DNA of 64,000 nucleotides from the NCBI RefSeq assembly GCF_013248995.1, contig NZ_JABRPK010000002.1, positions 806,001 to 870,000 of the forward strand, written 5' to 3'. Positions 1 through 64,000 of this stretch are shown here, piece after piece. Position numbers and translations under genes: made by a program. The stretch is from Frigoribacterium sp. VKM Ac-2836 (lineage in GTDB: Bacteria > Actinomycetota > Actinomycetes > Actinomycetales > Microbacteriaceae). The notes under the pieces are model-generated. The model was not told where the DNA came from and ran no database searches. It saw only the letters and a list, made by a program, of their open reading frames with translations. Numbering within the stretch: position 1 is the first letter of the stretch; each line of letters begins with the position of its first letter.

Positions 1-1047
<1,047 letters not shown>

Positions 1048-1062
1048 CCGGGCCCGAGACGT

Positions 1063-1104
1063 CACGACGCGCCGCTCAGACCCCCACCTGAGCGGCGCGT
1101 CGTG
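1063..1104. terminator. Bidirectional terminator between pckG and terC
   Basis: A perfect 17-bp inverted repeat (1063-1079 with 1088-1104, core CGCCGCTCAG) with an 8-nt loop ACCCCCAC lies between the convergent stops of pckG and the TerC gene. There is no long T tract, but the stem is very GC-rich and the position fits a terminator serving both strands. Confidence 0.85.
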
Positions 1105-1133
1105 TCATCTCGCCGGCAGCCGCGTGCCGAGGC

Positions 1134-2174
1134 CTAGTGGCGCGTCGGGTCGTCGGAGTCCTTGGCGACCGTGACCTTCTCGCCGTCGATCTCGTCTCGC
1201 TTGGCCTTCTCGGCGTCGCCTCGGGTCTTGGCGAGGCTGGCGACCGTGGCCACCGTGATGGTCGCGCCGATGAAGAGCAGCGAGAACCAGATCGGAATCT
1301 CGGGCACCCACAGCAGCGGCTCGCCGCCGTTGATGAAGGGCACCTCGTTGACGTGCAGGGCGTGGAAGACCAGCTTGACGCCGATGAAGGCGAGGATGAT
1401 CGCGAGGCCCTGCGACAGGTACACGAGACGCTCGAGCAGACCACCGATCAGGAAGTACAGCTGGCGCAGGCCCATCAGGGCGAAGGCGTTGGCGGTGAAC
1501 ACGATGTACGCCTCGTTGGTCAGGCCGTAGATCGCGGGGATCGAGTCGAGGGCGAACACCAGGTCGACGAATCCGATCGCGATGACGCAGAGCAGCAGCG
1601 GCGTGACGAAGCGCTTGCCGCCCTTCTTGATCGTGAACTTGTCCTCGTTGAACTCGTCGTGCACGGGCAGCACGCGGCGGGCGATCTTGACGAAGGCGTT
1701 GTCGGCCGCGTTGCCGCCGTGGTCGCCCTTGATCTGTTGGTAGGCCAGCACGAAGAGCAGGGCGCCGAAGAGGTAGAAGACCCACGAGAAGTTCTCGATC
1801 AGCGCGGCACCGGCGGCGATGAAGCCGGCTCGCATGACGAGCGCGATCACGATGCCGATCATCAGCACCTTCTGCTGGTACATGCGTGGCACGGCGAAGC
1901 CGGTCATGATCAGCAAGAACACGAACAGGTTGTCGATCGAGAGCGCCTTCTCGGTGAGGTAGCCGGCGAAGTACTCGCCACCGAAGCCCCAGCCGCTCGT
2001 GAAACCGATGCCGACGCCGAACAGCAGCGCGAGCCCGATGTAGAACGCCGACCAGCGGGCGGACTCGCCGATCGTGGGCTCGTGCGGCTTGCGCACGTGG
2101 GTGAAGAACTCGAACACGAAGAACGCGACGGTGACGGCGATCGTGATGAGCCAGGTGGTCAGTGTGACGTCCAC
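1134..2174 (-). CDS. TerC/Alx family membrane protein
   Basis: Integral membrane protein of the TerC family; characterised members export Mn2+ or support metal and tellurite resistance or metalation of secreted enzymes. 346 residues if translation begins at the GTG at 2174 (VDVTLTTWL), which starts right at the first membrane helix. A longer frame to 2309 adds a low-complexity Arg/Ser/Pro stretch unlikely to be translated. About eight to nine hydrophobic segments are visible. The two acidic membrane motifs of the family are present: SIDNLFVFLL near residue 79 and ALDSIPAIYG near residue 208. The hydrophilic C-terminus is charged. I looked for a yybP-ykoY (Mn) riboswitch in the 220 bp upstream and did not see its conserved core. 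Confidence 0.9.
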   Translation of the reverse strand: MDVTLTTWLITIAVTVAFFVFEFFTHVRKPHEPTIGESARWSAFYIGLALLFGVGIGFTSGWGFGGEYFAGYLTEKALSIDNLFVFLLIMTGFAVPRMYQQKVLMIGIVIALVMRAGFIAAGAALIENFSWVFYLFGALLFVLAYQQIKGDHGGNAADNAFVKIARRVLPVHDEFNEDKFTIKKGGKRFVTPLLLCVIAIGFVDLVFALDSIPAIYGLTNEAYIVFTANAFALMGLRQLYFLIGGLLERLVYLSQGLAIILAFIGVKLVFHALHVNEVPFINGGEPLLWVPEIPIWFSLLFIGATITVATVASLAKTRGDAEKAKRDEIDGEKVTVAKDSDDPTRH

Positions 2175-2397
2175 GGGGGTGCTCCGGGTGGGTCGGGCTG
2201 ATGAGGCGGGTCGAGCTGAACGGCGCGAGCGGCCGAACAGCGGAGAAGGCTCCTGAGAAGACGGTACGTGGGGGTCCGCTGGGGGCGTGCCCTCAAGCGA
2301 CCGTGACACTGCTGAGAAGCTGCAGTGCGTGCAAGCGCCGCGACCTCGTCAGCGAGGCGGCGTCGGTGGTGGTCGACGGTCCGGGGCGGTCGACGAC

Positions 2398-3429
2398 TCA
2401 GACGCCGACGGGGCGACGGGCGGCGACCAGTCCGAACAGGTCCTTGGGGTCGTCGGGCTCGGCGACCAGGTCGATCTCGACCGAGTAGTCCGTGCCGACC
2501 ACGTCGTCGCGCAGGTACTTCAGGGCGCAGACGTCTTCGATGGCGAAGCCGACCGAGTCGAAGATCGTGATCTGCTCGTCGCTCGTGCGCCCGGGCAGCT
2601 GCCCGGCGACGACCTGCCACAGCTCGGTCACGGCGAAGTCGGCCGGCTGGTGCTGGATCTCTCCCTCGATGCGGGTCTGCTCGGGGTACTCGACGAAGAC
2701 GTCGGCCCGCCGCAGTGTCGCGGGGTCGAGCTCGGTCTTGCCGGGGCAGTCGCCGCCGATCGCGTTGACGTGCACCCCGGGGCGGACGGCCTCGTCGGGC
2801 AGCACGATCGCGTTCTGCTTGTCGGCCGTGCAGGTCGTGATCACGTCGGCGCCGTCGGCCGCCTCGCCCGGGCTCGCGCACACCGTGATGTCGAAGCCCA
2901 GTGGCTCGAGGTTGCGGACGAACTTCGTGGTGGCGCGGGGGTCGACGTCGAACACGCGGACCGTCTCGAGCCCGAGGGTGGCGCGCATCGCCAGGGCCTG
3001 GAACTCGGCCTGCGAACCCGCACCGATCAGGGCGAGCACTCGCGAGTCGGCGCGGGCGAGTCGCTTGGCGGCCATGGCGCTCGTCGCGGCGGTGCGCAAG
3101 GCGGTGAGGATCGTCATCTCGGCGAGGAAGGTCGGGTAGCCCGTGTCGACGTCGGCGAGCACGCCGAACGCGGTGACGGTCTGGTAGCCGCGGCCGGGGT
3201 TCGAGGGGTGGCCGTTGACGTACTTGAAGCCGTAGGTCTCGCTGTCGCTGGCGGGCATCAGTTCGATGACGCCGATCGGGCTGTGCGAGGCGACGCGGGG
3301 TGACTTGTCGAAGGCTGGCCAGCGGGAGAAATCGTGCTCGAGGGCGGTCACCATGCCACCGGTGATCGGGCCGACCCCGCGGTCGGTCACCCATCGGATC
3401 ATGTTCTGCACGTCCACGAAGCGCACCAC
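2398..3429 (-). CDS. Ornithine cyclodeaminase family protein
   Basis: Cytosolic NAD-dependent enzyme of the ornithine cyclodeaminase/mu-crystallin family, expected to convert L-ornithine to L-proline and ammonia. 343 residues, matching the family. Seen: substrate-binding residues in TYGFKYVNGHP (residues 65-75), TALRTAATSAMAAKRLA (109-125), the Rossmann dinucleotide loop ALIGAGSQAEF (133-143), and the acidic segment IFDSVGFAIEDV near the C-terminus that carries the catalytic Asp region. The extended N-terminus and the long SHSPIGVIELMP region resemble true ornithine cyclodeaminases more than alanine dehydrogenase-like relatives. It is divergent from an Lrp/AsnC regulator with an inverted repeat between them, which suggests amino-acid-responsive control. 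Confidence 0.88.
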   Translation of the reverse strand: MVRFVDVQNMIRWVTDRGVGPITGGMVTALEHDFSRWPAFDKSPRVASHSPIGVIELMPASDSETYGFKYVNGHPSNPGRGYQTVTAFGVLADVDTGYPTFLAEMTILTALRTAATSAMAAKRLARADSRVLALIGAGSQAEFQALAMRATLGLETVRVFDVDPRATTKFVRNLEPLGFDITVCASPGEAADGADVITTCTADKQNAIVLPDEAVRPGVHVNAIGGDCPGKTELDPATLRRADVFVEYPEQTRIEGEIQHQPADFAVTELWQVVAGQLPGRTSDEQITIFDSVGFAIEDVCALKYLRDDVVGTDYSVEIDLVAEPDDPKDLFGLVAARRPVGV

Positions 3430-3480
3430 GGCGACCTCCTCCTGTTCGGCCCGGCTCGGTCGTCGCGTCCGGGTGCCACC

Positions 3481-3571
3481 ACGCTAGGACTGGGCGATGT
3501 GCAGCCACAATCACCATCGAGCGCCTTTTCGCACGCTCGATCCACCGTTCTGCGCAGTCGTGCTGTACGTT
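3481..3571. promoter_or_regulatory. Divergent ocd / lrp control region with inverted repeat
   Basis: Between the two start codons lie a leftward promoter (TAGCGT -10 as complement of 3481-3486, TTGTGG -35 as complement of 3505-3510, 18-nt spacing) and a rightward -10 TACGTT at 3566-3571. Between them sits the inverted repeat ATCGAGCG (3516-3523) and CGCTCGAT (3534-3541) with a 10-nt AT-richer spacer. The position upstream of both promoters is what one expects for an Lrp/AsnC-type activator site. The repeat is seen; the regulator assignment is inferred. Confidence 0.65.
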
Positions 3572-3578
3572 TCGAGTC

Positions 3579-4010
3579 ATGGCCGATCTCGACGAACTGG
3601 ACCGGCGCCTCCTGGCCGCCCTGCGGGTCGACGCGCGGGAGTCGGCGGCGAGCCTCGCCCGGCGGCTGGGCGTGACCCGGGCGACGATCACCTCACGCCT
3701 CGACCGGCTCGAGGCGTCGGGAACGGTGCTCGGTTACACCGTGAGGGTCCGTGAGGCCGACGATCCCGCCCTGGTCCGCGCCATCGGCTTCATCGAGATC
3801 GAGGGGCGATCGACCGACCACGTCATCCGACAGCTGCGGGGCTTCCCCGAGGTGGCGTCCCTGCACACGACCAACGGCGGCTGGGACCTCGTCGCCGAGC
3901 TGCGCACCTCGTCGCTCGGCGAGTTCGACCGCGTGCTGGCCCGCATCCGCAGTGTCGAGGGCGTGGTCAACAGCGAGACGAGCCTGCTGCTCAGCTCCGT
4001 CCTTCGCTGA
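3579..4010 (+). CDS. Lrp/AsnC family transcriptional regulator
   Basis: 143-residue DNA-binding regulator of the feast/famine family. The N-terminal winged HTH covers roughly residues 1-55 (LDRRLLAALRVDARESAAS, then RLGVTRATITSRLDRLEASG), followed by the RAM ligand-sensing domain with VASLHTTNGGWDLVAEL and a C-terminal strand ending ETSLLLSS. The start is an ATG only 7 nt after the -10 hexamer TACGTT, so the mRNA is probably leaderless. It is divergent from the ornithine cyclodeaminase gene and most likely controls it in response to ornithine, arginine or a related amino acid; the effector is inferred from position only. Confidence 0.92.
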   Translation: MADLDELDRRLLAALRVDARESAASLARRLGVTRATITSRLDRLEASGTVLGYTVRVREADDPALVRAIGFIEIEGRSTDHVIRQLRGFPEVASLHTTNGGWDLVAELRTSSLGEFDRVLARIRSVEGVVNSETSLLLSSVLR

Positions 4011-4215
4011 CCCGCTGCACCGGGCGGCCGCCGCGTCGCTCGAGCGAGCGAGGCGCGACGGCCCCGCCGAGTGGTTGCTCCGCCGTCTCAGCCACGGCCG
4101 CTTGCCTTCGCCCCTGCCGGTCCGGCTCTCGGGCTGATCCGGTCCGTACCGGATCGACGACATCGCTACGCCTGCCGCCGGTGCGGTGCCGCGCGATCGA
4201 GGTCGGGCGAGCGGA

Positions 4216-4225
4216 GGAGGCGCGG
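4216..4225 (+). repeat. Dispersed 10-mer GGAGGCGCGG, first of 33 exact copies
   Basis: The exact decamer recurs throughout the window. Copies reading GGAGGCGCGG on the plus strand start at 4216, 4961, 11247, 15194, 15875, 18583, 19956, 21029, 25749, 34264, 36235, 36844, 38720, 39431, 41079, 42903, 45758, 50579, 51031, 62390 and 63372. Copies on the minus strand (CCGCGCCTCC on plus) start at 15823, 17647, 19931, 22131, 26333, 38519, 39459, 46548, 48853, 56262, 60756 and 61717. One-mismatch copies include 12121, 22154, 27328, 37341, 48132, 51077 and 57136. A preceding A and a following G or T are preferred, giving AGGAGGCGCGGK. Thirteen exact copies are intergenic. Function unknown; see findings. 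Confidence 0.8.
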
Positions 4226-4238
4226 GCCGACTCCCCGA

Positions 4239-4294
4239 GGCGCCCGAGACCTGGCGCCCGAGACCAGGCGCCCGAGACCAGGCACCCTCAGACC
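4239..4294 (+). repeat. 14-bp tandem repeat, three copies plus a degenerate fourth
   Basis: Units of GGCGCCCGAGACCA repeat at 4239-4252, 4253-4266 and 4267-4280, followed by a diverged unit at 4281-4294. The array overlaps the stop codon of the epimerase gene on the minus strand and the end of a roughly 280-bp spacer after the Lrp-like gene. I see no gene in the rest of that spacer. It may act as a structural gene end or be a short slippage product. Confidence 0.7.
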
Positions 4295-5256
4295 GTGCCG
4301 CGCCTCGCGGAGACGATGCTCTTCAGGGCCTCGTCGAGGTGCGGGTGGACGAACTCGTACCCGCCGTCCACGAGGCGCTCGGGCAGCACCCACCGGCTCT
4401 TGAGCACGAGCTCGGTCTCGGTGCGCAGGACGGCGGTGCCGAGCTCGAGCATCCAGCGCCAGGCGGGCAGGCCGAACGGCACGCCGAGCACGCGGCGCAG
4501 CGTGCGCATCATGGTGCGGTTGTCGCTCGGGTTCGGCGACGACAGGTTGAGCGCGCCCTCGATCGAGTCGTCGTCGCGGGCGAAGCGGATCGCCCCGAGC
4601 ACGTCGTCGACGTGGATCCAGCTGAACTTCTGCCGTCCGCCGCCGCGGCCCTCGCGGTGGTACGTCCCCGCCGCGAGCCGGGCCCGGGTGGCGGGCCACG
4701 GGCCGTCGAGCTGCGGCCCGCCGAGACCTGCTCGCACGAGGTTCATCAGGGGCACGAGAGCGCTGCCGTCGCCCAGCACGATGGCCATGCGCAGGGCGAC
4801 GCGGCGGGTGGCCGGCAGGTCGTCCGAGAAGAACTCGGCCTCCCACGCCGTCGCGACGTCGACCGAGAACCCCGAGCCGATCTCACCGCCCGACTCGGTC
4901 ATCGGCCGGTCCTCGGCGTGCCGGTAGACGGTCGCCGTCGACGAGTTCATCCAGACCCGAGGAGGCGCGGTGCACGCGAGCACCGCCTCCTTCAGTTCGC
5001 GCGTGGTCTCGACGCGTGAGCGCACGATCTCGGCGCGGTTCTCGGGGCCGTAGCGGCAGTTCACGCTCTTGCCGGCGAGGTTGACGAGCAGGTCGGCCCC
5101 GTCGAGCAGCGCGGTGATGCCGGCGGTGTCGCCCCACGAGGCGTCGGGTCCGTGCCGGCCGATCAGGCTGACGCGGGCGCCCTCGGCGCGGAACGCGGCC
5201 GCGAGGTGCTGCCCGATGAAGCCGCTGGCCCCGGCGAGGACGATGTGGTCGGTCAT
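4288..5256 (-). CDS. TIGR01777 family NAD(P)-dependent epimerase
   Basis: 322-residue protein of the extended short-chain dehydrogenase superfamily, SulA/YfcH (TIGR01777) group. The N-terminal Rossmann loop is GASGFIGQHLA (residues 9-19). Family features are LLVNLAGKSVNCRY, WMNSSTATVYRH, and the C-terminal DUF1731-like segment with VPFGLPAWRWMLELG and LVLKSRWVLPERL. The substrate is unknown for the whole family; nucleotide-sugar epimerisation is only a formal possibility. It ends inside a 14-bp tandem repeat. An exact GGAGGCGCGG copy lies within the coding region, read on this strand as Ala-Pro-Pro-Arg. Confidence 0.87.
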   Translation of the reverse strand: MTDHIVLAGASGFIGQHLAAAFRAEGARVSLIGRHGPDASWGDTAGITALLDGADLLVNLAGKSVNCRYGPENRAEIVRSRVETTRELKEAVLACTAPPRVWMNSSTATVYRHAEDRPMTESGGEIGSGFSVDVATAWEAEFFSDDLPATRRVALRMAIVLGDGSALVPLMNLVRAGLGGPQLDGPWPATRARLAAGTYHREGRGGGRQKFSWIHVDDVLGAIRFARDDDSIEGALNLSSPNPSDNRTMMRTLRRVLGVPFGLPAWRWMLELGTAVLRTETELVLKSRWVLPERLVDGGYEFVHPHLDEALKSIVSARRGTV

Positions 5257-5417
5257 GCGCGGGGTCCTCGTCGGGTCGGGGTCGGTGCGGGTGTCGGGCC
5301 GGAGCCCGCGCCGCGGTCACGACCTCACGCTAGGGGACCGGCCCGTCCCCACGCACACGATCCCTCGACATCGAGAAGTCCTCACCTCTAGGTCATGTGC
5401 CCGTTAGCCTCGTCGGC

Positions 5418-6260
5418 ATGAGTCATCCCCTCGTGACCGCAGCCGAGCTCGACGCGACCCTGACCGGCGGGGGCGTGGTGCGCCTGCTCGACGTGCGATG
5501 GCGACTCGACCGGCCGGACGGCCACCCGGCGTACCGCGAAGGACACCTGCCGGGTGCGGTGTACGTCGACCTCGACTCCGAGCTCGCCCGGCACGGCGCG
5601 CCCGTCGAGGGGCGGCATCCGCTGCCCGACCGGGCCGACCTGCAGGCCGCCGCCCGGCGGTGGGGGCTCCGCGACGGGGACGCCGTCGTCGTCTACGACG
5701 ACCTCGGCGGACAGTCGGCGGCTCGCGCGTGGTGGCTGCTGCGGGCCTCGGGCATCGCCGACGTGCGTCTGCTCGACGGGGGACTCCCGGCGTGGGTGGA
5801 GGCGGGCCTGCCGCTCGAGCAGGGCGACGCGGCCGTCGTGCCCGGCGACGTCACCCTCGGCGGCGACCCGTGGCCCGTGATCGACGCCGACGCGGCCGCC
5901 TCCTGGTCGCGCACCGGAGTGCTGGTCGACAGTCGGGCCGCCGAGCGCTATCGCGGCGACGTCGAGCCGGTCGACCCCCGGGCCGGCCACGTCCCGGGTG
6001 CCGTGAATCTGCCCACGGCGGGCAATCTCGACTCCACGGGCCGGTTCGTCGACGCCACCGCGCTGCGCGCCCGGTTCGAGGAGGCGGGGGTCACCGCCGC
6101 CACGCCCCTGGCCGTCTACTGCGGGTCGGGGATCACCGCGGCCCACAACGCCCTGGCTGCGACCATCGCCGGGTTCGACCCCGTGCTCTTCGCCGGTTCG
6201 TGGAGCGCCTGGTCGAACGACCGTGCTCGACCCGTCGCGACCGGCGGCCGCCCCGGGTGA
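5418..6260 (+). CDS. Sulfurtransferase (thiosulfate/3-mercaptopyruvate type)
   Basis: 280-residue two-domain rhodanese expected to transfer sulfane sulfur from thiosulfate or 3-mercaptopyruvate to a thiol acceptor. The first, non-catalytic domain contains VRLLDVRWRL and GAVYVDLDSELARHG. The second has GVLVDSRAAERYRG, the hinge GHVPGAVNLPTAG, and the catalytic loop VYCGSGITAAHN with its cysteine. The start is set at the ATG at 5418: a -10 box TAGCCT (5406-5411) lies 6 nt upstream, so translation is probably leaderless; an earlier in-frame start at 5397 lies upstream of that promoter. A second enzyme of the same family is encoded at 57815-58717. Confidence 0.9.
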   Translation: MSHPLVTAAELDATLTGGGVVRLLDVRWRLDRPDGHPAYREGHLPGAVYVDLDSELARHGAPVEGRHPLPDRADLQAAARRWGLRDGDAVVVYDDLGGQSAARAWWLLRASGIADVRLLDGGLPAWVEAGLPLEQGDAAVVPGDVTLGGDPWPVIDADAAASWSRTGVLVDSRAAERYRGDVEPVDPRAGHVPGAVNLPTAGNLDSTGRFVDATALRARFEEAGVTAATPLAVYCGSGITAAHNALAATIAGFDPVLFAGSWSAWSNDRARPVATGGRPG

Positions 6261-6279
6261 CCCAGGGGCGGGGCCGTGG

Positions 6280-6486
6280 TCAGTCGGCGTGGCCCGGAAC
6301 GGGGACGTCCGTCCGGTCGTCGACCACGGCGTCGACGGCGGTGAGGCGCACGGCGTCGATGCCGTTCATCGCCGAGCCCTTCTGCTTGTAACCCTCGGAC
6401 GAGGCGATGACCTCGCCGGTGCCGGCGGTCAGCGCGAAGCGGTACTCGCCCGAGGCGTCCTGGGTGACGACGAACTTGCCTGCCAT
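6280..6486 (-). CDS. DUF1508 (YegP-like) small protein
   Basis: 68-residue protein with a single DUF1508/YegP unit: GKFVVTQDASGEYRFALTA followed by EVIASSEGY and the acidic tail. The family often carries one or two such beta-alpha repeats and has no established biochemical role, although members respond to stress in some bacteria. The ATG at 6486 is preceded by a GGGGAC Shine-Dalgarno-like stretch. An upstream extension to 6600 is open but unrelated to the family. It is convergent with the sulfurtransferase gene. Confidence 0.85.
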   Translation of the reverse strand: MAGKFVVTQDASGEYRFALTAGTGEVIASSEGYKQKGSAMNGIDAVRLTAVDAVVDDRTDVPVPGHAD

Positions 6487-6797
6487 GTGGGTCCCCTTGC
6501 ACGAAGTGGTGCGCGCGCTCTGCGTGGCGACAGCATAGGGCCGCACCCCGATCCCCGGGCTTGCGGCTCCGACCCGTTCGATCAACTTGACATGTAACAT
6601 TTCGACTGCGAGACTCTGGGGGTCGCCGGCCGTCCACGAGTCTCGTCCCCCCCCTCACGAGACCGGGGTGGCCGCGTCGGCGCATCTCGGATGCGAGCCC
6701 GTACCGAGAACACGAGAACGCCCGGCCCCGGATGGCAGTCGCGGGGTCGGGCGCTCTCGTCGTCCGGGGGCGTGCCCCAGGGTGCCGGCTGTCGGCG

Positions 6798-7199
6798 TCA
6801 GTCGGCCAGAAGGACGGCCATGGCGCCCTTCAGGGCCTCGCGGTCCCGGCGCAGCTTGGCTACCTCGGCCTCGAGTTCGGCGACGCGTTCGGCCGTGGCG
6901 GCCGAACCCGAACCCGGGGGGCGTCCCCGACGCGGCGTGGCCGTCGCCGTGGGCGCGGCCACGTCGTCGTCCGAGGTGGCGTCGAGTTCTTTTTCGACCT
7001 CGTCGTCGGGCGCCGGTGTGGGGGCGATCGATCGCTCGTGTGCCCGGATCCACCCGCGCAGGGACTGTTCGCCGACCTCGAACTCGGACGCCGTCTCACG
7101 GATGATGGCCCGGTTGCCGGGCTCGGCCTCGCGACGTTCGAGCACCCGGGCGAGCGACTTCTCGCGCGTCTCGTCGCTGTACTTCTGTTCGAAAGGCAT
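6798..7199 (-). CDS. Transposase-derived HTH protein with AT-hook-like motif
   Basis: 133-residue probable DNA-binding protein. Residues 1-55 (starting MPFEQKYSDETRE, then ETASEFEVGEQSLRGWI) resemble the helix-turn-helix of IS3/IS911-type OrfA transposase subunits. A long acidic linker follows, then RRGRPPGSGS, which matches the RGRP core of an AT-hook, and a C-terminal coiled coil (ERVAELEAEVAKLRRDREAL). No OrfB, terminal inverted repeats or target duplication are visible, so it looks like a domesticated transposase fragment rather than part of a live element. A clear AGGAG site precedes the ATG at 7199. The 270 bp upstream are AT-richer than the surroundings and hold its promoter region but no gene I can support. 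Confidence 0.75.
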   Translation of the reverse strand: MPFEQKYSDETREKSLARVLERREAEPGNRAIIRETASEFEVGEQSLRGWIRAHERSIAPTPAPDDEVEKELDATSDDDVAAPTATATPRRGRPPGSGSAATAERVAELEAEVAKLRRDREALKGAMAVLLAD

Positions 7200-7473
7200 G
7201 TGTGCTCCTGATGTCGAGACACGGTGTCGTGTCGGCTCATTGAATAGCCCCCGTGATGACCGTACTGTACGTTGACGTGCTAGCGCACGACCATGACGAC
7301 AGCTCACATAGACGATCGTGTCGCGCATGATGACGAACCGTGTAACACGTCGAACGCTGGGCATCACGTGTCGCCGAATCGTGGGTCGGTGTACACGTGG
7401 TCGGCCGCGACGACTCGCGGCACGACCGCCCGTCCTCCGGCAGTTGTCGGGGCGGACCGCTTAAGGTGTCAGG

Positions 7474-10400
7474 GTGTGGCGAGCCGACAGACAGCATGGC
7501 AACGATGACGACGAGAACGATTCCGTCGCCGTCCCGACCGGCGCGCCCTCGGGCGTGATCTCACCGCATGCCGTCAGCCTCGGCCGCCCGGGGCAGTCCC
7601 TGGGCAACGTGGCCGAACCCGTGTGGAACACCTGGCGCGAGTCCCTCCGACGGGTCGGCGGTCCCTCCACGCTGCTGCACTTCGGTGACTCGCAGCGCTC
7701 GCGCATCGAGCTGAGCACGACCCACCCGGGTGGCCTCGCGCAGTTCATCACGGGCAAGACGACGCTGCTCTCGAGCCTGATCCGCGACGACCTGGCCCTG
7801 CGCACGGCTCGCGCCGCAGCCGGCGAGATCGCCGCGAAGGGGCTCGAACTGAGCACGGTCCGCGGCATCGACGCCGTGCACCTGGCCATCGGCGTCGCCG
7901 CCTGGTCCTTCGCCGGAGAAGACTTCCGGGCTCCCGTCCTGCTGCGCCCGTTGGCGATCCGTCGGCACGGGCGTGACTTCGAGGTGAAGCTGCTCGGCGA
8001 GCCCTTCCTCAACCCGGCGCTGGTCGACGCGCTGCACGACCAGTTCGACATCACCCTCGACGCGGAGTCCTTCGTCTCGCTCGCCAGCCGCGAGGGCTCG
8101 TTCACGCCCAACCCGGTCATCGACCGACTGCGCGGCCTGACCGCCCACCTCGAATGGTTCACGGTCCAACCGCGACTCGTCGTCTCGACCTTCGCCGAGG
8201 TCTCGACCGAGATGGCCCTCGACGCCCGCGAACTGGGCCACCCGGTGCTCGACGCGCTCGCAGGCAACCCCATGGCCATCCGCCAGGTCGAAGAGGCTCA
8301 TCGACCGGCCACCGCCACCCCCCAGGACGAACGCAGTCCCGAGACCGACACCCTCCTCCTCGACGCCGACCCCGAGCAAGAGAACGTCGTGGCGCAGATC
8401 GCGGCCGGCAACTCGGTCGTCGTCAAGACCCTGCCCGGCACCGGTGGCACGCAGACCATCGTCAACGCGGTGGGTCGTCTCGTGTCGCAGAACAAGCGCG
8501 TCCTCGTCGTCAGCGCTCGCCGGGCCACCCTGCGCGGCATCACGAGCCGTCTCGCCGACATCGGTCTGCCCGGCGTGGCCGTCAGCCCGACCACGCTGCG
8601 CCGGGACGTGATCCGGTCCATCTCCCGCAACGAGAAGGCCACCCACCCGCACATGGGCGAGGTCGACGACGCCCTCGTGCGTCTTCGCAAGGTGCTCGTC
8701 GACTACCGCGGCGCCCTCAGCCGCCGAGACCCCGAGCTCGGCGTCTCGGTGCTCGACTGCCTCACCGAGCTCTCGCGGCTCGCGCTGTTGCCCGCCGCCC
8801 CGGCGACCACCGCCCGCCTCAGCCGTCGCAGCATCGCCGCCATGGTCGACGGCCGCGGCCGGGTGGCCGAGACGATGGTCGGTGCCGCCAACCTGGGCGA
8901 GTTCAAGTACGGCCCGGGGGACTCGCCCTGGTACGGCGCCCGCTTCACCGAGAGCGTCGGGGCCGGCGACGCGCACCAGCTCGCCAAGAACCTGCACCAC
9001 CGCGACCTCCCCCGCCTCCTCGAGCGGGCCGAGGACGTCATCGGCAGCACGCGGATGCGCCCGTTCGAGACCGTCTCCGAGCTCGGGGTCTACCTGCGTC
9101 TGCTCACCGAGATCCGCGACACCCTCGACAAGTTCATGCCCGTGGTCTTCGATCGCTCGGTCGCCGAACTGGTCGCCGCGACGGCGCCCAAGCGTGAGGC
9201 GCCCGACATGTCGAGCGCCAACCGTCGGCGTCTCAAGAAGCTCGCTCGCGAGTACGTGCGGCCCGGTGTGCACATCGCCGACCTGCACGGTGCCCTGCAG
9301 CGCATCCAGCAGCAGCGTGTCGTCTGGCAGCGCTACGTGTCGGCCGGCACCCCGCCCGAGGTCCCGACGGGCATCGCCGATACGCACGTGCTGCACCAGC
9401 AGGTGTCCCAAGACCTCGAACGACTCGACGGCCCCCTCGGCCTCGGGGGCGACGACGGGCTGACCGAGATCGGCATCGTCGAGCTGCAGCAGCGGCTCGA
9501 GGCCCTCGCCGCCGAGAGCGACGTGCTGCAGAACCTGCAGGAGCGCACCGAGCTCATGACGACCCTGCGCGACCTCGAACTCACTCCGCTCATCACCGAC
9601 CTGGCCAACCGCCACGTGCCCGAGCACCAGGTCGCCGCCGAACTCGAGCTCGCCTGGTGGCGCTCGGCACTCGAGTCGCTGCTCGAGGCCGACCGTGCCC
9701 TGCTCGGTGCCAACACCGCGATGCTCGACCGGCTCGAAGCCGACTTCCGTCTCGTCGACGAGGCGCACGCCGCGGGCAGCGCACAATTGCTCGCCTGGCT
9801 GCTGGCCGAGAACTGGAAGATCGGGTTGGTCGACTGGCCGGACGAGTCCTCCGCCCTCAAGGGGCTGCTGCGACAGGGGCACCTGACCGCCCGTCTGCTG
9901 CACGACGCGGCCCCGCACCTGTCCCGGGCCATCGCCCCCGTCTGGGTCGCGTCGCCGTACGAGGTCCACACCATCGCCGACACGGTGCCCTTCGACACGG
10001 TCGTGCTCGTCGACGCCGGGGCCACGACCCTGGCCGAGAACGTCGGGGCGATCCGCCGCGGAAAACAGACGGTCGCGTTCGGCGACCCCGTGACCCAGAC
10101 GCCCTCCGAGTTCGACATCGGGGTCGTGCCGGGCAAGCCGCCGGTCGATGCCGACGAAGAGGCCCTCGCCACATCCCATTCCGAGAGCGCGCTCGCGCGG
10201 CTGGCCACCCTGCTGCCCACCCTCTCGCTCACGCGGAGCTACCGAGCCGGTGGAGAAGACCTCGCCGAGCTGGTCAACCGCCGCTTCTACGGCGGGCGCA
10301 TCGAGTCCCTGCCCTGGGCGGGCAGCTTCCTCGGCCACGGCAGCATCGCGCTCGACTACGTCTCGGGAGGCACGGCGGTTCCCGATCCCGAGTCCGGTGC

Positions 10401-11241
10401 CGTCGAGAGCGTCGACGCCGAGGTCGACCGCGTCGTGTCGCTGGTCCTCGAACACGCCCGCACGCGCCCCAGCGAGTCGCTCATGGTACTGACGGCCTCG
10501 GCCAAGCACGCCATCCGCGTCCAGCAGGCCGTCCTCACCGCGGTCTCGGGCCACAAGGACCTGACCGAGTTCGTGGTGGGTGACCGCAGCGAACCGTTCA
10601 TGGTCGCCACCCTCGAGCAGAGCGTCGCGCAGAGCCGTGACCACGTCGTGTTCTCGATCGGCTATGGCCGGACCCCGCACGGCCGGGTGCTCAGCGACTT
10701 TGGTCCGCTCGGGCAGCCGGGTGGCGAGCGCCTGCTGGCGGTCGCCATGACCCGTGCGCGGCGGTCGATGGTCATCGTCACCTGCTTCCAACCGGGCGAC
10801 ATCGACTCGAGTCGCATGGGCCACGGAACGGTCGCCCTCAGCGAGATCCTGACCGAGGTCCAGGCCCGTACCTCGGCCGAACACGTGCCCGACGACAGCG
10901 AGCCGATGCTCGTCGACCTGGCCCGCCGGCTCGAGGTCAAGGGCATCCCGGTCGCCCTCGGCCACCGGGGCAAGCTCGGCCTCGTCGCCGCGCACGACGG
11001 TGTCTGCGTGACGATCGAGACCGACACGACGCTCTCGCGTACGAGCCTGCGCGAGTCGTTGCGCTCGCGCCCCGAAGTGTTGCGACGGCTGGGCTGGCAC
11101 TACATCCGCGTGCACGCGTTCCAGCTGTTCACCGATCCCGACGCCGTCGCCGAACGCGTCGCCGAGGTGCTCGGGATCGGCGATTCGCACACGCACGAGG
11201 TGCCGGCCCTGTCGGCGAGTCAGCACGTCAACCGTCGATGA
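7474..11241 (+). CDS. Large SF1-helicase-like protein with C-terminal MTES_1575-type nuclease domain
   Basis: 1255-residue protein with the layout of DUF4011-type SF1 helicases: an N-terminal domain (about 1-290), an AAA/helicase core split by a long helical insert (about 300-1090), and a C-terminal Vsr-like nuclease domain. The Walker A region reads LPGTGGTQT (residues 320-328), so the normal lysine is Gly325. The Walker B strand ends VLVDAG (Asp847-Ala848) instead of DE. Later motifs remain: LTRSYRAGGEDLAELVNRR and AVAMTRARRSMVIV. The tail has VCVTIETD and RRLGWHYIRVHAFQLFTDP, typical of the MTES_1575 REase group. A GTG start 6 nt after a TAAGGT box (7462-7467) implies a leaderless mRNA. 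It may be a nucleic-acid-binding protein with lost or altered ATPase activity. Confidence 0.85.
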   Translation: MWRADRQHGNDDDENDSVAVPTGAPSGVISPHAVSLGRPGQSLGNVAEPVWNTWRESLRRVGGPSTLLHFGDSQRSRIELSTTHPGGLAQFITGKTTLLSSLIRDDLALRTARAAAGEIAAKGLELSTVRGIDAVHLAIGVAAWSFAGEDFRAPVLLRPLAIRRHGRDFEVKLLGEPFLNPALVDALHDQFDITLDAESFVSLASREGSFTPNPVIDRLRGLTAHLEWFTVQPRLVVSTFAEVSTEMALDARELGHPVLDALAGNPMAIRQVEEAHRPATATPQDERSPETDTLLLDADPEQENVVAQIAAGNSVVVKTLPGTGGTQTIVNAVGRLVSQNKRVLVVSARRATLRGITSRLADIGLPGVAVSPTTLRRDVIRSISRNEKATHPHMGEVDDALVRLRKVLVDYRGALSRRDPELGVSVLDCLTELSRLALLPAAPATTARLSRRSIAAMVDGRGRVAETMVGAANLGEFKYGPGDSPWYGARFTESVGAGDAHQLAKNLHHRDLPRLLERAEDVIGSTRMRPFETVSELGVYLRLLTEIRDTLDKFMPVVFDRSVAELVAATAPKREAPDMSSANRRRLKKLAREYVRPGVHIADLHGALQRIQQQRVVWQRYVSAGTPPEVPTGIADTHVLHQQVSQDLERLDGPLGLGGDDGLTEIGIVELQQRLEALAAESDVLQNLQERTELMTTLRDLELTPLITDLANRHVPEHQVAAELELAWWRSALESLLEADRALLGANTAMLDRLEADFRLVDEAHAAGSAQLLAWLLAENWKIGLVDWPDESSALKGLLRQGHLTARLLHDAAPHLSRAIAPVWVASPYEVHTIADTVPFDTVVLVDAGATTLAENVGAIRRGKQTVAFGDPVTQTPSEFDIGVVPGKPPVDADEEALATSHSESALARLATLLPTLSLTRSYRAGGEDLAELVNRRFYGGRIESLPWAGSFLGHGSIALDYVSGGTAVPDPESGAVESVDAEVDRVVSLVLEHARTRPSESLMVLTASAKHAIRVQQAVLTAVSGHKDLTEFVVGDRSEPFMVATLEQSVAQSRDHVVFSIGYGRTPHGRVLSDFGPLGQPGGERLLAVAMTRARRSMVIVTCFQPGDIDSSRMGHGTVALSEILTEVQARTSAEHVPDDSEPMLVDLARRLEVKGIPVALGHRGKLGLVAAHDGVCVTIETDTTLSRTSLRESLRSRPEVLRRLGWHYIRVHAFQLFTDPDAVAERVAEVLGIGDSHTHEVPALSASQHVNRR

Positions 11242-11453
11242 CGTCAGGAGGCGCGGTGTCCGACGCCGACGCCGGCGACGCCCTCGAGGCGGTCGAGCAG
11301 CGCCCTCTCGTGGTGCGGCGGAGGGCGGGGCGTCGGGTGAGCACCGACCCGGTGCCGGGCAGCGATCCGACGCCCGCGCCCGAACCCGATCGGCAGGGAT
11401 CGAGCGAGAACGACCGACGCCTGCGAGCCGACGTCCCCCCGCACTGGGGCTGA
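11238..11453 (+). CDS. Small acidic/basic hypothetical protein
   Basis: Up to 71 residues; no enzymatic domain recognised. Its ATG overlaps the stop of the helicase-like gene (ATGA), which suggests translational coupling. An alternative GTG at 11256 lies 4 nt after AGGAGG, itself part of a GGAGGCGCGG copy, and would give 65 residues (VSDADAGDALEAV). The C-terminal part ENDRRLRADVPPHWG resembles the short RRLxxDxPPHW tail common in small conserved actinobacterial proteins. Function unknown; probably co-expressed with the upstream gene. Confidence 0.7.
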   Translation: MTSGGAVSDADAGDALEAVEQRPLVVRRRAGRRVSTDPVPGSDPTPAPEPDRQGSSENDRRLRADVPPHWG

Positions 11454-11493
11454 ACGGACCGCTCGCCGTGGCGATCGTCCGACACGACGACGA

Positions 11494-11549
11494 ACCCCGG
11501 ATGTGACGCTGAGCCCTGTTCCGTCGGGGTCCCGCGTCGCATCCGGGGT
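11494..11549. terminator. Long inverted repeat between convergent genes
   Basis: A 16-bp stem (11494-11509 with 11534-11549, outer part ACCCCGGATG/CATCCGGGGT, one T-G wobble) with a 24-nt loop separates the small ORF at 11453 from the convergent mscL at 11573. It probably terminates transcription from both sides. Confidence 0.75.
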
Positions 11550-11572
11550 GTGGGGCAGTGGCTGCCCGGGCG

Positions 11573-12067
11573 TCAGCGGCTGCCGAGCGGACCGTTCTCG
11601 CTGTGCGGGTCGCGCGACTCGGCCACCGGTGCCGCGTGCGAGCCGGACCCCGGGGCGGGCGCGGCCTGGGCGCGCAGCAGGTCCCGGATCTCGCTGAGCA
11701 GTTCGACGTCGGTCGGCGGCACGTCGGCCGGGGTCTCTTCGGCCTTCTGCTTGGCGAAGGTGCGCTTGAGCAGGTTGTTCACCGGCAGCACGAGGACGAA
11801 GTACACGACCGCGGCGATGATCAAGAACTGGATGGCGGACCCGATCACGGCGCCGAACATCAGCTTCGCGCTCCCGCCGCTGATCGTCGGGATCGTCACG
11901 ACCAGAGCCTCGTCCAGCATGCTCGCGTTGAACGCGGCACCGATCAGCGGGTTGAACACATTGGTCACGAGCGACGTCACGATGGCCGTGAAGGCGGCTC
12001 CGATGACGACGGCGACGGCGAGGTCTATGACGTTGCCGCGCAGGATGAACTCTTTGAAACCCTTCAT
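11573..12067 (-). CDS. mscL: Large-conductance mechanosensitive channel MscL
   Basis: Homopentameric inner-membrane channel that opens under membrane tension to release solutes during hypo-osmotic shock. 164 residues. N-terminal amphipathic helix and TM1: MKGFKEFILRGNVIDLAVAV then IGAAFTAIVTSLVTN. The periplasmic loop is short, TM2 (FGAVIGSAIQFLIIAAVVYF) follows, and the cytoplasmic helix LLSEIRDLLRAQ is followed by a roughly 30-residue Ala/Pro/Ser tail longer than in most homologues. A GGAGTCGCCC ribosome site precedes the ATG. The gene lies near the Ruc/fthC/galU block, as in mycobacteria. Confidence 0.97.
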   Translation of the reverse strand: MKGFKEFILRGNVIDLAVAVVIGAAFTAIVTSLVTNVFNPLIGAAFNASMLDEALVVTIPTISGGSAKLMFGAVIGSAIQFLIIAAVVYFVLVLPVNNLLKRTFAKQKAEETPADVPPTDVELLSEIRDLLRAQAAPAPGSGSHAAPVAESRDPHSENGPLGSR

Positions 12068-12161
12068 GGGCGACTCCTTCTGATCCGACGAGATGGGGTT
12101 CTCGACGCCCAGCCAACCACGGAGGCGCGCTCGGGTGAACCCGTCGGTCGCCTCGGACGGG

Positions 12162-12581
12162 TCAGGAGGAGCTGGACGACGAGCCCGACGAGCCCGAGCC
12201 CTTGCCCGAGGAGCCGCTGCCGGACGAGCCGGAGCCGGACGAGCCGGAGCCGGAGGAGCCGCTGCCGGACGAGGACGAACCCGACCCACTGCCCGAGGCG
12301 CCCGACGCAGACGAGCCGCTCGTGCCTCCTGAGCTTGTGTCGGACGAGCCGGACGAGGACCCCTTGTCGCCCGAGCCGGACGCCCCCGAGCCCGAGGTGC
12401 TCTTCGAGCGTGAGTCGGTGCGGTAGAAGCCGGACCCGTTGAAGGTCACGCCGACGGGGCTGAAGACCTTGCGAAGCTTGCCTTCGCAGACGGGGCAGAC
12501 CGTGAGGGTGTCGTCGGTGAACGACTGCACGATGTCGAAGGCGTTGTCGCACTCGGTGCAGCGATACGAGTAGGTGGGCAC
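12162..12581 (-). CDS. FmdB-family zinc ribbon protein with Ser/Gly tail (Ruc-like)
   Basis: 139 residues. An N-terminal zinc ribbon has Cys8-x2-Cys11 (YRCTECDNAF) and Cys29-x2-Cys32 (VCPVCEGKLRKVF), followed by GVTFNGSGFYRTD, typical of FmdB regulatory-type proteins. From about residue 60 the chain is almost only Ser and Gly, including four GSGSS units encoded by 15-bp repeats. In Mycobacterium tuberculosis the serine-rich FmdB protein next to the 5-formyl-THF cyclo-ligase gene (Rv0991c) is Ruc, a redox-regulated chaperone that switches on when its zinc cysteines oxidise. Same family, same disordered tail and same neighbour suggest an equivalent role, which is inference. The start is a GTG preceded by AGGAGCG. 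Confidence 0.9.
   Translation of the reverse strand: MPTYSYRCTECDNAFDIVQSFTDDTLTVCPVCEGKLRKVFSPVGVTFNGSGFYRTDSRSKSTSGSGASGSGDKGSSSGSSDTSSGGTSGSSASGASGSGSGSSSSGSGSSGSGSSGSGSSGSGSSGKGSGSSGSSSSSS
12211..12270 (-). repeat. 15-bp tandem repeats encoding GSGSS units
   Basis: Four 15-bp units on the plus strand, alternating GAGCCGCTGCCGGAC and GAGCCGGAGCCGGA(C/G), at 12211-12225, 12226-12240, 12241-12255 and 12256-12270. They lie inside the Ser/Gly tail of the zinc ribbon gene. In-frame copy number could change by slippage without breaking the gene. Confidence 0.8.
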
Positions 12582-12607
12582 GGAGGCGCTCCTGAGGGAA
12601 GGCGAGT

Positions 12608-13186
12608 CTAGAACTCGTGGATGCCGGAGGGGGTGACGACGCCGTCGACGGGCTGGTCGTGCCGCTCTCGGGGCACCGACTCCACGTACTCGGGGTCGAA
12701 CACCACAGCATAGACGGGCGGGCGGCGCTCCATCGAGCCCAGGGTCTTGTCGAAGTAGCCCCGGCCCCAGCCCATGCGCATGCCGCCGTGGTCGATCGAG
12801 GCCGCGGGCACGACGATGAGGTCGACGTCGTTGACCGCCATCGGGCTGAGCACCTCGCCGACGGGCTCCGGCAGGTCGAAGAGACCACGGGTCTCTCTCT
12901 CGCCGTCGCCCACCGCCCAGTCGAGCAGGCCGTCGGCTCGGGTGATCGGGAACAGCACGCGGATGCCGTTCGCGAAAGCCCAGTCGAGGAACGGACGCGT
13001 GTTCGGCTCGACGTCGGTGGACAGGTAGGCCGCGATCGAGCGCACCGACAGGCTGGTGGCGAGGTCGGTGAGGTGCCGGGTGATGCCTTCGGTGGTCTGG
13101 TCCCTCTCGTGCGCACCCAGGGTGCGACGCTTCTGGCGGATCTCGGCTCGCAGGGCGCGTTTGGCGTTGCCGACGTCGTCAGTCAT
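12608..13186 (-). CDS. fthC: 5-formyltetrahydrofolate cyclo-ligase
   Basis: 192-residue cytosolic enzyme that converts 5-formyltetrahydrofolate and ATP to 5,10-methenyltetrahydrofolate, recycling a folate storage form. Seen: the N-terminal KRALRAEIRQKRRTL, the middle AAYLSTDVEPNTRPFLDWA, and the C-terminal nucleotide and folate segment LIVVPAASIDHGGMRMGWGRGYFDKTL with VYAVVFDPEYV. The start is the ATG at 13186, 7 nt downstream of a TAAGCT -10 box (complement of 13194-13199), so the mRNA is probably leaderless. It is divergent from galU and upstream of the Ruc-like gene, the same order as in M. tuberculosis. Confidence 0.95.
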   Translation of the reverse strand: MTDDVGNAKRALRAEIRQKRRTLGAHERDQTTEGITRHLTDLATSLSVRSIAAYLSTDVEPNTRPFLDWAFANGIRVLFPITRADGLLDWAVGDGERETRGLFDLPEPVGEVLSPMAVNDVDLIVVPAASIDHGGMRMGWGRGYFDKTLGSMERRPPVYAVVFDPEYVESVPRERHDQPVDGVVTPSGIHEF

Positions 13187-13252
13187 GGGGACGAGCTTAA
13201 CCGTCCGACTATTAACCTCCGCGAAACGTCGGGGATGGATACGCTGACCCGC
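13187..13252. promoter_or_regulatory. Bidirectional fthC / galU promoter region
   Basis: The 66 bp between the two start codons hold a leftward -10 TAAGCT (complement of 13194-13199) and a rightward -10 TACGCT (13240-13245), each 7 nt from its start codon. Both transcripts would begin at or next to the start codon. No good -35 hexamer stands out for either. Confidence 0.65.
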
Positions 13253-14149
13253 ATGGGCTTCACGATTTCTAAAGCAGTCATTCCCGCCGCGGGCCTGGGG
13301 ACACGGTTCCTGCCCGCCACGAAAGCAATGCCGAAGGAGATGCTGCCGGTCGTCGACAAGCCGGCGATCCAGTACGTCGTCGAAGAGGCCGTCAACGCCG
13401 GGCTGACCGACGTGCTGATGATCACGGGCCGCAACAAGAACGCGCTCGAGAACCATTTCGACCACGTCAGCGAGCTCGAGGAGACCCTGAAGAAGAAGGG
13501 CGACCACGACAAGCTCGCCAAGGTCAACCAGTCGACCGACCTGGCCGACATGCACTACGTGCGTCAGGGGGACCCGCTCGGTCTCGGTCACGCGGTGCTC
13601 CGCGCCAAGATGCACGTCGGACGTGAGCCCTTCGCCGTCCTGCTCGGTGACGACATCATCGACGCCCGCGACCCGCTGCTGACGCGCATGGTCGAGGTGC
13701 AGGGGCAGAAGAACGCGACCGTGATCGCCCTGCTCGAGGTCGACCCCTCGCAGACGCACCTCTACGGCATCGCCACGGTCGAGAAGACCGACGAGGAGGA
13801 CGTGGTCAAGGTCACCGGCCTCGTCGAGAAGCCGGCGCAGGGCGAGTCCCCTTCGAACCTGGCCATCATCGGTCGTTACGTGATCCGCCCCGAGGTCTTC
13901 GACGTCCTCGAGAAGCAGGAGCCGGGCAAGGGCGGCGAGATCCAGCTGACCGACGCGCTGATGAAGATGGCCGGCGCCGAAGAGTGGACCGGCGGCGTGT
14001 ACGGCGTCGTGTTCCGTGGTCGTCGGTACGACACCGGTGACAAGCTCGACTACATCAAGGCCATCGTGCAGCTCGCCTCGGACCGGGACGACATCGGTGG
14101 CGAACTGCGCCCGTGGCTGAAAGAGTTCACCGCCGGGCTCGAGAAGTAA
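13253..14149 (+). CDS. galU: UTP-glucose-1-phosphate uridylyltransferase
   Basis: 298-residue enzyme making UDP-glucose from glucose 1-phosphate and UTP for cell-wall glycans, trehalose and exopolysaccharide. Seen: the nucleotide-binding N-terminus AVIPAAGLGTRFLPATKAMP, KEMLPVVDKPAIQYVVEEA, the active-site segment DPLGLGHAVL, and FAVLLGDDIID with the metal Asp. The C-terminal FRGRRYDTGDKLDYIKA is also typical. The start chosen is the ATG at 13253, 7 nt after TACGCT; an in-frame ATG at 13235 lies upstream of that box and would add six residues. A GNAT gene follows 16 bp downstream, where M. tuberculosis has moeA between galU and rimJ. Confidence 0.96.
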   Translation: MGFTISKAVIPAAGLGTRFLPATKAMPKEMLPVVDKPAIQYVVEEAVNAGLTDVLMITGRNKNALENHFDHVSELEETLKKKGDHDKLAKVNQSTDLADMHYVRQGDPLGLGHAVLRAKMHVGREPFAVLLGDDIIDARDPLLTRMVEVQGQKNATVIALLEVDPSQTHLYGIATVEKTDEEDVVKVTGLVEKPAQGESPSNLAIIGRYVIRPEVFDVLEKQEPGKGGEIQLTDALMKMAGAEEWTGGVYGVVFRGRRYDTGDKLDYIKAIVQLASDRDDIGGELRPWLKEFTAGLEK

Positions 14150-14165
14150 GCAGGCGACACGTTCC

Positions 14166-14813
14166 GTGACGAACATCCCCACGCTGACGGAGGGGGCGGT
14201 GACCATCCGCCCCCTCCGTCTTCGTGACACCCGCGACCTCGACCAGGCCCTGATGGAGAACAGATCGTGGCTGCGGCAGTGGGAGGCCACGAACCCGAAC
14301 GGCTTCACCAGCCATGACGTGCGTGGCAGCATCCGCTCGCTGCAGACCAACGCCCGGGCGGGTCTCGGCCTGCCGTTCGCCATCGAGCTCGACGGCCGGT
14401 TCGTCGGCCAGCTGAACGTCTCGGGCATCACCTTCGGCTCGCTCGGTTCGGCCACCATCGGCTACTGGGTGACCCAGGGCGCGGCGGGCCACAACGCGAC
14501 GCCCATCGCGGTGGCGCTCGCGACCGACCACTGTTTCCGCACCCTGGGCCTGCATCGCATGGAGATCTGCATCCGGCCCGAGAACGCCCCCAGCCTGCGC
14601 GTCGTCGAGAAGCTGGGCTTCCGCTACGAGGGTCTGCGACGTCGGTACATCCACATCAACGGGTCCTGGCGCGACCACTTCTGCTTCGCCCTGGTCGCCG
14701 AAGAGGTGCCCGAGGGGGTCCTGCGACGCTGGACCACGGGCTCCGTGCCGGCAGGGCAGGGCAGCGTGCCCGCCGAGGCTCTGGCCGAAGCCGGGCGCAC
14801 GCTGCCGCTCTGA
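14166..14813 (+). CDS. GNAT N-acetyltransferase (RimJ-like)
   Basis: 215-residue acetyltransferase of the RimJ/RimL group, which acetylates protein N-termini or amino groups with acetyl-CoA. Seen: GAVTIRPLRLRDTRDL at the start, RFVGQLNVSGITFG, IGYWVTQGAAGHN with the acetyl-CoA loop region, then HRMEICIRPENAPSLRVVEKLGFRYEG, a hallmark of this group. The GTG start is 16 bp after galU, so the two are very probably co-transcribed. In M. tuberculosis the corresponding neighbour is annotated rimJ; the substrate here is not known. Confidence 0.88.
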   Translation: MTNIPTLTEGAVTIRPLRLRDTRDLDQALMENRSWLRQWEATNPNGFTSHDVRGSIRSLQTNARAGLGLPFAIELDGRFVGQLNVSGITFGSLGSATIGYWVTQGAAGHNATPIAVALATDHCFRTLGLHRMEICIRPENAPSLRVVEKLGFRYEGLRRRYIHINGSWRDHFCFALVAEEVPEGVLRRWTTGSVPAGQGSVPAEALAEAGRTLPL

Positions 14814-14957
14814 CGCCTCGGCCCGCGCGGCTCGGCCCGGGCGGCTCGGCCCGCACGGAGGCGACCGTCCGTCCTCCGCACGGAATCGTCCCACGACACG
14901 CGGACACACCTGTCGATCAGCGGCCTTCGGGGCCCGCCCGCTCATACCTTGGTCACC

Positions 14958-16004
14958 ATGAACATCGAGTCGTGGGGTGGAGGCGTCGTCCTCGCTCTCG
15001 TCGCCGCGCTCTGGCTCGTCTATCTCGTGCCCACCTGGCAGCGTCGACGCGAGTACCTCGCGACCGAGCGCAACGCCGTCCGGCTGCAGCAGACCCTGCG
15101 CATCCTCGCCCAGACCGCCGAGGTGCCCGCCGAGGTGCGCGTCGAGGCCAATGCCCGCTCGGTCGCCGACGCGCAGAAGATCCTGCGACACGAGGAGGCG
15201 CGGCGCGAGGCCATCCGGAGGGCTCACGAGGCGGCGCGCCAGCGTGCCGTGACCCGTGAGCTCGCCGCGGCCGCCCCCGTGCTGCGGGCCGCCGACCGCG
15301 ACCCCGCCCTCGCCGCGCGGCGGCTGCGACGCTCCCGCCTGGTCTCGACCGTGGTCCTCGCGCTGAGCGTGGTCGCCGTGGTCGGAGGTGTCGCCGCGGG
15401 CCTGACGTCGTCCTGGGTGCTCGTCGTCGCCGGCCTCGTCTTCGGTGCCGGGGCGATCGCGATGCTCACGCAGCTGGCCGCCGTGTCGAGGGCGCGGGCC
15501 CGCCGAGCGGTCGTCGCTCCCGTGGCCCAACCCCTCAAAGACTTCTCCGGGGTCATGGGCGCGGGCGTCGTCCTCCGCGACGACGAGGCCTCGGCGGAGT
15601 CACGGCTGTGGACGCCCGTGCCCGTCCCGAAGCCCCTTTACCTGCGACGCGGACGTCAGCGTCCCGCTCCCGTGGCGTCGACCGACGCCGCAGCCGCCGA
15701 GTTGCAGCGGGACTCCCGTCGCTCGGTCGAGTCCCTGCGCTCGGCCCAGCACGACGCCCTGCGCGAGGCCGCCCGGGCCGAGGGCGCGCTGCAGTCGACG
15801 CGACGCGCGTCGGTGACCGCGGCCGCGCCTCCTGCCCCGGCCGCCGTCGCCGCGGCCTCCGCCCTCCCCGCCGAGGAGGCGCGGGTCGAGTCGGTCGCCC
15901 CGCCCCGCCCCCCGAGCCGCTTCGCCCGGATGGGCATCATCGACGACCTGCCGCAGTCGGACTTCTCGCTCGACGAGGCCCTGCAGCGCCGTCGCGCGGT
16001 CTGA
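14958..16004 (+). CDS. Conserved actinobacterial membrane protein (Rv0996-like position)
   Basis: 348 residues with one N-terminal membrane helix (GGGVVLALVAALWLVYLVP), a basic cytoplasmic linker with coiled-coil character (RREYLATERNAVRLQQTLR), and two further helices around residues 125-175 (VVLALSVVAVVGGVAAGL and WVLVVAGLVFGAGAIAML). A long Ala/Pro-rich tail ends FARMGIIDDLPQSDFSLDE. No enzyme motif is recognised. Such proteins follow rimJ in other actinobacteria and are sometimes linked to cell-envelope or division functions, which I cannot confirm. The ATG lies 7 nt after TACCTT (14945-14950), so it is probably leaderless. Three exact GGAGGCGCGG copies fall inside it (15194, 15823, 15875). 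Confidence 0.8.
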   Translation: MNIESWGGGVVLALVAALWLVYLVPTWQRRREYLATERNAVRLQQTLRILAQTAEVPAEVRVEANARSVADAQKILRHEEARREAIRRAHEAARQRAVTRELAAAAPVLRAADRDPALAARRLRRSRLVSTVVLALSVVAVVGGVAAGLTSSWVLVVAGLVFGAGAIAMLTQLAAVSRARARRAVVAPVAQPLKDFSGVMGAGVVLRDDEASAESRLWTPVPVPKPLYLRRGRQRPAPVASTDAAAAELQRDSRRSVESLRSAQHDALREAARAEGALQSTRRASVTAAAPPAPAAVAAASALPAEEARVESVAPPRPPSRFARMGIIDDLPQSDFSLDEALQRRRAV

Positions 16005-16070
16005 TCACCGCACCCCGGCGCCCAGTTCATCCGGGTGTCGACGAGGTGCTATCGTGGCAGAGCAGTTTCT

Positions 16071-16146
16071 GGGGCTATGGCGCAGTTGGTAGCGCGTCTC
16101 GTTCGCAATGAGAAGGTCAGGGGTTCGAATCCCCTTAGCTCCACCA
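16071..16146 (+). tRNA. tRNA-Ala (anticodon CGC)
   Basis: Complete cloverleaf with encoded CCA. Acceptor stem GGGGCTA/TAGCTCC, D-arm GCGCAGTTGGTAGCGC, anticodon stem TCTCG/TGAGA around loop TTCGCAA, and T-arm AGGGGTTCGAATCCCCT. The anticodon CGC reads GCG alanine codons. A TATCGT -10 box lies at 16050-16055, and a strong terminator follows at once. No integrase or att duplication is seen nearby. Confidence 0.97.
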
Positions 16147-16150
16147 GAGA

Positions 16151-16180
16151 GGGCCCGGGTCGACCACGACCCGGGCCTTT
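16151..16180 (+). terminator. Rho-independent terminator after tRNA-Ala
   Basis: An 11-bp perfect stem GGCCCGGGTCG (16152-16162) with CGACCCGGGCC (16167-16177) and a 4-nt loop ACCA, followed by TTT. It starts only 5 nt after the tRNA CCA end. Confidence 0.92.
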
Positions 16181-16268
16181 CGTGTGTCGGCTCGGCGGTG
16201 GCGCGGGCGAGCTGATGGATCCGCTGTGAGCGGGTGCGGCCGGGGTGCACCGGTCGTAGCATCCGGAC

Positions 16269-16472
16269 ATGTCACTCGCAGTCAGCATCGTGCAGCACGT
16301 CGAGCACGATCACCCCGTCTGGTACCTGCACTACTCGTACGCGCGCAGCCTGCCCGGAGCACCGGCCCGCGGCCCGTACCACTCGCGCGTCGACGCCGAG
16401 GAGGCGTTGCACCACCTGCGTGACGCCGCCCACATGTACGGCGAGTTCGAGATCTCGGTGGTGCCCGCCTGA
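16269..16472 (+). CDS. Small hypothetical protein, His-rich N-terminus
   Basis: 67 residues, no recognised domain. The sequence is well-formed (SIVQHVEHDHPVWYLHYSYA, then HSRVDAEEALHHLRDAAHMY) with a beta-strand then helix character and an unusual density of histidines. An ATG sits 6 nt after TAGCAT (16257-16262), the same leaderless spacing seen at recognised genes in this window, which supports it being real. Function unknown. Confidence 0.7.
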   Translation: MSLAVSIVQHVEHDHPVWYLHYSYARSLPGAPARGPYHSRVDAEEALHHLRDAAHMYGEFEISVVPA

Positions 16473-16600
16473 TCGTCCCGACACCTCGCGCGCCCCGAGA
16501 AGTTGCGCAGGGTGAATGAATGACGACAGATCGGTAACGAAAACGGGTCGCACAGCCGGTTCGGCCCGACAGCAGGTCGAAAGCACGACATGCTTGCCCG

Positions 16601-17560
16601 ATGAGCACTCCGCAGCCGCCCTACGGTTCGTCCGACGAGCCCCGTGACCCCCGCGACGAGAACGGACGAGGCGACCAGACGACTCCGTCGTCGGCGCCCC
16701 AGCCCCCGCAGCCCGTGTACGGCACGACGCCCCCGCCGAGCGCCCCCCAGCCCGGTCAGCCCCAGCCCGGCTACGGCCAGTCGCAGCAGCAGCAGCCCTA
16801 CGGTGGGCAGCAGGCACCCTACGGCGGCCCGACCGGGGCTCCGGCCTACGGGCAGGCCCCGCAGTCGCCGCAGGGTGGCAACGGACTCGGCATCGCCTCG
16901 ATCGTCGTCGGAGGCGTCGGGTTGCTGCTGTCGTTCATCGGCTTCGGCGTGATCCTGGCGATCGTCGGCCTCGTGCTCGGCATCATCGCGCTCGTCAAGA
17001 AGAAGGGCGCGCGCATGCTCGCCCTGATCGGCACGATCGTCTCGAGCCTCGGCGTGCTCATCGGCATCGCCGTCGTGATCGTCGGCATCGTCGTCGGTGT
17101 CGCCTCCGTCCAGGCCATCAACGAGTCGATGCCCACCAGTGGTTCCCTCGACCCGGGCGACTCCTCGTCCTCGGACGTCGACGCGTCGGCCGAGAACAAC
17201 GCCTTCGGCGACACCTTCGCCTACGACGACGGCCTCGCCGTGACGGTCTCGACCCCTGAGGCCTACACGCCCGGCGAGTACTCGAGCGGCGCCGACCAGG
17301 CGGCCTCCGTCGTCTTCACCGTGACCATCGAGAACGGCACCGACTCGAACTTCGAGCCGACCCCCTACGAGACGGCGACCTCGGGCGGCGTCGAGGCCAG
17401 CAAGGTCTACGACTCCGACATCGAGAGCTCGCCCACGACGGTCGTCCCGGCCGGTCAGTCGATCACCTACCGCGTCGTGTTCTCCGTGGCCGATGCCGAC
17501 CAGATCGTCTTCCAGATGTCCCCGTCCTTCGACTACGACGACGCGGTCTACACCAGCTGA
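16601..17560 (+). CDS. DUF4190/DUF4352-type membrane-anchored protein
   Basis: 319 residues in three parts. Residues 1-88 are a Pro/Gln/Gly/Tyr-rich disordered segment with repeated PYGG and QPGYG units. Residues 90-175 hold two or more membrane helices typical of DUF4190 (GIASIVVGGVGLLLSFIGFG and IVGLVLGIIALVKKKGARML). The rest is extracellular, with a low-complexity Ser/Asp linker and a DUF4352-like beta-sandwich (YDDGLAVTVSTPEAY, VVFTVTIENGTDSNFEP, SITYRVVFSVADA). Such proteins are envelope-exposed in actinobacteria, and their partners are unknown. A strong hairpin follows the gene. Confidence 0.82.
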   Translation: MSTPQPPYGSSDEPRDPRDENGRGDQTTPSSAPQPPQPVYGTTPPPSAPQPGQPQPGYGQSQQQQPYGGQQAPYGGPTGAPAYGQAPQSPQGGNGLGIASIVVGGVGLLLSFIGFGVILAIVGLVLGIIALVKKKGARMLALIGTIVSSLGVLIGIAVVIVGIVVGVASVQAINESMPTSGSLDPGDSSSSDVDASAENNAFGDTFAYDDGLAVTVSTPEAYTPGEYSSGADQAASVVFTVTIENGTDSNFEPTPYETATSGGVEASKVYDSDIESSPTTVVPAGQSITYRVVFSVADADQIVFQMSPSFDYDDAVYTS

Positions 17561-17594
17561 CCTGTCCCTTTACCGGTCACCGGCCCGCGCCGGG

Positions 17595-17625
17595 CGGAGC
17601 CCTCGTCGTCTCGACGGGGGCTCCG
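17595..17625 (+). terminator. Stem-loop after the DUF4190-type gene
   Basis: CGGAGCCCTCGTC pairs with GACGGGGGCTCCG, 13 bp with one T-G wobble (17595-17607 with 17613-17625) and a 5-nt loop. No T tract follows, as is common in high-GC actinobacteria. Confidence 0.75.
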
Positions 17626-17673
17626 TGGCGTCCTCGGTGACCGGCGCCGCGCCTCCTGCACCATGATGGACGG

Positions 17674-19272
17674 GTGCCTCAGACGACCCCGACCGACGCC
17701 TCGACGCCCCACCTCTCGACCGACCCCGAACTGCTCGCTCGACTGAGGGCCGACCTGGCGTCGTCCGGGTTCACGGTCGAGCGGCTGCAAGGTGCCGACG
17801 CGTGGGGATCGCATGCCGGGGCCGCCCTGTTCCGAGGTGAACGGGTCGCCGCCCGCCGAGCGCTGGCTCGCCGTGCCGACCGCGACTGGTCGATGCGTCC
17901 CACGGCCACGCTCGCGCTGGTGTTCCTGCTGGGCTGTCCTCAGGCCGTCGACGCGGTCGCCGAGGCGTTGCCGACCCTCGGGGTCGACGGCGCGGTCGCT
18001 CTCGGGCTCGTCGCGAGAGAAACCGACGGGGTCCGCGCGCTCGTCGACCTGCGCCCCTACGCGTTCGTCGACGCCTCGGGCGAGGCCAGCTGGTGGATCG
18101 CCTCCGACCTCGGTGAGCTCGTCGTCGAGGGTGCACTGCCTGAGGGCCACGTCCTCGGCGTCGGCGGGGCCTCGGCCACGCTCGCCGGCCTGATGATCTC
18201 GCGCCAGGTCGACCGGGCGCTCGATCTCGGCACGGGCTGTGGAATCCAGGCGCTGCACGCGGCCCGACACGCACGGCACGTGGTCGCCACCGACATCTCG
18301 CGACGGGCCCTCGACTTCGCCGCGTTCAACGCCGCCCTCAACCTCGTCGACGGCATCGAGCTGCGCCTGGGCAGCCTCTTCGAACCCGTCACCGGCGAGA
18401 CCTTCGATCACATCGTCTCGAACCCGCCGTTCGTCATCACGCCCCGAGCCGAGGGCGTCCCCGAGTACGAGTACCGCGACGGCGGAATGGTGGGCGACGA
18501 CCTCGTCGCCTCGGTCGTCGAGGGCCTCGGCCGCCATCTCGCTCCGGGTGGCGTGGCGCAGCTTCTGGGCAACTGGGAGTCCGGAGGCGCGGCCGCGGTC
18601 GCCGGCAAGCGGGGCGCCTATTCGGTCGCCGACTGGGCGGCCCGGGGCGACGTGCCCGTCGACGTCTGGGTCGTCGAGCGCGAGATCCAGGACCCCACCG
18701 CGTACGCCGAGACCTGGATCCGGGACGGCGGCACCCGGCCCGGCACCCCCGACTTCGAGCGTCTCTACGAGGCGTGGCTCGGCGACTTCGAGGCCCGAGA
18801 CGTCGTCGAGGTCGGGTTCGGCTACCTGACCGTGCGCCGACCCGTGGGCGACGCGAGACCGCCCGTGGTGCGCACGGAGCGCCTCCTCGGTGGCCTCGGC
18901 CAGAACGACGTCGGACTCGGCGCCCATCTGCTCGGAACCCTCGACGCGATCGACCTGCTGCGCGGCCTCGACGACGAGCAGCTGGCCGCGCGCCGCTTGG
19001 TCGTGGCCGGTGACGTCACCGAAGAACGGCACTATTGGCCGGGCAACGACGACCCGACGGTCATCTCGCTGCGGCAGGGAGGCGGCTTCGCCCGGACCGT
19101 CGACTCGGGCACGGCCCTGTCGGCGCTGGTCGGTGCCTGCGACGGCGAGCTCAGCGTGGGCGCGATCATCGGTGCACTCGCCCAGCTTCTCGCGGCGGAC
19201 GAGCACGAGCTGCGGGCCGAGCTGCTGCCGCAGGTGCGCGAGCTCGTGACGACGGGCATGCTGCGCCTCTGA
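17674..19272 (+). CDS. Class I SAM-dependent methyltransferase, DUF7059-type N-terminus
   Basis: 532 residues. The N-terminal third (DPELLARLRADLASSGFTV onward) is a helical domain common in actinobacterial relatives. The middle is a Rossmann methyltransferase with RALDLGTGCGIQALHAA, HVVATDISRRALDFAAFNA, and the catalytic-type motif VSNPPFVI. NPPF/Y motifs occur in enzymes that methylate amide or exocyclic amino nitrogens, such as PrmC and rRNA or DNA N-methyltransferases. The C-terminal 130 residues form a winged-helix-like region. Exact substrate unknown. The start is GTG, 6 nt after CATGAT, possibly leaderless. Confidence 0.85.
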   Translation: MPQTTPTDASTPHLSTDPELLARLRADLASSGFTVERLQGADAWGSHAGAALFRGERVAARRALARRADRDWSMRPTATLALVFLLGCPQAVDAVAEALPTLGVDGAVALGLVARETDGVRALVDLRPYAFVDASGEASWWIASDLGELVVEGALPEGHVLGVGGASATLAGLMISRQVDRALDLGTGCGIQALHAARHARHVVATDISRRALDFAAFNAALNLVDGIELRLGSLFEPVTGETFDHIVSNPPFVITPRAEGVPEYEYRDGGMVGDDLVASVVEGLGRHLAPGGVAQLLGNWESGGAAAVAGKRGAYSVADWAARGDVPVDVWVVEREIQDPTAYAETWIRDGGTRPGTPDFERLYEAWLGDFEARDVVEVGFGYLTVRRPVGDARPPVVRTERLLGGLGQNDVGLGAHLLGTLDAIDLLRGLDDEQLAARRLVVAGDVTEERHYWPGNDDPTVISLRQGGGFARTVDSGTALSALVGACDGELSVGAIIGALAQLLAADEHELRAELLPQVRELVTTGMLRL

Positions 19273-19283
19273 ACCGCGAGCGA

Positions 19284-19874
19284 TCAGGAGGGGGTCGCCA
19301 CCCCCGCGAGCGCGAGGCGCCAGACGAGCTCGACGTGTTCGGCCATGTCGGTCCCGGGGTCGAGCATCCACTGGATCTGCATGCCGTCGCTGACCGCGAG
19401 CAGCACCGTCGCGAGGCGGGTGGGGTCGACGCCGGCGGGCACCTCGCCCCGGTCCTGTCGGTCGGCGATCGCGCCGGCCACCTGGGCGCGGATCGACGCG
19501 TATCGCTCGGCGAAGTAGGCGTGGGCGGCATGGCTCGGGTCGCTCGTCGCGGCCGTCGACATGCTCGCGAAGAGCTGGACGAGTCCCGGGACGTCGGCAT
19601 TGTGCCGGATGACCGCGATGAGCTGCTCGACGATGTCGACGTGTTCGTCGGCGAGGGCGTAGTCGACCTCGTCGCGTCGGCGGAGGATGGCCGTGAACAG
19701 CTCGTCCTTGCTGTCGAAGTAGTGCAGCAGTCCGGCCTGGCTGAGGCCGACCGAGTCGGCGAGTTCTCTGACCGAGGTACCGCGGAATCCGTTGCGGGCG
19801 ACCACGTCGAGCGCGGTGTCGAGGATCTCGGTGCGCTTGGCGACACCCTTCGCGTACGAACCCCGTTGTGCCAT
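19284..19874 (-). CDS. TetR/AcrR family transcriptional regulator
   Basis: 196-residue repressor-type protein. The HTH is in residues 12-58 (RTEILDTALDVVARNGFRGT, VRELADSVGLSQAGLLHYF, SKDELFTAILRRRD), and an all-helical ligand domain of unknown specificity follows. The ATG lies 6 nt after TAGCCT (complement of 19881-19886), a leaderless start. It is convergent with the methyltransferase (12-bp gap) and separated from the downstream-lying epimerase gene by a long hairpin. The likely target is unclear; the epimerase or the regulator itself are the nearest candidates. Confidence 0.92.
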   Translation of the reverse strand: MAQRGSYAKGVAKRTEILDTALDVVARNGFRGTSVRELADSVGLSQAGLLHYFDSKDELFTAILRRRDEVDYALADEHVDIVEQLIAVIRHNADVPGLVQLFASMSTAATSDPSHAAHAYFAERYASIRAQVAGAIADRQDRGEVPAGVDPTRLATVLLAVSDGMQIQWMLDPGTDMAEHVELVWRLALAGVATPS

Positions 19875-19926
19875 GCGGCCAGGCTAGTGCCGGTGCTGCT
19901 CGAGGGGCGAGGCACCTCTCGTGACG

Positions 19927-19969
19927 CGACCCGCGCCTCCTGGTCCGTCGGACGAGGAGGCGCGGGTCG
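19927..19969. terminator. Hairpin built from two inverted GGAGGCGCGG copies
   Basis: A 15-bp perfect stem, with CGACCCGCGCCTCCT (19927-19941) pairing to AGGAGGCGCGGGTCG (19955-19969). The loop of 13 nt itself has GTCC/GGAC complementarity. It lies upstream of the TetR gene start and ahead of the stop of no convergent partner, so it could insulate TetR from read-through or act as a structured DNA or RNA site. One of two such paired copies in the window. Confidence 0.65.
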
Positions 19970-19988
19970 TCGATTCGATCGTCGAGCG

Positions 19989-20891
19989 TCAGCCGCGGTG
20001 GTTGCCGGTGCGCTCGCCCCACTCGCGCCACGAGTACTCGGGCACGAAGCCGAGCAGGTCGCGGGCCTTGTCGCTGCTGAGCAGGGGCTCGACGCCCTCG
20101 ACGGCCCGGCGTTTCTCGACCTGGGGCCAGTACTGCTCGGCGAGGACGGCCGTCGGGGTGTTCATCACCGTGTCGGAGGCGGCGATGATGAACGCCTCGA
20201 ACCCGACGAGGTCGCTCTCGAGCGCCCGGCGCACGGCCTGCGCGCCGTCGCGGGCATCGATGTACGAGAACAGGTTGAAGGTGCGCTTCTCGGGGGTCTC
20301 GTCGAAGGGGTACTCCGAGTAGTCGCCGTCGTCCATCACGTTCGAGAAGCGCAGGCCGATCAGCTTGAGCTGGCGGTCCCAGCGGGTGAAGTGCCGCGCC
20401 ATCTCCTCCTCGACGGCCTTGCCGAGCGAGTACGACGACTCGGGTCGCACCGGGTACTCCTCGTCGAGGGGCAGGTAGGGCGGGTCGATGTCGAAGGGGA
20501 TGCCCAGCAGGGTCTCGCTCGAGGCCCACACGACGTTGCGGATCTTGGCGGCGCGGGCTGCGGCGAACACGTTGTAGCTCGAGGTGACGTTGTTCGTGAA
20601 CAGCGCGGCGTTCGGCACCAGGCCGGGTGCCGGGATCGCTCCGAGGTGCACGACGGCGTCGATGTGGTCGTACCGGTCGTCGACACTGGTCAGGGCCTGG
20701 GCGACCTGGCCGTAGTCGGTCAGGTCGACCTTGACGAACACGACGCCCTCGACGGGGTCGGGGCTGGGCACCCGGTCGAGCAGGACGACCTCGTAGCCGT
20801 GTTCGGCGAGGTCGCGGACGACGGCTCGGCCGAGCTTGCCGCTGCCGCCGGTGACGGCGACTCGGGTGGTGGGGGTGCGGGGAGACGACAT
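19989..20891 (-). CDS. NAD-dependent epimerase/dehydratase (uronate dehydrogenase-like)
   Basis: 300-residue extended SDR. The Rossmann loop is AVTGGSGKLGRAVVRDLAEHG (start), with the binding strand VVLLDR. The catalytic region has VVWASSETLLG with the active-site Ser, and SSYSLGKAVEEEMARH with the YxxxK pair. The C-terminal substrate part contains GLRFSNVMDD. Sugar-acid or nucleotide-sugar oxidation or epimerisation is typical; the exact substrate cannot be read from sequence. The ATG at 20891 has an AAAGGG ribosome site. The upstream frame to 21482 is not coding. Confidence 0.87.
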   Translation of the reverse strand: MSSPRTPTTRVAVTGGSGKLGRAVVRDLAEHGYEVVLLDRVPSPDPVEGVVFVKVDLTDYGQVAQALTSVDDRYDHIDAVVHLGAIPAPGLVPNAALFTNNVTSSYNVFAAARAAKIRNVVWASSETLLGIPFDIDPPYLPLDEEYPVRPESSYSLGKAVEEEMARHFTRWDRQLKLIGLRFSNVMDDGDYSEYPFDETPEKRTFNLFSYIDARDGAQAVRRALESDLVGFEAFIIAASDTVMNTPTAVLAEQYWPQVEKRRAVEGVEPLLSSDKARDLLGFVPEYSWREWGERTGNHRG

Positions 20892-21129
20892 CGTCGGCCC
20901 TTTCTGCCGGGAGCCCGGCGGGTCTGGGGATGCGCGGATCGGGCTGCGCACCTCCTTCGTTTCTACTAGTCGCCGGGCGTCCGTGGTCGGACACGCGTGG
21001 CCCGGGTGGACTTCGTCCCGACCTCTCGGGAGGCGCGGTGCCGGCCGCGATCCGCTGGGAGCCGTGTCGGAGGTGACGGGTAGCTTCGGGCTGACCGGGG
21101 TCGAGCGTCGACCCCCGAGAGAGGCCACC

Positions 21130-21312
21130 ATGAGCACGCCCACGAACCCCGCGAACCACGACGCCGACGAGCGCACCGATCCGGCCGCCGTGCACGGCGA
21201 CGGCGCCGAACCCGTCGAGCTCCACGGCGAGTCGCCGGCCGACGAGGCCGCCGTCGAAGGTGCCGTCGACCAGGTCGACGGTCTGCTGGGCGGCCCGGGA
21301 CGCATCGCCTGA
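21130..21312 (+). CDS. Small acidic hypothetical protein
   Basis: 60 residues, strongly acidic, rich in Ala, Asp and Glu (DADERTDPAAVHGDGAEPVE), with a C-terminal EGAVDQVDGLLGGPGRIA that could form a short helix. No domain recognised. A GAGAGAGG ribosome site precedes the ATG, and a TAGCTT -10-like box lies about 50 nt upstream. It is convergent with the flavin reductase gene with 12 bp between stops. Plausibly real, but short and low complexity. Confidence 0.6.
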   Translation: MSTPTNPANHDADERTDPAAVHGDGAEPVELHGESPADEAAVEGAVDQVDGLLGGPGRIA

Positions 21313-21324
21313 GCCCGGGGTGCG

Positions 21325-21822
21325 TCAGCCGATCGGCTGCAACGAGTGGAAGGCGGCGCCGTGATAGACGAGCGGTGCCGCCGTGTCGTCCACCTCGGCC
21401 CCGAGCACCTGCAAGATGACGACGACGTGGTCGCCCGCCGGGACCTCCCGGTGGACGACGCACTCGAGCCGCAGCGGAGCACCCGAGACCAGGACGGCGC
21501 CGTCGACGGTGACGACGTGGTCGACGTCGGTGAACCGGGCGGCGCGGTCGCGCGACGAGAGTCGACGGCAGAGCGGACCCTGGTCGGCGGAGAGCACCGA
21601 GACGCCGAGGCTCGATGCCGTGCGGAGGCGGGCCCACGTGGCCGAGTCGTGCCGTGCGGCGAACGTCACCATGGGCGGGTCGAACGACGCCCCCACCGTG
21701 AAGCTCGAGACGACCATGCCGTCGGGTCCGTCGTCGCCCGAGGCGGCGAGGGCGGCGACACCGCTCGGGAAGGCGGCGAACGCGGAGCGCTCCACCGGGG
21801 CGAGCGACGTGGTGCGGGTCAT
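21325..21822 (-). CDS. Flavin reductase family protein
   Basis: 165-residue FMN-binding split-barrel flavin reductase, which supplies reduced FMN to a monooxygenase using NAD(P)H. Seen: FPSGVAALAASGDDGPDGM, VSSFTVGASFDPPMVTFAARHDSATW, and the C-terminal RLECVVHREVPAGDHVVVIL with the conserved GDH loop. No monooxygenase partner lies adjacent. An 18-bp palindrome directly upstream suggests a dedicated repressor. A GGGAG ribosome site precedes the ATG. Confidence 0.88.
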   Translation of the reverse strand: MTRTTSLAPVERSAFAAFPSGVAALAASGDDGPDGMVVSSFTVGASFDPPMVTFAARHDSATWARLRTASSLGVSVLSADQGPLCRRLSSRDRAARFTDVDHVVTVDGAVLVSGAPLRLECVVHREVPAGDHVVVILQVLGAEVDDTAAPLVYHGAAFHSLQPIG

Positions 21823-21841
21823 GGGGCTCCCGTCGAGACGT

Positions 21842-21869
21842 GTGAACCAGGTGGTTCACCGCGACGTTA
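21842..21869 (-). promoter_or_regulatory. Operator palindrome and -10 of the flavin reductase gene
   Basis: GTGAACCA and TGGTTCAC form perfect 8-bp arms separated by GG (21842-21859), 19 bp upstream of the start codon. A -10 candidate TAACGT (complement of 21864-21869) lies 4 bp away, so a protein bound here would block transcription start. The geometry fits a TetR-, MarR- or GntR-type dimer; the regulator is not identified. Confidence 0.7.
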
Positions 21870-22313
21870 GCCGTCGGGTGTTTCATCCGGATTACGCGCT
21901 CGTCCGACTCACCTGGAAGTCACCCGCCATGGCGGGGGCCCGGCGAGGTACGGTGTAGTGCGCTCACCGGCTGGTTACCGGGGCGCCCGTTCCCGACGAG
22001 CGGCTGTCGAACCCAGCGTGGTCTCCTGATCCGACTCCGTGAGGTCGTCGGCCGTGGGTCCGGTGGGCACGCCCTGGTCCGAGCTCTGCTCGTCGACCGG
22101 GGCGTGCCCTCTTCTCATTCCCCTCGTCGACCGCGCCTCCTTCGGGTCGCGGGTCGCGCCTCCTCGTGATTTACTTGAGATCCTCTCACCTCGTGGAGGT
22201 TCAGGGCACGAGGCGAGGGACCGGCCGCGGGGCCGTCCCGACGTCCCCGCGGTCGGACGACCCGTCCGTGGTCGTCGCCGGCGGCCCGGTCGATGGTGCA
22301 GGGTTGACTCATC
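21870..22313. other. Intergenic region before the Ski2-like helicase
   Basis: About 440 bp without a supportable gene. It holds the upstream promoter area of the flavin reductase gene, an exact CCGCGCCTCC copy at 22131 and a one-mismatch copy at 22154 in direct repeat, and the AT-richer stretch GTGATTTACTTGAG near 22168 that may belong to the helicase promoter. I find no RNA gene or terminator. Confidence 0.5.
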
Positions 22314-24884
22314 ATGTCGCCCGCTCCCACCGCCCCCCTCGCCGCCCTGCTCCCGTCGTCGCCGGGTGCGGACTCGTACGACGCCGACACGGCGTACACG
22401 GCCTTCGCCGAGTGGGCCGAGTCACGGGGTCTACCGCTCTACCCTGCCCAGGACGAGGCGATGATGGAGCTCGTCGGCGGCGCGTCGGTGATCCTCAGCA
22501 CGCCGACCGGCACCGGCAAGTCGCTCGTCGCGGCCGGCGCCCACTTCGTCGCCCTGAGCCAGGGGGGACGTTCGTACTACACGGCCCCGATCAAGGCTCT
22601 CGTCAGTGAGAAGTTCTTCGCCCTGGTCGAGCTCTTCGGACCCGAGAACGTCGGCATGGTGACCGGTGACTCGTCGGTCAACGCCGACGCTCCCATCATC
22701 TGCTGCACCGCCGAGATCCTCGCGAACCTGGCCCTGCGGCACGGGTCCGACGCGGACGTGGACCAAGTCGTCATGGACGAGTTCCACTTCTACGGCGACC
22801 AGTCGCGCGGGTGGGCCTGGCAGGTGCCCCTGTTGCTGCTGCCACGCGCGCAGTTCCTGCTCATGTCGGCGACCCTCGGCGACGTCACCCGCATCACCGA
22901 CGACCTCGCGCGGCGGACCGGTCGACCCGTCGCTCGGGTCACCGGCGTCGAGCGTCCCGTGCCGCTGCACTACTTCTACGCTCAGACGCCCGTGCAAGAG
23001 ACGGTCGAAGAGCTGCTCTCGACGGGCGAGGCGCCCGTCTACGTCGTGCATTTCTCCCAGGCCGCGGCGCTCGAGCGGGCGCAGGCGCTCTCGAGCATCA
23101 AGGTAGCCAGTCGTGAGCAACGCGACGAGATCGCCGAGCTGATCGGCGGCTTCCGGTTCAGCACCGGTTTCGGCAAGACGCTCAACCGCCTTGTGCGCTC
23201 GGGCATCGGCGTGCACCACGCGGGCATGCTGCCCAAGTACCGACGCCTCGTCGAACAACTCGCGCAGCGAGGGTTGCTGCGGGTCATCTGCGGCACGGAC
23301 ACGCTCGGCGTGGGCATCAACGTCCCGATCCGTACCGTGCTGCTGACGGCGCTGACCAAGTTCGACGGCACCCGCATGCGTCAGTTGAGCGCGCGCGAGT
23401 TCCACCAGATCGCCGGCCGGGCCGGCCGCGCGGGCTACGACACCTCGGGCACGGTCACGCTGCAGGCCCCTGAGCACGAGATCGACAACCTCAAGCAGAT
23501 CGAGCGGGCCGGTGACGACCCGAAGAAGAAACGCAAGATCGTCCGCAAGAAGGCGCCCGACGGGTTCGTGTCGTGGGGCGAGCCCAGCTTCACCAAGCTG
23601 ATCGCGGCCGAGCCCGAAGCGCTGACCTCGCACATGCAGGTGACCCACGCCATGTTGCTCAACGTCATCGGGCGGGGCGGTGACGTCTTCGGCAACGTGC
23701 GCTCGCTGGTCTTCGACAACCACGAGCCACTCGTCAAGCAGTACGCCATGGCGCGGCAGGCCATCTCGATCTATCGGACGCTGCGCACCGCCGAGGTCGT
23801 CGTGCAAGAGGCCTCGGCCGACGGGGGCGCCCCGACGATCCGCCTGACGGTCGACCTGCAGGCGAACTTCGCCCTGAACCAGCCGCTGTCTCCCTTCGCT
23901 CTGGCCACCTTCGAGGTGCTCGACGTCGAATCGCCCACCTACGCGCTCGACATGGTCTCGGTGGTCGAGGCCACGCTCGACGACCCCCGGCCGATCCTCT
24001 CGCAGCAGCAGTTCAAGGCCCGGGGTGAAGCCGTCGCCGCGATGAAGTCCGAGGGCATCGAGTACGACCAGCGCATGGAGCTGCTCGAAGAGGTCACCTG
24101 GCCCAAGCCGCTCGACGAGCTGCTCACCGCCCTGTTCGAGACCTACGCGGCATCGCAACCCTGGATCGGTGACTTCGCGCTCAGCCCGAAGTCGGTCGTG
24201 CGCGACCTCTACGAACGAGCGATGACGTTCGGCGACTTCGTGAACTTCTACGGGTTGGCACGCTCCGAGGGCCTCGTGCTGCGCTACCTCTCGGACGCCT
24301 TCCGCGCTCTGCGGCAGACGGTGCCCGACGAGGCGAAGACCGACGAACTGGTCGACGTGATCGAGTGGCTCGGCGAGCTCGTCCGCCAGGTCGACTCGAG
24401 CCTGCTCGACGAGTGGGAAGAGATGGTCAATCCTCGCGAGGTCGAGACGCACGACGAGATCGTGCCGCCGACCCTGCGCAACCTGACCGCCAACGCGCGG
24501 GCCTTCCGCATCATGGTGCGCAACGAGCTGTTCCGTCGCGTCGAGCTGGCGGCCCGCGACGACGCCGACGCGCTCGGCGCCCTCGACGCGGGCTCGGGCT
24601 GGGACGCCGACCGATGGGGAGAGGCACTCGACCGGTACTACGACGAGTACGACTCGATCGGCACCGACGCCACGGCCCGGGGACCGCAGATGCTGCAGAT
24701 CGAGCAGCTGCCCACGGTGTGGCGCGTGCGGCAGATCCTGGCCGACCCCGAGGGCGACCACGACTTCGGCATCTCGGCCGTCGTGGACCTCGCCTCGAGC
24801 GACGAGCGTGGCGAGGCCGTCGTGACCGTGACGGCCGTCGGTCCGGCCTCCGAGCGGAGCCGACCGTCACCCGTCGAGGGGTAA
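22314..24884 (+). CDS. Ski2-like DEAD/DEAH-box helicase with DUF3516
   Basis: 856-residue superfamily 2 helicase conserved in actinobacteria, probably acting on RNA. Motifs: Walker A STPTGTGKSLVAAGAH (about residues 62-77), motif Ib TGDSSV, the DExH box VVMDEFHFYGDQ, motif III LMSATLGD, the second RecA domain with VHHAGMLPKYRR and CGTDTLGVGIN, and motif VI HQIAGRAGRAGYD. The C-terminal half is DUF3516, all helical. A Lys-rich stretch near residue 405 (KKKRKIVRKK) suggests nucleic-acid contact. The start is an ATG without a strong ribosome site. It probably forms a transcription unit with the SDR gene that follows. Confidence 0.93.
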   Translation: MSPAPTAPLAALLPSSPGADSYDADTAYTAFAEWAESRGLPLYPAQDEAMMELVGGASVILSTPTGTGKSLVAAGAHFVALSQGGRSYYTAPIKALVSEKFFALVELFGPENVGMVTGDSSVNADAPIICCTAEILANLALRHGSDADVDQVVMDEFHFYGDQSRGWAWQVPLLLLPRAQFLLMSATLGDVTRITDDLARRTGRPVARVTGVERPVPLHYFYAQTPVQETVEELLSTGEAPVYVVHFSQAAALERAQALSSIKVASREQRDEIAELIGGFRFSTGFGKTLNRLVRSGIGVHHAGMLPKYRRLVEQLAQRGLLRVICGTDTLGVGINVPIRTVLLTALTKFDGTRMRQLSAREFHQIAGRAGRAGYDTSGTVTLQAPEHEIDNLKQIERAGDDPKKKRKIVRKKAPDGFVSWGEPSFTKLIAAEPEALTSHMQVTHAMLLNVIGRGGDVFGNVRSLVFDNHEPLVKQYAMARQAISIYRTLRTAEVVVQEASADGGAPTIRLTVDLQANFALNQPLSPFALATFEVLDVESPTYALDMVSVVEATLDDPRPILSQQQFKARGEAVAAMKSEGIEYDQRMELLEEVTWPKPLDELLTALFETYAASQPWIGDFALSPKSVVRDLYERAMTFGDFVNFYGLARSEGLVLRYLSDAFRALRQTVPDEAKTDELVDVIEWLGELVRQVDSSLLDEWEEMVNPREVETHDEIVPPTLRNLTANARAFRIMVRNELFRRVELAARDDADALGALDAGSGWDADRWGEALDRYYDEYDSIGTDATARGPQMLQIEQLPTVWRVRQILADPEGDHDFGISAVVDLASSDERGEAVVTVTAVGPASERSRPSPVEG

Positions 24885-24953
24885 CCTCGTAGGGTCGTGC
24901 CACACCCCGGCAGCAGACCAGCTCCGCCCGCGTTCCACCACGAAGAGGTCGCC

Positions 24954-25715
24954 ATGTCTCGTCTGTCCGGCAAAGTCGCCATCGTCACCGGGGCCGCCTC
25001 GGGCATCGGCGAGGCGATCGTCCGCCGGTTCGCCGACGAGGGAGCCCGCGTCGTCGCGACCGACATCGTCGACGGGTCGGCCGTCGCGGCCGAGACGGGG
25101 GCCGAGTTCGTGCAGCACGACGTCGCCAACGGCGGCGACTGGAAACGCGTGATGGACCGCATCGCCGACCACTACGGGCGACTCGACGTACTCGTCAACA
25201 ACGCCGGCATCGTCTCGGGCCAATCGATCGACGTCACCCAGCTCGAGAGCTGGAACCGCGTCTTCGCCGTCAACGTCACGGGCGTCATGCTCGGCACGCG
25301 CTTCGCCATCGAGCAGATGCGGGCGAATCCCGACGGCGAGGGCGGGTCCATCATCAACCTGGCCCCGGCGACGTCGTTCCTCGGCTTCGGCGACGACGCG
25401 GCCTACACCGCGAGCAAGCACGCCCTGGTCGGCCTGACGCGGTCGAGCGCCGCGCACGCCGCCCAAGAGGGGTGGAACATCCGCATCAACTCACTGCACC
25501 CCGGCCCGACCGACACGGCGCTCTTCCGCCGTCAGGTCGAGGCCCAGCCGCAGGTGCTCGAGGCGTTCCGGGCGATGAGCCCGCGGGGTCGCCTGGCCAA
25601 ACCCGACGAGGTCGCCGGCCTCGCCCTGCACCTCGCGAGCGACGACTCGGCCTTCTCGACCGGCGCGCAGTTCGTCGTCGACGGCGGCCTGTCGAGCACG
25701 CACCCCTCGATGTAG
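24954..25715 (+). CDS. Short-chain dehydrogenase/reductase
   Basis: 253-residue classical SDR. The cofactor loop is GKVAIVTGAASGIGEAIV (residues 6-23), with Asp at the end of beta-2 (VVATDIVD) pointing to NAD(H). NNAGIVSG and a C-terminal GAQFVVDGG are present. The catalytic YxxxK is YTASK, but the Ser normally 13 residues before this Tyr is replaced: the segment reads INLAPATSFLGFGDDAAY, with Pro at that place and a Ser three residues later. Activity may be altered. The ATG at 24954 follows GAAGAGG. It lies 69 bp downstream of the helicase gene. Confidence 0.88.
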   Translation: MSRLSGKVAIVTGAASGIGEAIVRRFADEGARVVATDIVDGSAVAAETGAEFVQHDVANGGDWKRVMDRIADHYGRLDVLVNNAGIVSGQSIDVTQLESWNRVFAVNVTGVMLGTRFAIEQMRANPDGEGGSIINLAPATSFLGFGDDAAYTASKHALVGLTRSSAAHAAQEGWNIRINSLHPGPTDTALFRRQVEAQPQVLEAFRAMSPRGRLAKPDEVAGLALHLASDDSAFSTGAQFVVDGGLSSTHPSM

Positions 25716-25732
25716 CTTTCGGCGCGGCGCGA

Positions 25733-26266
25733 TCAGAAGAGCGTCGCGGGAGGCGCGGGCGGGGTCGCCGGCGCCGTGATCGGGTCGGTCGTCGCGACCG
25801 GCGCACCGGGCCAGCCAGGGCCGGACGGCACCTCGGTGCGGTTCTGGAACGCCGTGGCCGCACCTCGGGCCCGTACGTCGGCCGCCTCGTTCATCTCGTG
25901 GCCGACGTGACCGCGGACCCACTCGAATCGCACCTTCCGACCGGCCAGCGCCGAGTCGAGCTCTTTCAGGATCTCGACGTTGAGCACGGGCTTGCCGTCG
26001 GCCTTCCGCCAGCCCTTGCGCTTCCAGCCGGGCATCCACTCGGTGCAGGCCTTGATCGTGTACTGGCTGTCGCACAGGATGTGCAGGTCGTCGTCGGTGC
26101 CGGCCGTGGCGCGCAGCAGCTCGAGCACGGCGGTCAACTCGCCCTGGTTGTTCGTGGCGCGCGGCCAGCCGCCGGCCGCCCATCGCTCGTCGTCGACGTA
26201 CCAGGCCCAACCGGCGGGGCCGGGGTTGCCGAGGGCCGATCCGTCTGCTGCGGCGGTGATGGTCAT
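25733..26266 (-). CDS. rnhA: Ribonuclease HI
   Basis: 177-residue endonuclease that cleaves the RNA strand of RNA-DNA hybrids. The catalytic carboxylates are visible: Asp8 in AAADGSALGNPGPAGW, Glu in TNNQGELTAVLELL, and Asp in LHILCDSQYTIKACTEW. The handle segment GWKRKGWRKADGKPVLN and the late VRGHVGHEMNEAADVRA, with His and Asp, complete the fold. The C-terminal 35 residues are a Pro/Ala-rich tail outside the domain and contain a GGAGGCGCGG copy. An AAGGAG site precedes the ATG. Confidence 0.95.
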   Translation of the reverse strand: MTITAAADGSALGNPGPAGWAWYVDDERWAAGGWPRATNNQGELTAVLELLRATAGTDDDLHILCDSQYTIKACTEWMPGWKRKGWRKADGKPVLNVEILKELDSALAGRKVRFEWVRGHVGHEMNEAADVRARGAATAFQNRTEVPSGPGWPGAPVATTDPITAPATPPAPPATLF

Positions 26267-26401
26267 GCGGGGTGCTCCTTGCGTCGACGGGGTGCCGGTC
26301 CACGGTAACGTGCCGGGCGCGACCGACCCGACCCGCGCCTCCTGCAGGGGCGTCGGAGCGGGGGCGTCGCCTCCGGTGCGTGGCGGACGGGACGGGCCGG
26401 C

Positions 26402-27232
26402 TCAGCCGTTGTGGTCGGGGTGCGAGCCCGTGCGCTCGCCGGTCTCGATGCCCGCGATGGCGGCGAGGTCGCCGGCGTCGAGCTCGAAGCCGAAGACGTC
26501 GAGGTTGGCCCGGATGCGCGACGGTGTGACCGACTTCGGGATCACGACGAGCCCCTGTTGCAGGTGCCAGCGGATGGTCACCTGGGCCGGGGTGACCCCG
26601 TGCTTGGCCCCGATGCGCATCAGGGCCGCGTTGTCCAGGATGCGCCCACGCGCCAGGGGCGACCACGCCTCGGTCACGATGCCGTGGGCGGCGTCGAAGT
26701 CGCGCAGCTCGCGCTGCTGCAACCACGGGTGCGCCTCGACCTGGTTGATCGCCGGGACGACGTCGGTCTCGGCCATCAGGCGCTCGAGGTGCGCCACCTG
26801 GAAATTGCTCACGCCGATCGAGAGCGCTCGGCCCTCGGCCCGGATCGTCTCGAGGGCTCGGTAGGTCTCGACGTACTTGTCCTGCTTCGGGGCGGGCCAG
26901 TGGATCAGATAGAGGTCGACGTGGTCGGTGCCGAGCTTCGTCAGGCTCTCGTCGAACGAGCGGAGCGTCTCGTCGTAGCCCTGCGCGGTGTTCCAGACCT
27001 TGGTCGTGAGGAACACCTCGTCGCGGGGCACGCCCGAGGCGCGCAGGGCCCGGCCGACGCCCCGTTCGTTGGCGTAGAACTCGGCCGTGTCGAGGTGACG
27101 GTAGCCCTCGGCGAGGGCGGTCTCGACGACGCGTTCGGCCTCGTCGTCGGCGACCTTGTAGACGCCGAGGCCGAGCTGCGGGATCGTGCGGCCGTCGTTG
27201 AGGGTGATCTGGGGCACGTCGATGGAGGGCAT
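26402..27232 (-). CDS. Aldo/keto reductase (2,5-diketo-gluconate reductase type)
   Basis: 276-residue NADPH-dependent reductase of the AKR5-like group. The tetrad is intact: Asp and Tyr in YRHLDTAEFYANE, Lys in FLTTKVWN, and His in VDLYLIHWP. Cofactor loops IGVSNFQVAHL and VVIPKSVTPSRIRANLDVF are also seen. The family reduces small carbonyl compounds and 2,5-diketo-D-gluconate; the physiological substrate is unknown. The start ATG lies 6 nt after CAGAGT, a weak -10 candidate. It stands alone between rnhA and an MFS gene on the same strand. Confidence 0.92.
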   Translation of the reverse strand: MPSIDVPQITLNDGRTIPQLGLGVYKVADDEAERVVETALAEGYRHLDTAEFYANERGVGRALRASGVPRDEVFLTTKVWNTAQGYDETLRSFDESLTKLGTDHVDLYLIHWPAPKQDKYVETYRALETIRAEGRALSIGVSNFQVAHLERLMAETDVVPAINQVEAHPWLQQRELRDFDAAHGIVTEAWSPLARGRILDNAALMRIGAKHGVTPAQVTIRWHLQQGLVVIPKSVTPSRIRANLDVFGFELDAGDLAAIAGIETGERTGSHPDHNG

Positions 27233-27338
27233 GTCTCAACTCTGCCAGCGACCGACCGACACATGTCGCACGATCCGGACGACGGTCGGGTGAACGGCAC
27301 GTGCCGGGCCGGTCGTCCCTCGGACGAGGAGGCGCGCG

Positions 27339-28547
27339 TCAGCTGGTCTGGACCGGCACCGGCTCGGTGTCGGGCAGCGGGCTCGCGTCGCGACCGCGCA
27401 GATCGGGCAACCCCTTGTGGAAGACGGCGCCCACGATCATGCCGACGAAGGCGAAGCAGGCGGCCACCACGAGGCCGCCCTGGCCGCCGATGTGGTCGAT
27501 CGCGAAGCCGGCGATCGCCGAGCCCAGGGCCGAGCCGATCAGCTGGCCCGTGCCCGCCCAGCCGTAGGCCTCGGCCGTGTCGCTGAACTTCACGCTCGAC
27601 GAGACGACCGCGAACATGACCGCGAGGGCGGGCGCGATGCCGACCCCGGCGATCAGCAGTGTGATGCTGATGGGCCAGAGGCCCGTGGCGAAGACCGCGA
27701 GGGTCATGCCCACGAATACGATCGCGATGCGGCGGGCGAGGGCCCAGGGGCCGACGGGGACGTGACCGAGGGCGAGACCTCCGACCAGCGATCCCGCGGC
27801 GAAGATCGCCAGGGCGATGCCCGAGTCGGCGCTGCCCTCGCCGAAGAGGGCCACGACGCCCGCCTCGACCGCGGCGCAGGCGCCGATGAGCAGGAATCCG
27901 GCCACGGTCGCGAGCAGCACCGTCGGCCGTGCGAGCACCTTGCCGAAGGCCCGCTTGCTGCGGGGGATGCGGACGCGCCCGACCTCGGGCGAGGCGATGA
28001 ACCAGATGCCGCCGCCGACGAGGAACACCGCGGCGAGCCAGATCGCCTCGCGAGTGCCGACCTGCGTGCCGACGAAGGTCGTGATGACCGGTCCGGCCAC
28101 CCAGATGATCTCTTGGGCGGACGCGTCGAGGGAGAAGAGGGGCGTGAGCTGGTTCGAGGTCACCATCTTGGGATAGATGGTGCGCACGGCCGGCTGCACG
28201 GGGGGCACGCTGAGGCCCGTGACGAAGCCGAGGGCCATGAACACCGGCACCGAGAAGTCGTACAGGGTGAAGGTGACCATCGTGATCAGGCAGACGACCA
28301 GGGTCAAGGTGAGCACGGGGCGCATCGCCCAGCGGCCCATCCATCGGCTGGTGAGCGGGCCCGAGATGGCCTGGCCGATGCTCGTCGCGGCGAGCACCAG
28401 GCCGGCCGCGGCGTACGAGTGGTGGACGTGCTCGACGTGCAACAGGAACGCGAGCGACAGCATGCCGAACGGGAAGCGCGCGGTCAGCTGGGCCGCGATG
28501 ATGCGCGAGACGCCGGGCGTCTTCAGCAGGGTCGAATAGGTGCTCAC
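27339..28547 (-). CDS. Major facilitator superfamily transporter
   Basis: 402-residue inner-membrane protein with about twelve hydrophobic helices in two halves joined by the charged loop VGRVRIPRSKRAFGKV. The first loop has the MFS-like SGPLTSRWMGRWAMRP. Proteins of this kind usually export drugs or metabolites by proton antiport; the substrate cannot be deduced. The start is a GTG, with TAGACT 9 nt upstream. The gene is divergent from nrdHIEF, sharing a 316-bp region. Confidence 0.85.
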   Translation of the reverse strand: MSTYSTLLKTPGVSRIIAAQLTARFPFGMLSLAFLLHVEHVHHSYAAAGLVLAATSIGQAISGPLTSRWMGRWAMRPVLTLTLVVCLITMVTFTLYDFSVPVFMALGFVTGLSVPPVQPAVRTIYPKMVTSNQLTPLFSLDASAQEIIWVAGPVITTFVGTQVGTREAIWLAAVFLVGGGIWFIASPEVGRVRIPRSKRAFGKVLARPTVLLATVAGFLLIGACAAVEAGVVALFGEGSADSGIALAIFAAGSLVGGLALGHVPVGPWALARRIAIVFVGMTLAVFATGLWPISITLLIAGVGIAPALAVMFAVVSSSVKFSDTAEAYGWAGTGQLIGSALGSAIAGFAIDHIGGQGGLVVAACFAFVGMIVGAVFHKGLPDLRGRDASPLPDTEPVPVQTS

Positions 28548-28641
28548 GAGGGGTCAAGTCTACGAGCGCGACCGGCCCGCGCGACACGCCGGGGGCCCGA
28601 ATTGGGGACACGGCCTCCGAATGTCGGAGGTGGGGAGAAAG

Positions 28642-28778
28642 ATGTGCACAACCCCGCCAGAAACGGGGGAGAACCGGCTCGGATCTGTTCACAACCTGTG
28701 CATGGGCCTGTGGATAATTACAGCCGTGTAACACCGCATCTAGTTGTGCCCCACGGTGTGGGCCACAAGATGTAGTAT
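28642..28778 (+). promoter_or_regulatory. nrdHIEF control region: DnaA boxes and NrdR boxes
   Basis: The 316-bp MFS/nrdH spacer is distinctly AT-richer. A perfect DnaA box TTATCCACA (complement of 28709-28717) is accompanied by two 7/9 matches to the actinobacterial box TTGTCCACA: ATGTGCACA (28642-28650) and CTGTTCACA (28685-28693). Two stretches resemble the NrdR box acaCwAyATaTwGkgt: ACACCGCATCTAGTTG (28731-28746, weak) and CCACAAGATGTAGTAT (28763-28778, 12 of 16). They are 32 bp apart, about three helical turns, the usual tandem NrdR arrangement. TAGTAT within the second box may be the -10. Binding is inferred. Confidence 0.7.
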
Positions 28779-28863
28779 CGAAGAGTCGCCACGGGCACTA
28801 CGCCCCGCAGGCTCACGAACCACCGATCCGGCCTCAGGGGCCGGCCAGAACACAGGGGATCCC

Positions 28864-29097
28864 ATGGCCATCACCGTCTACACCAAGCCGTCCTGCGTCC
28901 AGTGCACGGCCACCTACCGAGCCCTCGACAACAAGGGCATCGAGTACGACGTCCTCGACGTCACCGCTGACGACGCCGCCCTCGAGAAGGTCCGCGCTCT
29001 CGGCTACATGCAGGCCCCCGTGGTCATCGCCGACGACGACCACTGGAGCGGCTTCCGCCCCGACAAGATCGCCGCGCTGGCCGCCAAGGTCGACTAG
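28864..29097 (+). CDS. nrdH: Glutaredoxin-like protein NrdH
   Basis: 77-residue electron donor for class Ib ribonucleotide reductase, itself reduced by thioredoxin reductase. Redox motif Cys11-Val-Gln-Cys14 (YTKPSCVQCTATYRAL) and the C-terminal SGFRPDKI, which matches the WSGFRP signature that distinguishes NrdH from glutaredoxins. The ATG at 28864 begins an operon of nrdH, nrdI, nrdE and nrdF. The leader between the NrdR-like boxes and the start is about 85 nt. Confidence 0.97.
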   Translation: MAITVYTKPSCVQCTATYRALDNKGIEYDVLDVTADDAALEKVRALGYMQAPVVIADDDHWSGFRPDKIAALAAKVD

Positions 29098-29178
29098 TCG
29101 ACCGGGCGCCCTGCGCCCGACCAGGTGCACCGTGACCCAGGCCCCGGCCCCACACCACGTCGGAAGCGAGGACTCGTC

Positions 29179-29598
29179 GTGACGAACGGACTCGTCTACT
29201 TCTCGAGCGTCTCGGGCAACACCGACCGCTTCGTCATGAAGCTCGGTCTGCCGGCCCAGCGCATCCCGCTGTTCCCGTCCGAGCCACCGCTCCACGTCCG
29301 TGACCCCTACGTCCTCGTCCTGCCGACCTACGGCGGCGGTGAGGGCCGAGGCGCCGTCCCGAAGCAGGTCATCCGGTTCCTCAACGACGAGGGCAACCGG
29401 CGCCTCATCCGAGGCGTGATCGCAGCGGGCAACACCAACTTCGGAGAGGGCTACTGCCTGGCCGGCGACATCGTCTCGGCCAAGTGCGACGTTCCCCTTC
29501 TCTACCGTTTCGAAGTCTTCGGAACACCAGACGACGTACAAGCCGTACACACAGGATTGGAAGAATTTTGGACGCAGCAGTCGATGACCTCGAAGTGA
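29179..29598 (+). CDS. nrdI: Flavodoxin-like protein NrdI
   Basis: 139-residue flavodoxin-like FMN protein that generates the superoxide-type oxidant needed to assemble the Mn(III)2-tyrosyl radical of NrdF. Seen: the phosphate loop [33 protein letters not shown], and [19 protein letters not shown], all family signatures. The start is the GTG at 29179 (VTNGLVYF); an in-frame ATG at 29125 lies too far upstream of the flavodoxin fold. Its 3' end overlaps the start of nrdE. Confidence 0.96.
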
Positions 29599-31736
29599 TC
29601 GCCGCACCGGGGCAGGGTCTCAGCTCGGGGATGGACTACCACTCCCTGAACGCGATGCTCAACCTCTACGGCCCGTCCGGCGAGATCCAGTTCGAGAAGG
29701 ACCGCGAGGCGGCCAAGCAGTACTTCCTGCAGCACGTCAACCAGAACACGGTCTTCTTCCACAACCTGCGCGAGCGGCTCGACTACCTCGTCGAGAACGA
29801 GTACTACGAGGCCGCGACCATCGAGCGGTACGACTTCGCCTTCATCGAGAAGCTCAACGATCTCGCCTACTCGAAGAAGTTCCGTTTCCAGACCTTCCTC
29901 GGTGCGTTCAAGTACTACACCTCGTACACGCTCAAGACGTTCGACGGCAAGCGCTACCTCGAGCGCTTCGAGGACCGGGTCGTCATGACCGCCCTCGGTC
30001 TCGCCCAGGGCGACGAGAAGCTCGCCGTCGACCTGGTCGAAGAGATCATCGCGGGTCGCTTCCAGCCGGCCACGCCCACCTTCCTCAACACGGCGAAGGC
30101 CCAGCGCGGCGAGCTCGTCAGCTGCTTCCTGCTGCGCATCGAAGACAACATGGAGTCCATCTCGCGCGGCATCAACTCGTCGTTGCAGCTGTCGAAGCGC
30201 GGCGGCGGTGTCGCCCTGTCGCTCTCGAACATCCGTGAGGCCGGCGCACCGATCAAGCAGATCGAGAACCAGTCTTCGGGCATCATCCCCGTCATGAAGC
30301 TGCTCGAAGACAGCTTCAGCTACGCCAACCAGCTCGGTGCACGTCAGGGTGCGGGGGCGGTCTACCTCAGTGCGCACCACCCCGACATCATGCGGTTCCT
30401 CGACACCAAGCGCGAGAACGCCGACGAGAAGATCCGCATCAAGACGCTGTCCCTCGGCGTCGTCGTGCCCGACATCACCTTCGAGCTCGCCAAGAACAAC
30501 GAAGACATGTACCTCTTCTCGCCGTACGACGTCGAGAAGGTCTACGGCGTCCCCTTCGGCGACGTCGCCATCAGCGAGAAGTACCGCGAGATGGTGGCCG
30601 ACTCGCGCATCAAGAAGACCAAGATCAAGGCGCGCGACTTCTTCCAGACGATCGCCGAGATCCAGTTCGAGTCGGGCTACCCCTATATCGTGTTCGAAGA
30701 CACGGTCAACAAGGCGAACCCGATCAAGGGCCGCATCAACATGTCGAACCTGTGCTCCGAGATCCTGCAGGTCAACACCCCCACCACGTTCAACGAAGAC
30801 CTCTCGTACAACGAGATCGGCAAAGACATCTCGTGCAACCTCGGCTCGATGAACATCGCCCTGTCGATGGACGCCCCCGACCTCGGCAAGACCGTCGAGA
30901 CCGCGATCCGCGGGCTCAGCGCGGTGAGCGACATGAGCCACATCACGTCGGTCCGGTCCATCGAGGTCGGTAACGACCAATCGCACGCCATCGGCCTCGG
31001 CCAGATGAACCTGCACGGCTACCTCGCCCGTGAGCGCGTGCACTACGGCACTCCCGAGGCGATCGACTTCACCAACATCTACTTCTACACGGTGCTGTTC
31101 CACGCCTTGCGCGCCTCGAACACCATCGCGATCGAGCGTGGCGTCACTTTCGGCGGCTTCGAAGACAGCACGTACGCGTCGGGCACCTTCTTCGACAAGT
31201 ACACCGAGACCGAGTGGAAGCCCGAGACCGAGCGTGCCGCCGCACTGTTCGCCGATGCCGGCGTCTCGATCCCGACGCAGGACGACTGGCGTGCGCTCAA
31301 GGCCAGCATCATGCAGCACGGCATCTACAACCAGAACCTGCAGGCGGTGCCGCCCACGGGGTCGATCTCGTACATCAACCACTCGACGTCGTCGATCCAC
31401 CCCATCGCGTCCAAGATCGAGATCCGCAAAGAGGGCAAGCTCGGTCGCGTGTACTACCCGGCGCCGTTCATGACGAACGACAACCTCGAGTACTACACCG
31501 ACGCGTACGAGATCGGCCCCGAGAAGATCATCGACACCTACGCCGCGGCGACGCAGCACGTCGACCAGGGCCTGTCGCTCACGCTCTTCTTCAAAGACAC
31601 GGCGAGCACGCGCGACATCAACAAGGCGCAGATCTACGCATGGCGCAAGGGCATCAAGACGATCTACTACATCCGTCTCCGTCAGCTCGCGCTCGAGGGC
31701 ACCGAGGTCGACGGCTGCGTCAGCTGCATGCTCTAG
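29595..31736 (+). CDS. nrdE: Class Ib ribonucleoside-diphosphate reductase, alpha subunit
   Basis: 713 residues from the GTG at 29595, which overlaps the nrdI stop (GTGA) and suggests coupling. An in-frame TTG at 29568 would add nine residues. The catalytic subunit reduces ribonucleotides to deoxyribonucleotides. Seen: [19 protein letters not shown], the active-site Cys in [16 protein letters not shown], the loop [20 protein letters not shown], the central NLCSEI with its Cys, GSMNIAL, and the C-terminal redox pair in VDGCVSCML. The N-terminal ATP-cone of class Ia enzymes is absent, as expected for NrdE. Confidence 0.97.
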
Positions 31737-31766
31737 GCCCTGTGCTTCCACGCGCTTGCGCCACCG

Positions 31767-31799
31767 GGCGCGGGCCGGCCTCGAGACCCGGCCCGCGCC
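31767..31799 (+). terminator. Hairpin between nrdE and nrdF
   Basis: A 12-bp perfect stem GGCGCGGGCCGG (31767-31778) with CCGGCCCGCGCC (31788-31799) and a 9-nt loop, followed by TTCT. It lies in the 99-bp nrdE/nrdF gap, 30 nt after the nrdE stop, and could partly terminate transcription or protect the 3' end of the upstream message. Confidence 0.7.
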
Positions 31800-31805
31800 T
31801 TCTGA

Positions 31806-32837
<1,032 letters not shown>

Positions 32838-32964
32838 CCCACCCGCACGTCGACAAACACGTCGAAGAAGCCGGAACACCCCCGAACAAGCGCTACACCC
32901 CTAGTGCTGCGGGTGTGGCGTCGGTTTGGGGGAGTAGCTAGACAGCACGGGCCCGCGCGCGGGG

Positions 32965-34824
32965 CTACTGCTCGAGGTGCCCCAGGTCGGGTTCGGCCAC
33001 GAACGACACCACGGGTGCACCGGCCGCACCCGTCTCGAACACCACGAGGTCGTTGTCGCCGGCCCGAAGCTGCTCGCCGGGCACGTAGAGCGTGTGCTGC
33101 GGCCCGCGCGTCCAGTAACGCCCGAGGGCGAACCCGTTGACGAAGGCCACGCCCTTGCCCCACGACCGCGTGTCGAGGTACAGGTCGGCCGGTTCGTCGA
33201 GCGTGACCGTCGCGTGGGCGAACACCGGCCCGACGAGGGATGAGACGGGTCGGGGCTCCGGCACCCCGCCGCGTCCCGACCCGGTGTCGGCGTCGGGGGT
33301 CGCGAGCGACGAGAGGTGACCCGCGAGCGACAGCAGTTCGTCGAGTCCGAGCACGCTCGACTGCCACCCGACCAGCTCGAGACCGTCGAGCACCGCCGGG
33401 CCGATCAGGCCCTTCGGCTCGCCGATGTGGCTGCCGTAGTTCACGCGACCCAGGTCTTCGACGAGCACCTCGAGCACGCGACCCGACGGCACCGCGATCG
33501 ACCGCTCGTGCTGGTCGCGCTGCAGGACACCCACCCGGCGGCCGTCCACCGACACGATCGCCCGGTCACGGACGCCGCCGAACGACAGGACGCGACCGTC
33601 GTCACCCGAGGGCAACACGACCCGGTGCCGTGTGAACCCGCGGTAGGTGCCGAGCTCGTCCATGCTCGGGACCGCGTCCGTCCGGACCCACCCGGGGCCC
33701 GCCGGGCCGAGCAGCCGATCGTCCTCGTCCCCGAGCAGGCCCTCGAGCGGCACCGCCAGGTCGAAGGTCGTCGTCAGGACGGGGGCGGGCCGCCGTCGCT
33801 CGGGCACCTCGTCGGGCACCGGGGCGTGCCGGGCGATGACGTCGCGGAACGCGAAGAACTTGTCCGTCGGCCAGCCGGCCTCGTCGAGCGGGGCGTCGTA
33901 GTCGTACGACGTGACGTGCGAGTGGTACGTGCCCTTGTGGTTGGCGCCGTTCGTGAAGCCGAAGTTCGTTCCGCCGTGGAACATGTAGACGTTGACCGAC
34001 GCCCCCGCCGCGAGCACGGCGTCGAGCTCGCGCGCGGCCTCGTCGACCGGCGTGGTGTGGTGGTGCTCGCCCCAGTGGTCGAACCAGCCGTCCCAGAACT
34101 CCGAGCACATCAGCGGCCCGGTCGGCTGGTGTCGGCGCAGGGTCGCCAGGCGCTCGGCGGCGCGTGAACCGAAGCTGCCCGTCCTGTGCAGCTCGGGCAG
34201 ACTGCCCCGGGCGAGCATCTCGTCGGTCGGCTGGTCGACGGTGGTCAGCGGCACGATCACCCCGGAGGCGCGGGTCAGGTCGACGAGGTGTCTCAGGTAC
34301 TCGGCGTCGTCACCGTACGCGCCGTACTCGTTCTCGATCTGCACGAGCACGACCGGCCCGCCGTGGTCGATCTGTCGGGGGACCACGATCTCGTAGACGT
34401 GGCGGAGGAACTCGTCGACCGCCGCGAGGTACAGCGGCTCGCTGCGTCGAACGCCCACGGACGGGTCGTCGAACAGCCACCCGGGCAGTCCGCCGCCGTC
34501 CCACTCGGCGCAGATGTAGGGGCCCGGTCGGACGATCGCGTGCATGTCCTCGGCGGCCACCAGGTCGAGGAAGCGACCGAGGTCGAGCCCGGCGTCCGTG
34601 TCGAAGGTGCCGCGACGGGGTGAATGGGCGTTCCAGGCGACGTAGGTCTCGATCGTGTTGAGACCCATCAGCCGGGCCTTGTGGATGCGGTCGGCCCACT
34701 GGTCGGGGTGCACCCGGAAGTAGTGCAGCGCGCCGGCGATCACGCGGTGCGGGCGTCCGTCGAGCTCGAAGTCCTGGAGGCCGACGACGAAACGGGCGCT
34801 GGAGGGATCGGTGTCGTGAAGCAT
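32965..34824 (-). CDS. Beta-galactosidase, glycoside hydrolase family 35
   Basis: 619-residue GH35 enzyme hydrolysing terminal non-reducing beta-galactosyl residues. Seen: GALHYFRVHPDQWADRI, GLNTIETYVAWNAHSPRRG, RPGPYICAEWDGGGLPGWL, the acid/base Glu in VLVQIENEYGAYG, and the nucleophile Glu in MCSEFWDGWFDHWG. C-terminal beta-sandwich domains include GKGVAFVNGFALGRYW. There is no signal peptide, so it probably acts in the cytoplasm on imported oligosaccharides. It is the last gene of a minus-strand run starting at the amidohydrolase, 55 bp after kynU, an unrelated function. Confidence 0.95.
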   Translation of the reverse strand: MLHDTDPSSARFVVGLQDFELDGRPHRVIAGALHYFRVHPDQWADRIHKARLMGLNTIETYVAWNAHSPRRGTFDTDAGLDLGRFLDLVAAEDMHAIVRPGPYICAEWDGGGLPGWLFDDPSVGVRRSEPLYLAAVDEFLRHVYEIVVPRQIDHGGPVVLVQIENEYGAYGDDAEYLRHLVDLTRASGVIVPLTTVDQPTDEMLARGSLPELHRTGSFGSRAAERLATLRRHQPTGPLMCSEFWDGWFDHWGEHHHTTPVDEAARELDAVLAAGASVNVYMFHGGTNFGFTNGANHKGTYHSHVTSYDYDAPLDEAGWPTDKFFAFRDVIARHAPVPDEVPERRRPAPVLTTTFDLAVPLEGLLGDEDDRLLGPAGPGWVRTDAVPSMDELGTYRGFTRHRVVLPSGDDGRVLSFGGVRDRAIVSVDGRRVGVLQRDQHERSIAVPSGRVLEVLVEDLGRVNYGSHIGEPKGLIGPAVLDGLELVGWQSSVLGLDELLSLAGHLSSLATPDADTGSGRGGVPEPRPVSSLVGPVFAHATVTLDEPADLYLDTRSWGKGVAFVNGFALGRYWTRGPQHTLYVPGEQLRAGDNDLVVFETGAAGAPVVSFVAEPDLGHLEQ

Positions 34825-34879
34825 GGGGTCTCTCGGGGTGGGGTGGCGCGGAGGCGTGGACGCAGGGGCGGAGGGGCCC

Positions 34880-36142
34880 TCAGTCGGCGAGCATGGCTGC
34901 CCGGATCGCGGCGATGCCGAGGCGCACCTCGGCGAACGAGGTGCTGAGCGGGGACAGCCCGATGCGCAGGGCGTCGGGGTTGCGGAAGTCGGGCACGACG
35001 CCGGAGTCCCAGAGACGAGCCACGATGTCGCGGAACGACTCGTGCGTGATGGTCACGTGGCTGCCGCGTTCGGCCGCCGCTCGGGGCGTGGCCACGGTGA
35101 CCCCGAGGGGCACGAGCCACGCGTCGACGAGGTCGAAGGCGTAGTCGGTCAGGGCGAGCGACTTCGATCGGATGGCGTCGATGCCGGCCTCGTCGATCAG
35201 GTCGAGCATGTCCTGCAGGGCGAGCATGCCCATCACCGGGGGAGTCCCACTGACGAACCGTCGGATGCCGGCGGCCGACTCGTACCCGTCGGCCATGGCG
35301 AACACGTCGGCCGCCCCCATCCAGCCCTGGATCGGCTGCTCGAGTTCGGGCAGCAGCGAGGCACGGGCGTAGACGAAGGCGGGGGCACCCGGGCCGCCGT
35401 TGAGGTACTTGTACGTGCAGCCGACGGCGAGGTCGACACCCCACTCGTCGAGCTGCATCGGCACGACGCCGACGCTGTGGCAGAGGTCGGCGAGCACGAG
35501 CCCGCCGGCCTCGTGCACGAGCGCCGTGATCGCCGGCAGGTCGACCAGCCACCCCGAGCGGTACGACACGTGGTTCACCAGCAGCAGCGCCGTGTCGGGC
35601 CCGACGACGTCGCGCACCTGCGACACGGTCACGCCGGCCGCCTTGTCGACGGCGATCCAGCGGATCGTGGCCCCGTGCTCGCGCGCGATGCCCTCGACGA
35701 CGAAGCGGTCGGTCGGGAACTGGTCGTCGTCGATGACGATCTCGTGACGATCGGGTCGGGCGCGCAACGCCGCCCGGATCGCCTTGTACAGCAGCACGGT
35801 GGTCGAGTCGGCCACGACCGTCTGGCCCGGGGCGGCCCCGAGGCAGGCCGCCGCGATGCGGTCGCCGAGCTCGGTCGGCAGGGTCATCCAGTGCTCGTCC
35901 CACGAGCGGATCAGGCGCGTGCCCCAGGCGCCCTCGACGAACTCGGACAGTCGAGACAGCGTGGTGCCCACGGGCCGCCCGAGCGAGTTGCCGTCGAGGT
36001 ACGAGACGACGTCGACGGCCGGCACGAACCGATCGACGAACGACGCCAACGGGTCGGCGGCGTCGAGCGGGCCGGCGGGATGCGCCGAGGCCTGCTCGTC
36101 GGGATCGGTGGCGTCGACGGGGTAGGCGAGCGGGTCGGTCAT
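34880..36142 (-). CDS. kynU: Kynureninase
   Basis: 420-residue PLP enzyme splitting kynurenine (or 3-hydroxykynurenine) to anthranilate (or 3-hydroxyanthranilate) and alanine in tryptophan degradation. Seen: YLDGNSLGRPVG, WDEHWMTLPTELGDRIA, VVADSTTVLLYKA, VNHVSYRSGWLVDLP, LADLCHSVGVVPM with the PLP-binding Asp, and the Schiff-base Lys in GCTYKYLNGGPGAP. RFVSGTPPVMGM is also typical. Its ATG overlaps the upstream amidohydrolase stop by 4 bp (ATGA), indicating coupling. The pathway partners kynA and kynB are not in the window. Confidence 0.96.
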   Translation of the reverse strand: MTDPLAYPVDATDPDEQASAHPAGPLDAADPLASFVDRFVPAVDVVSYLDGNSLGRPVGTTLSRLSEFVEGAWGTRLIRSWDEHWMTLPTELGDRIAAACLGAAPGQTVVADSTTVLLYKAIRAALRARPDRHEIVIDDDQFPTDRFVVEGIAREHGATIRWIAVDKAAGVTVSQVRDVVGPDTALLLVNHVSYRSGWLVDLPAITALVHEAGGLVLADLCHSVGVVPMQLDEWGVDLAVGCTYKYLNGGPGAPAFVYARASLLPELEQPIQGWMGAADVFAMADGYESAAGIRRFVSGTPPVMGMLALQDMLDLIDEAGIDAIRSKSLALTDYAFDLVDAWLVPLGVTVATPRAAAERGSHVTITHESFRDIVARLWDSGVVPDFRNPDALRIGLSPLSTSFAEVRLGIAAIRAAMLAD

Positions 36143-37245
36143 CTGGTCTTCTCCTCGAGGGCGACGGCGAGCAGCTCGTCGGCGGTCAGTGCGGTCGCGC
36201 GGGCGAGCCAGGCGGCCCGTTCGTCGGAGGACGCGGAGGCGCGGGGTGCGTCGGCGATCCAGGTCACGCGGGTGAACGGCAGGCGCGCGCCGCCGGTCGT
36301 CTCGGCGACGTCGGGGGACAGGGCGTCGAGCAGTCCTGCCAGTCCGAAGCCTGCCCTACCCATGGCACGCAGCTCGCGCTCGTTGACGCCGAGCGGCAGG
36401 TCGCCGTTGCCGAGATCGGTGCCGTAGAGCACCCGGCCACCCGCGGCACGGAAGCGCGAGAGGTTGTCGACCGCGGTCTCGTGCTCGGTGCCACCCTCAC
36501 CGCGCCCGTGGATGTCGAGCGTGGTCACCCAGGTCGTCGACGCGGCCAGCCGGGCGACCAGATCGTCGCCGAGTCGCTCGCTGAAGGGGGTGTGCGCGAA
36601 CCGGTCGATGCCGGCGTCGACCGCGCGCGCAGCCTGCCCCACCCCCTGGACGTGCGCGACGACGGGCAGGTCGAGCCCGTGTGCCGCGTCGACCACGGCC
36701 CGCACCGTCGCGTCGTCGAGCGTGGGCCCGGCGTCGGTGTTCAGGGTGACCTTGACGACCGAGGCGCCGAGCGCGTGCTGATGCTCGACGAACCGGGCGG
36801 CGCGGCGCAGTCGGGTGGCGGTGCGCAGGCCGCCGACCGTCAGGGAGGCGCGGCGCGGCGCCCAGCCGGAACGACTCGGGTACCCGCCCGGCGCGGTGAT
36901 CAGACCGCCGGCGATGGTCACCTCGGGCCAGCCGTCCCGACCGGACCGGCCGAGCCAACCGTGGGCGATCGTCGGGTCCCAGCCGAGGTCGACGACGCGT
37001 GAGATGCCGCCGACGGGCAGCTGCGCGGCGTCGATCAGCCCGAGGTGCACGTGCGAGTCGGTGAAGGGGGCGAGCACGGTGCCCCGGACGTGCGGAGGTG
37101 CGGCCCCGGCCAGGGTGTCGGCGTCGTGCTCATCGACCGACCCGGCGAACACGACGCCGTGGGCGTCGAGCCGCAACAGGCTGCGACCGGACCATCGTCC
37201 CGACCAGGCGTGGTCGACGGTGACGAGCCGAGCCTCCTGGTCCAT
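36139..37245 (-). CDS. Amidohydrolase family protein coupled to kynU
   Basis: 368-residue metal-dependent hydrolase of the imidazolonepropionase-like amidohydrolase group. Metal ligands can be placed: HVH in TDSHVHLGLIDA, Lys in GASVVKVTLNTDAGP, His in PVVAHVQGVGQAAR, His in RFAHTPFSERL, and Asp in VLYGTDLGNGDL. The reaction is not known from sequence. Because kynU follows with a 4-bp overlap, it could act on a kynurenine-pathway amide such as N-formylkynurenine or a related formamide. That is inference, and other amides are possible. The ATG lies 7 nt after TAGGGT, a leaderless start. Confidence 0.82.
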   Translation of the reverse strand: MDQEARLVTVDHAWSGRWSGRSLLRLDAHGVVFAGSVDEHDADTLAGAAPPHVRGTVLAPFTDSHVHLGLIDAAQLPVGGISRVVDLGWDPTIAHGWLGRSGRDGWPEVTIAGGLITAPGGYPSRSGWAPRRASLTVGGLRTATRLRRAARFVEHQHALGASVVKVTLNTDAGPTLDDATVRAVVDAAHGLDLPVVAHVQGVGQAARAVDAGIDRFAHTPFSERLGDDLVARLAASTTWVTTLDIHGRGEGGTEHETAVDNLSRFRAAGGRVLYGTDLGNGDLPLGVNERELRAMGRAGFGLAGLLDALSPDVAETTGGARLPFTRVTWIADAPRASASSDERAAWLARATALTADELLAVALEEKTR

Positions 37246-37351
37246 GCCTCCGACCCTATTCGTGCGCGCTGCCGGAGGGCTGCAGGCCCGCCCGCGCCCG
37301 GGGAGGACGAGACGGGCCCACGGCCCGGGGGAGGAACCGAGGAGGCGCGAC

Positions 37352-38146
37352 CTAGCCCGGCAGGACGACTCGCGAGCAGCGCGCGACGTAGGGCACACGG
37401 ATCAGGTCGACCCCGCGGGTGTCCGGGTGCGTGTCGAGCAACCGCTCGACGTCGCGCAGCAGGGCCGCGCGGTCGTCGGACGAGAGCGTGATGACGTAGC
37501 TGCGCGACGCGATCATCGCGAGGAACTCGTCCCGCCCCAGCTCGTGCACCCACGCCACGTCGTGACGCTCCAGGGTGCCGAACGGCGCGCCGACGACCGG
37601 GGCGTCCGATCCCATGTCGCGCTCGCGCGGCTGGTGCATGACGCGGCTGAGCTCGGACACCCACGGCACCGACTCGTCGCGGATGTTCCAGATCAGGCCG
37701 AGCGTGCCGCCGGGACGCAGCACACGGGCGATCTCGGGCACGGCGCGGTCGGGGTCCACCCAGTGCCAGGCCTGCGCGACGAGGACGGCATCGGCCGTTC
37801 CGTCCGCGAGGGGGATGCTCTCGGCGGACCCCGCGACCGACCTCGCCCCGGGGACGACCTGCTCGAGGGTGGCGCGCATGCCGGGCGAGGGCTCGACGGC
37901 CGTCACCGACGGAGCGCGGTCGAGCAGCAGGCGGGTGAGCTTGCCGGTGCCGGCCCCCAGGTCGACCACGTGACAGGCGCCCTCGGGCAGCAGCCAGTCG
38001 ACGGCCTCGAGGGGGTACGACGGGCGACCCCTCTCGTAGACGTCGGCGGCCAGCCCGAACGAGGCGGCGAGGTCGGAATCGGGTCGTGCGGGGTCGAAGC
38101 CGTGGGCGGCCGGGTCGAACCCCTCCTGGATTGGTTGATGTGTCAC
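37352..38146 (-). CDS. Class I SAM-dependent methyltransferase
   Basis: 264 residues from the GTG at 38146, which lies 6 nt after a GACAGT box (complement of 38153-38158); an ATG at 38167 upstream of that box is the alternative. SAM-binding motif I is VVDLGAGTGKLTRLLL, followed by the acidic VTAVEPSPGMRATLEQ, motif II VLVAQAWHWVDPDRA, and RVLRPGGTLGLIWN, the pattern of Methyltransf_11 small-molecule methyltransferases. AASFGLAADVYERGRPSYP at the N-terminus is typical of the DUF-free cytosolic subgroup. Substrate unknown. It is divergent from an FMN reductase gene. Confidence 0.88.
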   Translation of the reverse strand: MTHQPIQEGFDPAAHGFDPARPDSDLAASFGLAADVYERGRPSYPLEAVDWLLPEGACHVVDLGAGTGKLTRLLLDRAPSVTAVEPSPGMRATLEQVVPGARSVAGSAESIPLADGTADAVLVAQAWHWVDPDRAVPEIARVLRPGGTLGLIWNIRDESVPWVSELSRVMHQPRERDMGSDAPVVGAPFGTLERHDVAWVHELGRDEFLAMIASRSYVITLSSDDRAALLRDVERLLDTHPDTRGVDLIRVPYVARCSRVVLPG

Positions 38147-38218
38147 CGGAACACTGTCGCACGTCATGATCCGTCACACACCCTGTGTTACGACGGCCTC
38201 GGGCGCAGCATGGACGGG

Positions 38219-38935
38219 ATGACTTCCGCGCTGCCTCCGACCCCCTCGACCGCGCCTTCGACCCGAGCGCTGCGGGTCGTCGCCGTGTCGGGCACCCTCA
38301 GCACGCCGTCCAAGACCGACGCCCTCGTCCACGAGATCGTCACGGCGCTCGGCGACGTCCTGCCGATCGAGGCGCACGTGATCCGCGTCAGCGAACTCGG
38401 TCCGCTCCTCGCCGGCGCACTCACCCGCGACCAGCTCGACGAGCGGGTCGAGCGCGAGCTGGTCGCCATCGAGACCGCCGACCTGCTGATCGCCGCCTCG
38501 CCCGTGTACCGCGCCTCCTTCACCGGGCTCTTCAAGCACCTGTTCGACTTCGTCGAGCAGTACGCGCTCGTCGACGTGCCCGTTCTGCTCGCCGCGACGG
38601 GCGGAAGCGAACGCCACGCGCTGATCATCGAGCACTCGCTGCGGCCGCTGTTCGGGTTCTTCCAGGCGCTGACGCTGCCGCTCGGCGTGTACGCGCACAC
38701 GACCGACTTCACGGCGACCGGAGGCGCGGAGAAGTACGCGGTCACGGCGCCCCTGCTGCAGGAGCGCATCCGCCACGCGATCCAGCGCGGCCTGCCCCTG
38801 ATCCGGTCGAGCATCGCCGAGAAGGGGCGCATCGAGCGGAGCCTCGACGGCGGCGGCACGGAGGACGGCCTGTCGGTCGACGACCTGCGAGCGAGCGAGT
38901 TCGACGCGTCGACCCCGACACGGCTGTTCAGCTGA
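38219..38935 (+). CDS. NADPH-dependent FMN reductase (CE1759-like)
   Basis: 238-residue flavodoxin-fold reductase that supplies reduced FMN, usually to a luciferase-like monooxygenase. Seen: VVAVSGTLSTPSKTDALV (FMN phosphate loop), LIAASPVYRASFTGLFKHLFD, and LLAATGGSERHALIIEHSLRP. The length and FFQALTLPLGVYA suggest the LLM-partnered CE1759 subfamily, whose partner is normally adjacent, but none lies nearby. An in-frame ATG at 38210 would add three residues. Two GGAGGCGCGG copies are inside the gene (38519, 38720), read as Arg-Ala-Ser and Gly-Gly-Ala. Confidence 0.88.
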   Translation: MTSALPPTPSTAPSTRALRVVAVSGTLSTPSKTDALVHEIVTALGDVLPIEAHVIRVSELGPLLAGALTRDQLDERVERELVAIETADLLIAASPVYRASFTGLFKHLFDFVEQYALVDVPVLLAATGGSERHALIIEHSLRPLFGFFQALTLPLGVYAHTTDFTATGGAEKYAVTAPLLQERIRHAIQRGLPLIRSSIAEKGRIERSLDGGGTEDGLSVDDLRASEFDASTPTRLFS

Positions 38936-38992
38936 CCTCGCGACCCGAAGGCGGGGCAGCCGCCCAGGATGCTCGTGGGTATCGTGGGTGTC

Positions 38993-39397
38993 GTGAGCAC
39001 CGACCCGACGCCCCGTGACCCGACCGTCGCCCGAGCCGGCATCCGCGACAGCGAGGCGCAACGCCTGCTGGGCCTGCTGCCCTCCGGGGTCCTGCCGGGA
39101 CGAGCCACCCGGTGGGTGGCCGACGGCGTCGACGACCCGTCGGTGCTCGCGCTCGCCGAGGCGTCGACCACCACCGACGACGACCGCGAGGCGCTGCTCG
39201 CCCGGGCCGCCACCGACCTGGGCCTCGGCTTCGACTCGGTGCGTGAGGCACGGGCCCACCACGGCCAGAAGGTCGTCGAGTCGATGACCGCCTCGTCGGC
39301 TCCGAACGACGCGCTGGGCTTCTCCAACAGCTTCACCGACACCATCGAGGAGTCGGTGCGCGACAGCATCGCCCGCCTCTTCAAGCCCCGCGGCTGA
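38993..39397 (+). CDS. Conserved-looking hypothetical protein, helical
   Basis: 134 residues, no recognised domain. It appears all-helical: RDSEAQRLLGLLPSGVLPGR, LLARAATDLGLGFDSVREA, and the amphipathic C-terminal part FTDTIEESVRDSIARLFKPRG. The start is the GTG at 38993, 7 nt after TATCGT (38980-38985), matching the leaderless architecture of neighbouring genes. It is convergent with the arabinofuranosidase gene, separated by a paired-motif hairpin. Function unknown. Confidence 0.7.
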   Translation: MSTDPTPRDPTVARAGIRDSEAQRLLGLLPSGVLPGRATRWVADGVDDPSVLALAEASTTTDDDREALLARAATDLGLGFDSVREARAHHGQKVVESMTASSAPNDALGFSNSFTDTIEESVRDSIARLFKPRG

Positions 39398-39429
39398 GCT
39401 CGCACCCCGTCGTCGACGCGACCGCGTCG

Positions 39430-39469
39430 AGGAGGCGCGGTTCCGGTCGTCGCCGGCACCGCGCCTCCT
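39430..39469. terminator. Hairpin of two inverted GGAGGCGCGG copies between convergent genes
   Basis: Left arm 39430-39446 pairs with right arm 39453-39469 over 17 positions with a single mismatch, and the loop is TCGTCG. The arms are AGGAGGCGCGGT and ACCGCGCCTCCT plus CCGG extensions. It sits exactly between the stops of the + hypothetical gene and the - GH51 gene, so it most likely terminates both. The second of the two paired copies of the dispersed motif. Confidence 0.8.
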
Positions 39470-39485
39470 GAGGGTCGCCCGTGGG

Positions 39486-41021
39486 TCAGGCCTTGCCGAC
39501 CTCGAGTTCGACGACGGCCCACGAGAGGGCGGGCAGGCGCAGGCGCGCGGTGCCGCCGTCGACCGTGACGCCGGTGAGCGGGACGAGCCCCACCGTGTCC
39601 TGCGCGTTCTCGGTGTTCGACGAGAACCGATCGCCGCCCTCGGGCACGGCGAGCACCTCGGCCCGGGTGACGCGTGCGCCGCTGAAGCCGCGCAGGGCGA
39701 CCTCGACGTCGGCGGCCTCGTCGAGGCCACGGTTGGCGAGGAAGAACGCGACCGTGCCGGCTTCTTCGTCGTACGTGGCGCTGACGTCGACCAGATCGGC
39801 GTCACCGTACTTGTCGGTGTCGACCTTGTCGCTCGTGACGAGCGTGCGCAGGATCTGCCCGGTCGCGAGGGCGGCCATGCGGGCGAACGGCCAGAAGATC
39901 GACTGACGCCAGGCGGGTCCGCCGGCCTCGCTGCGGATCGGCGCGATGACGTTGACGAGCTGCGCCTGGTTGGCGATCTTGACCCGGTCGCCGTGACGCA
40001 GCAGCGAGTTCAAGAACGTGCCGACCACGACCGCGTCGGTGACGTTGTACTGGTCCTCGATCAGGCGCGGGTGCTCGCGCCAGCCCTTCGACACGTTGTG
40101 CGGCTGGTCGTCGCTGTCGAGACCGGTCTGGTACCAGACGTTCCACTCGTCGAACGAGATGTCGACCTGCTTCGTGTGCTTCCCGGCGGCCTTGACCCCG
40201 TCGATCGTCGAGACGACCTCCTCGATGAAGGCGTCCATGTCGACGGCGGTCGCGAGGAAGCTCTTCGCGTCGCCGTCGTGCTCCTGGTAGTAGGCGTGCA
40301 TCGACACGTAGTCGACCTCGTCGTAGGCGTGCGTGAGCACCTCGTGTTCCCAGGTGCCGAAGGTCGGCATGCCGCGGCCCGAGCTGCCGACCGCGACCAG
40401 CTCGATGGAGTCGTCGACGAACTTCATGGCCTTGGCGGCCTCCTGCGCGAGGCGACCGTACTCGGTGGCGGTCTTGTGTCCGATCTGCCACGGGCCGTCG
40501 AGCTCGTTGCCGAGGCACCAGAGCTTGATGTCGAAGGGGTCCTTCGCGCCGTTGGCGATGCGGCGGTCGCTCAATGCCGTCCCACCGGGGTGGTTGGCGT
40601 ACTCGACCAGCTCACGGGCGGCATCGACGCCTCGGGTGCCGAGGTTGACGGCCTCCATCACCTCGGTGCCGGCGAGCTTCGACCAGGCGACGAACTCGTG
40701 CAGGCCGAAGGCGTTCGTCTCGACGGTGTGCCAGGCGCCGTCGAGGCGACGCGGGCGCTGGTCGACCGGCCCGACGCCGTCCTCCCAGTTGTACCCCGAG
40801 ACGAAGTTGCCGCCGGGGTAGCGGATGACGGTGGCACCGAGCTCCTTGGTCAGGTCGAGGACGTCCTGGCGGAAGCCGTTCTCGTCGGCGGTGGGGTGGC
40901 CCGGCTCGTAGATGCCGGTGTAGACGCAGCGGCCCATGTGCTCGACGAACGAGCCGAACAGGCGGCGCGGGACCGGGCCGATGGTGAATTCGCGGTCGAC
41001 GGTGATGCGGGCGGTGGACAT
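39486..41021 (-). CDS. Alpha-N-arabinofuranosidase, GH51
   Basis: 511-residue cytoplasmic GH51 enzyme releasing terminal alpha-L-arabinofuranose from arabino-oligosaccharides. Seen: RRLFGSFVEHMGRCVYTGIYEP, ATVIRYPGGNFVSGYNWEDGVG, the acid/base Glu in KLWCLGNELDGPWQIGHKT, YVSMHAYYQEHDGDAKSF, and the nucleophile Glu in ISFDEWNVWYQ. There is no signal peptide. An AGGAGAC site precedes the ATG. Last gene of the operon encoding the binding protein and two permeases, which would import its substrate. Confidence 0.96.
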   Translation of the reverse strand: MSTARITVDREFTIGPVPRRLFGSFVEHMGRCVYTGIYEPGHPTADENGFRQDVLDLTKELGATVIRYPGGNFVSGYNWEDGVGPVDQRPRRLDGAWHTVETNAFGLHEFVAWSKLAGTEVMEAVNLGTRGVDAARELVEYANHPGGTALSDRRIANGAKDPFDIKLWCLGNELDGPWQIGHKTATEYGRLAQEAAKAMKFVDDSIELVAVGSSGRGMPTFGTWEHEVLTHAYDEVDYVSMHAYYQEHDGDAKSFLATAVDMDAFIEEVVSTIDGVKAAGKHTKQVDISFDEWNVWYQTGLDSDDQPHNVSKGWREHPRLIEDQYNVTDAVVVGTFLNSLLRHGDRVKIANQAQLVNVIAPIRSEAGGPAWRQSIFWPFARMAALATGQILRTLVTSDKVDTDKYGDADLVDVSATYDEEAGTVAFFLANRGLDEAADVEVALRGFSGARVTRAEVLAVPEGGDRFSSNTENAQDTVGLVPLTGVTVDGGTARLRLPALSWAVVELEVGKA

Positions 41022-41106
41022 GAGTCTCCTAGGTGAGGGGATCGGCGTGCGGGGGACGGGGACGAGGGGCGGGGACGAGGAGGCGCGGGCCGGCGGACCG
41101 GGCGGG

Positions 41107-42018
41107 TCACTGGCCCCCGAATCCGGTGGTCGAGATGCCCTTGATGATCTGCCGTTGGAAGAACAGGAACACGAGGATCAGCGGCAGGGCGGCGAGGACC
41201 GCGGCGGCCATGTTCTGCGCGTACTGGATGCCGTAGGCGCTCTCGATGGTCTGCAGGCCGACGGGCAGGGTGAGCAGCGACGCGTCGTTCGTGACGATGA
41301 ACGGCCAGAGGAAGTTGTTCCATGCGCCGATGAACACGAAGATCGACACCGCGCCGAGGATGGGGCGCGACAGGGGCAGCAGGATCGTGAAGAACACCCG
41401 GATGCGTCCGGCGCCGTCGACGCGGGCGGCGTCCTCGAGCTCGATCGGCACCTGGTCGAAGAACTTCTTCAGCACGAACACCATGGCGGGCGCGATCGCC
41501 TGCGGCAGGATGATGCCCCAGTAGGTGTCGACCATGTCGAAGGCGAGCATCTGGTAGAACAACGGCACGATCAGCACCTGCGGGGGGATGATGATCGACG
41601 CGATCGTCGCCACATACAGCCACTTCTTGCCCCGGAAGTCGAGGCGAGAGAACGCGTAGGCGACGAGGGCCGAGGTGGCCACGACGATCAGCGTGATGAC
41701 GACCGACGTGAACAGGCTGTTGAACAGCCACACCGGGATGTTGCCCTGTTCGAGCACCCCGCGGTAGGCGTCGAGCGTGAAACCGCCGGCGGGGATCCAG
41801 GTCTGCGGTGTCGCCGCCGCGTCGGTCTCGCTCTTGAACGAGGTGGCGAGCGACCACAGGAACGGCAACAGCCAGAGGACGGCGAGGACGGCCAGGATGA
41901 TCACGCTCACCACGGCCATCGGGCCGAAGGGCTTCTGGCCGGGCTTGTGACCCTTCCGGCCGCGGTCGGCGGTGGGGGCGCGGAGCTCGGACGTGGGGGC
42001 GACGGCGGGGGCGGTCAT
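41107..42018 (-). CDS. Carbohydrate ABC transporter permease (MalG-type)
   Basis: 303-residue inner-membrane permease with six expected helices, preceded by a roughly 30-residue basic N-terminus. The ATPase-contacting EAA loop is visible as IELEDAARVDGAGRIRVFFTILLPLSRP. WNNFLWPFIV and LPVGLQTI are typical of the MalG/CUT1 group. Its ATG overlaps the upstream permease stop by 4 bp. No ATPase gene is present in the cluster, so it probably uses a shared MsmK-type ATPase encoded elsewhere. Confidence 0.94.
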   Translation of the reverse strand: MTAPAVAPTSELRAPTADRGRKGHKPGQKPFGPMAVVSVIILAVLAVLWLLPFLWSLATSFKSETDAAATPQTWIPAGGFTLDAYRGVLEQGNIPVWLFNSLFTSVVITLIVVATSALVAYAFSRLDFRGKKWLYVATIASIIIPPQVLIVPLFYQMLAFDMVDTYWGIILPQAIAPAMVFVLKKFFDQVPIELEDAARVDGAGRIRVFFTILLPLSRPILGAVSIFVFIGAWNNFLWPFIVTNDASLLTLPVGLQTIESAYGIQYAQNMAAAVLAALPLILVFLFFQRQIIKGISTTGFGGQ

Positions 42019-42989
42019 TTCTGGGCTCCCTTGCGGTTGCGGGCCGTGATGCTGAACTGCGCGATCGAGATGACGACGATGACCGCGAAGAAGATGTACG
42101 AGATCGCCGACGAGTACCCGAAGCGGTAGCCGGTGAACCCGGTGTCGAAGATGTACTGCACGGCCGAGCGGGTGCTGCCCGCCGGGCCGCCGGTGGTCAT
42201 CTGGTAGATCTGGTCGAACACCTTCAGCGACGCGAGCACCTGCAAGATGACGATCAGTCCCGTGGTCGGTCCCAGTTGCGGGATGGTGATCGACAGCAGT
42301 GACCGCCAGCGCCCGGCGCCGTCGAGGGACGCGGCCTCGTACTGCTGGTCGGGGATGTTCTGCAACGCCGCGAGGTACAACAAGAAGTTGAAACCGACCG
42401 TCCACCAGACCGTGGTCGCGACCACGGCGATCATGGCGGTGTCGGGGTCCTGCAACCAGGCGGGCTGCGGCAGTCCGAGCGTGCCGAGGACGTTGTTGAT
42501 CGGGCCGAGGGTCGGACTGTAGAGCTGGATCCAGAACAGCGAGACCACCGTCGAGGCGAGCAGGTACGGCAGGAAGAAGCTCAGCCGCCAGAGCCACTGG
42601 CCGGGCAGCCCGGTGTTGACGAGGATCGCGAGCACGAGGGCGACGACGACGAGGGGGATCGTGCTGAGCACGGTGAACCAGAGCGTGTTGAGCATCGAGC
42701 GCCACATGTCGCCGTCGGCGAAGGCCTCGGCGTAGTTCGCCACGCCGATCAGCTCGCCGCCCTGGCCGGTCAGGCTCTGGCCGGTGAAGCTGAGGTAGAA
42801 GCCGTGCAGCAGCGGCCAGACCAGGAAGACCGCGAAGAGCACGGTGAACGGGGCGGCGAAACCCCACCCGATGCGGTTGTCGGACGGGCCCTTGCGCCTG
42901 CGGGAGGCGCGGCTCCGGTCCGTCGCGCGGGTGTCGGACCGCGCGCGGTCGGCGGTGGCCCGGGGGGCCTTGACCGTGGTGGAGGTCAC
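42015..42989 (-). CDS. Carbohydrate ABC transporter permease (MalF-type)
   Basis: 324-residue inner-membrane permease of the CUT1 family. A basic N-terminal tail (about 40 residues with RSRASRRRKGPSD) is followed by six helices. The EAA loop is YEAASLDGAGRWRSLLSITIPQLGP, and LLASTVVSLFWIQLYSPTLGPIN fits sugar permeases. It pairs with the MalG-type protein in a 4-bp overlap. An in-frame GGAGGCGCGG copy (42903) encodes part of the N-terminal tail. Confidence 0.94.
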   Translation of the reverse strand: MTSTTVKAPRATADRARSDTRATDRSRASRRRKGPSDNRIGWGFAAPFTVLFAVFLVWPLLHGFYLSFTGQSLTGQGGELIGVANYAEAFADGDMWRSMLNTLWFTVLSTIPLVVVALVLAILVNTGLPGQWLWRLSFFLPYLLASTVVSLFWIQLYSPTLGPINNVLGTLGLPQPAWLQDPDTAMIAVVATTVWWTVGFNFLLYLAALQNIPDQQYEAASLDGAGRWRSLLSITIPQLGPTTGLIVILQVLASLKVFDQIYQMTTGGPAGSTRSAVQYIFDTGFTGYRFGYSSAISYIFFAVIVVISIAQFSITARNRKGAQK

Positions 42990-43101
42990 AGATCGACTCC
43001 TTCGTCGTCGTGATGGTCGGGTCGTGCGGAAGGGGTGGCGGGTGCAGCCGGGCGTGTGGGCCAGCCGGGTCTCGCCGCGGTGACGGAGGGGCGCACGGTG
43101 G

Positions 43102-44487
43102 TCACACCGGTGCCGGGCGGGACAGCTGCGTGTTCACGCGCTCGACGAACCGACGCATGCCGTCGGCGGCGTCGTCCTTGGCGAGGATCACCGACTGGAT
43201 CGAGTCGAGGAAGTACGTCTGGAAGTCCGACCCCGACCCGGTGAACCACGCGGGCGGGTCGTAGTTGAGGTAGTCGGCCGCCTCGGCGTAGTTCGCCTGC
43301 GGTCGCAGCTCGGCGTACTCGGGGCTCTCGATGATGGGCAGGTAGGCGGGGATGTGCCCGGCGGCCGCCCACGAGATGGAGTCCTTCAGGATGGTCGAGA
43401 CCATCTTGTAGACGTCTTCGCGCTTGACGTCGTCGACCTCGCTCTGTCGCGGCAGCACGAACGCGTGCGAGTCGGCGTAGACCGCCGGCGTGCCGAAGAG
43501 CGTCGGGATGATGCTGCCGTCGAACGGGATGCCGGCGTTCTCGGCGCTGGGGACCTCCCACACGCCGGTGAAGAGCATGCCGCTCTCGCCGCTGACGAAC
43601 TCGGCGATGCCCGACTGGATGTCGCTCGCCGTGGCCATCGCCGTGCCGTCGGTGAGCTGCTGCATGAACTCGAGTGCCGTGACGGCGGCCTGCTCGTCGT
43701 ACTCGACCGTGCCGCCCTCGCGGAGGACCATGTCGGCCCCCTGCTGCTTGTAGAACGTGTAGAACATCCGCCACAGTTGGGCGCCGTCGTTCAGGTAGCC
43801 CCACGAGGCTCCGTGTTTGCCGGTCACCTGCTGCATGGCGTTCGCCACCTCGAGGAACTGCTCGGGGCTGGTGATCTCGACGAGCTTGCCGTCGGGACCG
43901 AGGGCGCCCGCCTGCGCGGCGACGTCGGTGTTGTACAACAAGATGAACGGGTGCGAGTCGAGCGCGACCGAGTAGAGGTCGTCCCCGCTGAAGCCCTTCT
44001 GCCAGACCGCCTCGGCGAAGTCCTGCTCGCGGACGCCGTAGGACGCGAGCTTGTCGACGTCCCACGGGTCGAGCAGGCCGCCGGGGGCGTACCCGGGCAC
44101 GCGGGACGCGTGCATGATCGCGACATCGGGGGCGCGGCCGCCGGCCGAGGCCATCGCGAGCTTCGTGTAGTACGGCGTGCCCCAGGCGAGCACGGTCTGC
44201 GTCGCGTGGAATTCGGGGTTCTGCTCGTTGGCCTGATCGATGAGCGCCGACATCTTGATGCCGTCACCGCCACTCAGCAGGTGCCAGAACTTCAGCTGGG
44301 CGACGTCCGTGCCCGAGCCGGTCACGGCCCCGGGTGCACAGCCGGAGAGGCCCGTGGCGACGAACGCCCCGCCGACGAGGGCTGCCGAGCCGAGCAACAT
44401 GCTGCGGCGACTGAGGCCTCGGGGGGTGGCGGTGTCGCGGGTGGTGCCCGGTCGCGGTGCCGGGGTCGTCCGATGGTTCTCGGTCAT
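43102..44487 (-). CDS. Sugar ABC transporter substrate-binding lipoprotein (Tat-type signal)
   Basis: 461-residue extracellular binding protein. The signal has a twin-arginine motif LSRRSMLLG followed by a hydrophobic stretch and the lipobox GLSGC, so it is probably exported folded and lipid-anchored. The mature part has the solute-binding family 1 pattern (LKFWHLLSGGDGIKMSALID, APDVAIMHASRVPGYAP). Together with the two permeases and the GH51 enzyme it should bind arabino-oligosaccharides. AAAGGAG lies just before the ATG at 44487; the upstream frame to 44562 is not used. A CGTT-N2-AACG palindrome sits in the promoter region. Confidence 0.93.
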   Translation of the reverse strand: MTENHRTTPAPRPGTTRDTATPRGLSRRSMLLGSAALVGGAFVATGLSGCAPGAVTGSGTDVAQLKFWHLLSGGDGIKMSALIDQANEQNPEFHATQTVLAWGTPYYTKLAMASAGGRAPDVAIMHASRVPGYAPGGLLDPWDVDKLASYGVREQDFAEAVWQKGFSGDDLYSVALDSHPFILLYNTDVAAQAGALGPDGKLVEITSPEQFLEVANAMQQVTGKHGASWGYLNDGAQLWRMFYTFYKQQGADMVLREGGTVEYDEQAAVTALEFMQQLTDGTAMATASDIQSGIAEFVSGESGMLFTGVWEVPSAENAGIPFDGSIIPTLFGTPAVYADSHAFVLPRQSEVDDVKREDVYKMVSTILKDSISWAAAGHIPAYLPIIESPEYAELRPQANYAEAADYLNYDPPAWFTGSGSDFQTYFLDSIQSVILAKDDAADGMRRFVERVNTQLSRPAPV

Positions 44488-44528
44488 CTTCACTCCTTTG
44501 TGATGCGTGACGAGAGTGACTATTCCAT

Positions 44529-44538
44529 CGTTGTAACG
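44529..44538. promoter_or_regulatory. Candidate LacI-type operator upstream of the binding-protein gene
   Basis: CGTTGTAACG is a CGTT-N2-AACG palindrome, 42 bp upstream of the binding-protein start and between it and the lacI stop. LacI-family regulators bind short palindromes of this general form, and the adjacent regulator is the natural candidate. The match is short, so confidence is modest. Confidence 0.45.
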
Positions 44539-44575
44539 GATGCGCAAGGGGAACCGGCGCACCGCCAGGGTGACC

Positions 44576-45610
44576 TCAGGATCGGGTGCGGGTGCCGCTG
44601 CTGGCGCGCACCACGATCTCGTGCGGGATCAGCACGAGCTCGGCAGCGCCCTGACGGTCGGCGATGCGGGCCGCGAGCAGCTCGAGGGTGCGGTCGACGA
44701 AGAGGCGCTTGTCGAAGGTGACGGTCGTCAGAGGGGGTACGGAGAACCTCCCGTCGACGATGTCGTCGAAGCCGGCGACCGCGACGTCGTGGGGGACGCG
44801 GAGGCCCGCCGAGGTCAGCGCGCTGACGGCACCGATGGCGAGCGAGTCGGTGAAGCAGAAGATCGCGTCGGGCCGGTCGCCGCGATCGACGGCCGCTCGG
44901 ACGACCGAGAAGGCGTCGGCCGAGGTCCATTCGGGGCAGGAGTACTGCAGCGATCGGTCGACGGGCAGGCCGGCCTCGGCCATGGCCTGCTCGAAGCCAC
45001 GGGTGCGGGCCCGCGCCGTGGCGGTGTCGAACTCACCGGCCGAGTCGCCCAGGGTCGCGATGCGACGGTGCCCGGCGCCGATCAGGTGGGCGGTCATGTC
45101 GCGGGCGGCGGCGACGCTGTCGACCCGCACCTGGTCGACCAAGGTCTGCTCGACCTCGCCGATCACGACGACGGGCGGTAGCGAGTCGGCGGCCGCGCCG
45201 GTGCCGGCCGAGGACAGGGCGCTGGCGTCGAGCGTGATCGGGTTGAGCACCAGGCCGTCGACGAGGTGCTCCTTGCCCCGAGAGAGCAGCTCGCCCTCGC
45301 GCTCGGGACGTGAACCCGTCTGCTCGAGCTGGATCGACCAGCCCCGCTCGTGCGCCTGCTCGACGAACCAGTGGGTCATCTCGGCGCTGTAGGGAGTGCT
45401 GAGGTCGGGGAAGGCCAGTGCGATCGACCCGCTGCGCCCGGTGCGCAGACCGCGTGCGCTGAGGTTCGGCACGTAGTCGAGCTCGGCGAGCGCGCTCTCG
45501 ACCCGGTGCCGGGTGTCGGGCCGGACGAACACGACGCCGTTGATGACGTTCGAGACGGTCTTCGGCGACACCCTGGCGAGTGCCGCCACGTCCTTCACCG
45601 TCGCGCGCAT
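44576..45610 (-). CDS. LacI family transcriptional regulator
   Basis: 344-residue regulator. The N-terminal HTH is MRATVKDVAALARVSPKTVSNVING with hinge helix PNLSARGLRTGRSG, followed by a periplasmic-binding-type sugar domain (IALAFPDLSTPYSAEMTHW, DAIFCFTDSLAIGAVSAL, VAVAGFDDIVDGRF). It is upstream of, and on the same strand as, the arabinoside operon and most likely represses it until an arabinose-type sugar binds. The ATG is 6 nt after TAACCT, a leaderless start. It follows hrpA by 26 bp but has its own promoter. Confidence 0.94.
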   Translation of the reverse strand: MRATVKDVAALARVSPKTVSNVINGVVFVRPDTRHRVESALAELDYVPNLSARGLRTGRSGSIALAFPDLSTPYSAEMTHWFVEQAHERGWSIQLEQTGSRPEREGELLSRGKEHLVDGLVLNPITLDASALSSAGTGAAADSLPPVVVIGEVEQTLVDQVRVDSVAAARDMTAHLIGAGHRRIATLGDSAGEFDTATARARTRGFEQAMAEAGLPVDRSLQYSCPEWTSADAFSVVRAAVDRGDRPDAIFCFTDSLAIGAVSALTSAGLRVPHDVAVAGFDDIVDGRFSVPPLTTVTFDKRLFVDRTLELLAARIADRQGAAELVLIPHEIVVRASSGTRTRS

Positions 45611-45636
45611 GCGTTCAGGTTAGTGGCGGCGGGCGC

Positions 45637-48600
45637 TCAGGCGGAGGCGAGGACCTTGACGATGCGCTGCAGCGAGACGCTCTCGCTCGGGCGCAGGTCT
45701 TGGGCGAACAGGCTGAGGCGGAACTCCTCGAGCATCCACCGGGCGCGGACCACCGCAGGAGGCGCGGTGTCGGCCGGCGGGAACGTCCCGCCCGCGGCCT
45801 CGTACCGCTCGGTCGCCTGCTGCACCTCGCTCAGCCAGACGCGGTCCCGCCCGGGGTTCTCGAGCAGTTTCGCCGTGCGATTCGTGATACCCACCAGGTA
45901 CACCGGGACGCGGTGCAGCTGCTGGAGCCCCGTCTGCGACACGAAGCCCGGACGGATCAGCCGGTCACGTTGCTGCCGCATGTCGGTCAACGCGGCGAGC
46001 AGGGTCATCGACGTCGCGCCCTTGAGCGCCTTGTCGGCGTCGCGGGCCGCGGTCAGGGTGCGGGCGACGAGCGACACCGTCTGGAACATCTGGTCCATCA
46101 CGGCCCCCGACACCCGGTCGCGGGTCGAGAGGAACTCCTTCTTGGTCATCACCATGCCGTCGGGCTTCACCCGGAACAACACGTCGTCGACGACCGCCAC
46201 GAGGCAGTCCGCGAAGAGCGCCGACGTGTTCTGGTACGGGCTCGTCGCGAGGATCAGCTTCTCGGCGCTCGTCAGGTGCTGCTGCACGTAGGCCACGGGC
46301 GACGGGGTCGCCAGCATCAGCAGGCGCCGCACGCCCTTCGGTGTCGCGAGGGCCTGGTCGGCGGGCGTGGCCATCAAGGTGATCGAGACCGAGTCGCCGT
46401 GGTCGACCAGCGCCGGGTACGCGCGGATCACCGTGTCGCCGTGGCGGGTGTCGACGACGGCGGGGAGCTCGTCGAAGTCCCAGGACGTCAGCCCTTCTCG
46501 CTCGATCGAGCTGGTGGGGCGGGGCGCGACGGGCGAGCTGTCGCCACCCGCGCCTCCTCGTCCGCGACCCCGGCCGCGCTCGTCTCGCCCGCCGCGCTGC
46601 GTGACGCGCGCGACGCTGTCGCGCGTGGCGTCGCGCAGCCGGTGCTGCAGCGCGTCGAGGTCTTTGTCGGCCCCGACCGTGCGGCCCCGCTCGTCGACCA
46701 CGGCGTACGTGACCCGCAGGTGCGCGGGAACACGGTGCAGGTCGAAGTCGTCGGTCGAGACGGGCGTGTAGGTGAGCTTCTTGATCGCCGCGGCCACGGT
46801 CGCCGTGAACGGCTCGCCGACGTCGGCCGGCGGGGCGTCGGGCAGCTCGTCGGTGATCTTCGACGCCCAGTCGGCCGCGGGCACGACGTTCTTGCGGATC
46901 TGCTTCGGCAACGACTTGATCAGCGACGTGACCAGTTCGTCGCGCAACCCCGGCACCTGCCAGTCGAACCCGACCGGACGGAGGCGCGGCAACAGCGGCA
47001 ACGGGACGATGACGGTCACGCCGTCGTCGTCGGCTCCCGGCTCGAACTTGTAGCGCAGGGTGAGCGTCTGGTCGCCCTGTCGCCACGTGCTCGGGAAACC
47101 CTGTTCGTCGACGTCGGGTTCGTCGTCGCCCAGCAGGTCGGAGGCGGTCATGGTGAGCAGGTCGGGGGTGTCGACCTTCGCCCTGCGCCACCACCCCTCG
47201 AAGTCGCGCATGCTGGCGATGTCGGCCGGGATGCGCCGCTGGAAGAATTCGAACGCGGCGTCGCCGTCGACCAGGATGTCGCGGCGGCGCGTGCGCTCCT
47301 CGACCTCGGTCAGATCGCGGATCAGCTGCCGGTTCTTCTCTTCGAAGGCCTGGTGCCCCTCCCAGTCACCTTCGACGAGCGCGTGTCGGATGAACAGCTC
47401 GCGGGCGTAGGCGGGGTCGATGCGCGAGAACTGGATGCGCCGACGCTCGACGATCGGCACGCCGTAGAGCGTGACGCGTTCGTAGGCGACGACGGCCCCC
47501 TGCTTCTTCTCCCAGTGGGGCTCGCCGTAGCTGCGCTTCACCAGGTCGGGTGCGAGCGGTTCGGCCCAGGCCGGGTCGATCGATCCGGCGACCCGGGCGA
47601 ACAGGCGGCTGGTCTCGACCAGCTCGGCGGTCATCACGGCCGCCGGCGGCTTCTTCGCGAGGCTGCTCCCCGGGAAGATCAGGAACCTCGTCTGGCGGGC
47701 GCCGACGAAGTCCTTCTTCTGCGGGTCGAAGAGACCGATCTGGCTGAGCAGACCGGCCAGCAGGCTGCGGTGCACGCCGTCGGGGTTCGCGCTGCGCTCA
47801 CCGATGTGCAGGCCGAGGGGCCTGGCCGCACGGCTGAGCTGGCGGTAGACGTCCTGCCACTCGCGGATGCGCAGGTAGTTGAGGAACTCGTCGCGGCACA
47901 GGCGCTTGAAGGCGTTGCCGCTGAGCTCTCTCTGCTTGTCCTCGAGGTACTCGAACAGGTTGAGCAGCGTGAGGAAGTCACCCTTGGGGTCGCGGAAGCG
48001 CGAGTGCTTCTCGTCGGCCTGGGCACGTCGCTCGAGCGGGCGCTCGCGGGGGTCTTGAATGCTCAGTGCCGAGACGATGGCGAGCACCTCGCGCGTCGTG
48101 CCCTGCGTCTTCGACTCGACCACCATGCGGGCGAGGCGCGGATCGATCGGCAGTCGCGTGAGCTGCTTGCCGACGCGCGTGATCTGGCCGCCCTGGGTGA
48201 CGGCTCCGAGCTCGCGCAGCAGGTCGAGACCGTCCTTGATGCCGCGGGAGTCGGGTGGTTGCAGGAACGGGAACGCGGCGATGTCGCCGAGGTTGAGCGA
48301 GATCATCTGCAGGATCACCGCGGCGAGGTTGGTCCGCAGGATCTCGGGCTCGGTGAACTCGGGACGCTTCTCGAAGTCGGTCTCGCTGTAGAGGCGGATC
48401 GCGATGCCGCTGCTCGTACGACCGGAGCGACCGGACCGCTGGTTCGCGCTGGCTTGCGAGATGGCCTCGATCGGCAGGCGTTGCACCTTGGCCCGGGTCG
48501 AGTACCGGCTGATGCGTGCGGTGCCGGCGTCGATCACGTACTTGATGCCGGGCACGGTCAGGCTGGTCTCGGCGACGTTGGTCGCGAGGACGATGCGCCT

Positions 48601-49524
48601 CCGGGTGCCGGCGGTCGTGCTGGGCTGGAAGACCCGGTGCTGGTCGGCGGCGCTCAACCGGCCGTAGAGCGGCAACACCTCGGTGTGCGGCAGGTTGCGG
48701 CCGCGGATGCTCTCTTCCGCGTCGCGGATCTCGTTCTCGCCGCTGAGGAAGACGAGGACGTCGCCGCTCGACTCGCGCGCGAGCTCGTCGAGGGCCTCGT
48801 TGATGCCCTGCAGGTAGTCCTTGTCGTCGGCGCGCTGCCTGCGGTCGCCGCCCCGCGCCTCCTGCCGGTCGCCCTGTCGACCCGCGGGGCGGTCGTCGTC
48901 GTCGAGGTCGCCGTCGTCGTCGCTCGTGGAGTCGTCGGCGACGAGCGGTCGGTAGCGGATCTCGACCGGGTAGGTGCGGCCGGAGACCTCGACGATGGGC
49001 GCGTCGCCGAAGTGCTTCGAGAACGACTCCGGGTCGATCGTCGCGCTGGTGATGATCAGCTTGAGATCGGGGCGTCGGGGCAGCAGCTGCTTGAGGTAGC
49101 CGAGCAGGAAGTCGATGGCGAGGCTGCGCTCGTGGGCCTCGTCGATGATGATCGTGTCGTAGCGCTCGAGCTCGCGGTCGAAGTGGATCTCGTTGAGCAG
49201 GATGCCGTCGGTCATCAGCTTGATCTGCGTGTCGGCACCGACCTTGTCGGTGAACCGCACCTGGTAGCCGACCACGCCGCCGACCTCGTCCCCGAGTTCT
49301 TCGGCGATGCGTTCGCTGATCGTGCGGGCGGCGATGCGACGGGGTTGGGTGTGCCCGATCTTGGTGCGTCCGAGTTCGAGGCAGATCTTCGGCAGCTGGG
49401 TGGTCTTGCCCGAGCCGGTGGCGCCCGCGACGATGACGACCTGGTTGTCACGGATCGCCGCGGCGATGTCGTCGCGCCTCTGGCTGACCGGCAGCTCGGC
49501 GGGATACGTGATGGTGGGGATCAT
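45637..49524 (-). CDS. hrpA: ATP-dependent RNA helicase HrpA
   Basis: 1295-residue DEAH-box RNA helicase. Walker A VAGATGSGKTTQLPKICLEL (about residues 29-48), TQPRRIAARTISERIAEEL, the DEAH box TIIIDEAHERSLAIDFLLGY, SATID, VLVFLSGENEIRDAE, and motif VI ISQASANQRSGRSGRTSSG. OB-fold and DUF3418 parts follow. An Asp-rich insert near residue 205 (STSDDDGDLDDDDRP) and a Gly/Arg-rich insert near 985 ([14 protein letters not shown]) are unusual, and both regions carry GGAGGCGCGG copies. The ATG at 49524 follows GGAGGGC; TACGAT lies 9 nt upstream. HrpA proteins act in mRNA processing and in rescue of stalled ribosomes. Confidence 0.95.
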   Translation of the reverse strand: MIPTITYPAELPVSQRRDDIAAAIRDNQVVIVAGATGSGKTTQLPKICLELGRTKIGHTQPRRIAARTISERIAEELGDEVGGVVGYQVRFTDKVGADTQIKLMTDGILLNEIHFDRELERYDTIIIDEAHERSLAIDFLLGYLKQLLPRRPDLKLIITSATIDPESFSKHFGDAPIVEVSGRTYPVEIRYRPLVADDSTSDDDGDLDDDDRPAGRQGDRQEARGGDRRQRADDKDYLQGINEALDELARESSGDVLVFLSGENEIRDAEESIRGRNLPHTEVLPLYGRLSAADQHRVFQPSTTAGTRRRIVLATNVAETSLTVPGIKYVIDAGTARISRYSTRAKVQRLPIEAISQASANQRSGRSGRTSSGIAIRLYSETDFEKRPEFTEPEILRTNLAAVILQMISLNLGDIAAFPFLQPPDSRGIKDGLDLLRELGAVTQGGQITRVGKQLTRLPIDPRLARMVVESKTQGTTREVLAIVSALSIQDPRERPLERRAQADEKHSRFRDPKGDFLTLLNLFEYLEDKQRELSGNAFKRLCRDEFLNYLRIREWQDVYRQLSRAARPLGLHIGERSANPDGVHRSLLAGLLSQIGLFDPQKKDFVGARQTRFLIFPGSSLAKKPPAAVMTAELVETSRLFARVAGSIDPAWAEPLAPDLVKRSYGEPHWEKKQGAVVAYERVTLYGVPIVERRRIQFSRIDPAYARELFIRHALVEGDWEGHQAFEEKNRQLIRDLTEVEERTRRRDILVDGDAAFEFFQRRIPADIASMRDFEGWWRRAKVDTPDLLTMTASDLLGDDEPDVDEQGFPSTWRQGDQTLTLRYKFEPGADDDGVTVIVPLPLLPRLRPVGFDWQVPGLRDELVTSLIKSLPKQIRKNVVPAADWASKITDELPDAPPADVGEPFTATVAAAIKKLTYTPVSTDDFDLHRVPAHLRVTYAVVDERGRTVGADKDLDALQHRLRDATRDSVARVTQRGGRDERGRGRGRGGAGGDSSPVAPRPTSSIEREGLTSWDFDELPAVVDTRHGDTVIRAYPALVDHGDSVSITLMATPADQALATPKGVRRLLMLATPSPVAYVQQHLTSAEKLILATSPYQNTSALFADCLVAVVDDVLFRVKPDGMVMTKKEFLSTRDRVSGAVMDQMFQTVSLVARTLTAARDADKALKGATSMTLLAALTDMRQQRDRLIRPGFVSQTGLQQLHRVPVYLVGITNRTAKLLENPGRDRVWLSEVQQATERYEAAGGTFPPADTAPPAVVRARWMLEEFRLSLFAQDLRPSESVSLQRIVKVLASA

Positions 49525-49800
49525 GAGCCCTCCATCGTAAGCCGCCCGGGCCGGGCGGTGCGCGCACGTCGTGTCGCCCCCAGCGAGGTCCCTACGGCCG
49601 TGGTGCACAGGCTTGCCGGGGGACGAGAAGACACGGGTCGGTCAGGCGTCATCGTCGCCTCATGCCGACACGCCTCTCGCCTCGCACACGCGACCAGCTC
49701 TGCTGCCGCCTTCCTGAGCCGCACGCCCGGGCTCGCCCTCCGCGGTTCGCTTCTGCACATGATCCTCACGGCTGGACCGCCACCATGCGTCTCTCTTTCC
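49525..49800. other. Intergenic region upstream of hrpA
   Basis: About 275 bp with the hrpA promoter (TACGAT, complement of 49534-49539) at its left end. I see no supportable gene: the open frames crossing it lack ribosome sites and owe their length to the repeat array that follows. Its base composition is ordinary. Confidence 0.5.
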
Positions 49801-49980
49801 CTGATCCGGTAGGTGACGGATCAAGAGGTGTCGATCCGGTAGGTGACGGATCAAGAGGTGTCGATCCGGTAGGTGACGGATCGAGAGGTGTCGATCCGGT
49901 AGGTGACGGATCGGGAGGTGTCGATCCGGTAGGTGACGGATCGGGAGGTGTCGATCCGGTAGGTGACGGATCAGCAGATG
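49801..49980 (+). repeat. Six-copy 30-bp tandem repeat array with paired half-sites
   Basis: Six units of exactly 30 bp start at 49801, 49831, 49861, 49891, 49921 and 49951. Each holds GATCCGGTAGGTGACGGATC, an inverted repeat of GATCCG and CGGATC around 8 nt, then an 8-nt tail and TC. The first 22 bp are invariant after the first two bases. Tails vary stepwise: AAGAGGTG, AAGAGGTG, GAGAGGTG, GGGAGGTG, GGGAGGTG, AGCAGATG. The 30-bp period puts all units on one DNA face. The array ends 89 bp before the ArsR-like gene, so it may be its operator array. No other copy occurs in the window. Confidence 0.9.
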
Positions 49981-50068
49981 AGCGAACAGCGGTCCCGGCC
50001 GTGCCGGGGTACCGCGCGTGCGATCTGCGGCGGGAATTCTCGGTGACGTCGACGAGGGGCGTGCGACC

Positions 50069-50569
50069 GTGAGCAAACGCGCGATGGACCCTCTGGCCGT
50101 CCTGGCGAACCCAGCCCGGCAATACCTCGTGTACTTGCTCTGCACGGGCGAGACGACCTCGGGCGACCTCGCGACCATGGCCTACGACTCGTACGGCATC
50201 GGCTGGTCGTCGGTCTCCGAGCACCTGTCCGTCCTGCACGATTCGGGATTCGTCGACGTTCTGGTCGACGGCCCGAGGCGCTGGTACCGCCTGCGGGACG
50301 ACTGGTGGAATCGGGTCGACGACTCGCTCTCCGAATTGCTCGCTGCCTGGCGCGATCACGCTGCCACCCGTGAGCTCGGCTTCGGTGCCGACGTCTTCGC
50401 GGCCCGGGCCCGGCGCGGCATGCTGCCGGCACCCGGTGACGCCTTCACCGGGCAGAGCCACGCACGGCGGTCGACCGCCCGGGGGCGACGGGGCAAGAAC
50501 CAGAGCGAACTGGGCGTCGGACGCAGCCACTGGTCCGAGTACGCCGACGGCAGCTACGGCCTCGACTGA
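50069..50569 (+). CDS. ArsR-like winged-helix regulator with unusual tail
   Basis: 166 residues from the GTG at 50069 (VSKRAMDPLAVL), preceded by GAGGGG; an ATG at 50084 would remove five. The ArsR-type winged helix spans about 6-75: PLAVLANPARQYLVYLLCTG, TSGDLATMA, then WSSVSEHLSVLHDSGFVDVL and RRWYRLRDDWW. No CxC metal site is seen, so it is not a typical metal sensor. The C-terminal 60 residues are basic and polar (RRSTARGRRGKNQSE, then HWSEYADGSYGLD) and match no domain I know. The 30-bp repeat array lies just upstream and may be bound by this protein. Confidence 0.8.
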   Translation: MSKRAMDPLAVLANPARQYLVYLLCTGETTSGDLATMAYDSYGIGWSSVSEHLSVLHDSGFVDVLVDGPRRWYRLRDDWWNRVDDSLSELLAAWRDHAATRELGFGADVFAARARRGMLPAPGDAFTGQSHARRSTARGRRGKNQSELGVGRSHWSEYADGSYGLD

Positions 50570-50661
50570 CGAAGCACAGGAGGCGCGGGCTGGGCGGGTC
50601 ACCGGGTGTCGCGTCGTAGGATCGCGACAGACTGCACGTCAACGGAGACGGAGAAGACACG

Positions 50662-52269
50662 ATGTCATCAGCACCCAGCCCCCGAGGCCACGCCACCGCG
50701 TCGGTCGCGGCCATCCTCGCCGAGTCGGCCGGCCGGTACCCCGACGACGTCGCCGTGATCGTCGGGCCCACCTCGACCACCTACGCCGAGCTCTGGCAGC
50801 AGACCCTGGCCTACGCCGGGGCCCTCCGCGCCCGGGGCGTCGGTCCAGGGGACCGGGTCGCCATGCTCGTCCCGAACGTCGCGGACTTCCCCCGCGTCTA
50901 CTACGCGACGCTCGCGCTCGGCGCGGTCGCCGTTCCCGTCCACGCCCTCCTCAAGCGACACGAGATCGAGTACGTGCTGCGCGACAGCGGCTCCCGCCTG
51001 CTCGTCTGCGCCGCACCGCTGCTCGGTGAAGGAGGCGCGGGAGCACAGCTCGCGGGGGTCGACGTCCTGACCGTGCTCGCGCCTCCTGCCGGTCAGGAGG
51101 ACGAGGGGCCCGACCGCCTCGAGGACCTCGCCGCGGCCGCCGAACCTCTCGACACCTACGTGCCCCGCGACCCGTTCGACACCGCCACGATCCTCTACAC
51201 GAGCGGCACCACGGGGCAGCCGAAGGGGGCCGAGGGGTCGCACCTCGCGCTCATCGAGCAGGTCAACACCAACCTGATGACGACGTTCGACATGCACCGC
51301 GGCGACGTGCTGCTCGGGGCCCTGCCGCTGTTCCACACCTTCGGGCAGACCTGCACGATGAACACCGGGTTCCGGGTCGGCGCGACCATCGTCATGCTGC
51401 CGAAGTTCGACGGCGACGCCGCTCTCGCCGCCATGGTCGAGCACGGCTGCGAGGTGTTCATGGGGGTGCCCACGATGTACATGGCCCTCATCGCCGCGGC
51501 CACCCGCAGCGAGGCGCGTCCGCCGCTGCGATACGCCGTCTCGGGCGGGGCGTCTCTGCCGCTCGCGGTGCTCGAGAAGTTCCAGCAGGTGTACGACGCT
51601 CCGATCCACGAGGGATACGGGCTGACCGAGACCTCGCCCGTCGCGACCTTCAACCACGTGGGGGTGCCACCCCGCCCCGGCACCATCGGGACGCCGATCT
51701 GGGGTGTCGACGTCGAGATCGCGGACCAGCACGTCGCGGACTCGATCGTGCTGCTGCCGCACGGCGAGATCGGCGAGCTCGTGATCCGGGGCCACAACCT
51801 GATGAACGGCTACCTCGACCGTCCCGACGACACGGCCAAGGCGATCGTCGACGGCTGGTTCCGCACCGGCGACCTCGGCACCAAGGACGACGACGGCTAC
51901 CTGACCATCGTCGACCGCACCAAGGACATGATCATCCGCAACGGCTACAACGTGTACCCGCGGCAGGTCGAAGAGGTGCTCGCGCAACACCCCGACGTCA
52001 CGATGGCCGCCGTCTTCGGCGTACCCCACGAGCTGCACGGCCAAGAGATCGAGGCGGCTGTCGTCCTCCGTGACGGGGCCACGGCGACGCCCGACGAGCT
52101 GGTCGCGTTCGTCGCCGACGAGATCGCCGCCTACAAGTTCCCTCGCGTCGTCCACGTCCTGGACGCCCTGCCGCTCGGCCCCAGCGGCAAAGTGCTGAAG
52201 CGCGAGCTCGTCGACCGTTTCTCGGTGGCCCCGTCCGCCGTCGAGGAGGGGGTCGCTACGTCCCGCTGA
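50662..52269 (+). CDS. Long-chain acyl-CoA ligase-type AMP-binding enzyme
   Basis: 535-residue ANL-superfamily adenylating enzyme, which activates a carboxylic acid as acyl-AMP and transfers it to CoA. Motif A3 is ILYTSGTTGQPKGAEGSH, A5 YGLTETSPV, A7 GWFRTGDLG, and A8 IVDRTKDMIIRNGYNVYP with PSGKVLKREL carrying the catalytic Lys. Medium- or long-chain fatty acids are the usual substrates. A GGAGACGGAG site precedes the ATG. A loop near residues 120-150 holds two inverted GGAGGCGCGG-type copies (51031 and the one-mismatch 51077). Confidence 0.92.
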   Translation: MSSAPSPRGHATASVAAILAESAGRYPDDVAVIVGPTSTTYAELWQQTLAYAGALRARGVGPGDRVAMLVPNVADFPRVYYATLALGAVAVPVHALLKRHEIEYVLRDSGSRLLVCAAPLLGEGGAGAQLAGVDVLTVLAPPAGQEDEGPDRLEDLAAAAEPLDTYVPRDPFDTATILYTSGTTGQPKGAEGSHLALIEQVNTNLMTTFDMHRGDVLLGALPLFHTFGQTCTMNTGFRVGATIVMLPKFDGDAALAAMVEHGCEVFMGVPTMYMALIAAATRSEARPPLRYAVSGGASLPLAVLEKFQQVYDAPIHEGYGLTETSPVATFNHVGVPPRPGTIGTPIWGVDVEIADQHVADSIVLLPHGEIGELVIRGHNLMNGYLDRPDDTAKAIVDGWFRTGDLGTKDDDGYLTIVDRTKDMIIRNGYNVYPRQVEEVLAQHPDVTMAAVFGVPHELHGQEIEAAVVLRDGATATPDELVAFVADEIAAYKFPRVVHVLDALPLGPSGKVLKRELVDRFSVAPSAVEEGVATSR

Positions 52270-52396
52270 CCGGGTTAGGGAGGTGGCCCCCGGACGGGGA
52301 TCACCAGGACGGGGGCGGCCCCTACGGGGGCTGCCGGGCGCACGATCGGGCTTCTAGCCTCACAGCAGAACCTCAGCCCGATCGGACAGGACCCCC

Positions 52397-53515
52397 GTGA
52401 ACTCTTACATCACCCGAGCCCTCGGCGTCACAGCCGCAATCGGCGGGATGATCGCCCTGAGCCTGGCCGGCGTGACGGCGGCGACCGCCGAACCCGCGAC
52501 CGGATCGTTCACCGAGTCCGGTGCCGCCGTGGCGGCCCCGTCGCTCGACCGCTACCAGGGGTCCGACCGCTTCGCCACGGCAGCCGACATCGCGGGACGG
52601 GCCTACCCGAACGGTGCCGGCACGGTCATCATCGCGAACGGTGTGCAGTTCCCCGACGCGTTGAGTGCCGCTCCGGCCGCCGCGTCGATCAAGGCGCCCC
52701 TCCTCTTGACGGCTCCGACCGCTCTGCCGTCGACGGTGGCCGACCGTCTCGTCGCCCTCAAGCCGAAGAAGGTCGTGGTGGTCGGTGGCGTCAACGCCGT
52801 GTCGCCCGCCGTCGCCACGCAGATCGGCAAGATCACCGGCGCGACGGTCAAGCGCGTCTCGGGCGACGACCGCTACGCGACCTCCCGGGCCGTCGTCGAG
52901 GAGTTCTTCGGCGAGACCGGCGTCTACCGGGCCTTCGTCACCTCGGGCCTGAACTTCCCCGACGCGATCAGCGCCAGCGCCGCAGCCGGTGCGGGCAGCA
53001 CCGACACGACCGGTGCCCCTGACGCGGTCGTACTCGTCCCGGGGACCGCCGCCGGGGTGGACCGGGCCACGTCGACACTGCTCGGATCGCTCGGGGTCGA
53101 GTCCGTCGCGGTCGTGGGCGGCCCCGCGGTCATCTCGGACGGCATCCTCTCCGACCTGGACGCGCAGTTCCCGGACAACGTGGCGCTGCTGGCCGGCGAG
53201 GACCGCTACGAGACCTCGGCCTTCGTGTCGTTCTTCGCCTTCAGCGACGCCACGGGTGAGACCCCTCGCGCCGACGACTCGGGCACCGTCTACCTGGCGT
53301 CCGGCCAGAACTTCCCGGACGCCCTCGCGATCGCCGCCGTCGCCGGCGCCGAGAAGTCACCCGTGCTCCTCACCTCGCCCGGCTGCACGAACTACTACGC
53401 CGAGGACCTCATCGCGGGCCTCGTATCCGAGAAGGTCGTCACGATCGGTGGTCCCGCAGCCGTCTCCGAGAACGCGGCGACGCTGAACTACTGCGCCGGA
53501 CCGCCCCGCACCTGA
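52397..53515 (+). CDS. Secreted cell wall-binding repeat 2 family protein
   Basis: 372 residues. A Sec signal peptide (VTAAIGGMIALSLAGVTAATA) ends near residue 31. The mature protein is three successive PF04122 (CWB2) repeats, roughly residues 52-145, 150-250 and 255-365, each beginning with a DRY/DRF motif (YQGSDRFATAADIA, VSGDDRYATSRAVVEEF, LAGEDRYETSAFV) and containing NFPDALS-like and VVGG segments. Such repeats anchor proteins to anionic cell-wall polymers. There is no additional catalytic domain, so this is an all-anchor protein. A TCTAGCCTCACAG promoter-like stretch precedes the GTG start. Confidence 0.9.
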   Translation: MNSYITRALGVTAAIGGMIALSLAGVTAATAEPATGSFTESGAAVAAPSLDRYQGSDRFATAADIAGRAYPNGAGTVIIANGVQFPDALSAAPAAASIKAPLLLTAPTALPSTVADRLVALKPKKVVVVGGVNAVSPAVATQIGKITGATVKRVSGDDRYATSRAVVEEFFGETGVYRAFVTSGLNFPDAISASAAAGAGSTDTTGAPDAVVLVPGTAAGVDRATSTLLGSLGVESVAVVGGPAVISDGILSDLDAQFPDNVALLAGEDRYETSAFVSFFAFSDATGETPRADDSGTVYLASGQNFPDALAIAAVAGAEKSPVLLTSPGCTNYYAEDLIAGLVSEKVVTIGGPAAVSENAATLNYCAGPPRT

Positions 53516-53540
53516 GCTGCCGCATCGGTACCATCGCACG

Positions 53541-54458
53541 ATGATCGCCATCGTGCTCGCCGCGCTCCTCTGGGGCACGACGGGCACGGTGGCGTCTTCT
53601 CTTCCCGCTGACGTCAGCCCGCTGGCCACCGGAGCCGCGACCATGTGCGTCGGCGGCCTGCTGCTGTCGCTCACGGCGCCGCGGCTCACCCGAGCCGTGC
53701 TGCGGGGCGGGGCGAGGGTGTGGTGCTGGCTGGTGCCCGGGGCCCTCGGCGTCGTCGTGTACCCGCTGGCGTTCTACTCGTCGATGTCGCTCGCGGGCGT
53801 CGCGGTGGGCAACGTCGTCTCGCTCGGCACGGCACCCGTCTTCGCGGCGCTGCTCGAGCGGTTGCTCGATCCGCCCGGACGGCGCCGTCCCCTCGAGGCC
53901 CGGTGGGTGGTGAGCGCGGCCCTCGCGGTGGTCGGTGTGGGCCTGCTCGCGGCGACCGGGCAGCACGTCCCCGCGGGGGCGGCGACGACCCCCGCGTCAG
54001 CTCCGCTCGGCATCGCGCTGGGCGTCCTCGCCGGTCTCGCCTACGCGACGTACACGTACACGGCGGGGCGTCTCATCGCCGAAGGGCACCCGTCGCGTGG
54101 AGCCATGTCGGCGCAGTTCGGCCTGGGCGCGGTGCTGCTGCTGCCGGTGCTGCTGGCTACCGGGGCTCCGTTGCTGCAGTCGGGCGCCTCCGTGGGGGCC
54201 GCGATCTATCTCGCCCTCGGGCCGATGTTCGTCGCCTACCTGCTGTTCGGCCGCGGACTGCGCACCGTGGCGAGCTCGCGGGCGACGACCGTGACCTTGC
54301 TCGAGCCCTTCGTGGCGACCCTGCTCGCGGTGCTCGTGGTGGGCGAGCGACTCGGGCCGCTCGGCTGGCTCGGCCTCGCGGTGGTCCTCGCCGGCGTCGT
54401 GTCGGTCGTGCTGACCCGACCCGCCCGCCCCTCCCGTCCGGGTGCGCTCGCCACCTAG
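53541..54458 (+). CDS. EamA/DMT family transporter
   Basis: 305-residue ten-helix inner-membrane transporter of the drug/metabolite superfamily, with two EamA repeats (residues 1-130 and 155-300). Features: IVLAALLWGTTGTVASSL at the start, YPLAFYSSMSLAGVAVGNVV, AYATYTYTAGRLIAEGHPS, and SSRATTVTLLEPFVATLLAV in the second repeat. The substrate is unknown; relatives export amino acids or metabolites. The ATG is 6 nt after TACCAT (53529-53534), so the mRNA is probably leaderless. Confidence 0.9.
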   Translation: MIAIVLAALLWGTTGTVASSLPADVSPLATGAATMCVGGLLLSLTAPRLTRAVLRGGARVWCWLVPGALGVVVYPLAFYSSMSLAGVAVGNVVSLGTAPVFAALLERLLDPPGRRRPLEARWVVSAALAVVGVGLLAATGQHVPAGAATTPASAPLGIALGVLAGLAYATYTYTAGRLIAEGHPSRGAMSAQFGLGAVLLLPVLLATGAPLLQSGASVGAAIYLALGPMFVAYLLFGRGLRTVASSRATTVTLLEPFVATLLAVLVVGERLGPLGWLGLAVVLAGVVSVVLTRPARPSRPGALAT

Positions 54459-54542
54459 AGTGGAGCCTCGACGATCGTGTCGGGCCCCGGCCCCGCACGA
54501 TCGGCCCGCCCCGGCGGGCCCGCCTCATCACGAAGGAGTGAC

Positions 54543-55727
54543 ATGAGCGACACCATCACCGCACCCGCGGCGGCCGCCTCCGACGGCCCCGAGATCCACA
54601 AGGGCCTGGCCGGCGTCACGGTCGACCGGACGGCGGTCTCCCAGGTCGACGCGGCCAGCAACTCGCTGCTCTACCGCGGCTACCCGGTCCAGCAGCTCGC
54701 CGCCGAGCGGGACGTCGAGGACGTCGCCTGGCTGCTGTTGCACGGCGAGTTGCCCACCCCCGACGAGCGGCGTCACTTCGATGCCGAGCTCCGCGCGCAC
54801 CGCACCCTCGCCCCCGGGCTGCAGCACCTGATCGAGCTGATCCCGACCTCGGCCCACCCGATGGACGTCGTCCGCACCGCGGTGAGCGCCATCGGTGCCG
54901 CCCGGCCCGAGCCGACCACGGGTGCGGGCGCCTACGACGTCGACGACACGCGTCGACTCGCCACGCACCTGTTCGCCGCGCTGCCCGCCGTGATCGCCTA
55001 CGACCAGCGCCGTCGCCGAGACCTGCCGCCGGTGCCGCCACGCGACGACCTCGGCTACAGCGCCGATTTCCTGCACCAGGTGTTCGACCGCGAACCGGAC
55101 GCGCTCGACGTCGACGCGTTCGACACCTCGATGACCCTCTACGCCGAGCACTCGTTCAACGCGTCGACCTTCACGGCCCGGGTCATCGCCTCGACGTTGT
55201 CCGACCTGCACTCGTCGATCGTCGGGGCGATCGGCGCCCTGAAGGGTCCCTTGCACGGCGGCGCGAACGAGGCCGCGCTCGAGCTGCTCGACCGCGTCGG
55301 CCCGGCCGAGGGGGCCGTGGCGTGGCTCGAGGACGCGTTCGCCCGCAAGGAGAAGATCATGGGCTTCGGGCACCGGGTCTACAAGAACGGTGACAGCCGG
55401 GTACCCACGATGGAGGACGCCCTCGGCCGCCTGGTGGACCGGGCGCGCCGGCGGGGCGACGACCGGGTCGACGGGCTGAAAGAGACCTACGACGTCGTCG
55501 CCGCGACGGTGTTCGAACGCAAGGGGCTGAAGCCCAACGTCGACTACCCGTCCGGACTGGCGTACCACCTGATGGGCTTCGAGACGCCGGTCTTCACACC
55601 GCTCTTCGTCGCCTCGCGGGTGCTCGGCTGGAGCGCCCACGTCATCGAGCAGCGCGAGGCGAACTCTCTCATCCGTCCCCTGAGCGCATACGACGGTGCA
55701 CCCCTGAGGAACGTCCCCGGGTGCTGA
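54543..55727 (+). CDS. prpC: 2-Methylcitrate synthase / citrate synthase
   Basis: 394-residue type II-like citrate synthase family enzyme condensing propionyl-CoA or acetyl-CoA with oxaloacetate. Active-site residues: His in LKGPLHGGANEAALEL, His in KIMGFGHRVYKNGDSR, and the C-terminal AREANSL-type segment QREANSLIRPLSAYDG. LAGVTVDRTAVSQVD and LLYRGYPVQQLA at the N-terminus match bifunctional methylcitrate/citrate synthases of actinobacteria. GAAGGAGTGAC precedes the ATG. prpB and prpD are not nearby, so it may serve as a second citrate synthase or work with distant partners. Confidence 0.93.
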   Translation: MSDTITAPAAAASDGPEIHKGLAGVTVDRTAVSQVDAASNSLLYRGYPVQQLAAERDVEDVAWLLLHGELPTPDERRHFDAELRAHRTLAPGLQHLIELIPTSAHPMDVVRTAVSAIGAARPEPTTGAGAYDVDDTRRLATHLFAALPAVIAYDQRRRRDLPPVPPRDDLGYSADFLHQVFDREPDALDVDAFDTSMTLYAEHSFNASTFTARVIASTLSDLHSSIVGAIGALKGPLHGGANEAALELLDRVGPAEGAVAWLEDAFARKEKIMGFGHRVYKNGDSRVPTMEDALGRLVDRARRRGDDRVDGLKETYDVVAATVFERKGLKPNVDYPSGLAYHLMGFETPVFTPLFVASRVLGWSAHVIEQREANSLIRPLSAYDGAPLRNVPGC

Positions 55728-55744
55728 CGCCTAGCGTGGCGGGC

Positions 55745-57748
<2,004 letters not shown>

Positions 57749-57814
57749 CGGTTCGGCCCGCCGGGACGAGCGCCACTCGGCACCGAGGCACAGAGGAGCC
57801 TCGACGCCCCCGGT

Positions 57815-58717
57815 TCAGGCGGCGGCCGGCAGGAGCGGGGCCGCAGGGTCGGCGGCCCACTCGGCGAGCGAGCCGTCGTAGACCGAGACGCCGGACCGAC
57901 CGAGGACCGTGAGGGCGAGCGCGTCGACGCTGGCCGAGACGCCCGTGGCGCAATAGACCACCGTGCGCGGCTCGTCGGGCACGACGGCGAGGCGGTCGCG
58001 GAGAACGGGGTCGCGGGCGAGGGTGCCGTCGTCGGCCAGCAGGTCGTCGGCCGGGACGTTGACGCTGCCGGGGATGTGCCCTGCGCGGGCCAGCGGACTC
58101 GACGTGCCGTCGAACTCGTCGCGCGGCGAACCGGAGACGAGGGCCGCTCGTTCGTCGCCGGCGACGACGGACTCGACGAAGGCCTTGTCGACCCAGTGAC
58201 CGGGACGCTCGGTCGCGGCGAACCGTGCCGGTACGGGGTCGGTGCGACCCAGGTCGTAGGGCTTGCCGCGGGCGACCCATTGCGACCAGCCACCGTCGAG
58301 CACCGCCACGGCGTCGTGGCCGTAGGCGCGGAACAACCACCACAACCGCGACGCCCAGCGACCGTCGACGGTGTCGTACACGACGACCGTGCTGTCGTTC
58401 GAGATGCCCAGGGCGGCGGCTGCGGCCTGGAACCGCTCGAGGCCGGGGCGGGTGAAGGGCAGGTCGGCGTCGGGGTCGCTGAACTCGCCGACGAGATCGG
58501 CGAGGACAGCCCCGGGAACGTGGCCGTCGTGTTCGAAGCCGTCACGGCCCGTGACGACGGTCGCCGGGCCGGCAGCGGGCGAACCGCTCGCGACCGCCCC
58601 GTCGCCGGATCCGAGGTCGACGTGCACCGTGGCATCGACGATCGTCAGGTCGTCGGCGCCGAGGTGGTCGGCCAACCATTGCGCCGAGACGACGGGCGAG
58701 GTGAGGACAGGTGCCAT
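57815..58717 (-). CDS. Sulfurtransferase (rhodanese, two-domain)
   Basis: 300-residue 3-mercaptopyruvate/thiosulfate sulfurtransferase, the second in the window. The N-terminal domain has LTIVDATVHVDL and GHVPGAVLADLVGEFSDP; the second has ALVSGSPRDEFDG, GHIPGSVNVPADDLL, and the catalytic Cys in TVVYCATGVSASVDAL. The catalytic loop CATGVSA differs from the usual CGSGVTA and from CGSGITA in the other copy, which may change donor preference. The ATG lies 7 nt after TAGCGT (complement of 58725-58730), the same leaderless layout as the DUF255 gene. It is convergent with that gene. Confidence 0.9.
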   Translation of the reverse strand: MAPVLTSPVVSAQWLADHLGADDLTIVDATVHVDLGSGDGAVASGSPAAGPATVVTGRDGFEHDGHVPGAVLADLVGEFSDPDADLPFTRPGLERFQAAAAALGISNDSTVVVYDTVDGRWASRLWWLFRAYGHDAVAVLDGGWSQWVARGKPYDLGRTDPVPARFAATERPGHWVDKAFVESVVAGDERAALVSGSPRDEFDGTSSPLARAGHIPGSVNVPADDLLADDGTLARDPVLRDRLAVVPDEPRTVVYCATGVSASVDALALTVLGRSGVSVYDGSLAEWAADPAAPLLPAAA

Positions 58718-58823
58718 GCGGGCCACGCTAACCCCGACCGGCGACATCGACCAGGGCGTCGGCAAAGAACCGTCACAGAGCCGGGGGTCGCGAGCCCCCG
58801 CGCCCCGCTGCGTCGGGTCCGAG

Positions 58824-59390
58824 CTAGCGGCCGGCCCGAGTGGACGTGATGACCCCGGTGTCGAAGCCCATCAGGTTGAGACCACCGTTGAACCGGGCGT
58901 GCTCGACCTTCATGCAGCGGTCCATGACCACGGTCAGCCCGTGTTCTTCTGCGTAGCGGGCGGCCTCTTCGTCGTAGATCCCGAGCTGCACCCAGATCGT
59001 CTTCGCGCCGATCGCGAGCACGTCGTCCACCACCGACCGGATGTCGGAGGCCTTGCGGAACACGTCGACGACGTCGGGCACCTCGGGTAGCGACGCCAGG
59101 TCGGGGTAGGCCTTCTGGCCGAGGATCGTGTCGGCGCGCGGGTTGACGAAGTAGACGCGCAGGTCGGTCGACTGCTGCAGGTACGTGCCGACGAACGAGC
59201 TGGACCTACTCGGGTTCGGCGAGGCGCCCACGATGGCGACGCTCTTCGCCGACCGCAGGATGGCCTGGCGCTCGCGGGCCGACGGTCCGACCCACGTCCG
59301 CTGGGACTTCAGCAGCTTGGCGAGGGGTGACGAGGCGGGCAGCTCGCAGGTCAGCCCGTTGGTCAGCTGCGTGGTGACGGTATCGGTCAC
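58824..59390 (-). CDS. CoA-binding domain protein (YccU-like)
   Basis: 188-residue protein with a CoA_binding_2 Rossmann domain: SVAIVGASPNPSRSSSFVGTYL, FVNPRADTILGQKAY, VVDVFRKASDIRSVV, TIWVQLGIYDEEAARYAEEHGL, and VVMDRCMKVEHARFNG with a conserved Cys. In many bacteria such genes sit beside O-acetylhomoserine sulfhydrylase, as here, but their role is not known. The start is a GTG 6 bp after the metY stop, so the two are co-transcribed. Confidence 0.88.
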   Translation of the reverse strand: MTDTVTTQLTNGLTCELPASSPLAKLLKSQRTWVGPSARERQAILRSAKSVAIVGASPNPSRSSSFVGTYLQQSTDLRVYFVNPRADTILGQKAYPDLASLPEVPDVVDVFRKASDIRSVVDDVLAIGAKTIWVQLGIYDEEAARYAEEHGLTVVMDRCMKVEHARFNGGLNLMGFDTGVITSTRAGR

Positions 59391-59396
59391 GTCGGG

Positions 59397-60689
59397 TCAC
59401 TCGCCTTTCGTCGCCGCGGCCAGCGCCTGGTCGAGGTCGTGGATGATGTCGTCGGGGTCTTCGATGCCGACGCTGATCCGCACCGAACCGGGCAGCACGC
59501 CCGCGTCCACGAGCTGCTGCTCGCTCAGCTGGGCGTGGGTGGTCGAGCCCGGGTGGATGACGAGCGTCTTCGCGTCGCCGATGTTCGCGAGGTGGCTCGC
59601 GAGTTCGACCGACTCGATGAAGGTCTTGCCGGCCGGACGACCGCCCTTCAGCTCGAAGGTGAAGACCGAGCCCGGGCCCTTCGGCAGGTACTTCGCCGCA
59701 CGATCGTGGTGCGGATGCCCGGGTAGTCCGGCCCACCGGACGCGTTCGATGCGGGGGTCGTCGTCGAGCCACTCGGCGACCTGACGGGCGTTGTCGACGT
59801 GCGCCTGCATGCGGAACGGCAGGGTCTCGACGCCCTGGGCGAGCAGGAAGGCCGAGTGGGGGGCGAGGGCCGGGCCGATGTCGCGCAGCTGCTCGGCACG
59901 CAGCCGGGTGAGGAAGGCGTACTCGCCGAAGTTGCCCGACCAGTTGAGCCCGCCGTAGCTCGGCACGGGTTGGTCGAAGAGCGGGAACCGCTCGCTGTCC
60001 CACTCGAACCGGCCGGACTCGACGACGACCCCGCCGAGCGTCGTGCCGTGCCCGCCGAGGAACTTCGTGGCCGAGTGAACGACGACGTCCGCACCCCATT
60101 CGATCGGTCGGTTGAGGTAGGGCGTGGCGATGGTCGAGTCGACGATCAGCGGCAGGCCGTGCGCGTGGGCGACATCGGCCAGCCCGGCGAGATCGGCGAC
60201 CTCGCCGGACGGGTTGGCGACCGTCTCGACGAAGAGCAGCTTCGTCTCGGGGCGGATCGCCGCGGCGTAGTCGGCGGGCTCGGAGGACTGCACGAAGGTC
60301 GTCTCGACGCCGAAGCGACGCAGGGTGACGTCCAGCTGCGTGATCGATCCGCCGTAGAGGTTGGCGCTGGCGACGATGTGGTCGCCCGCGCCGGCGAGCG
60401 AGGCGAAGGTGACGAACTGCGCGCTGAGCCCGCTCGCGGTCGCGACGGCACCGAGGCCGCCCTCGAGACTGGCGACGCGCTCCTCGAAGGAGGCGGTGGT
60501 CGGGTTGGCGAGGCGGCTGTAGATGTTGCCGTACTTCTGCAGGGCGAACCGCGCCGCGGCGTCCTCGGTGTCGTCGAACACGAAGGCGCTCGACTGGTAG
60601 ATGGGCAGTGCCCGGGCCCCCGTCGCCGCGTCGGGGATGTTGCCCGCGTGGATCGCCCGCGTGCGGAAGCCGTACTCACGATCTGCCAT
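59397..60689 (-). CDS. metY: O-acetylhomoserine sulfhydrylase
   Basis: 430-residue PLP enzyme forming homocysteine from O-acetyl-L-homoserine and sulfide in methionine synthesis. Seen: FRTRAIHAGNIPDAATGARA, PIYQSSAFVFDD, YSRLANPTTASFEERVASLE, the phosphate-binding ASGLSAQF, the Schiff-base Lys in VVVHSATKFLGGHG, and HPGSTTHAQLSEQQ, which separates MetY from other Cys/Met metabolism enzymes. The ATG lies 6 nt after TAGCGT, leaderless. The CoA-binding protein gene follows in the same operon. Confidence 0.95.
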   Translation of the reverse strand: MADREYGFRTRAIHAGNIPDAATGARALPIYQSSAFVFDDTEDAAARFALQKYGNIYSRLANPTTASFEERVASLEGGLGAVATASGLSAQFVTFASLAGAGDHIVASANLYGGSITQLDVTLRRFGVETTFVQSSEPADYAAAIRPETKLLFVETVANPSGEVADLAGLADVAHAHGLPLIVDSTIATPYLNRPIEWGADVVVHSATKFLGGHGTTLGGVVVESGRFEWDSERFPLFDQPVPSYGGLNWSGNFGEYAFLTRLRAEQLRDIGPALAPHSAFLLAQGVETLPFRMQAHVDNARQVAEWLDDDPRIERVRWAGLPGHPHHDRAAKYLPKGPGSVFTFELKGGRPAGKTFIESVELASHLANIGDAKTLVIHPGSTTHAQLSEQQLVDAGVLPGSVRISVGIEDPDDIIHDLDQALAAATKGE

Positions 60690-60770
60690 GGCTCCACGCT
60701 AGCCGCTGGGCGTCACGCGGGGACCCGGGACGTCACATGGCGGAACAGAGCCGACCCGCGCCTCCTGCGG

Positions 60771-62438
60771 TCACTTCCAGCTGGGGACCCAGTAGTGCAG
60801 CCGGATGAACTCCCAGTCCTCGAGCTGGGCCGTCCACAGGGGGTAGAAGAAGACCGACACCGCCACGGCGACCACGACCACGATCGTCGTGACGCCGATG
60901 CCGCTGAGTCGCCGGGACCGGTCGTCGGTGCGCCGGCCGAGGACGATGCCGAGCACCGCCGCCAGGCCGAGCACGAGGTAGGGCTCGAAGGCGATCGTGT
61001 AGAACTGGAACACCGTCCGGTCGGTGAACGCGAGCCAGGGCAGGTAGGCCGCCGCGACGCCGACGAGGATCGCCCCGTACCGCCATTCGCGGTACCTGAC
61101 CACGCGGTAGACGAGGTACAGGCAGGCCGCGACCGCCGCGTACCAGATCAGCGGATTGGCGACCGAGGTGATCGCCTCGCCGCACCGGGCCACGTCGCAG
61201 CCGCCCTGGCCCTCGTCGAACCCCTGGTAGTACATGCTCGTCGGTCGCAGCATCAGCAGCCAGGTGAGCGGGTTCGCCTGGTACGCGTGGGGGGTGTGCA
61301 GGCCGACGTTGAAGCCGTACACGCCTGCTTGGTAGTGCCAGAAGTTCTGCACGACGTCGGGCACCCAGGCCAGGGCGCCCGTCCACCGGGTGCCGCCCTC
61401 CTCGACCCAGCTGCGGTAGTAGCCGCCCGACGTCACGAACCAGCCGGTCCAGCTCGCGAGGTAGGCCACCACGGCGATGGGCACGGTGAGCAGGAAGCTC
61501 ACCGGCGCCTGCTTGAAGAGCGTGCCCGACAGCCAGAACTCCACCCCGGCCCGGCGGCGGGCCAGCATGTCGACCACGACCGTGTAGACCGCGAAGAACG
61601 CCAGGAAGTACAGGCCGTTCCACTTGACGGCCGTCGCCAGCCCGCACATCAGCCCGGCCGTCACCAGCCAGGGACGCGCCCAGAGCGCGGGACCCCAGGC
61701 GATGTCGCGACCGGCACCGCGCCTCCTCGCCCGCCAGGCCTCGAGCCGCCTCGCGCTCTGCCGGCGGTCGAGCAGCACCGCCGCGAAGGCCAGCAGGCCG
61801 AAGAACATGACGAAGTTGTCGAGCAGCGCCACCCGCGACAGGACGATCGCGTGCCCGTCGATCGCGAGGAAGAACCCCGCCAGCGTGCCGAGCAGCGTCG
61901 ATCGCAGCAGAAGCGACCCGATGACCGCCACCAGGGCGACTGCGAGGACGCCCACGATCGCCGTGCTGATCCGCCAGCTCGCGGGGTTCTCGGGGCCGAC
62001 CGCCGCCATGCCGAGGCCGATCAGCCACTTGCCGAGGGGCGGGTGCGCGACGAACGAGGGTGCGGCGAGGAACCCGTCGACCCCGCCGGCGGCGAAGGTC
62101 GGGTCGTAGTCGGCCGGCCACGACCCCTCGTAGCCCAGGTTGAACAAGGACCAGGCGTCCTTGACGTAGTACGTCTCGTCGAACACGAGCGTCGCGGGCG
62201 AGTTCAGGTGCCACAGCCGCAGCACCGCCGCGAGCACCGTGACCGCGAGGGGGCCCGCCCAGGCCCAGACGCGCCTCCGGGTCGGGGTGCGCAGCACGCG
62301 ACCCCACCAGGCGTCGAGCCGGGTCGGCGGAGCCTCGCTCGCGGGGACGACGGTCGTGTCCACCGCCGGCGGACGGGCAGGAGGCGCGGTGCCGGTGTCG
62401 ACGAGCGCGTCGAATTCGCGCTCGGGCCCGGTCGTCAT
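60771..62438 (-). CDS. pmt: Dolichyl-phosphate-mannose-protein mannosyltransferase
   Basis: 555-residue polytopic membrane glycosyltransferase that uses polyprenyl-phosphate-mannose to O-mannosylate secreted proteins during Sec export. The first loop has the catalytic acidic pair in LVFDETYYVKDAWSLFNLGYE. Other features are AHPPLGKWLIGLGMA, AIDGHAIVLSRVALLDNFV, ATAVKWNGLYFLAFF and the late FYTIAFEPYLVLGLA. About eleven hydrophobic segments. It is divergent from rsmI, an arrangement also found in M. tuberculosis (Rv1002c/Rv1003). The ATG is 6 nt after TACGAT. GGAGGCGCGG copies are at 61717 and 62390, in a basic loop and the N-terminal tail. Confidence 0.94.
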   Translation of the reverse strand: MTTGPEREFDALVDTGTAPPARPPAVDTTVVPASEAPPTRLDAWWGRVLRTPTRRRVWAWAGPLAVTVLAAVLRLWHLNSPATLVFDETYYVKDAWSLFNLGYEGSWPADYDPTFAAGGVDGFLAAPSFVAHPPLGKWLIGLGMAAVGPENPASWRISTAIVGVLAVALVAVIGSLLLRSTLLGTLAGFFLAIDGHAIVLSRVALLDNFVMFFGLLAFAAVLLDRRQSARRLEAWRARRRGAGRDIAWGPALWARPWLVTAGLMCGLATAVKWNGLYFLAFFAVYTVVVDMLARRRAGVEFWLSGTLFKQAPVSFLLTVPIAVVAYLASWTGWFVTSGGYYRSWVEEGGTRWTGALAWVPDVVQNFWHYQAGVYGFNVGLHTPHAYQANPLTWLLMLRPTSMYYQGFDEGQGGCDVARCGEAITSVANPLIWYAAVAACLYLVYRVVRYREWRYGAILVGVAAAYLPWLAFTDRTVFQFYTIAFEPYLVLGLAAVLGIVLGRRTDDRSRRLSGIGVTTIVVVVAVAVSVFFYPLWTAQLEDWEFIRLHYWVPSWK

Positions 62439-62484
62439 CGGGCCATCGTAATTGTGCGGTCCGGGGCCGGGGGACAATGGGCGG
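62439..62484. promoter_or_regulatory. Compact divergent pmt / rsmI promoter
   Basis: Only 46 bp separate the two start codons. The leftward -10 TACGAT (complement of 62445-62450) and rightward -10 GACAAT (62473-62478) each lie 6 nt from their start codon. Both messages would be leaderless, and each polymerase would cover the other promoter, so transcription of the two genes may interfere. Confidence 0.65.
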
Positions 62485-63312
62485 GTGATCGTGCTCGCCG
62501 CCACCCCCATCGGTAACCTCGGCGACGCCAGCCGCCGCCTGATCGAGACGCTGTCGAACGCCGAGGTCGTCGCCGCCGAGGACACCCGCACGGCGATCCA
62601 CCTCATGCGCGCCCTGGGCGTCGAGAACCGCCCCCGCCTGATCGCCCTGCACGAGCACAACGAGCGCGAGAAGGCGGGCGAGATCGTCGAGCTGGCCCGC
62701 GCCTCCGACGTGGTCGTGCTCACCGACGCCGGCATGCCCGCCATCAGCGACCCCGGGTTCCCTCTCGTCGAGGCCGCGGCCGCCGCGGGCGTCACCGTCA
62801 CGTCGATCCCCGGCCCGTCCGCGGTGCTCACCGCGCTCGCCGTCTCCGGACTGCCCACCGACCGCTTCAGCTTCGAGGGCTTCTTGCCGCGGAAGCAGGG
62901 CGACCGGCTGCGCGTGCTGGGCGCGCTCGCCGACGAGCGCCGCACCATGGTGTTCTTCGAGTCGCCGCACCGCCTGGCCGATTCGCTGGGCGACCTCGTG
63001 ACGGCCCTCGGGGCCTCGCGCCGGGTTGTGGTCTGCCGCGAGCTGACCAAGCTGCACGAAGAGGTGCGCCGTGGCAGCGCGGCCGAGCTCGCCGAGTGGG
63101 CGGCCGAGGGCGTCCGCGGCGAGATCTGCATCGTGGTCGAGGGCGCCCCCGAGCGCGTCGTCGACCTGGCCGCCGGACTCGCCCAGGTGCAGGCCCTCGT
63201 GGCCGACGGCACCCGGCTGAAAGAGGCGACCACCGACGTGGCCGCCGCCACCGGCCTGTCGAGGCGCGACCTCTACCAGGCCGCCCTCGCCGCCCGCCCG
63301 CCCCGCGCTTGA
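62485..63312 (+). CDS. rsmI: 16S rRNA (cytidine(1402)-2'-O)-methyltransferase
   Basis: 275-residue SAM-dependent enzyme methylating the ribose of C1402 in the 16S decoding centre. Tetrapyrrole-methylase fold: VLAATPIGNLGDASRRL at the start, VVAAEDTRTAIHLMRALG, the HEHNE segment LIALHEHNEREKA, VVVLTDAGMPAISDPGFP, IPGPSAVLTALAVSGLP and FFESPHRLADSL. All are RsmI signatures. The start is the GTG at 62485, 6 nt after GACAAT. It is divergent from pmt, as in mycobacteria. Confidence 0.96.
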   Translation: MIVLAATPIGNLGDASRRLIETLSNAEVVAAEDTRTAIHLMRALGVENRPRLIALHEHNEREKAGEIVELARASDVVVLTDAGMPAISDPGFPLVEAAAAAGVTVTSIPGPSAVLTALAVSGLPTDRFSFEGFLPRKQGDRLRVLGALADERRTMVFFESPHRLADSLGDLVTALGASRRVVVCRELTKLHEEVRRGSAAELAEWAAEGVRGEICIVVEGAPERVVDLAAGLAQVQALVADGTRLKEATTDVAAATGLSRRDLYQAALAARPPRA

Positions 63313-63405
63313 GGCGTCGCGTACCCCTCGCAGGGCGGCGGGTGCAAGCTCGACGGAGGTGCGTGTCCGGAGGAGGCGCGGCCCACCACGATCAGGAGGT
63401 ACGAC

Positions 63406-64000
63406 ATGAAGGCGGTCCGTTTCGAGCAGTACGGCGACATCGACGAGCTCAGGGTCGAGCAGGTGGCGAAGCCCGAGGCGGCTGCCGGTCAGGTGGTCGT
63501 CGCCGTCAAGGCGGCGGGCCTCAACCCGGGTGAGGCCGCCATCCGGGCCGGACTGATGCACGACGCGTTCCCGGCGGCGTTCCCGTCGGGGCAGGGCACC
63601 GACTTCGCCGGCGTCGTGGACGAGGTCGGAGCCGGTGTGGACGAGTGGTCGGTCGGCGACGAGGTCGTCGGGTGGGCGAACCGCTCGTCACACGCCGAGT
63701 TCGTCGTCGTCGACCACGACGAGCTGGTCGCCAAGCCCGAGAACGTGCCGTGGGAGGTCGCGGGCAGCATCAGCGTGACCGGCCCCACCGCGTACGCCGC
63801 GCTCCGCGCGGTGCAGGCGACCGAGGGCGACACGCTCGTCGTCTCGGCCGCGGCCGGTGGCGTCGGCGTGATGGTCTCGCAGCTCGCCGTCCTCGGTGGC
63901 CTGACCGTGATCGGCACCGCGAGCGAGCGCAACCACGACTTCCTCCGCCAGTTGGGCGTGACGCCCGTCGAATACGGCGACGGCGTCGTCGACCGCATTC
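63406..64000 (+). CDS. NADPH:quinone oxidoreductase-like protein, 5' part
   Basis: Zinc-free medium-chain dehydrogenase/reductase; 198 residues are visible and the gene runs off the window. The family is about 310 residues. Seen: KAVRFEQYGDIDELRVEQV, VKAAGLNPGEAAIRAGL, GTDFAGVVDEVGAGVDEW, VGDEVVGW, the catalytic-domain NADP loop VSAAAGGVGVMVSQLAVL and GTASERNHDFLRQLGV. Expected to reduce quinones or enones with NADPH. A strong AGGAGG lies 7 nt before the ATG, and an exact GGAGGCGCGG copy (63372) lies about 25 nt upstream of the ATG. Confidence 0.9.
   Translation, partial: MKAVRFEQYGDIDELRVEQVAKPEAAAGQVVVAVKAAGLNPGEAAIRAGLMHDAFPAAFPSGQGTDFAGVVDEVGAGVDEWSVGDEVVGWANRSSHAEFVVVDHDELVAKPENVPWEVAGSISVTGPTAYAALRAVQATEGDTLVVSAAAGGVGVMVSQLAVLGGLTVIGTASERNHDFLRQLGVTPVEYGDGVVDRI

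What the first reader, a model, noticed from the sequence alone, without database searches (positions are those of the whole stretch)
4216..63381. Dispersed decamer GGAGGCGCGG: 33 exact copies with the architecture of an uptake- or protein-recognition sequence
I counted 33 exact copies (21 on the plus strand, 12 on the minus) in 64 kb. If the window is about 70% GC, base composition alone predicts about 1.5. The motif extends to AGGAGGCGCGGK. About 13 copies are intergenic, an enrichment because intergenic DNA is a small share of the window. Coding copies are read in several registers (Ala-Pro-Pro, Arg-Ala-Ser, Gly-Gly-Ala, Glu-Ala-Arg, Arg-Arg-Arg-Gly), mostly in linkers, tails or loops, so selection appears to act on DNA, not protein. 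Two inverted pairs make hairpins at gene borders. These features parallel DNA uptake sequences of Haemophilus and Neisseria, and also Chi-, KOPS- or NAP-type sites. None is known to me in this family.
Basis: partly seen in the sequence, partly recalled or inferred. Interest (0 to 1): 0.8.

Follow-up and report, generated by a model that had tools for sequence, protein, structure and literature searches.

The report
Genome-wide DNA tag in Frigoribacterium
A Gram-positive bacterium carries the same short DNA word well over a thousand times, conserved and arranged like the self-recognition tags that two Gram-negative families use when they take up DNA, which would be a first outside those families if uptake is confirmed.

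Summary
The window (Frigoribacterium, Microbacteriaceae) has 36 exact GGAGGCGCGG, against 0.5-1.6 expected. The genome has 684+/670-, against 52 for the reversed word. All 16 genomes examined in the genus have 842-1725.

In a 199-genome family sample AGGAGGCGCGG is abundant only in this genus. A second genus, inferred to be Curtobacterium, has CTGGAGGCGCGG in 3 of 6 genomes: a dialect shift. No other genome in a 296-genome phylum sample is strongly enriched.

Sampled genes hold 141 copies; synonymous-codon shuffles give 14. Copies are enriched between genes, conserved in near relatives, without replication-strand bias, and form inverted pairs near stop codons. Type IV pilus, ComEA and ComEC genes are present.

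Best reading: an uptake-type self-DNA sequence in a phylum where the passages I read know none. The architecture is shown; uptake, receptor and competence are inferred. Other Microbacteriaceae carry another abundant word, CGGATGCCGC, sometimes without a PilM hit, so a non-uptake DNA-binding role stays open.

The parts
345..354 (-). copy of GGAGGCGCGG, coding
   Evidence: coding/intergenic status by home-made gene caller
4216..4225 (+). copy, intergenic
4961..4970 (+). copy, coding
11247..11256 (+). copy, intergenic, 5 bases after the ORF ending at 11241
15194..15203 (+). copy, coding
15823..15832 (-). copy, coding; outward-facing inverted pair with 15875
15875..15884 (+). copy, coding; partner of 15823
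17647..17656 (-). copy, intergenic
18583..18592 (+). copy, coding
19931..19940 (-). copy, intergenic; outward-facing inverted pair with 19956
19956..19965 (+). copy, intergenic; partner of 19931
21029..21038 (+). copy, called intergenic but inside a longer alternative ORF (19989-21482), so uncertain
22131..22140 (-). copy, intergenic
25749..25758 (+). copy, coding
26333..26342 (-). copy, intergenic
34264..34273 (+). copy, coding
36235..36244 (+). copy, coding; exact in 3 of 3 aligned Frigoribacterium loci
36844..36853 (+). copy, coding; exact in 3 of 3 aligned Frigoribacterium loci
38509..38518 (-). copy, coding; exact in 7 of 8 aligned Frigoribacterium loci
38720..38729 (+). copy, called coding; indel-rich stretch, exact in 2 of 8
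39431..39440 (+). copy; inward-facing inverted pair with 39459 between converging genes; exact in 6 of 9
39459..39468 (-). copy; partner of 39431; exact in 6 of 9
41079..41088 (+). copy, intergenic; exact in 3 of 9
42903..42912 (+). copy, coding; exact in 3 of 9
45758..45767 (+). copy, coding; exact in 7 of 9
46548..46557 (-). copy, coding; exact in 5 of 9; the aligned position of Curtobacterium L017 carries the core preceded by CCT
46980..46989 (+). copy, coding; exact in 5 of 9
48853..48862 (-). copy, coding; exact in 7 of 9
50579..50588 (+). copy, intergenic; exact in 1 of 2 aligned
51031..51040 (+). copy, coding; exact in 3 of 9
56262..56271 (-). copy, coding; exact in 5 of 8
60756..60765 (-). 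copy, intergenic; exact in 2 of 2 aligned
61717..61726 (-). copy, coding
62380..62389 (+). copy, coding
62697..62706 (-). copy, coding
63372..63381 (+). copy, intergenic

Best explanation
AGGAGGCGCGG (strict core GGAGGCGC, weak downstream extension roughly KKCVSGTC) is a genus-wide self-DNA uptake-type sequence. Proposed working: a DNA-binding protein at the cell surface, most likely on or near the type IV pilus, prefers DNA that bears the word. DNA of the same genus is therefore drawn in more often through ComEA and ComEC and recombined. That traffic spreads and repairs copies across the genome wherever protein sequence and expression tolerate them. Inward-facing pairs behind genes have been co-opted as hairpins that probably help to end transcription. 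A second genus, inferred to be Curtobacterium, reads a shifted dialect (CGGMCTGGAGGCGCGG), which would limit exchange between the genera. Shown here: abundance, dialect, conservation in near relatives, positions, lack of replication polarity, presence of pilus and com genes. Inferred: preferential binding and uptake, identity of the receptor, transcription termination, and that these bacteria are competent at all.
For: 1354 genomic copies against 52 for the control word; 16 of 16 genomes of the genus. High A-form counts in 1 of 85 genera of a 199-genome family sample. T-form CTGGAGGCGCGG at 388-428 copies in 3 of 6 genomes of a second genus, controls 15-18. Coding copies 141 against 14.3 by synonymous shuffle; third codon positions identical at 134/140 sites inside copies and 23454/28522 outside, near relatives. 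50 of 56 aligned copies exact in four near relatives, against 0.42 expected from flanks and 157/426 for anagrams. 96 of 237 copies in 12.4% non-coding DNA. 15 inward pairs within 60 bp against 5 outward, spacing mode 27; 11 of the 15 intergenic, 9 of those 9-28 bp from the nearest stop codon, the others 52 and 68. Strand 61/58 in ten stretches on one side of parS. Pilus cluster with PilB, a second T2SSE ATPase, PilC-type T2SSF, PilD, PilM, PilO and pilin; ComEA next to ComEC.
Against: No uptake or transformation data; literature listings for these genera with 'competence' show none in titles or abstract starts (papers not read). Conservation fades with distance: in five farther congeners 18 of 61 copies are exact and mean identity at motif positions equals the flanks (0.795, 0.790); in Curtobacterium 1 of 12 is exact and motif identity is below the flanks (0.575, 0.658). 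ComEC occurs in 20 of 20 genomes tested and PilM in 17 of 20, including genera without this word. The nearest genus by PilM identity, g5 (66-67%), has no excess of either word. The other family word, CGGATGCCGC, is at 5-fold or more (with pseudocounts) in 26 of 102 genomes without a PilM hit, and below 2-fold in 20 of 93 with one; of 12 such PilM-less genomes tested 2 have a Flp pilin. One-mismatch forms are not enriched at core positions 1-8 apart from small excesses at 6 and 7; a drive model (recalled) would predict near-misses. Half of the second genus's sampled genomes have little of the T-form, and in the others 18 of 41 TGGAGGCGC copies sit in 9 palindromes, 8 of one length, which looks REP-like. 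dprA in this strain is split by a prophage.
Confidence: 0.5

Rival explanations
1. The word is the binding site of an intracellular DNA protein (nucleoid-associated, SMC or recombination factor) that needs sites about every 2 kb on either strand; selection keeps the sites, and the protein's specificity drifts between genera.
For: Non-polar spread along the chromosome; strict core and an extended logo in coding and intergenic copies alike; the other family word CGGATGCCGC is abundant in 26 of 102 genomes with no PilM hit.
Against: It does not readily explain inward pairs placed near stop codons or a strong excess of this word in one genus. No candidate protein was sought.
Confidence: 0.28
2. 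Dispersed palindromic repeats (REP/BIME-like or terminator hairpins) seeded the genomes and single copies are decayed halves.
For: In the inferred Curtobacterium genomes 9 palindromic pairs in 298 kb, 8 of one spacing; Frigoribacterium pairs often share GGTGCC arms at spacing near 27.
Against: 141 of 237 Frigoribacterium copies are in genes; 74 of 96 intergenic copies are unpaired and their best second-arm matches are close to permuted controls (9 of 10 matches: 3 against 1.1; 8 of 10: 4 against 7.2); in the aligned loci many presence/absence differences are substitutions in place, some are indels.
Confidence: 0.12
3. Chi- or KOPS-type polar site for RecBCD/AddAB/AdnAB or FtsK.
For: Similar copy number and genus-specific wording (Chi and KOPS features recalled; own counts).
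Against: 61 + and 58 - in ten stretches on one side of the parS cluster, taken to be one replichore; intergenic enrichment. RecC, AddB and AdnAB genes were not searched.
Confidence: 0.07
4. Compositional or codon-usage artefact.
For: Copy density rises with GC (Spearman 0.37; anagrams 0.60).
Against: 141 against 14.3 in synonymous shuffles; reversed-word control; order-3 and order-4 Markov controls.
Confidence: 0.01

Closest known systems
DNA uptake sequence (DUS) of Neisseriaceae
   Same: About 10-12 bp, up to thousands of copies, dialects between relatives, inverted pairs with terminator function, type IV pilus machinery (passages of PMC3630211 and PMC12616744).
   Different: Unrelated sequence, 70% GC Gram-positive host, no ComP relative identified here, uptake bias not shown.
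Uptake signal sequence (USS) of Pasteurellaceae
   Same: High copy number and dialects (PMC12616744 passages); core word plus weaker flanking positions (recalled for USS).
   Different: Different sequence and phylum; there a minor pilin is the predicted receptor, here none is assigned.
Competence of Micrococcus luteus (actinobacterium)
   Same: ComEA and ComEC homologues in the same phylum (PMC6370729 passages).
   Different: Uses Flp/tad pili; no Flp_Fap hit in the two Frigoribacterium genomes tested; no uptake word mentioned in the passages read.
HIP1 of cyanobacteria (recalled)
   Same: Very abundant short word of unclear role.
   Different: HIP1 is a palindromic octamer; this word is asymmetric and enriched between genes.
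Chi sites (recalled)
   Same: Short asymmetric dispersed word.
   Different: No replication-strand polarity in the stretches examined.

Membership tests
DUS/USS uptake sequences | Hundreds to thousands of exact 9-12-mer copies in the genome | tested here: met
   684+/670-; 16 of 16 genomes of the genus 842-1725
DUS/USS uptake sequences | Both strands, no replication polarity (recalled) | tested here: met
   61/58 on one side of parS, ten sampled stretches
DUS/USS uptake sequences | Inverted pairs at gene ends that act as terminators | tested here: inconclusive
   Position met: 11 of 15 inward pairs intergenic, all 11 within 68 bp of a stop codon; termination itself not testable here
DUS/USS uptake sequences | Dialects among related taxa | tested here: met
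   A-form in g1 (4 of 4 sampled), T-form strong in 3 of 6 g32 genomes
DUS/USS uptake sequences | Host carries type IV pilus and DNA translocation genes | tested here: met
   but dprA is split in this strain
DUS/USS uptake sequences | Preferential binding and uptake of DNA with the word | not testable with these tools
   needs an uptake assay
DUS/USS uptake sequences | Specific surface receptor (ComP-type minor pilin) | tested here: inconclusive
   two proteins with N_methyl hits below the family cut-off; one reads as basic after residue 50 but its start is uncertain; no receptor assigned
Chi | Orientation bias along the replichore (recalled) | tested here: not met
Chi | Recognised by RecBCD/AddAB | not tested
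   no search made
KOPS/SRS | Polarity towards dif (recalled) | tested here: not met
   dif itself not located
REP/BIME | Palindromic and nearly confined to intergenic DNA (recalled) | tested here: not met
   Frigoribacterium: 141 of 237 copies coding; 22 of 96 intergenic copies in inward pairs. The inferred Curtobacterium copies partly resemble it: 18 of 41 in palindromes
HIP1 | Palindromic octamer (recalled) | tested here: not met
   GGAGGCGCGG is asymmetric, read directly

The most novel reading that the evidence does not exclude
Microbacteriaceae as a family mark their own DNA with genus-specific words: CGGATGCCG-type in many genera, GGAGGCGCGG-type in Frigoribacterium (A-dialect) and Curtobacterium (T-dialect). 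These would steer natural transformation in Gram-positive bacteria: a third independent origin of self-DNA tagging, and the first outside Proteobacteria.
Probability: 0.35. Interest if true: 0.95.

Novelty: new variant of a known kind. Interest (0 to 1): 0.85.

Why it matters
[quoted passage not shown] A comparable system in an actinobacterium would give a third, monoderm case in which to test how such tags arise, change dialect and fence off gene exchange. If the role is not uptake, a word about every 2.4 kb across a whole genus still points to a DNA-binding system that I could not match to a known one.

Tried and rejected
Chance, base composition, codon usage: rejected. Replication-polar sites: no bias in the stretches examined. 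Shine-Dalgarno reading of AGGAGG: 3 of 95 intergenic copies sit at start-codon distance. Decayed hairpin halves: second-arm matches of unpaired intergenic copies are close to permuted controls. Depletion from foreign DNA: the prophage in dprA has 0 copies in 18.5 kb, but only 2.85 are expected after allowing for composition, so this is not significant; L029 (a glycosyltransferase and a GH25 protein among five proteins scanned) has 0 against 6.3, but L091 (with ATP synthase genes) also has 1 against 7.4, so I found no clean core/accessory rule. One g32 stretch alone (L048) did not show the T-form among its top words; pooled stretches did. The g55 genome G069 has a weak excess (A-form 78 against 27; T-form 24 against 8) that I could not turn into a clear motif. 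Three g32 genomes with little T-form (G176, G268, G305: 30, 48, 18 copies) remain unexplained.
Full report
What is there. The window lies in a 3.27-Mb genome at contig C3:806001-870000. Of the 16 loci found with its 1323-aa protein, 9 are labelled Frigoribacterium (84-98% identical in the best segment), 2 Curtobacterium (68-69%) and 1 Microbacterium (57%), so the host is taken as Frigoribacterium (Microbacteriaceae). GGAGGCGCGG occurs 36 times, 22 + and 14 -. Dinucleotide shuffles give 1.6, order-3 Markov 0.5. It is the 10-mer with the largest excess. Genome-wide there are 684 and 670 copies against 22 and 30 for the word read backwards, one per 2.4 kb.

Shape of the word. In 175 copies from 404 kb (window plus 17 stretches), A precedes the core in 70%. 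Downstream positions prefer G/T, G/T, C and, farther out, G then T then C. Weaker preferences at these outer positions persist in 141 coding copies and in 74 unpaired intergenic ones, so they are not only a by-product of hairpins. One-mismatch forms are enriched at positions 9-10; at positions 1-8 most counts are near or below expectation, with small excesses at 6 and 7. The functional core is probably (A)GGAGGCGC.

Selection acts on DNA. Predicted genes in 604 kb hold 141 copies; shuffling synonymous codons within genes gives 14.3 +/- 3.4, maximum 22 in 100. Third codon positions inside 13 window copies are identical in near relatives at 134 of 140 sites, against 23454 of 28522 outside (sites are not independent). 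Across four near relatives 50 of 56 aligned copies are exact; flank identity predicts 0.42, and anagrams of the word give 157 of 426. In five farther congeners 18 of 61 are exact (flank expectation 0.09, anagrams 72 of 424), but mean identity at motif positions there equals the flanks (0.795 and 0.790), and in Curtobacterium it is lower (0.575 and 0.658; 1 of 12 exact). So copies are held over short times and turn over at longer ones. Many differences are substitutions in place; some are indels, as at 38720. Many copies in the farther congeners could not be aligned to the window (for example 15 of 23 in L012).

Placement. 96 of 237 copies lie in the 12.4% of DNA that my gene caller leaves as non-coding; the caller is crude. 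Intergenic copies are 1.44 and 1.53 per kb between converging and tandem genes, 0.81 between diverging ones. Neighbouring copies in opposite orientation within 60 bp: 15 inward, 5 outward. Of the 15 inward pairs 11 are intergenic; 9 of these lie 9-28 bp from the nearest stop codon, the other two 52 and 68 bp. Exact parS-like sites cluster at C3:167-170 kb; in ten stretches beyond them, taken to be one replichore, copies are 61 + and 58 -. Density rises with GC, but so does that of anagrams.

Who has it. All 16 genomes examined in the genus have 842-1725 copies against controls of 41-148. In 199 family genomes from 85 genera the 11-mer AGGAGGCGCGG is high only in the four g1 genomes (487-921 against 7-22); G069 (g55) has 78 against 27, and the rest lie near control. 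In 296 phylum genomes the window's own is the only one strongly enriched; no other exceeds about 2.4-fold where the control is 5 or more. Two named Curtobacterium loci carry CTGGAGGCGCGG. In 299 family genomes this T-form is high in three genomes of g32 (388, 428, 409 against 15-18) and low in the other three (30, 48, 18 against 7, 17, 17). In 298 kb from those first three genomes the site extends to CGGMCTGGAGGCGCGG, as single copies and as 9 palindromic pairs, 8 of one spacing.

Machinery. ComEC-type proteins occur in 20 of 20 genomes tested, PilM in 17 of 20. In the own genome the pilus cluster at C3:483-496 kb has PilB with an MshEN domain, a second T2SSE ATPase, PilC-type T2SSF, PilD, PilM and PilO, a GFTLIE pilin and two proteins with N_methyl hits below the family cut-off. 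ComEA (HHH_3 and SLBB) lies next to ComEC at C1:860-864 kb. DprA matches fall in two pieces 18.5 kb apart, separated by a low-GC element with serine recombinase, terminase, portal, capsid and tape-measure genes: a prophage in dprA. This strain may therefore handle incoming DNA poorly, whatever its relatives do (inference).

Interpretation. Number, near-term conservation, intergenic excess, pairs near stop codons, lack of polarity, and a dialect in another genus match uptake sequences (DUS and USS features from passages of PMC3630211 and PMC12616744, and from recall where marked). The functional proof, preferential uptake, cannot be obtained here, so I say it works like an uptake sequence and do not file it as a member. 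The main doubt comes from the family. A different word, CGGATGCCGC, reaches 5-fold or more over control (with pseudocounts) in at least one genome of 38 of 85 genera, up to 2441 copies. Its enrichment is higher in genomes with PilM (median 6.2, n=93 after leaving out the four g1 genomes) than without (1.65, n=102), but 26 of the 102 have it without a PilM hit, and 20 of the 93 are below 2-fold (phylogeny not corrected). Flp pilins were found in 2 of 12 such PilM-less genomes tested. Either those lineages lost pili, use other uptake filaments, or the words serve an intracellular protein.

Print status. Searches joining uptake-sequence terms with Actinobacteria, Microbacteriaceae or Actinomycetota, and Microbacteriaceae with 'overrepresented motif', gave no paper or four whose titles and abstract starts report no such word (of these I read passages of PMC6370729 only). 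PMC12616744 states that only Neisseriaceae and Pasteurellaceae are known to do this (passage). The library holds open-licence papers only.

Noticed in passing
L127-L141, L145, L059, L108-L110; family survey: A second dispersed word, CGGATGCCGC (core GGATGCC), is strongly over-represented in many other Microbacteriaceae genera (for example G155 2441 against 71, G116 1702 against 50, G077 1358 against 36) and at background in the four Frigoribacterium genomes sampled.
   Followed up: partly
G000:C1:604243-622724 (from L150:4243 into L151): An 18.5-kb prophage (serine recombinase, helicase/primase-like AAA protein, terminase, portal, capsid, tape measure) splits dprA; no motif copies inside (2.85 expected from composition).
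   Followed up: partly
window 26343-34263: Longest motif-free gap in the window; contains its lowest-GC 4-kb bin (64.1% at 28001-32000).
   Followed up: no
L088:10782-14267: One open frame joins a ComEC domain with a DNA polymerase III delta C-terminal domain (1161 aa): a comEC-holA fusion or a frame or assembly matter.
   Followed up: no
g63 stretches L059, L108-L110, L137, L138, L145: GGTCTCGATA/TATCGAGACC appears 17 times in 140 kb against 0.1 expected; not checked whether dispersed or in one array.
   Followed up: no
L045 (G031:C1:100001-120000): 15 copies of GTGGGCGTGGGC-type words in 20 kb, probably a local repeat array; not among the top words once two more stretches were pooled and clustering was discounted.
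   Followed up: partly
g5 stretches L049, L113, L114, L142-L144: The genus nearest by PilM shows a modest excess of GCAGGATGC (21 against 2.8) and GCGCAGGAGC (15 against 1.6) in 120 kb, possibly another dialect.
   Followed up: no
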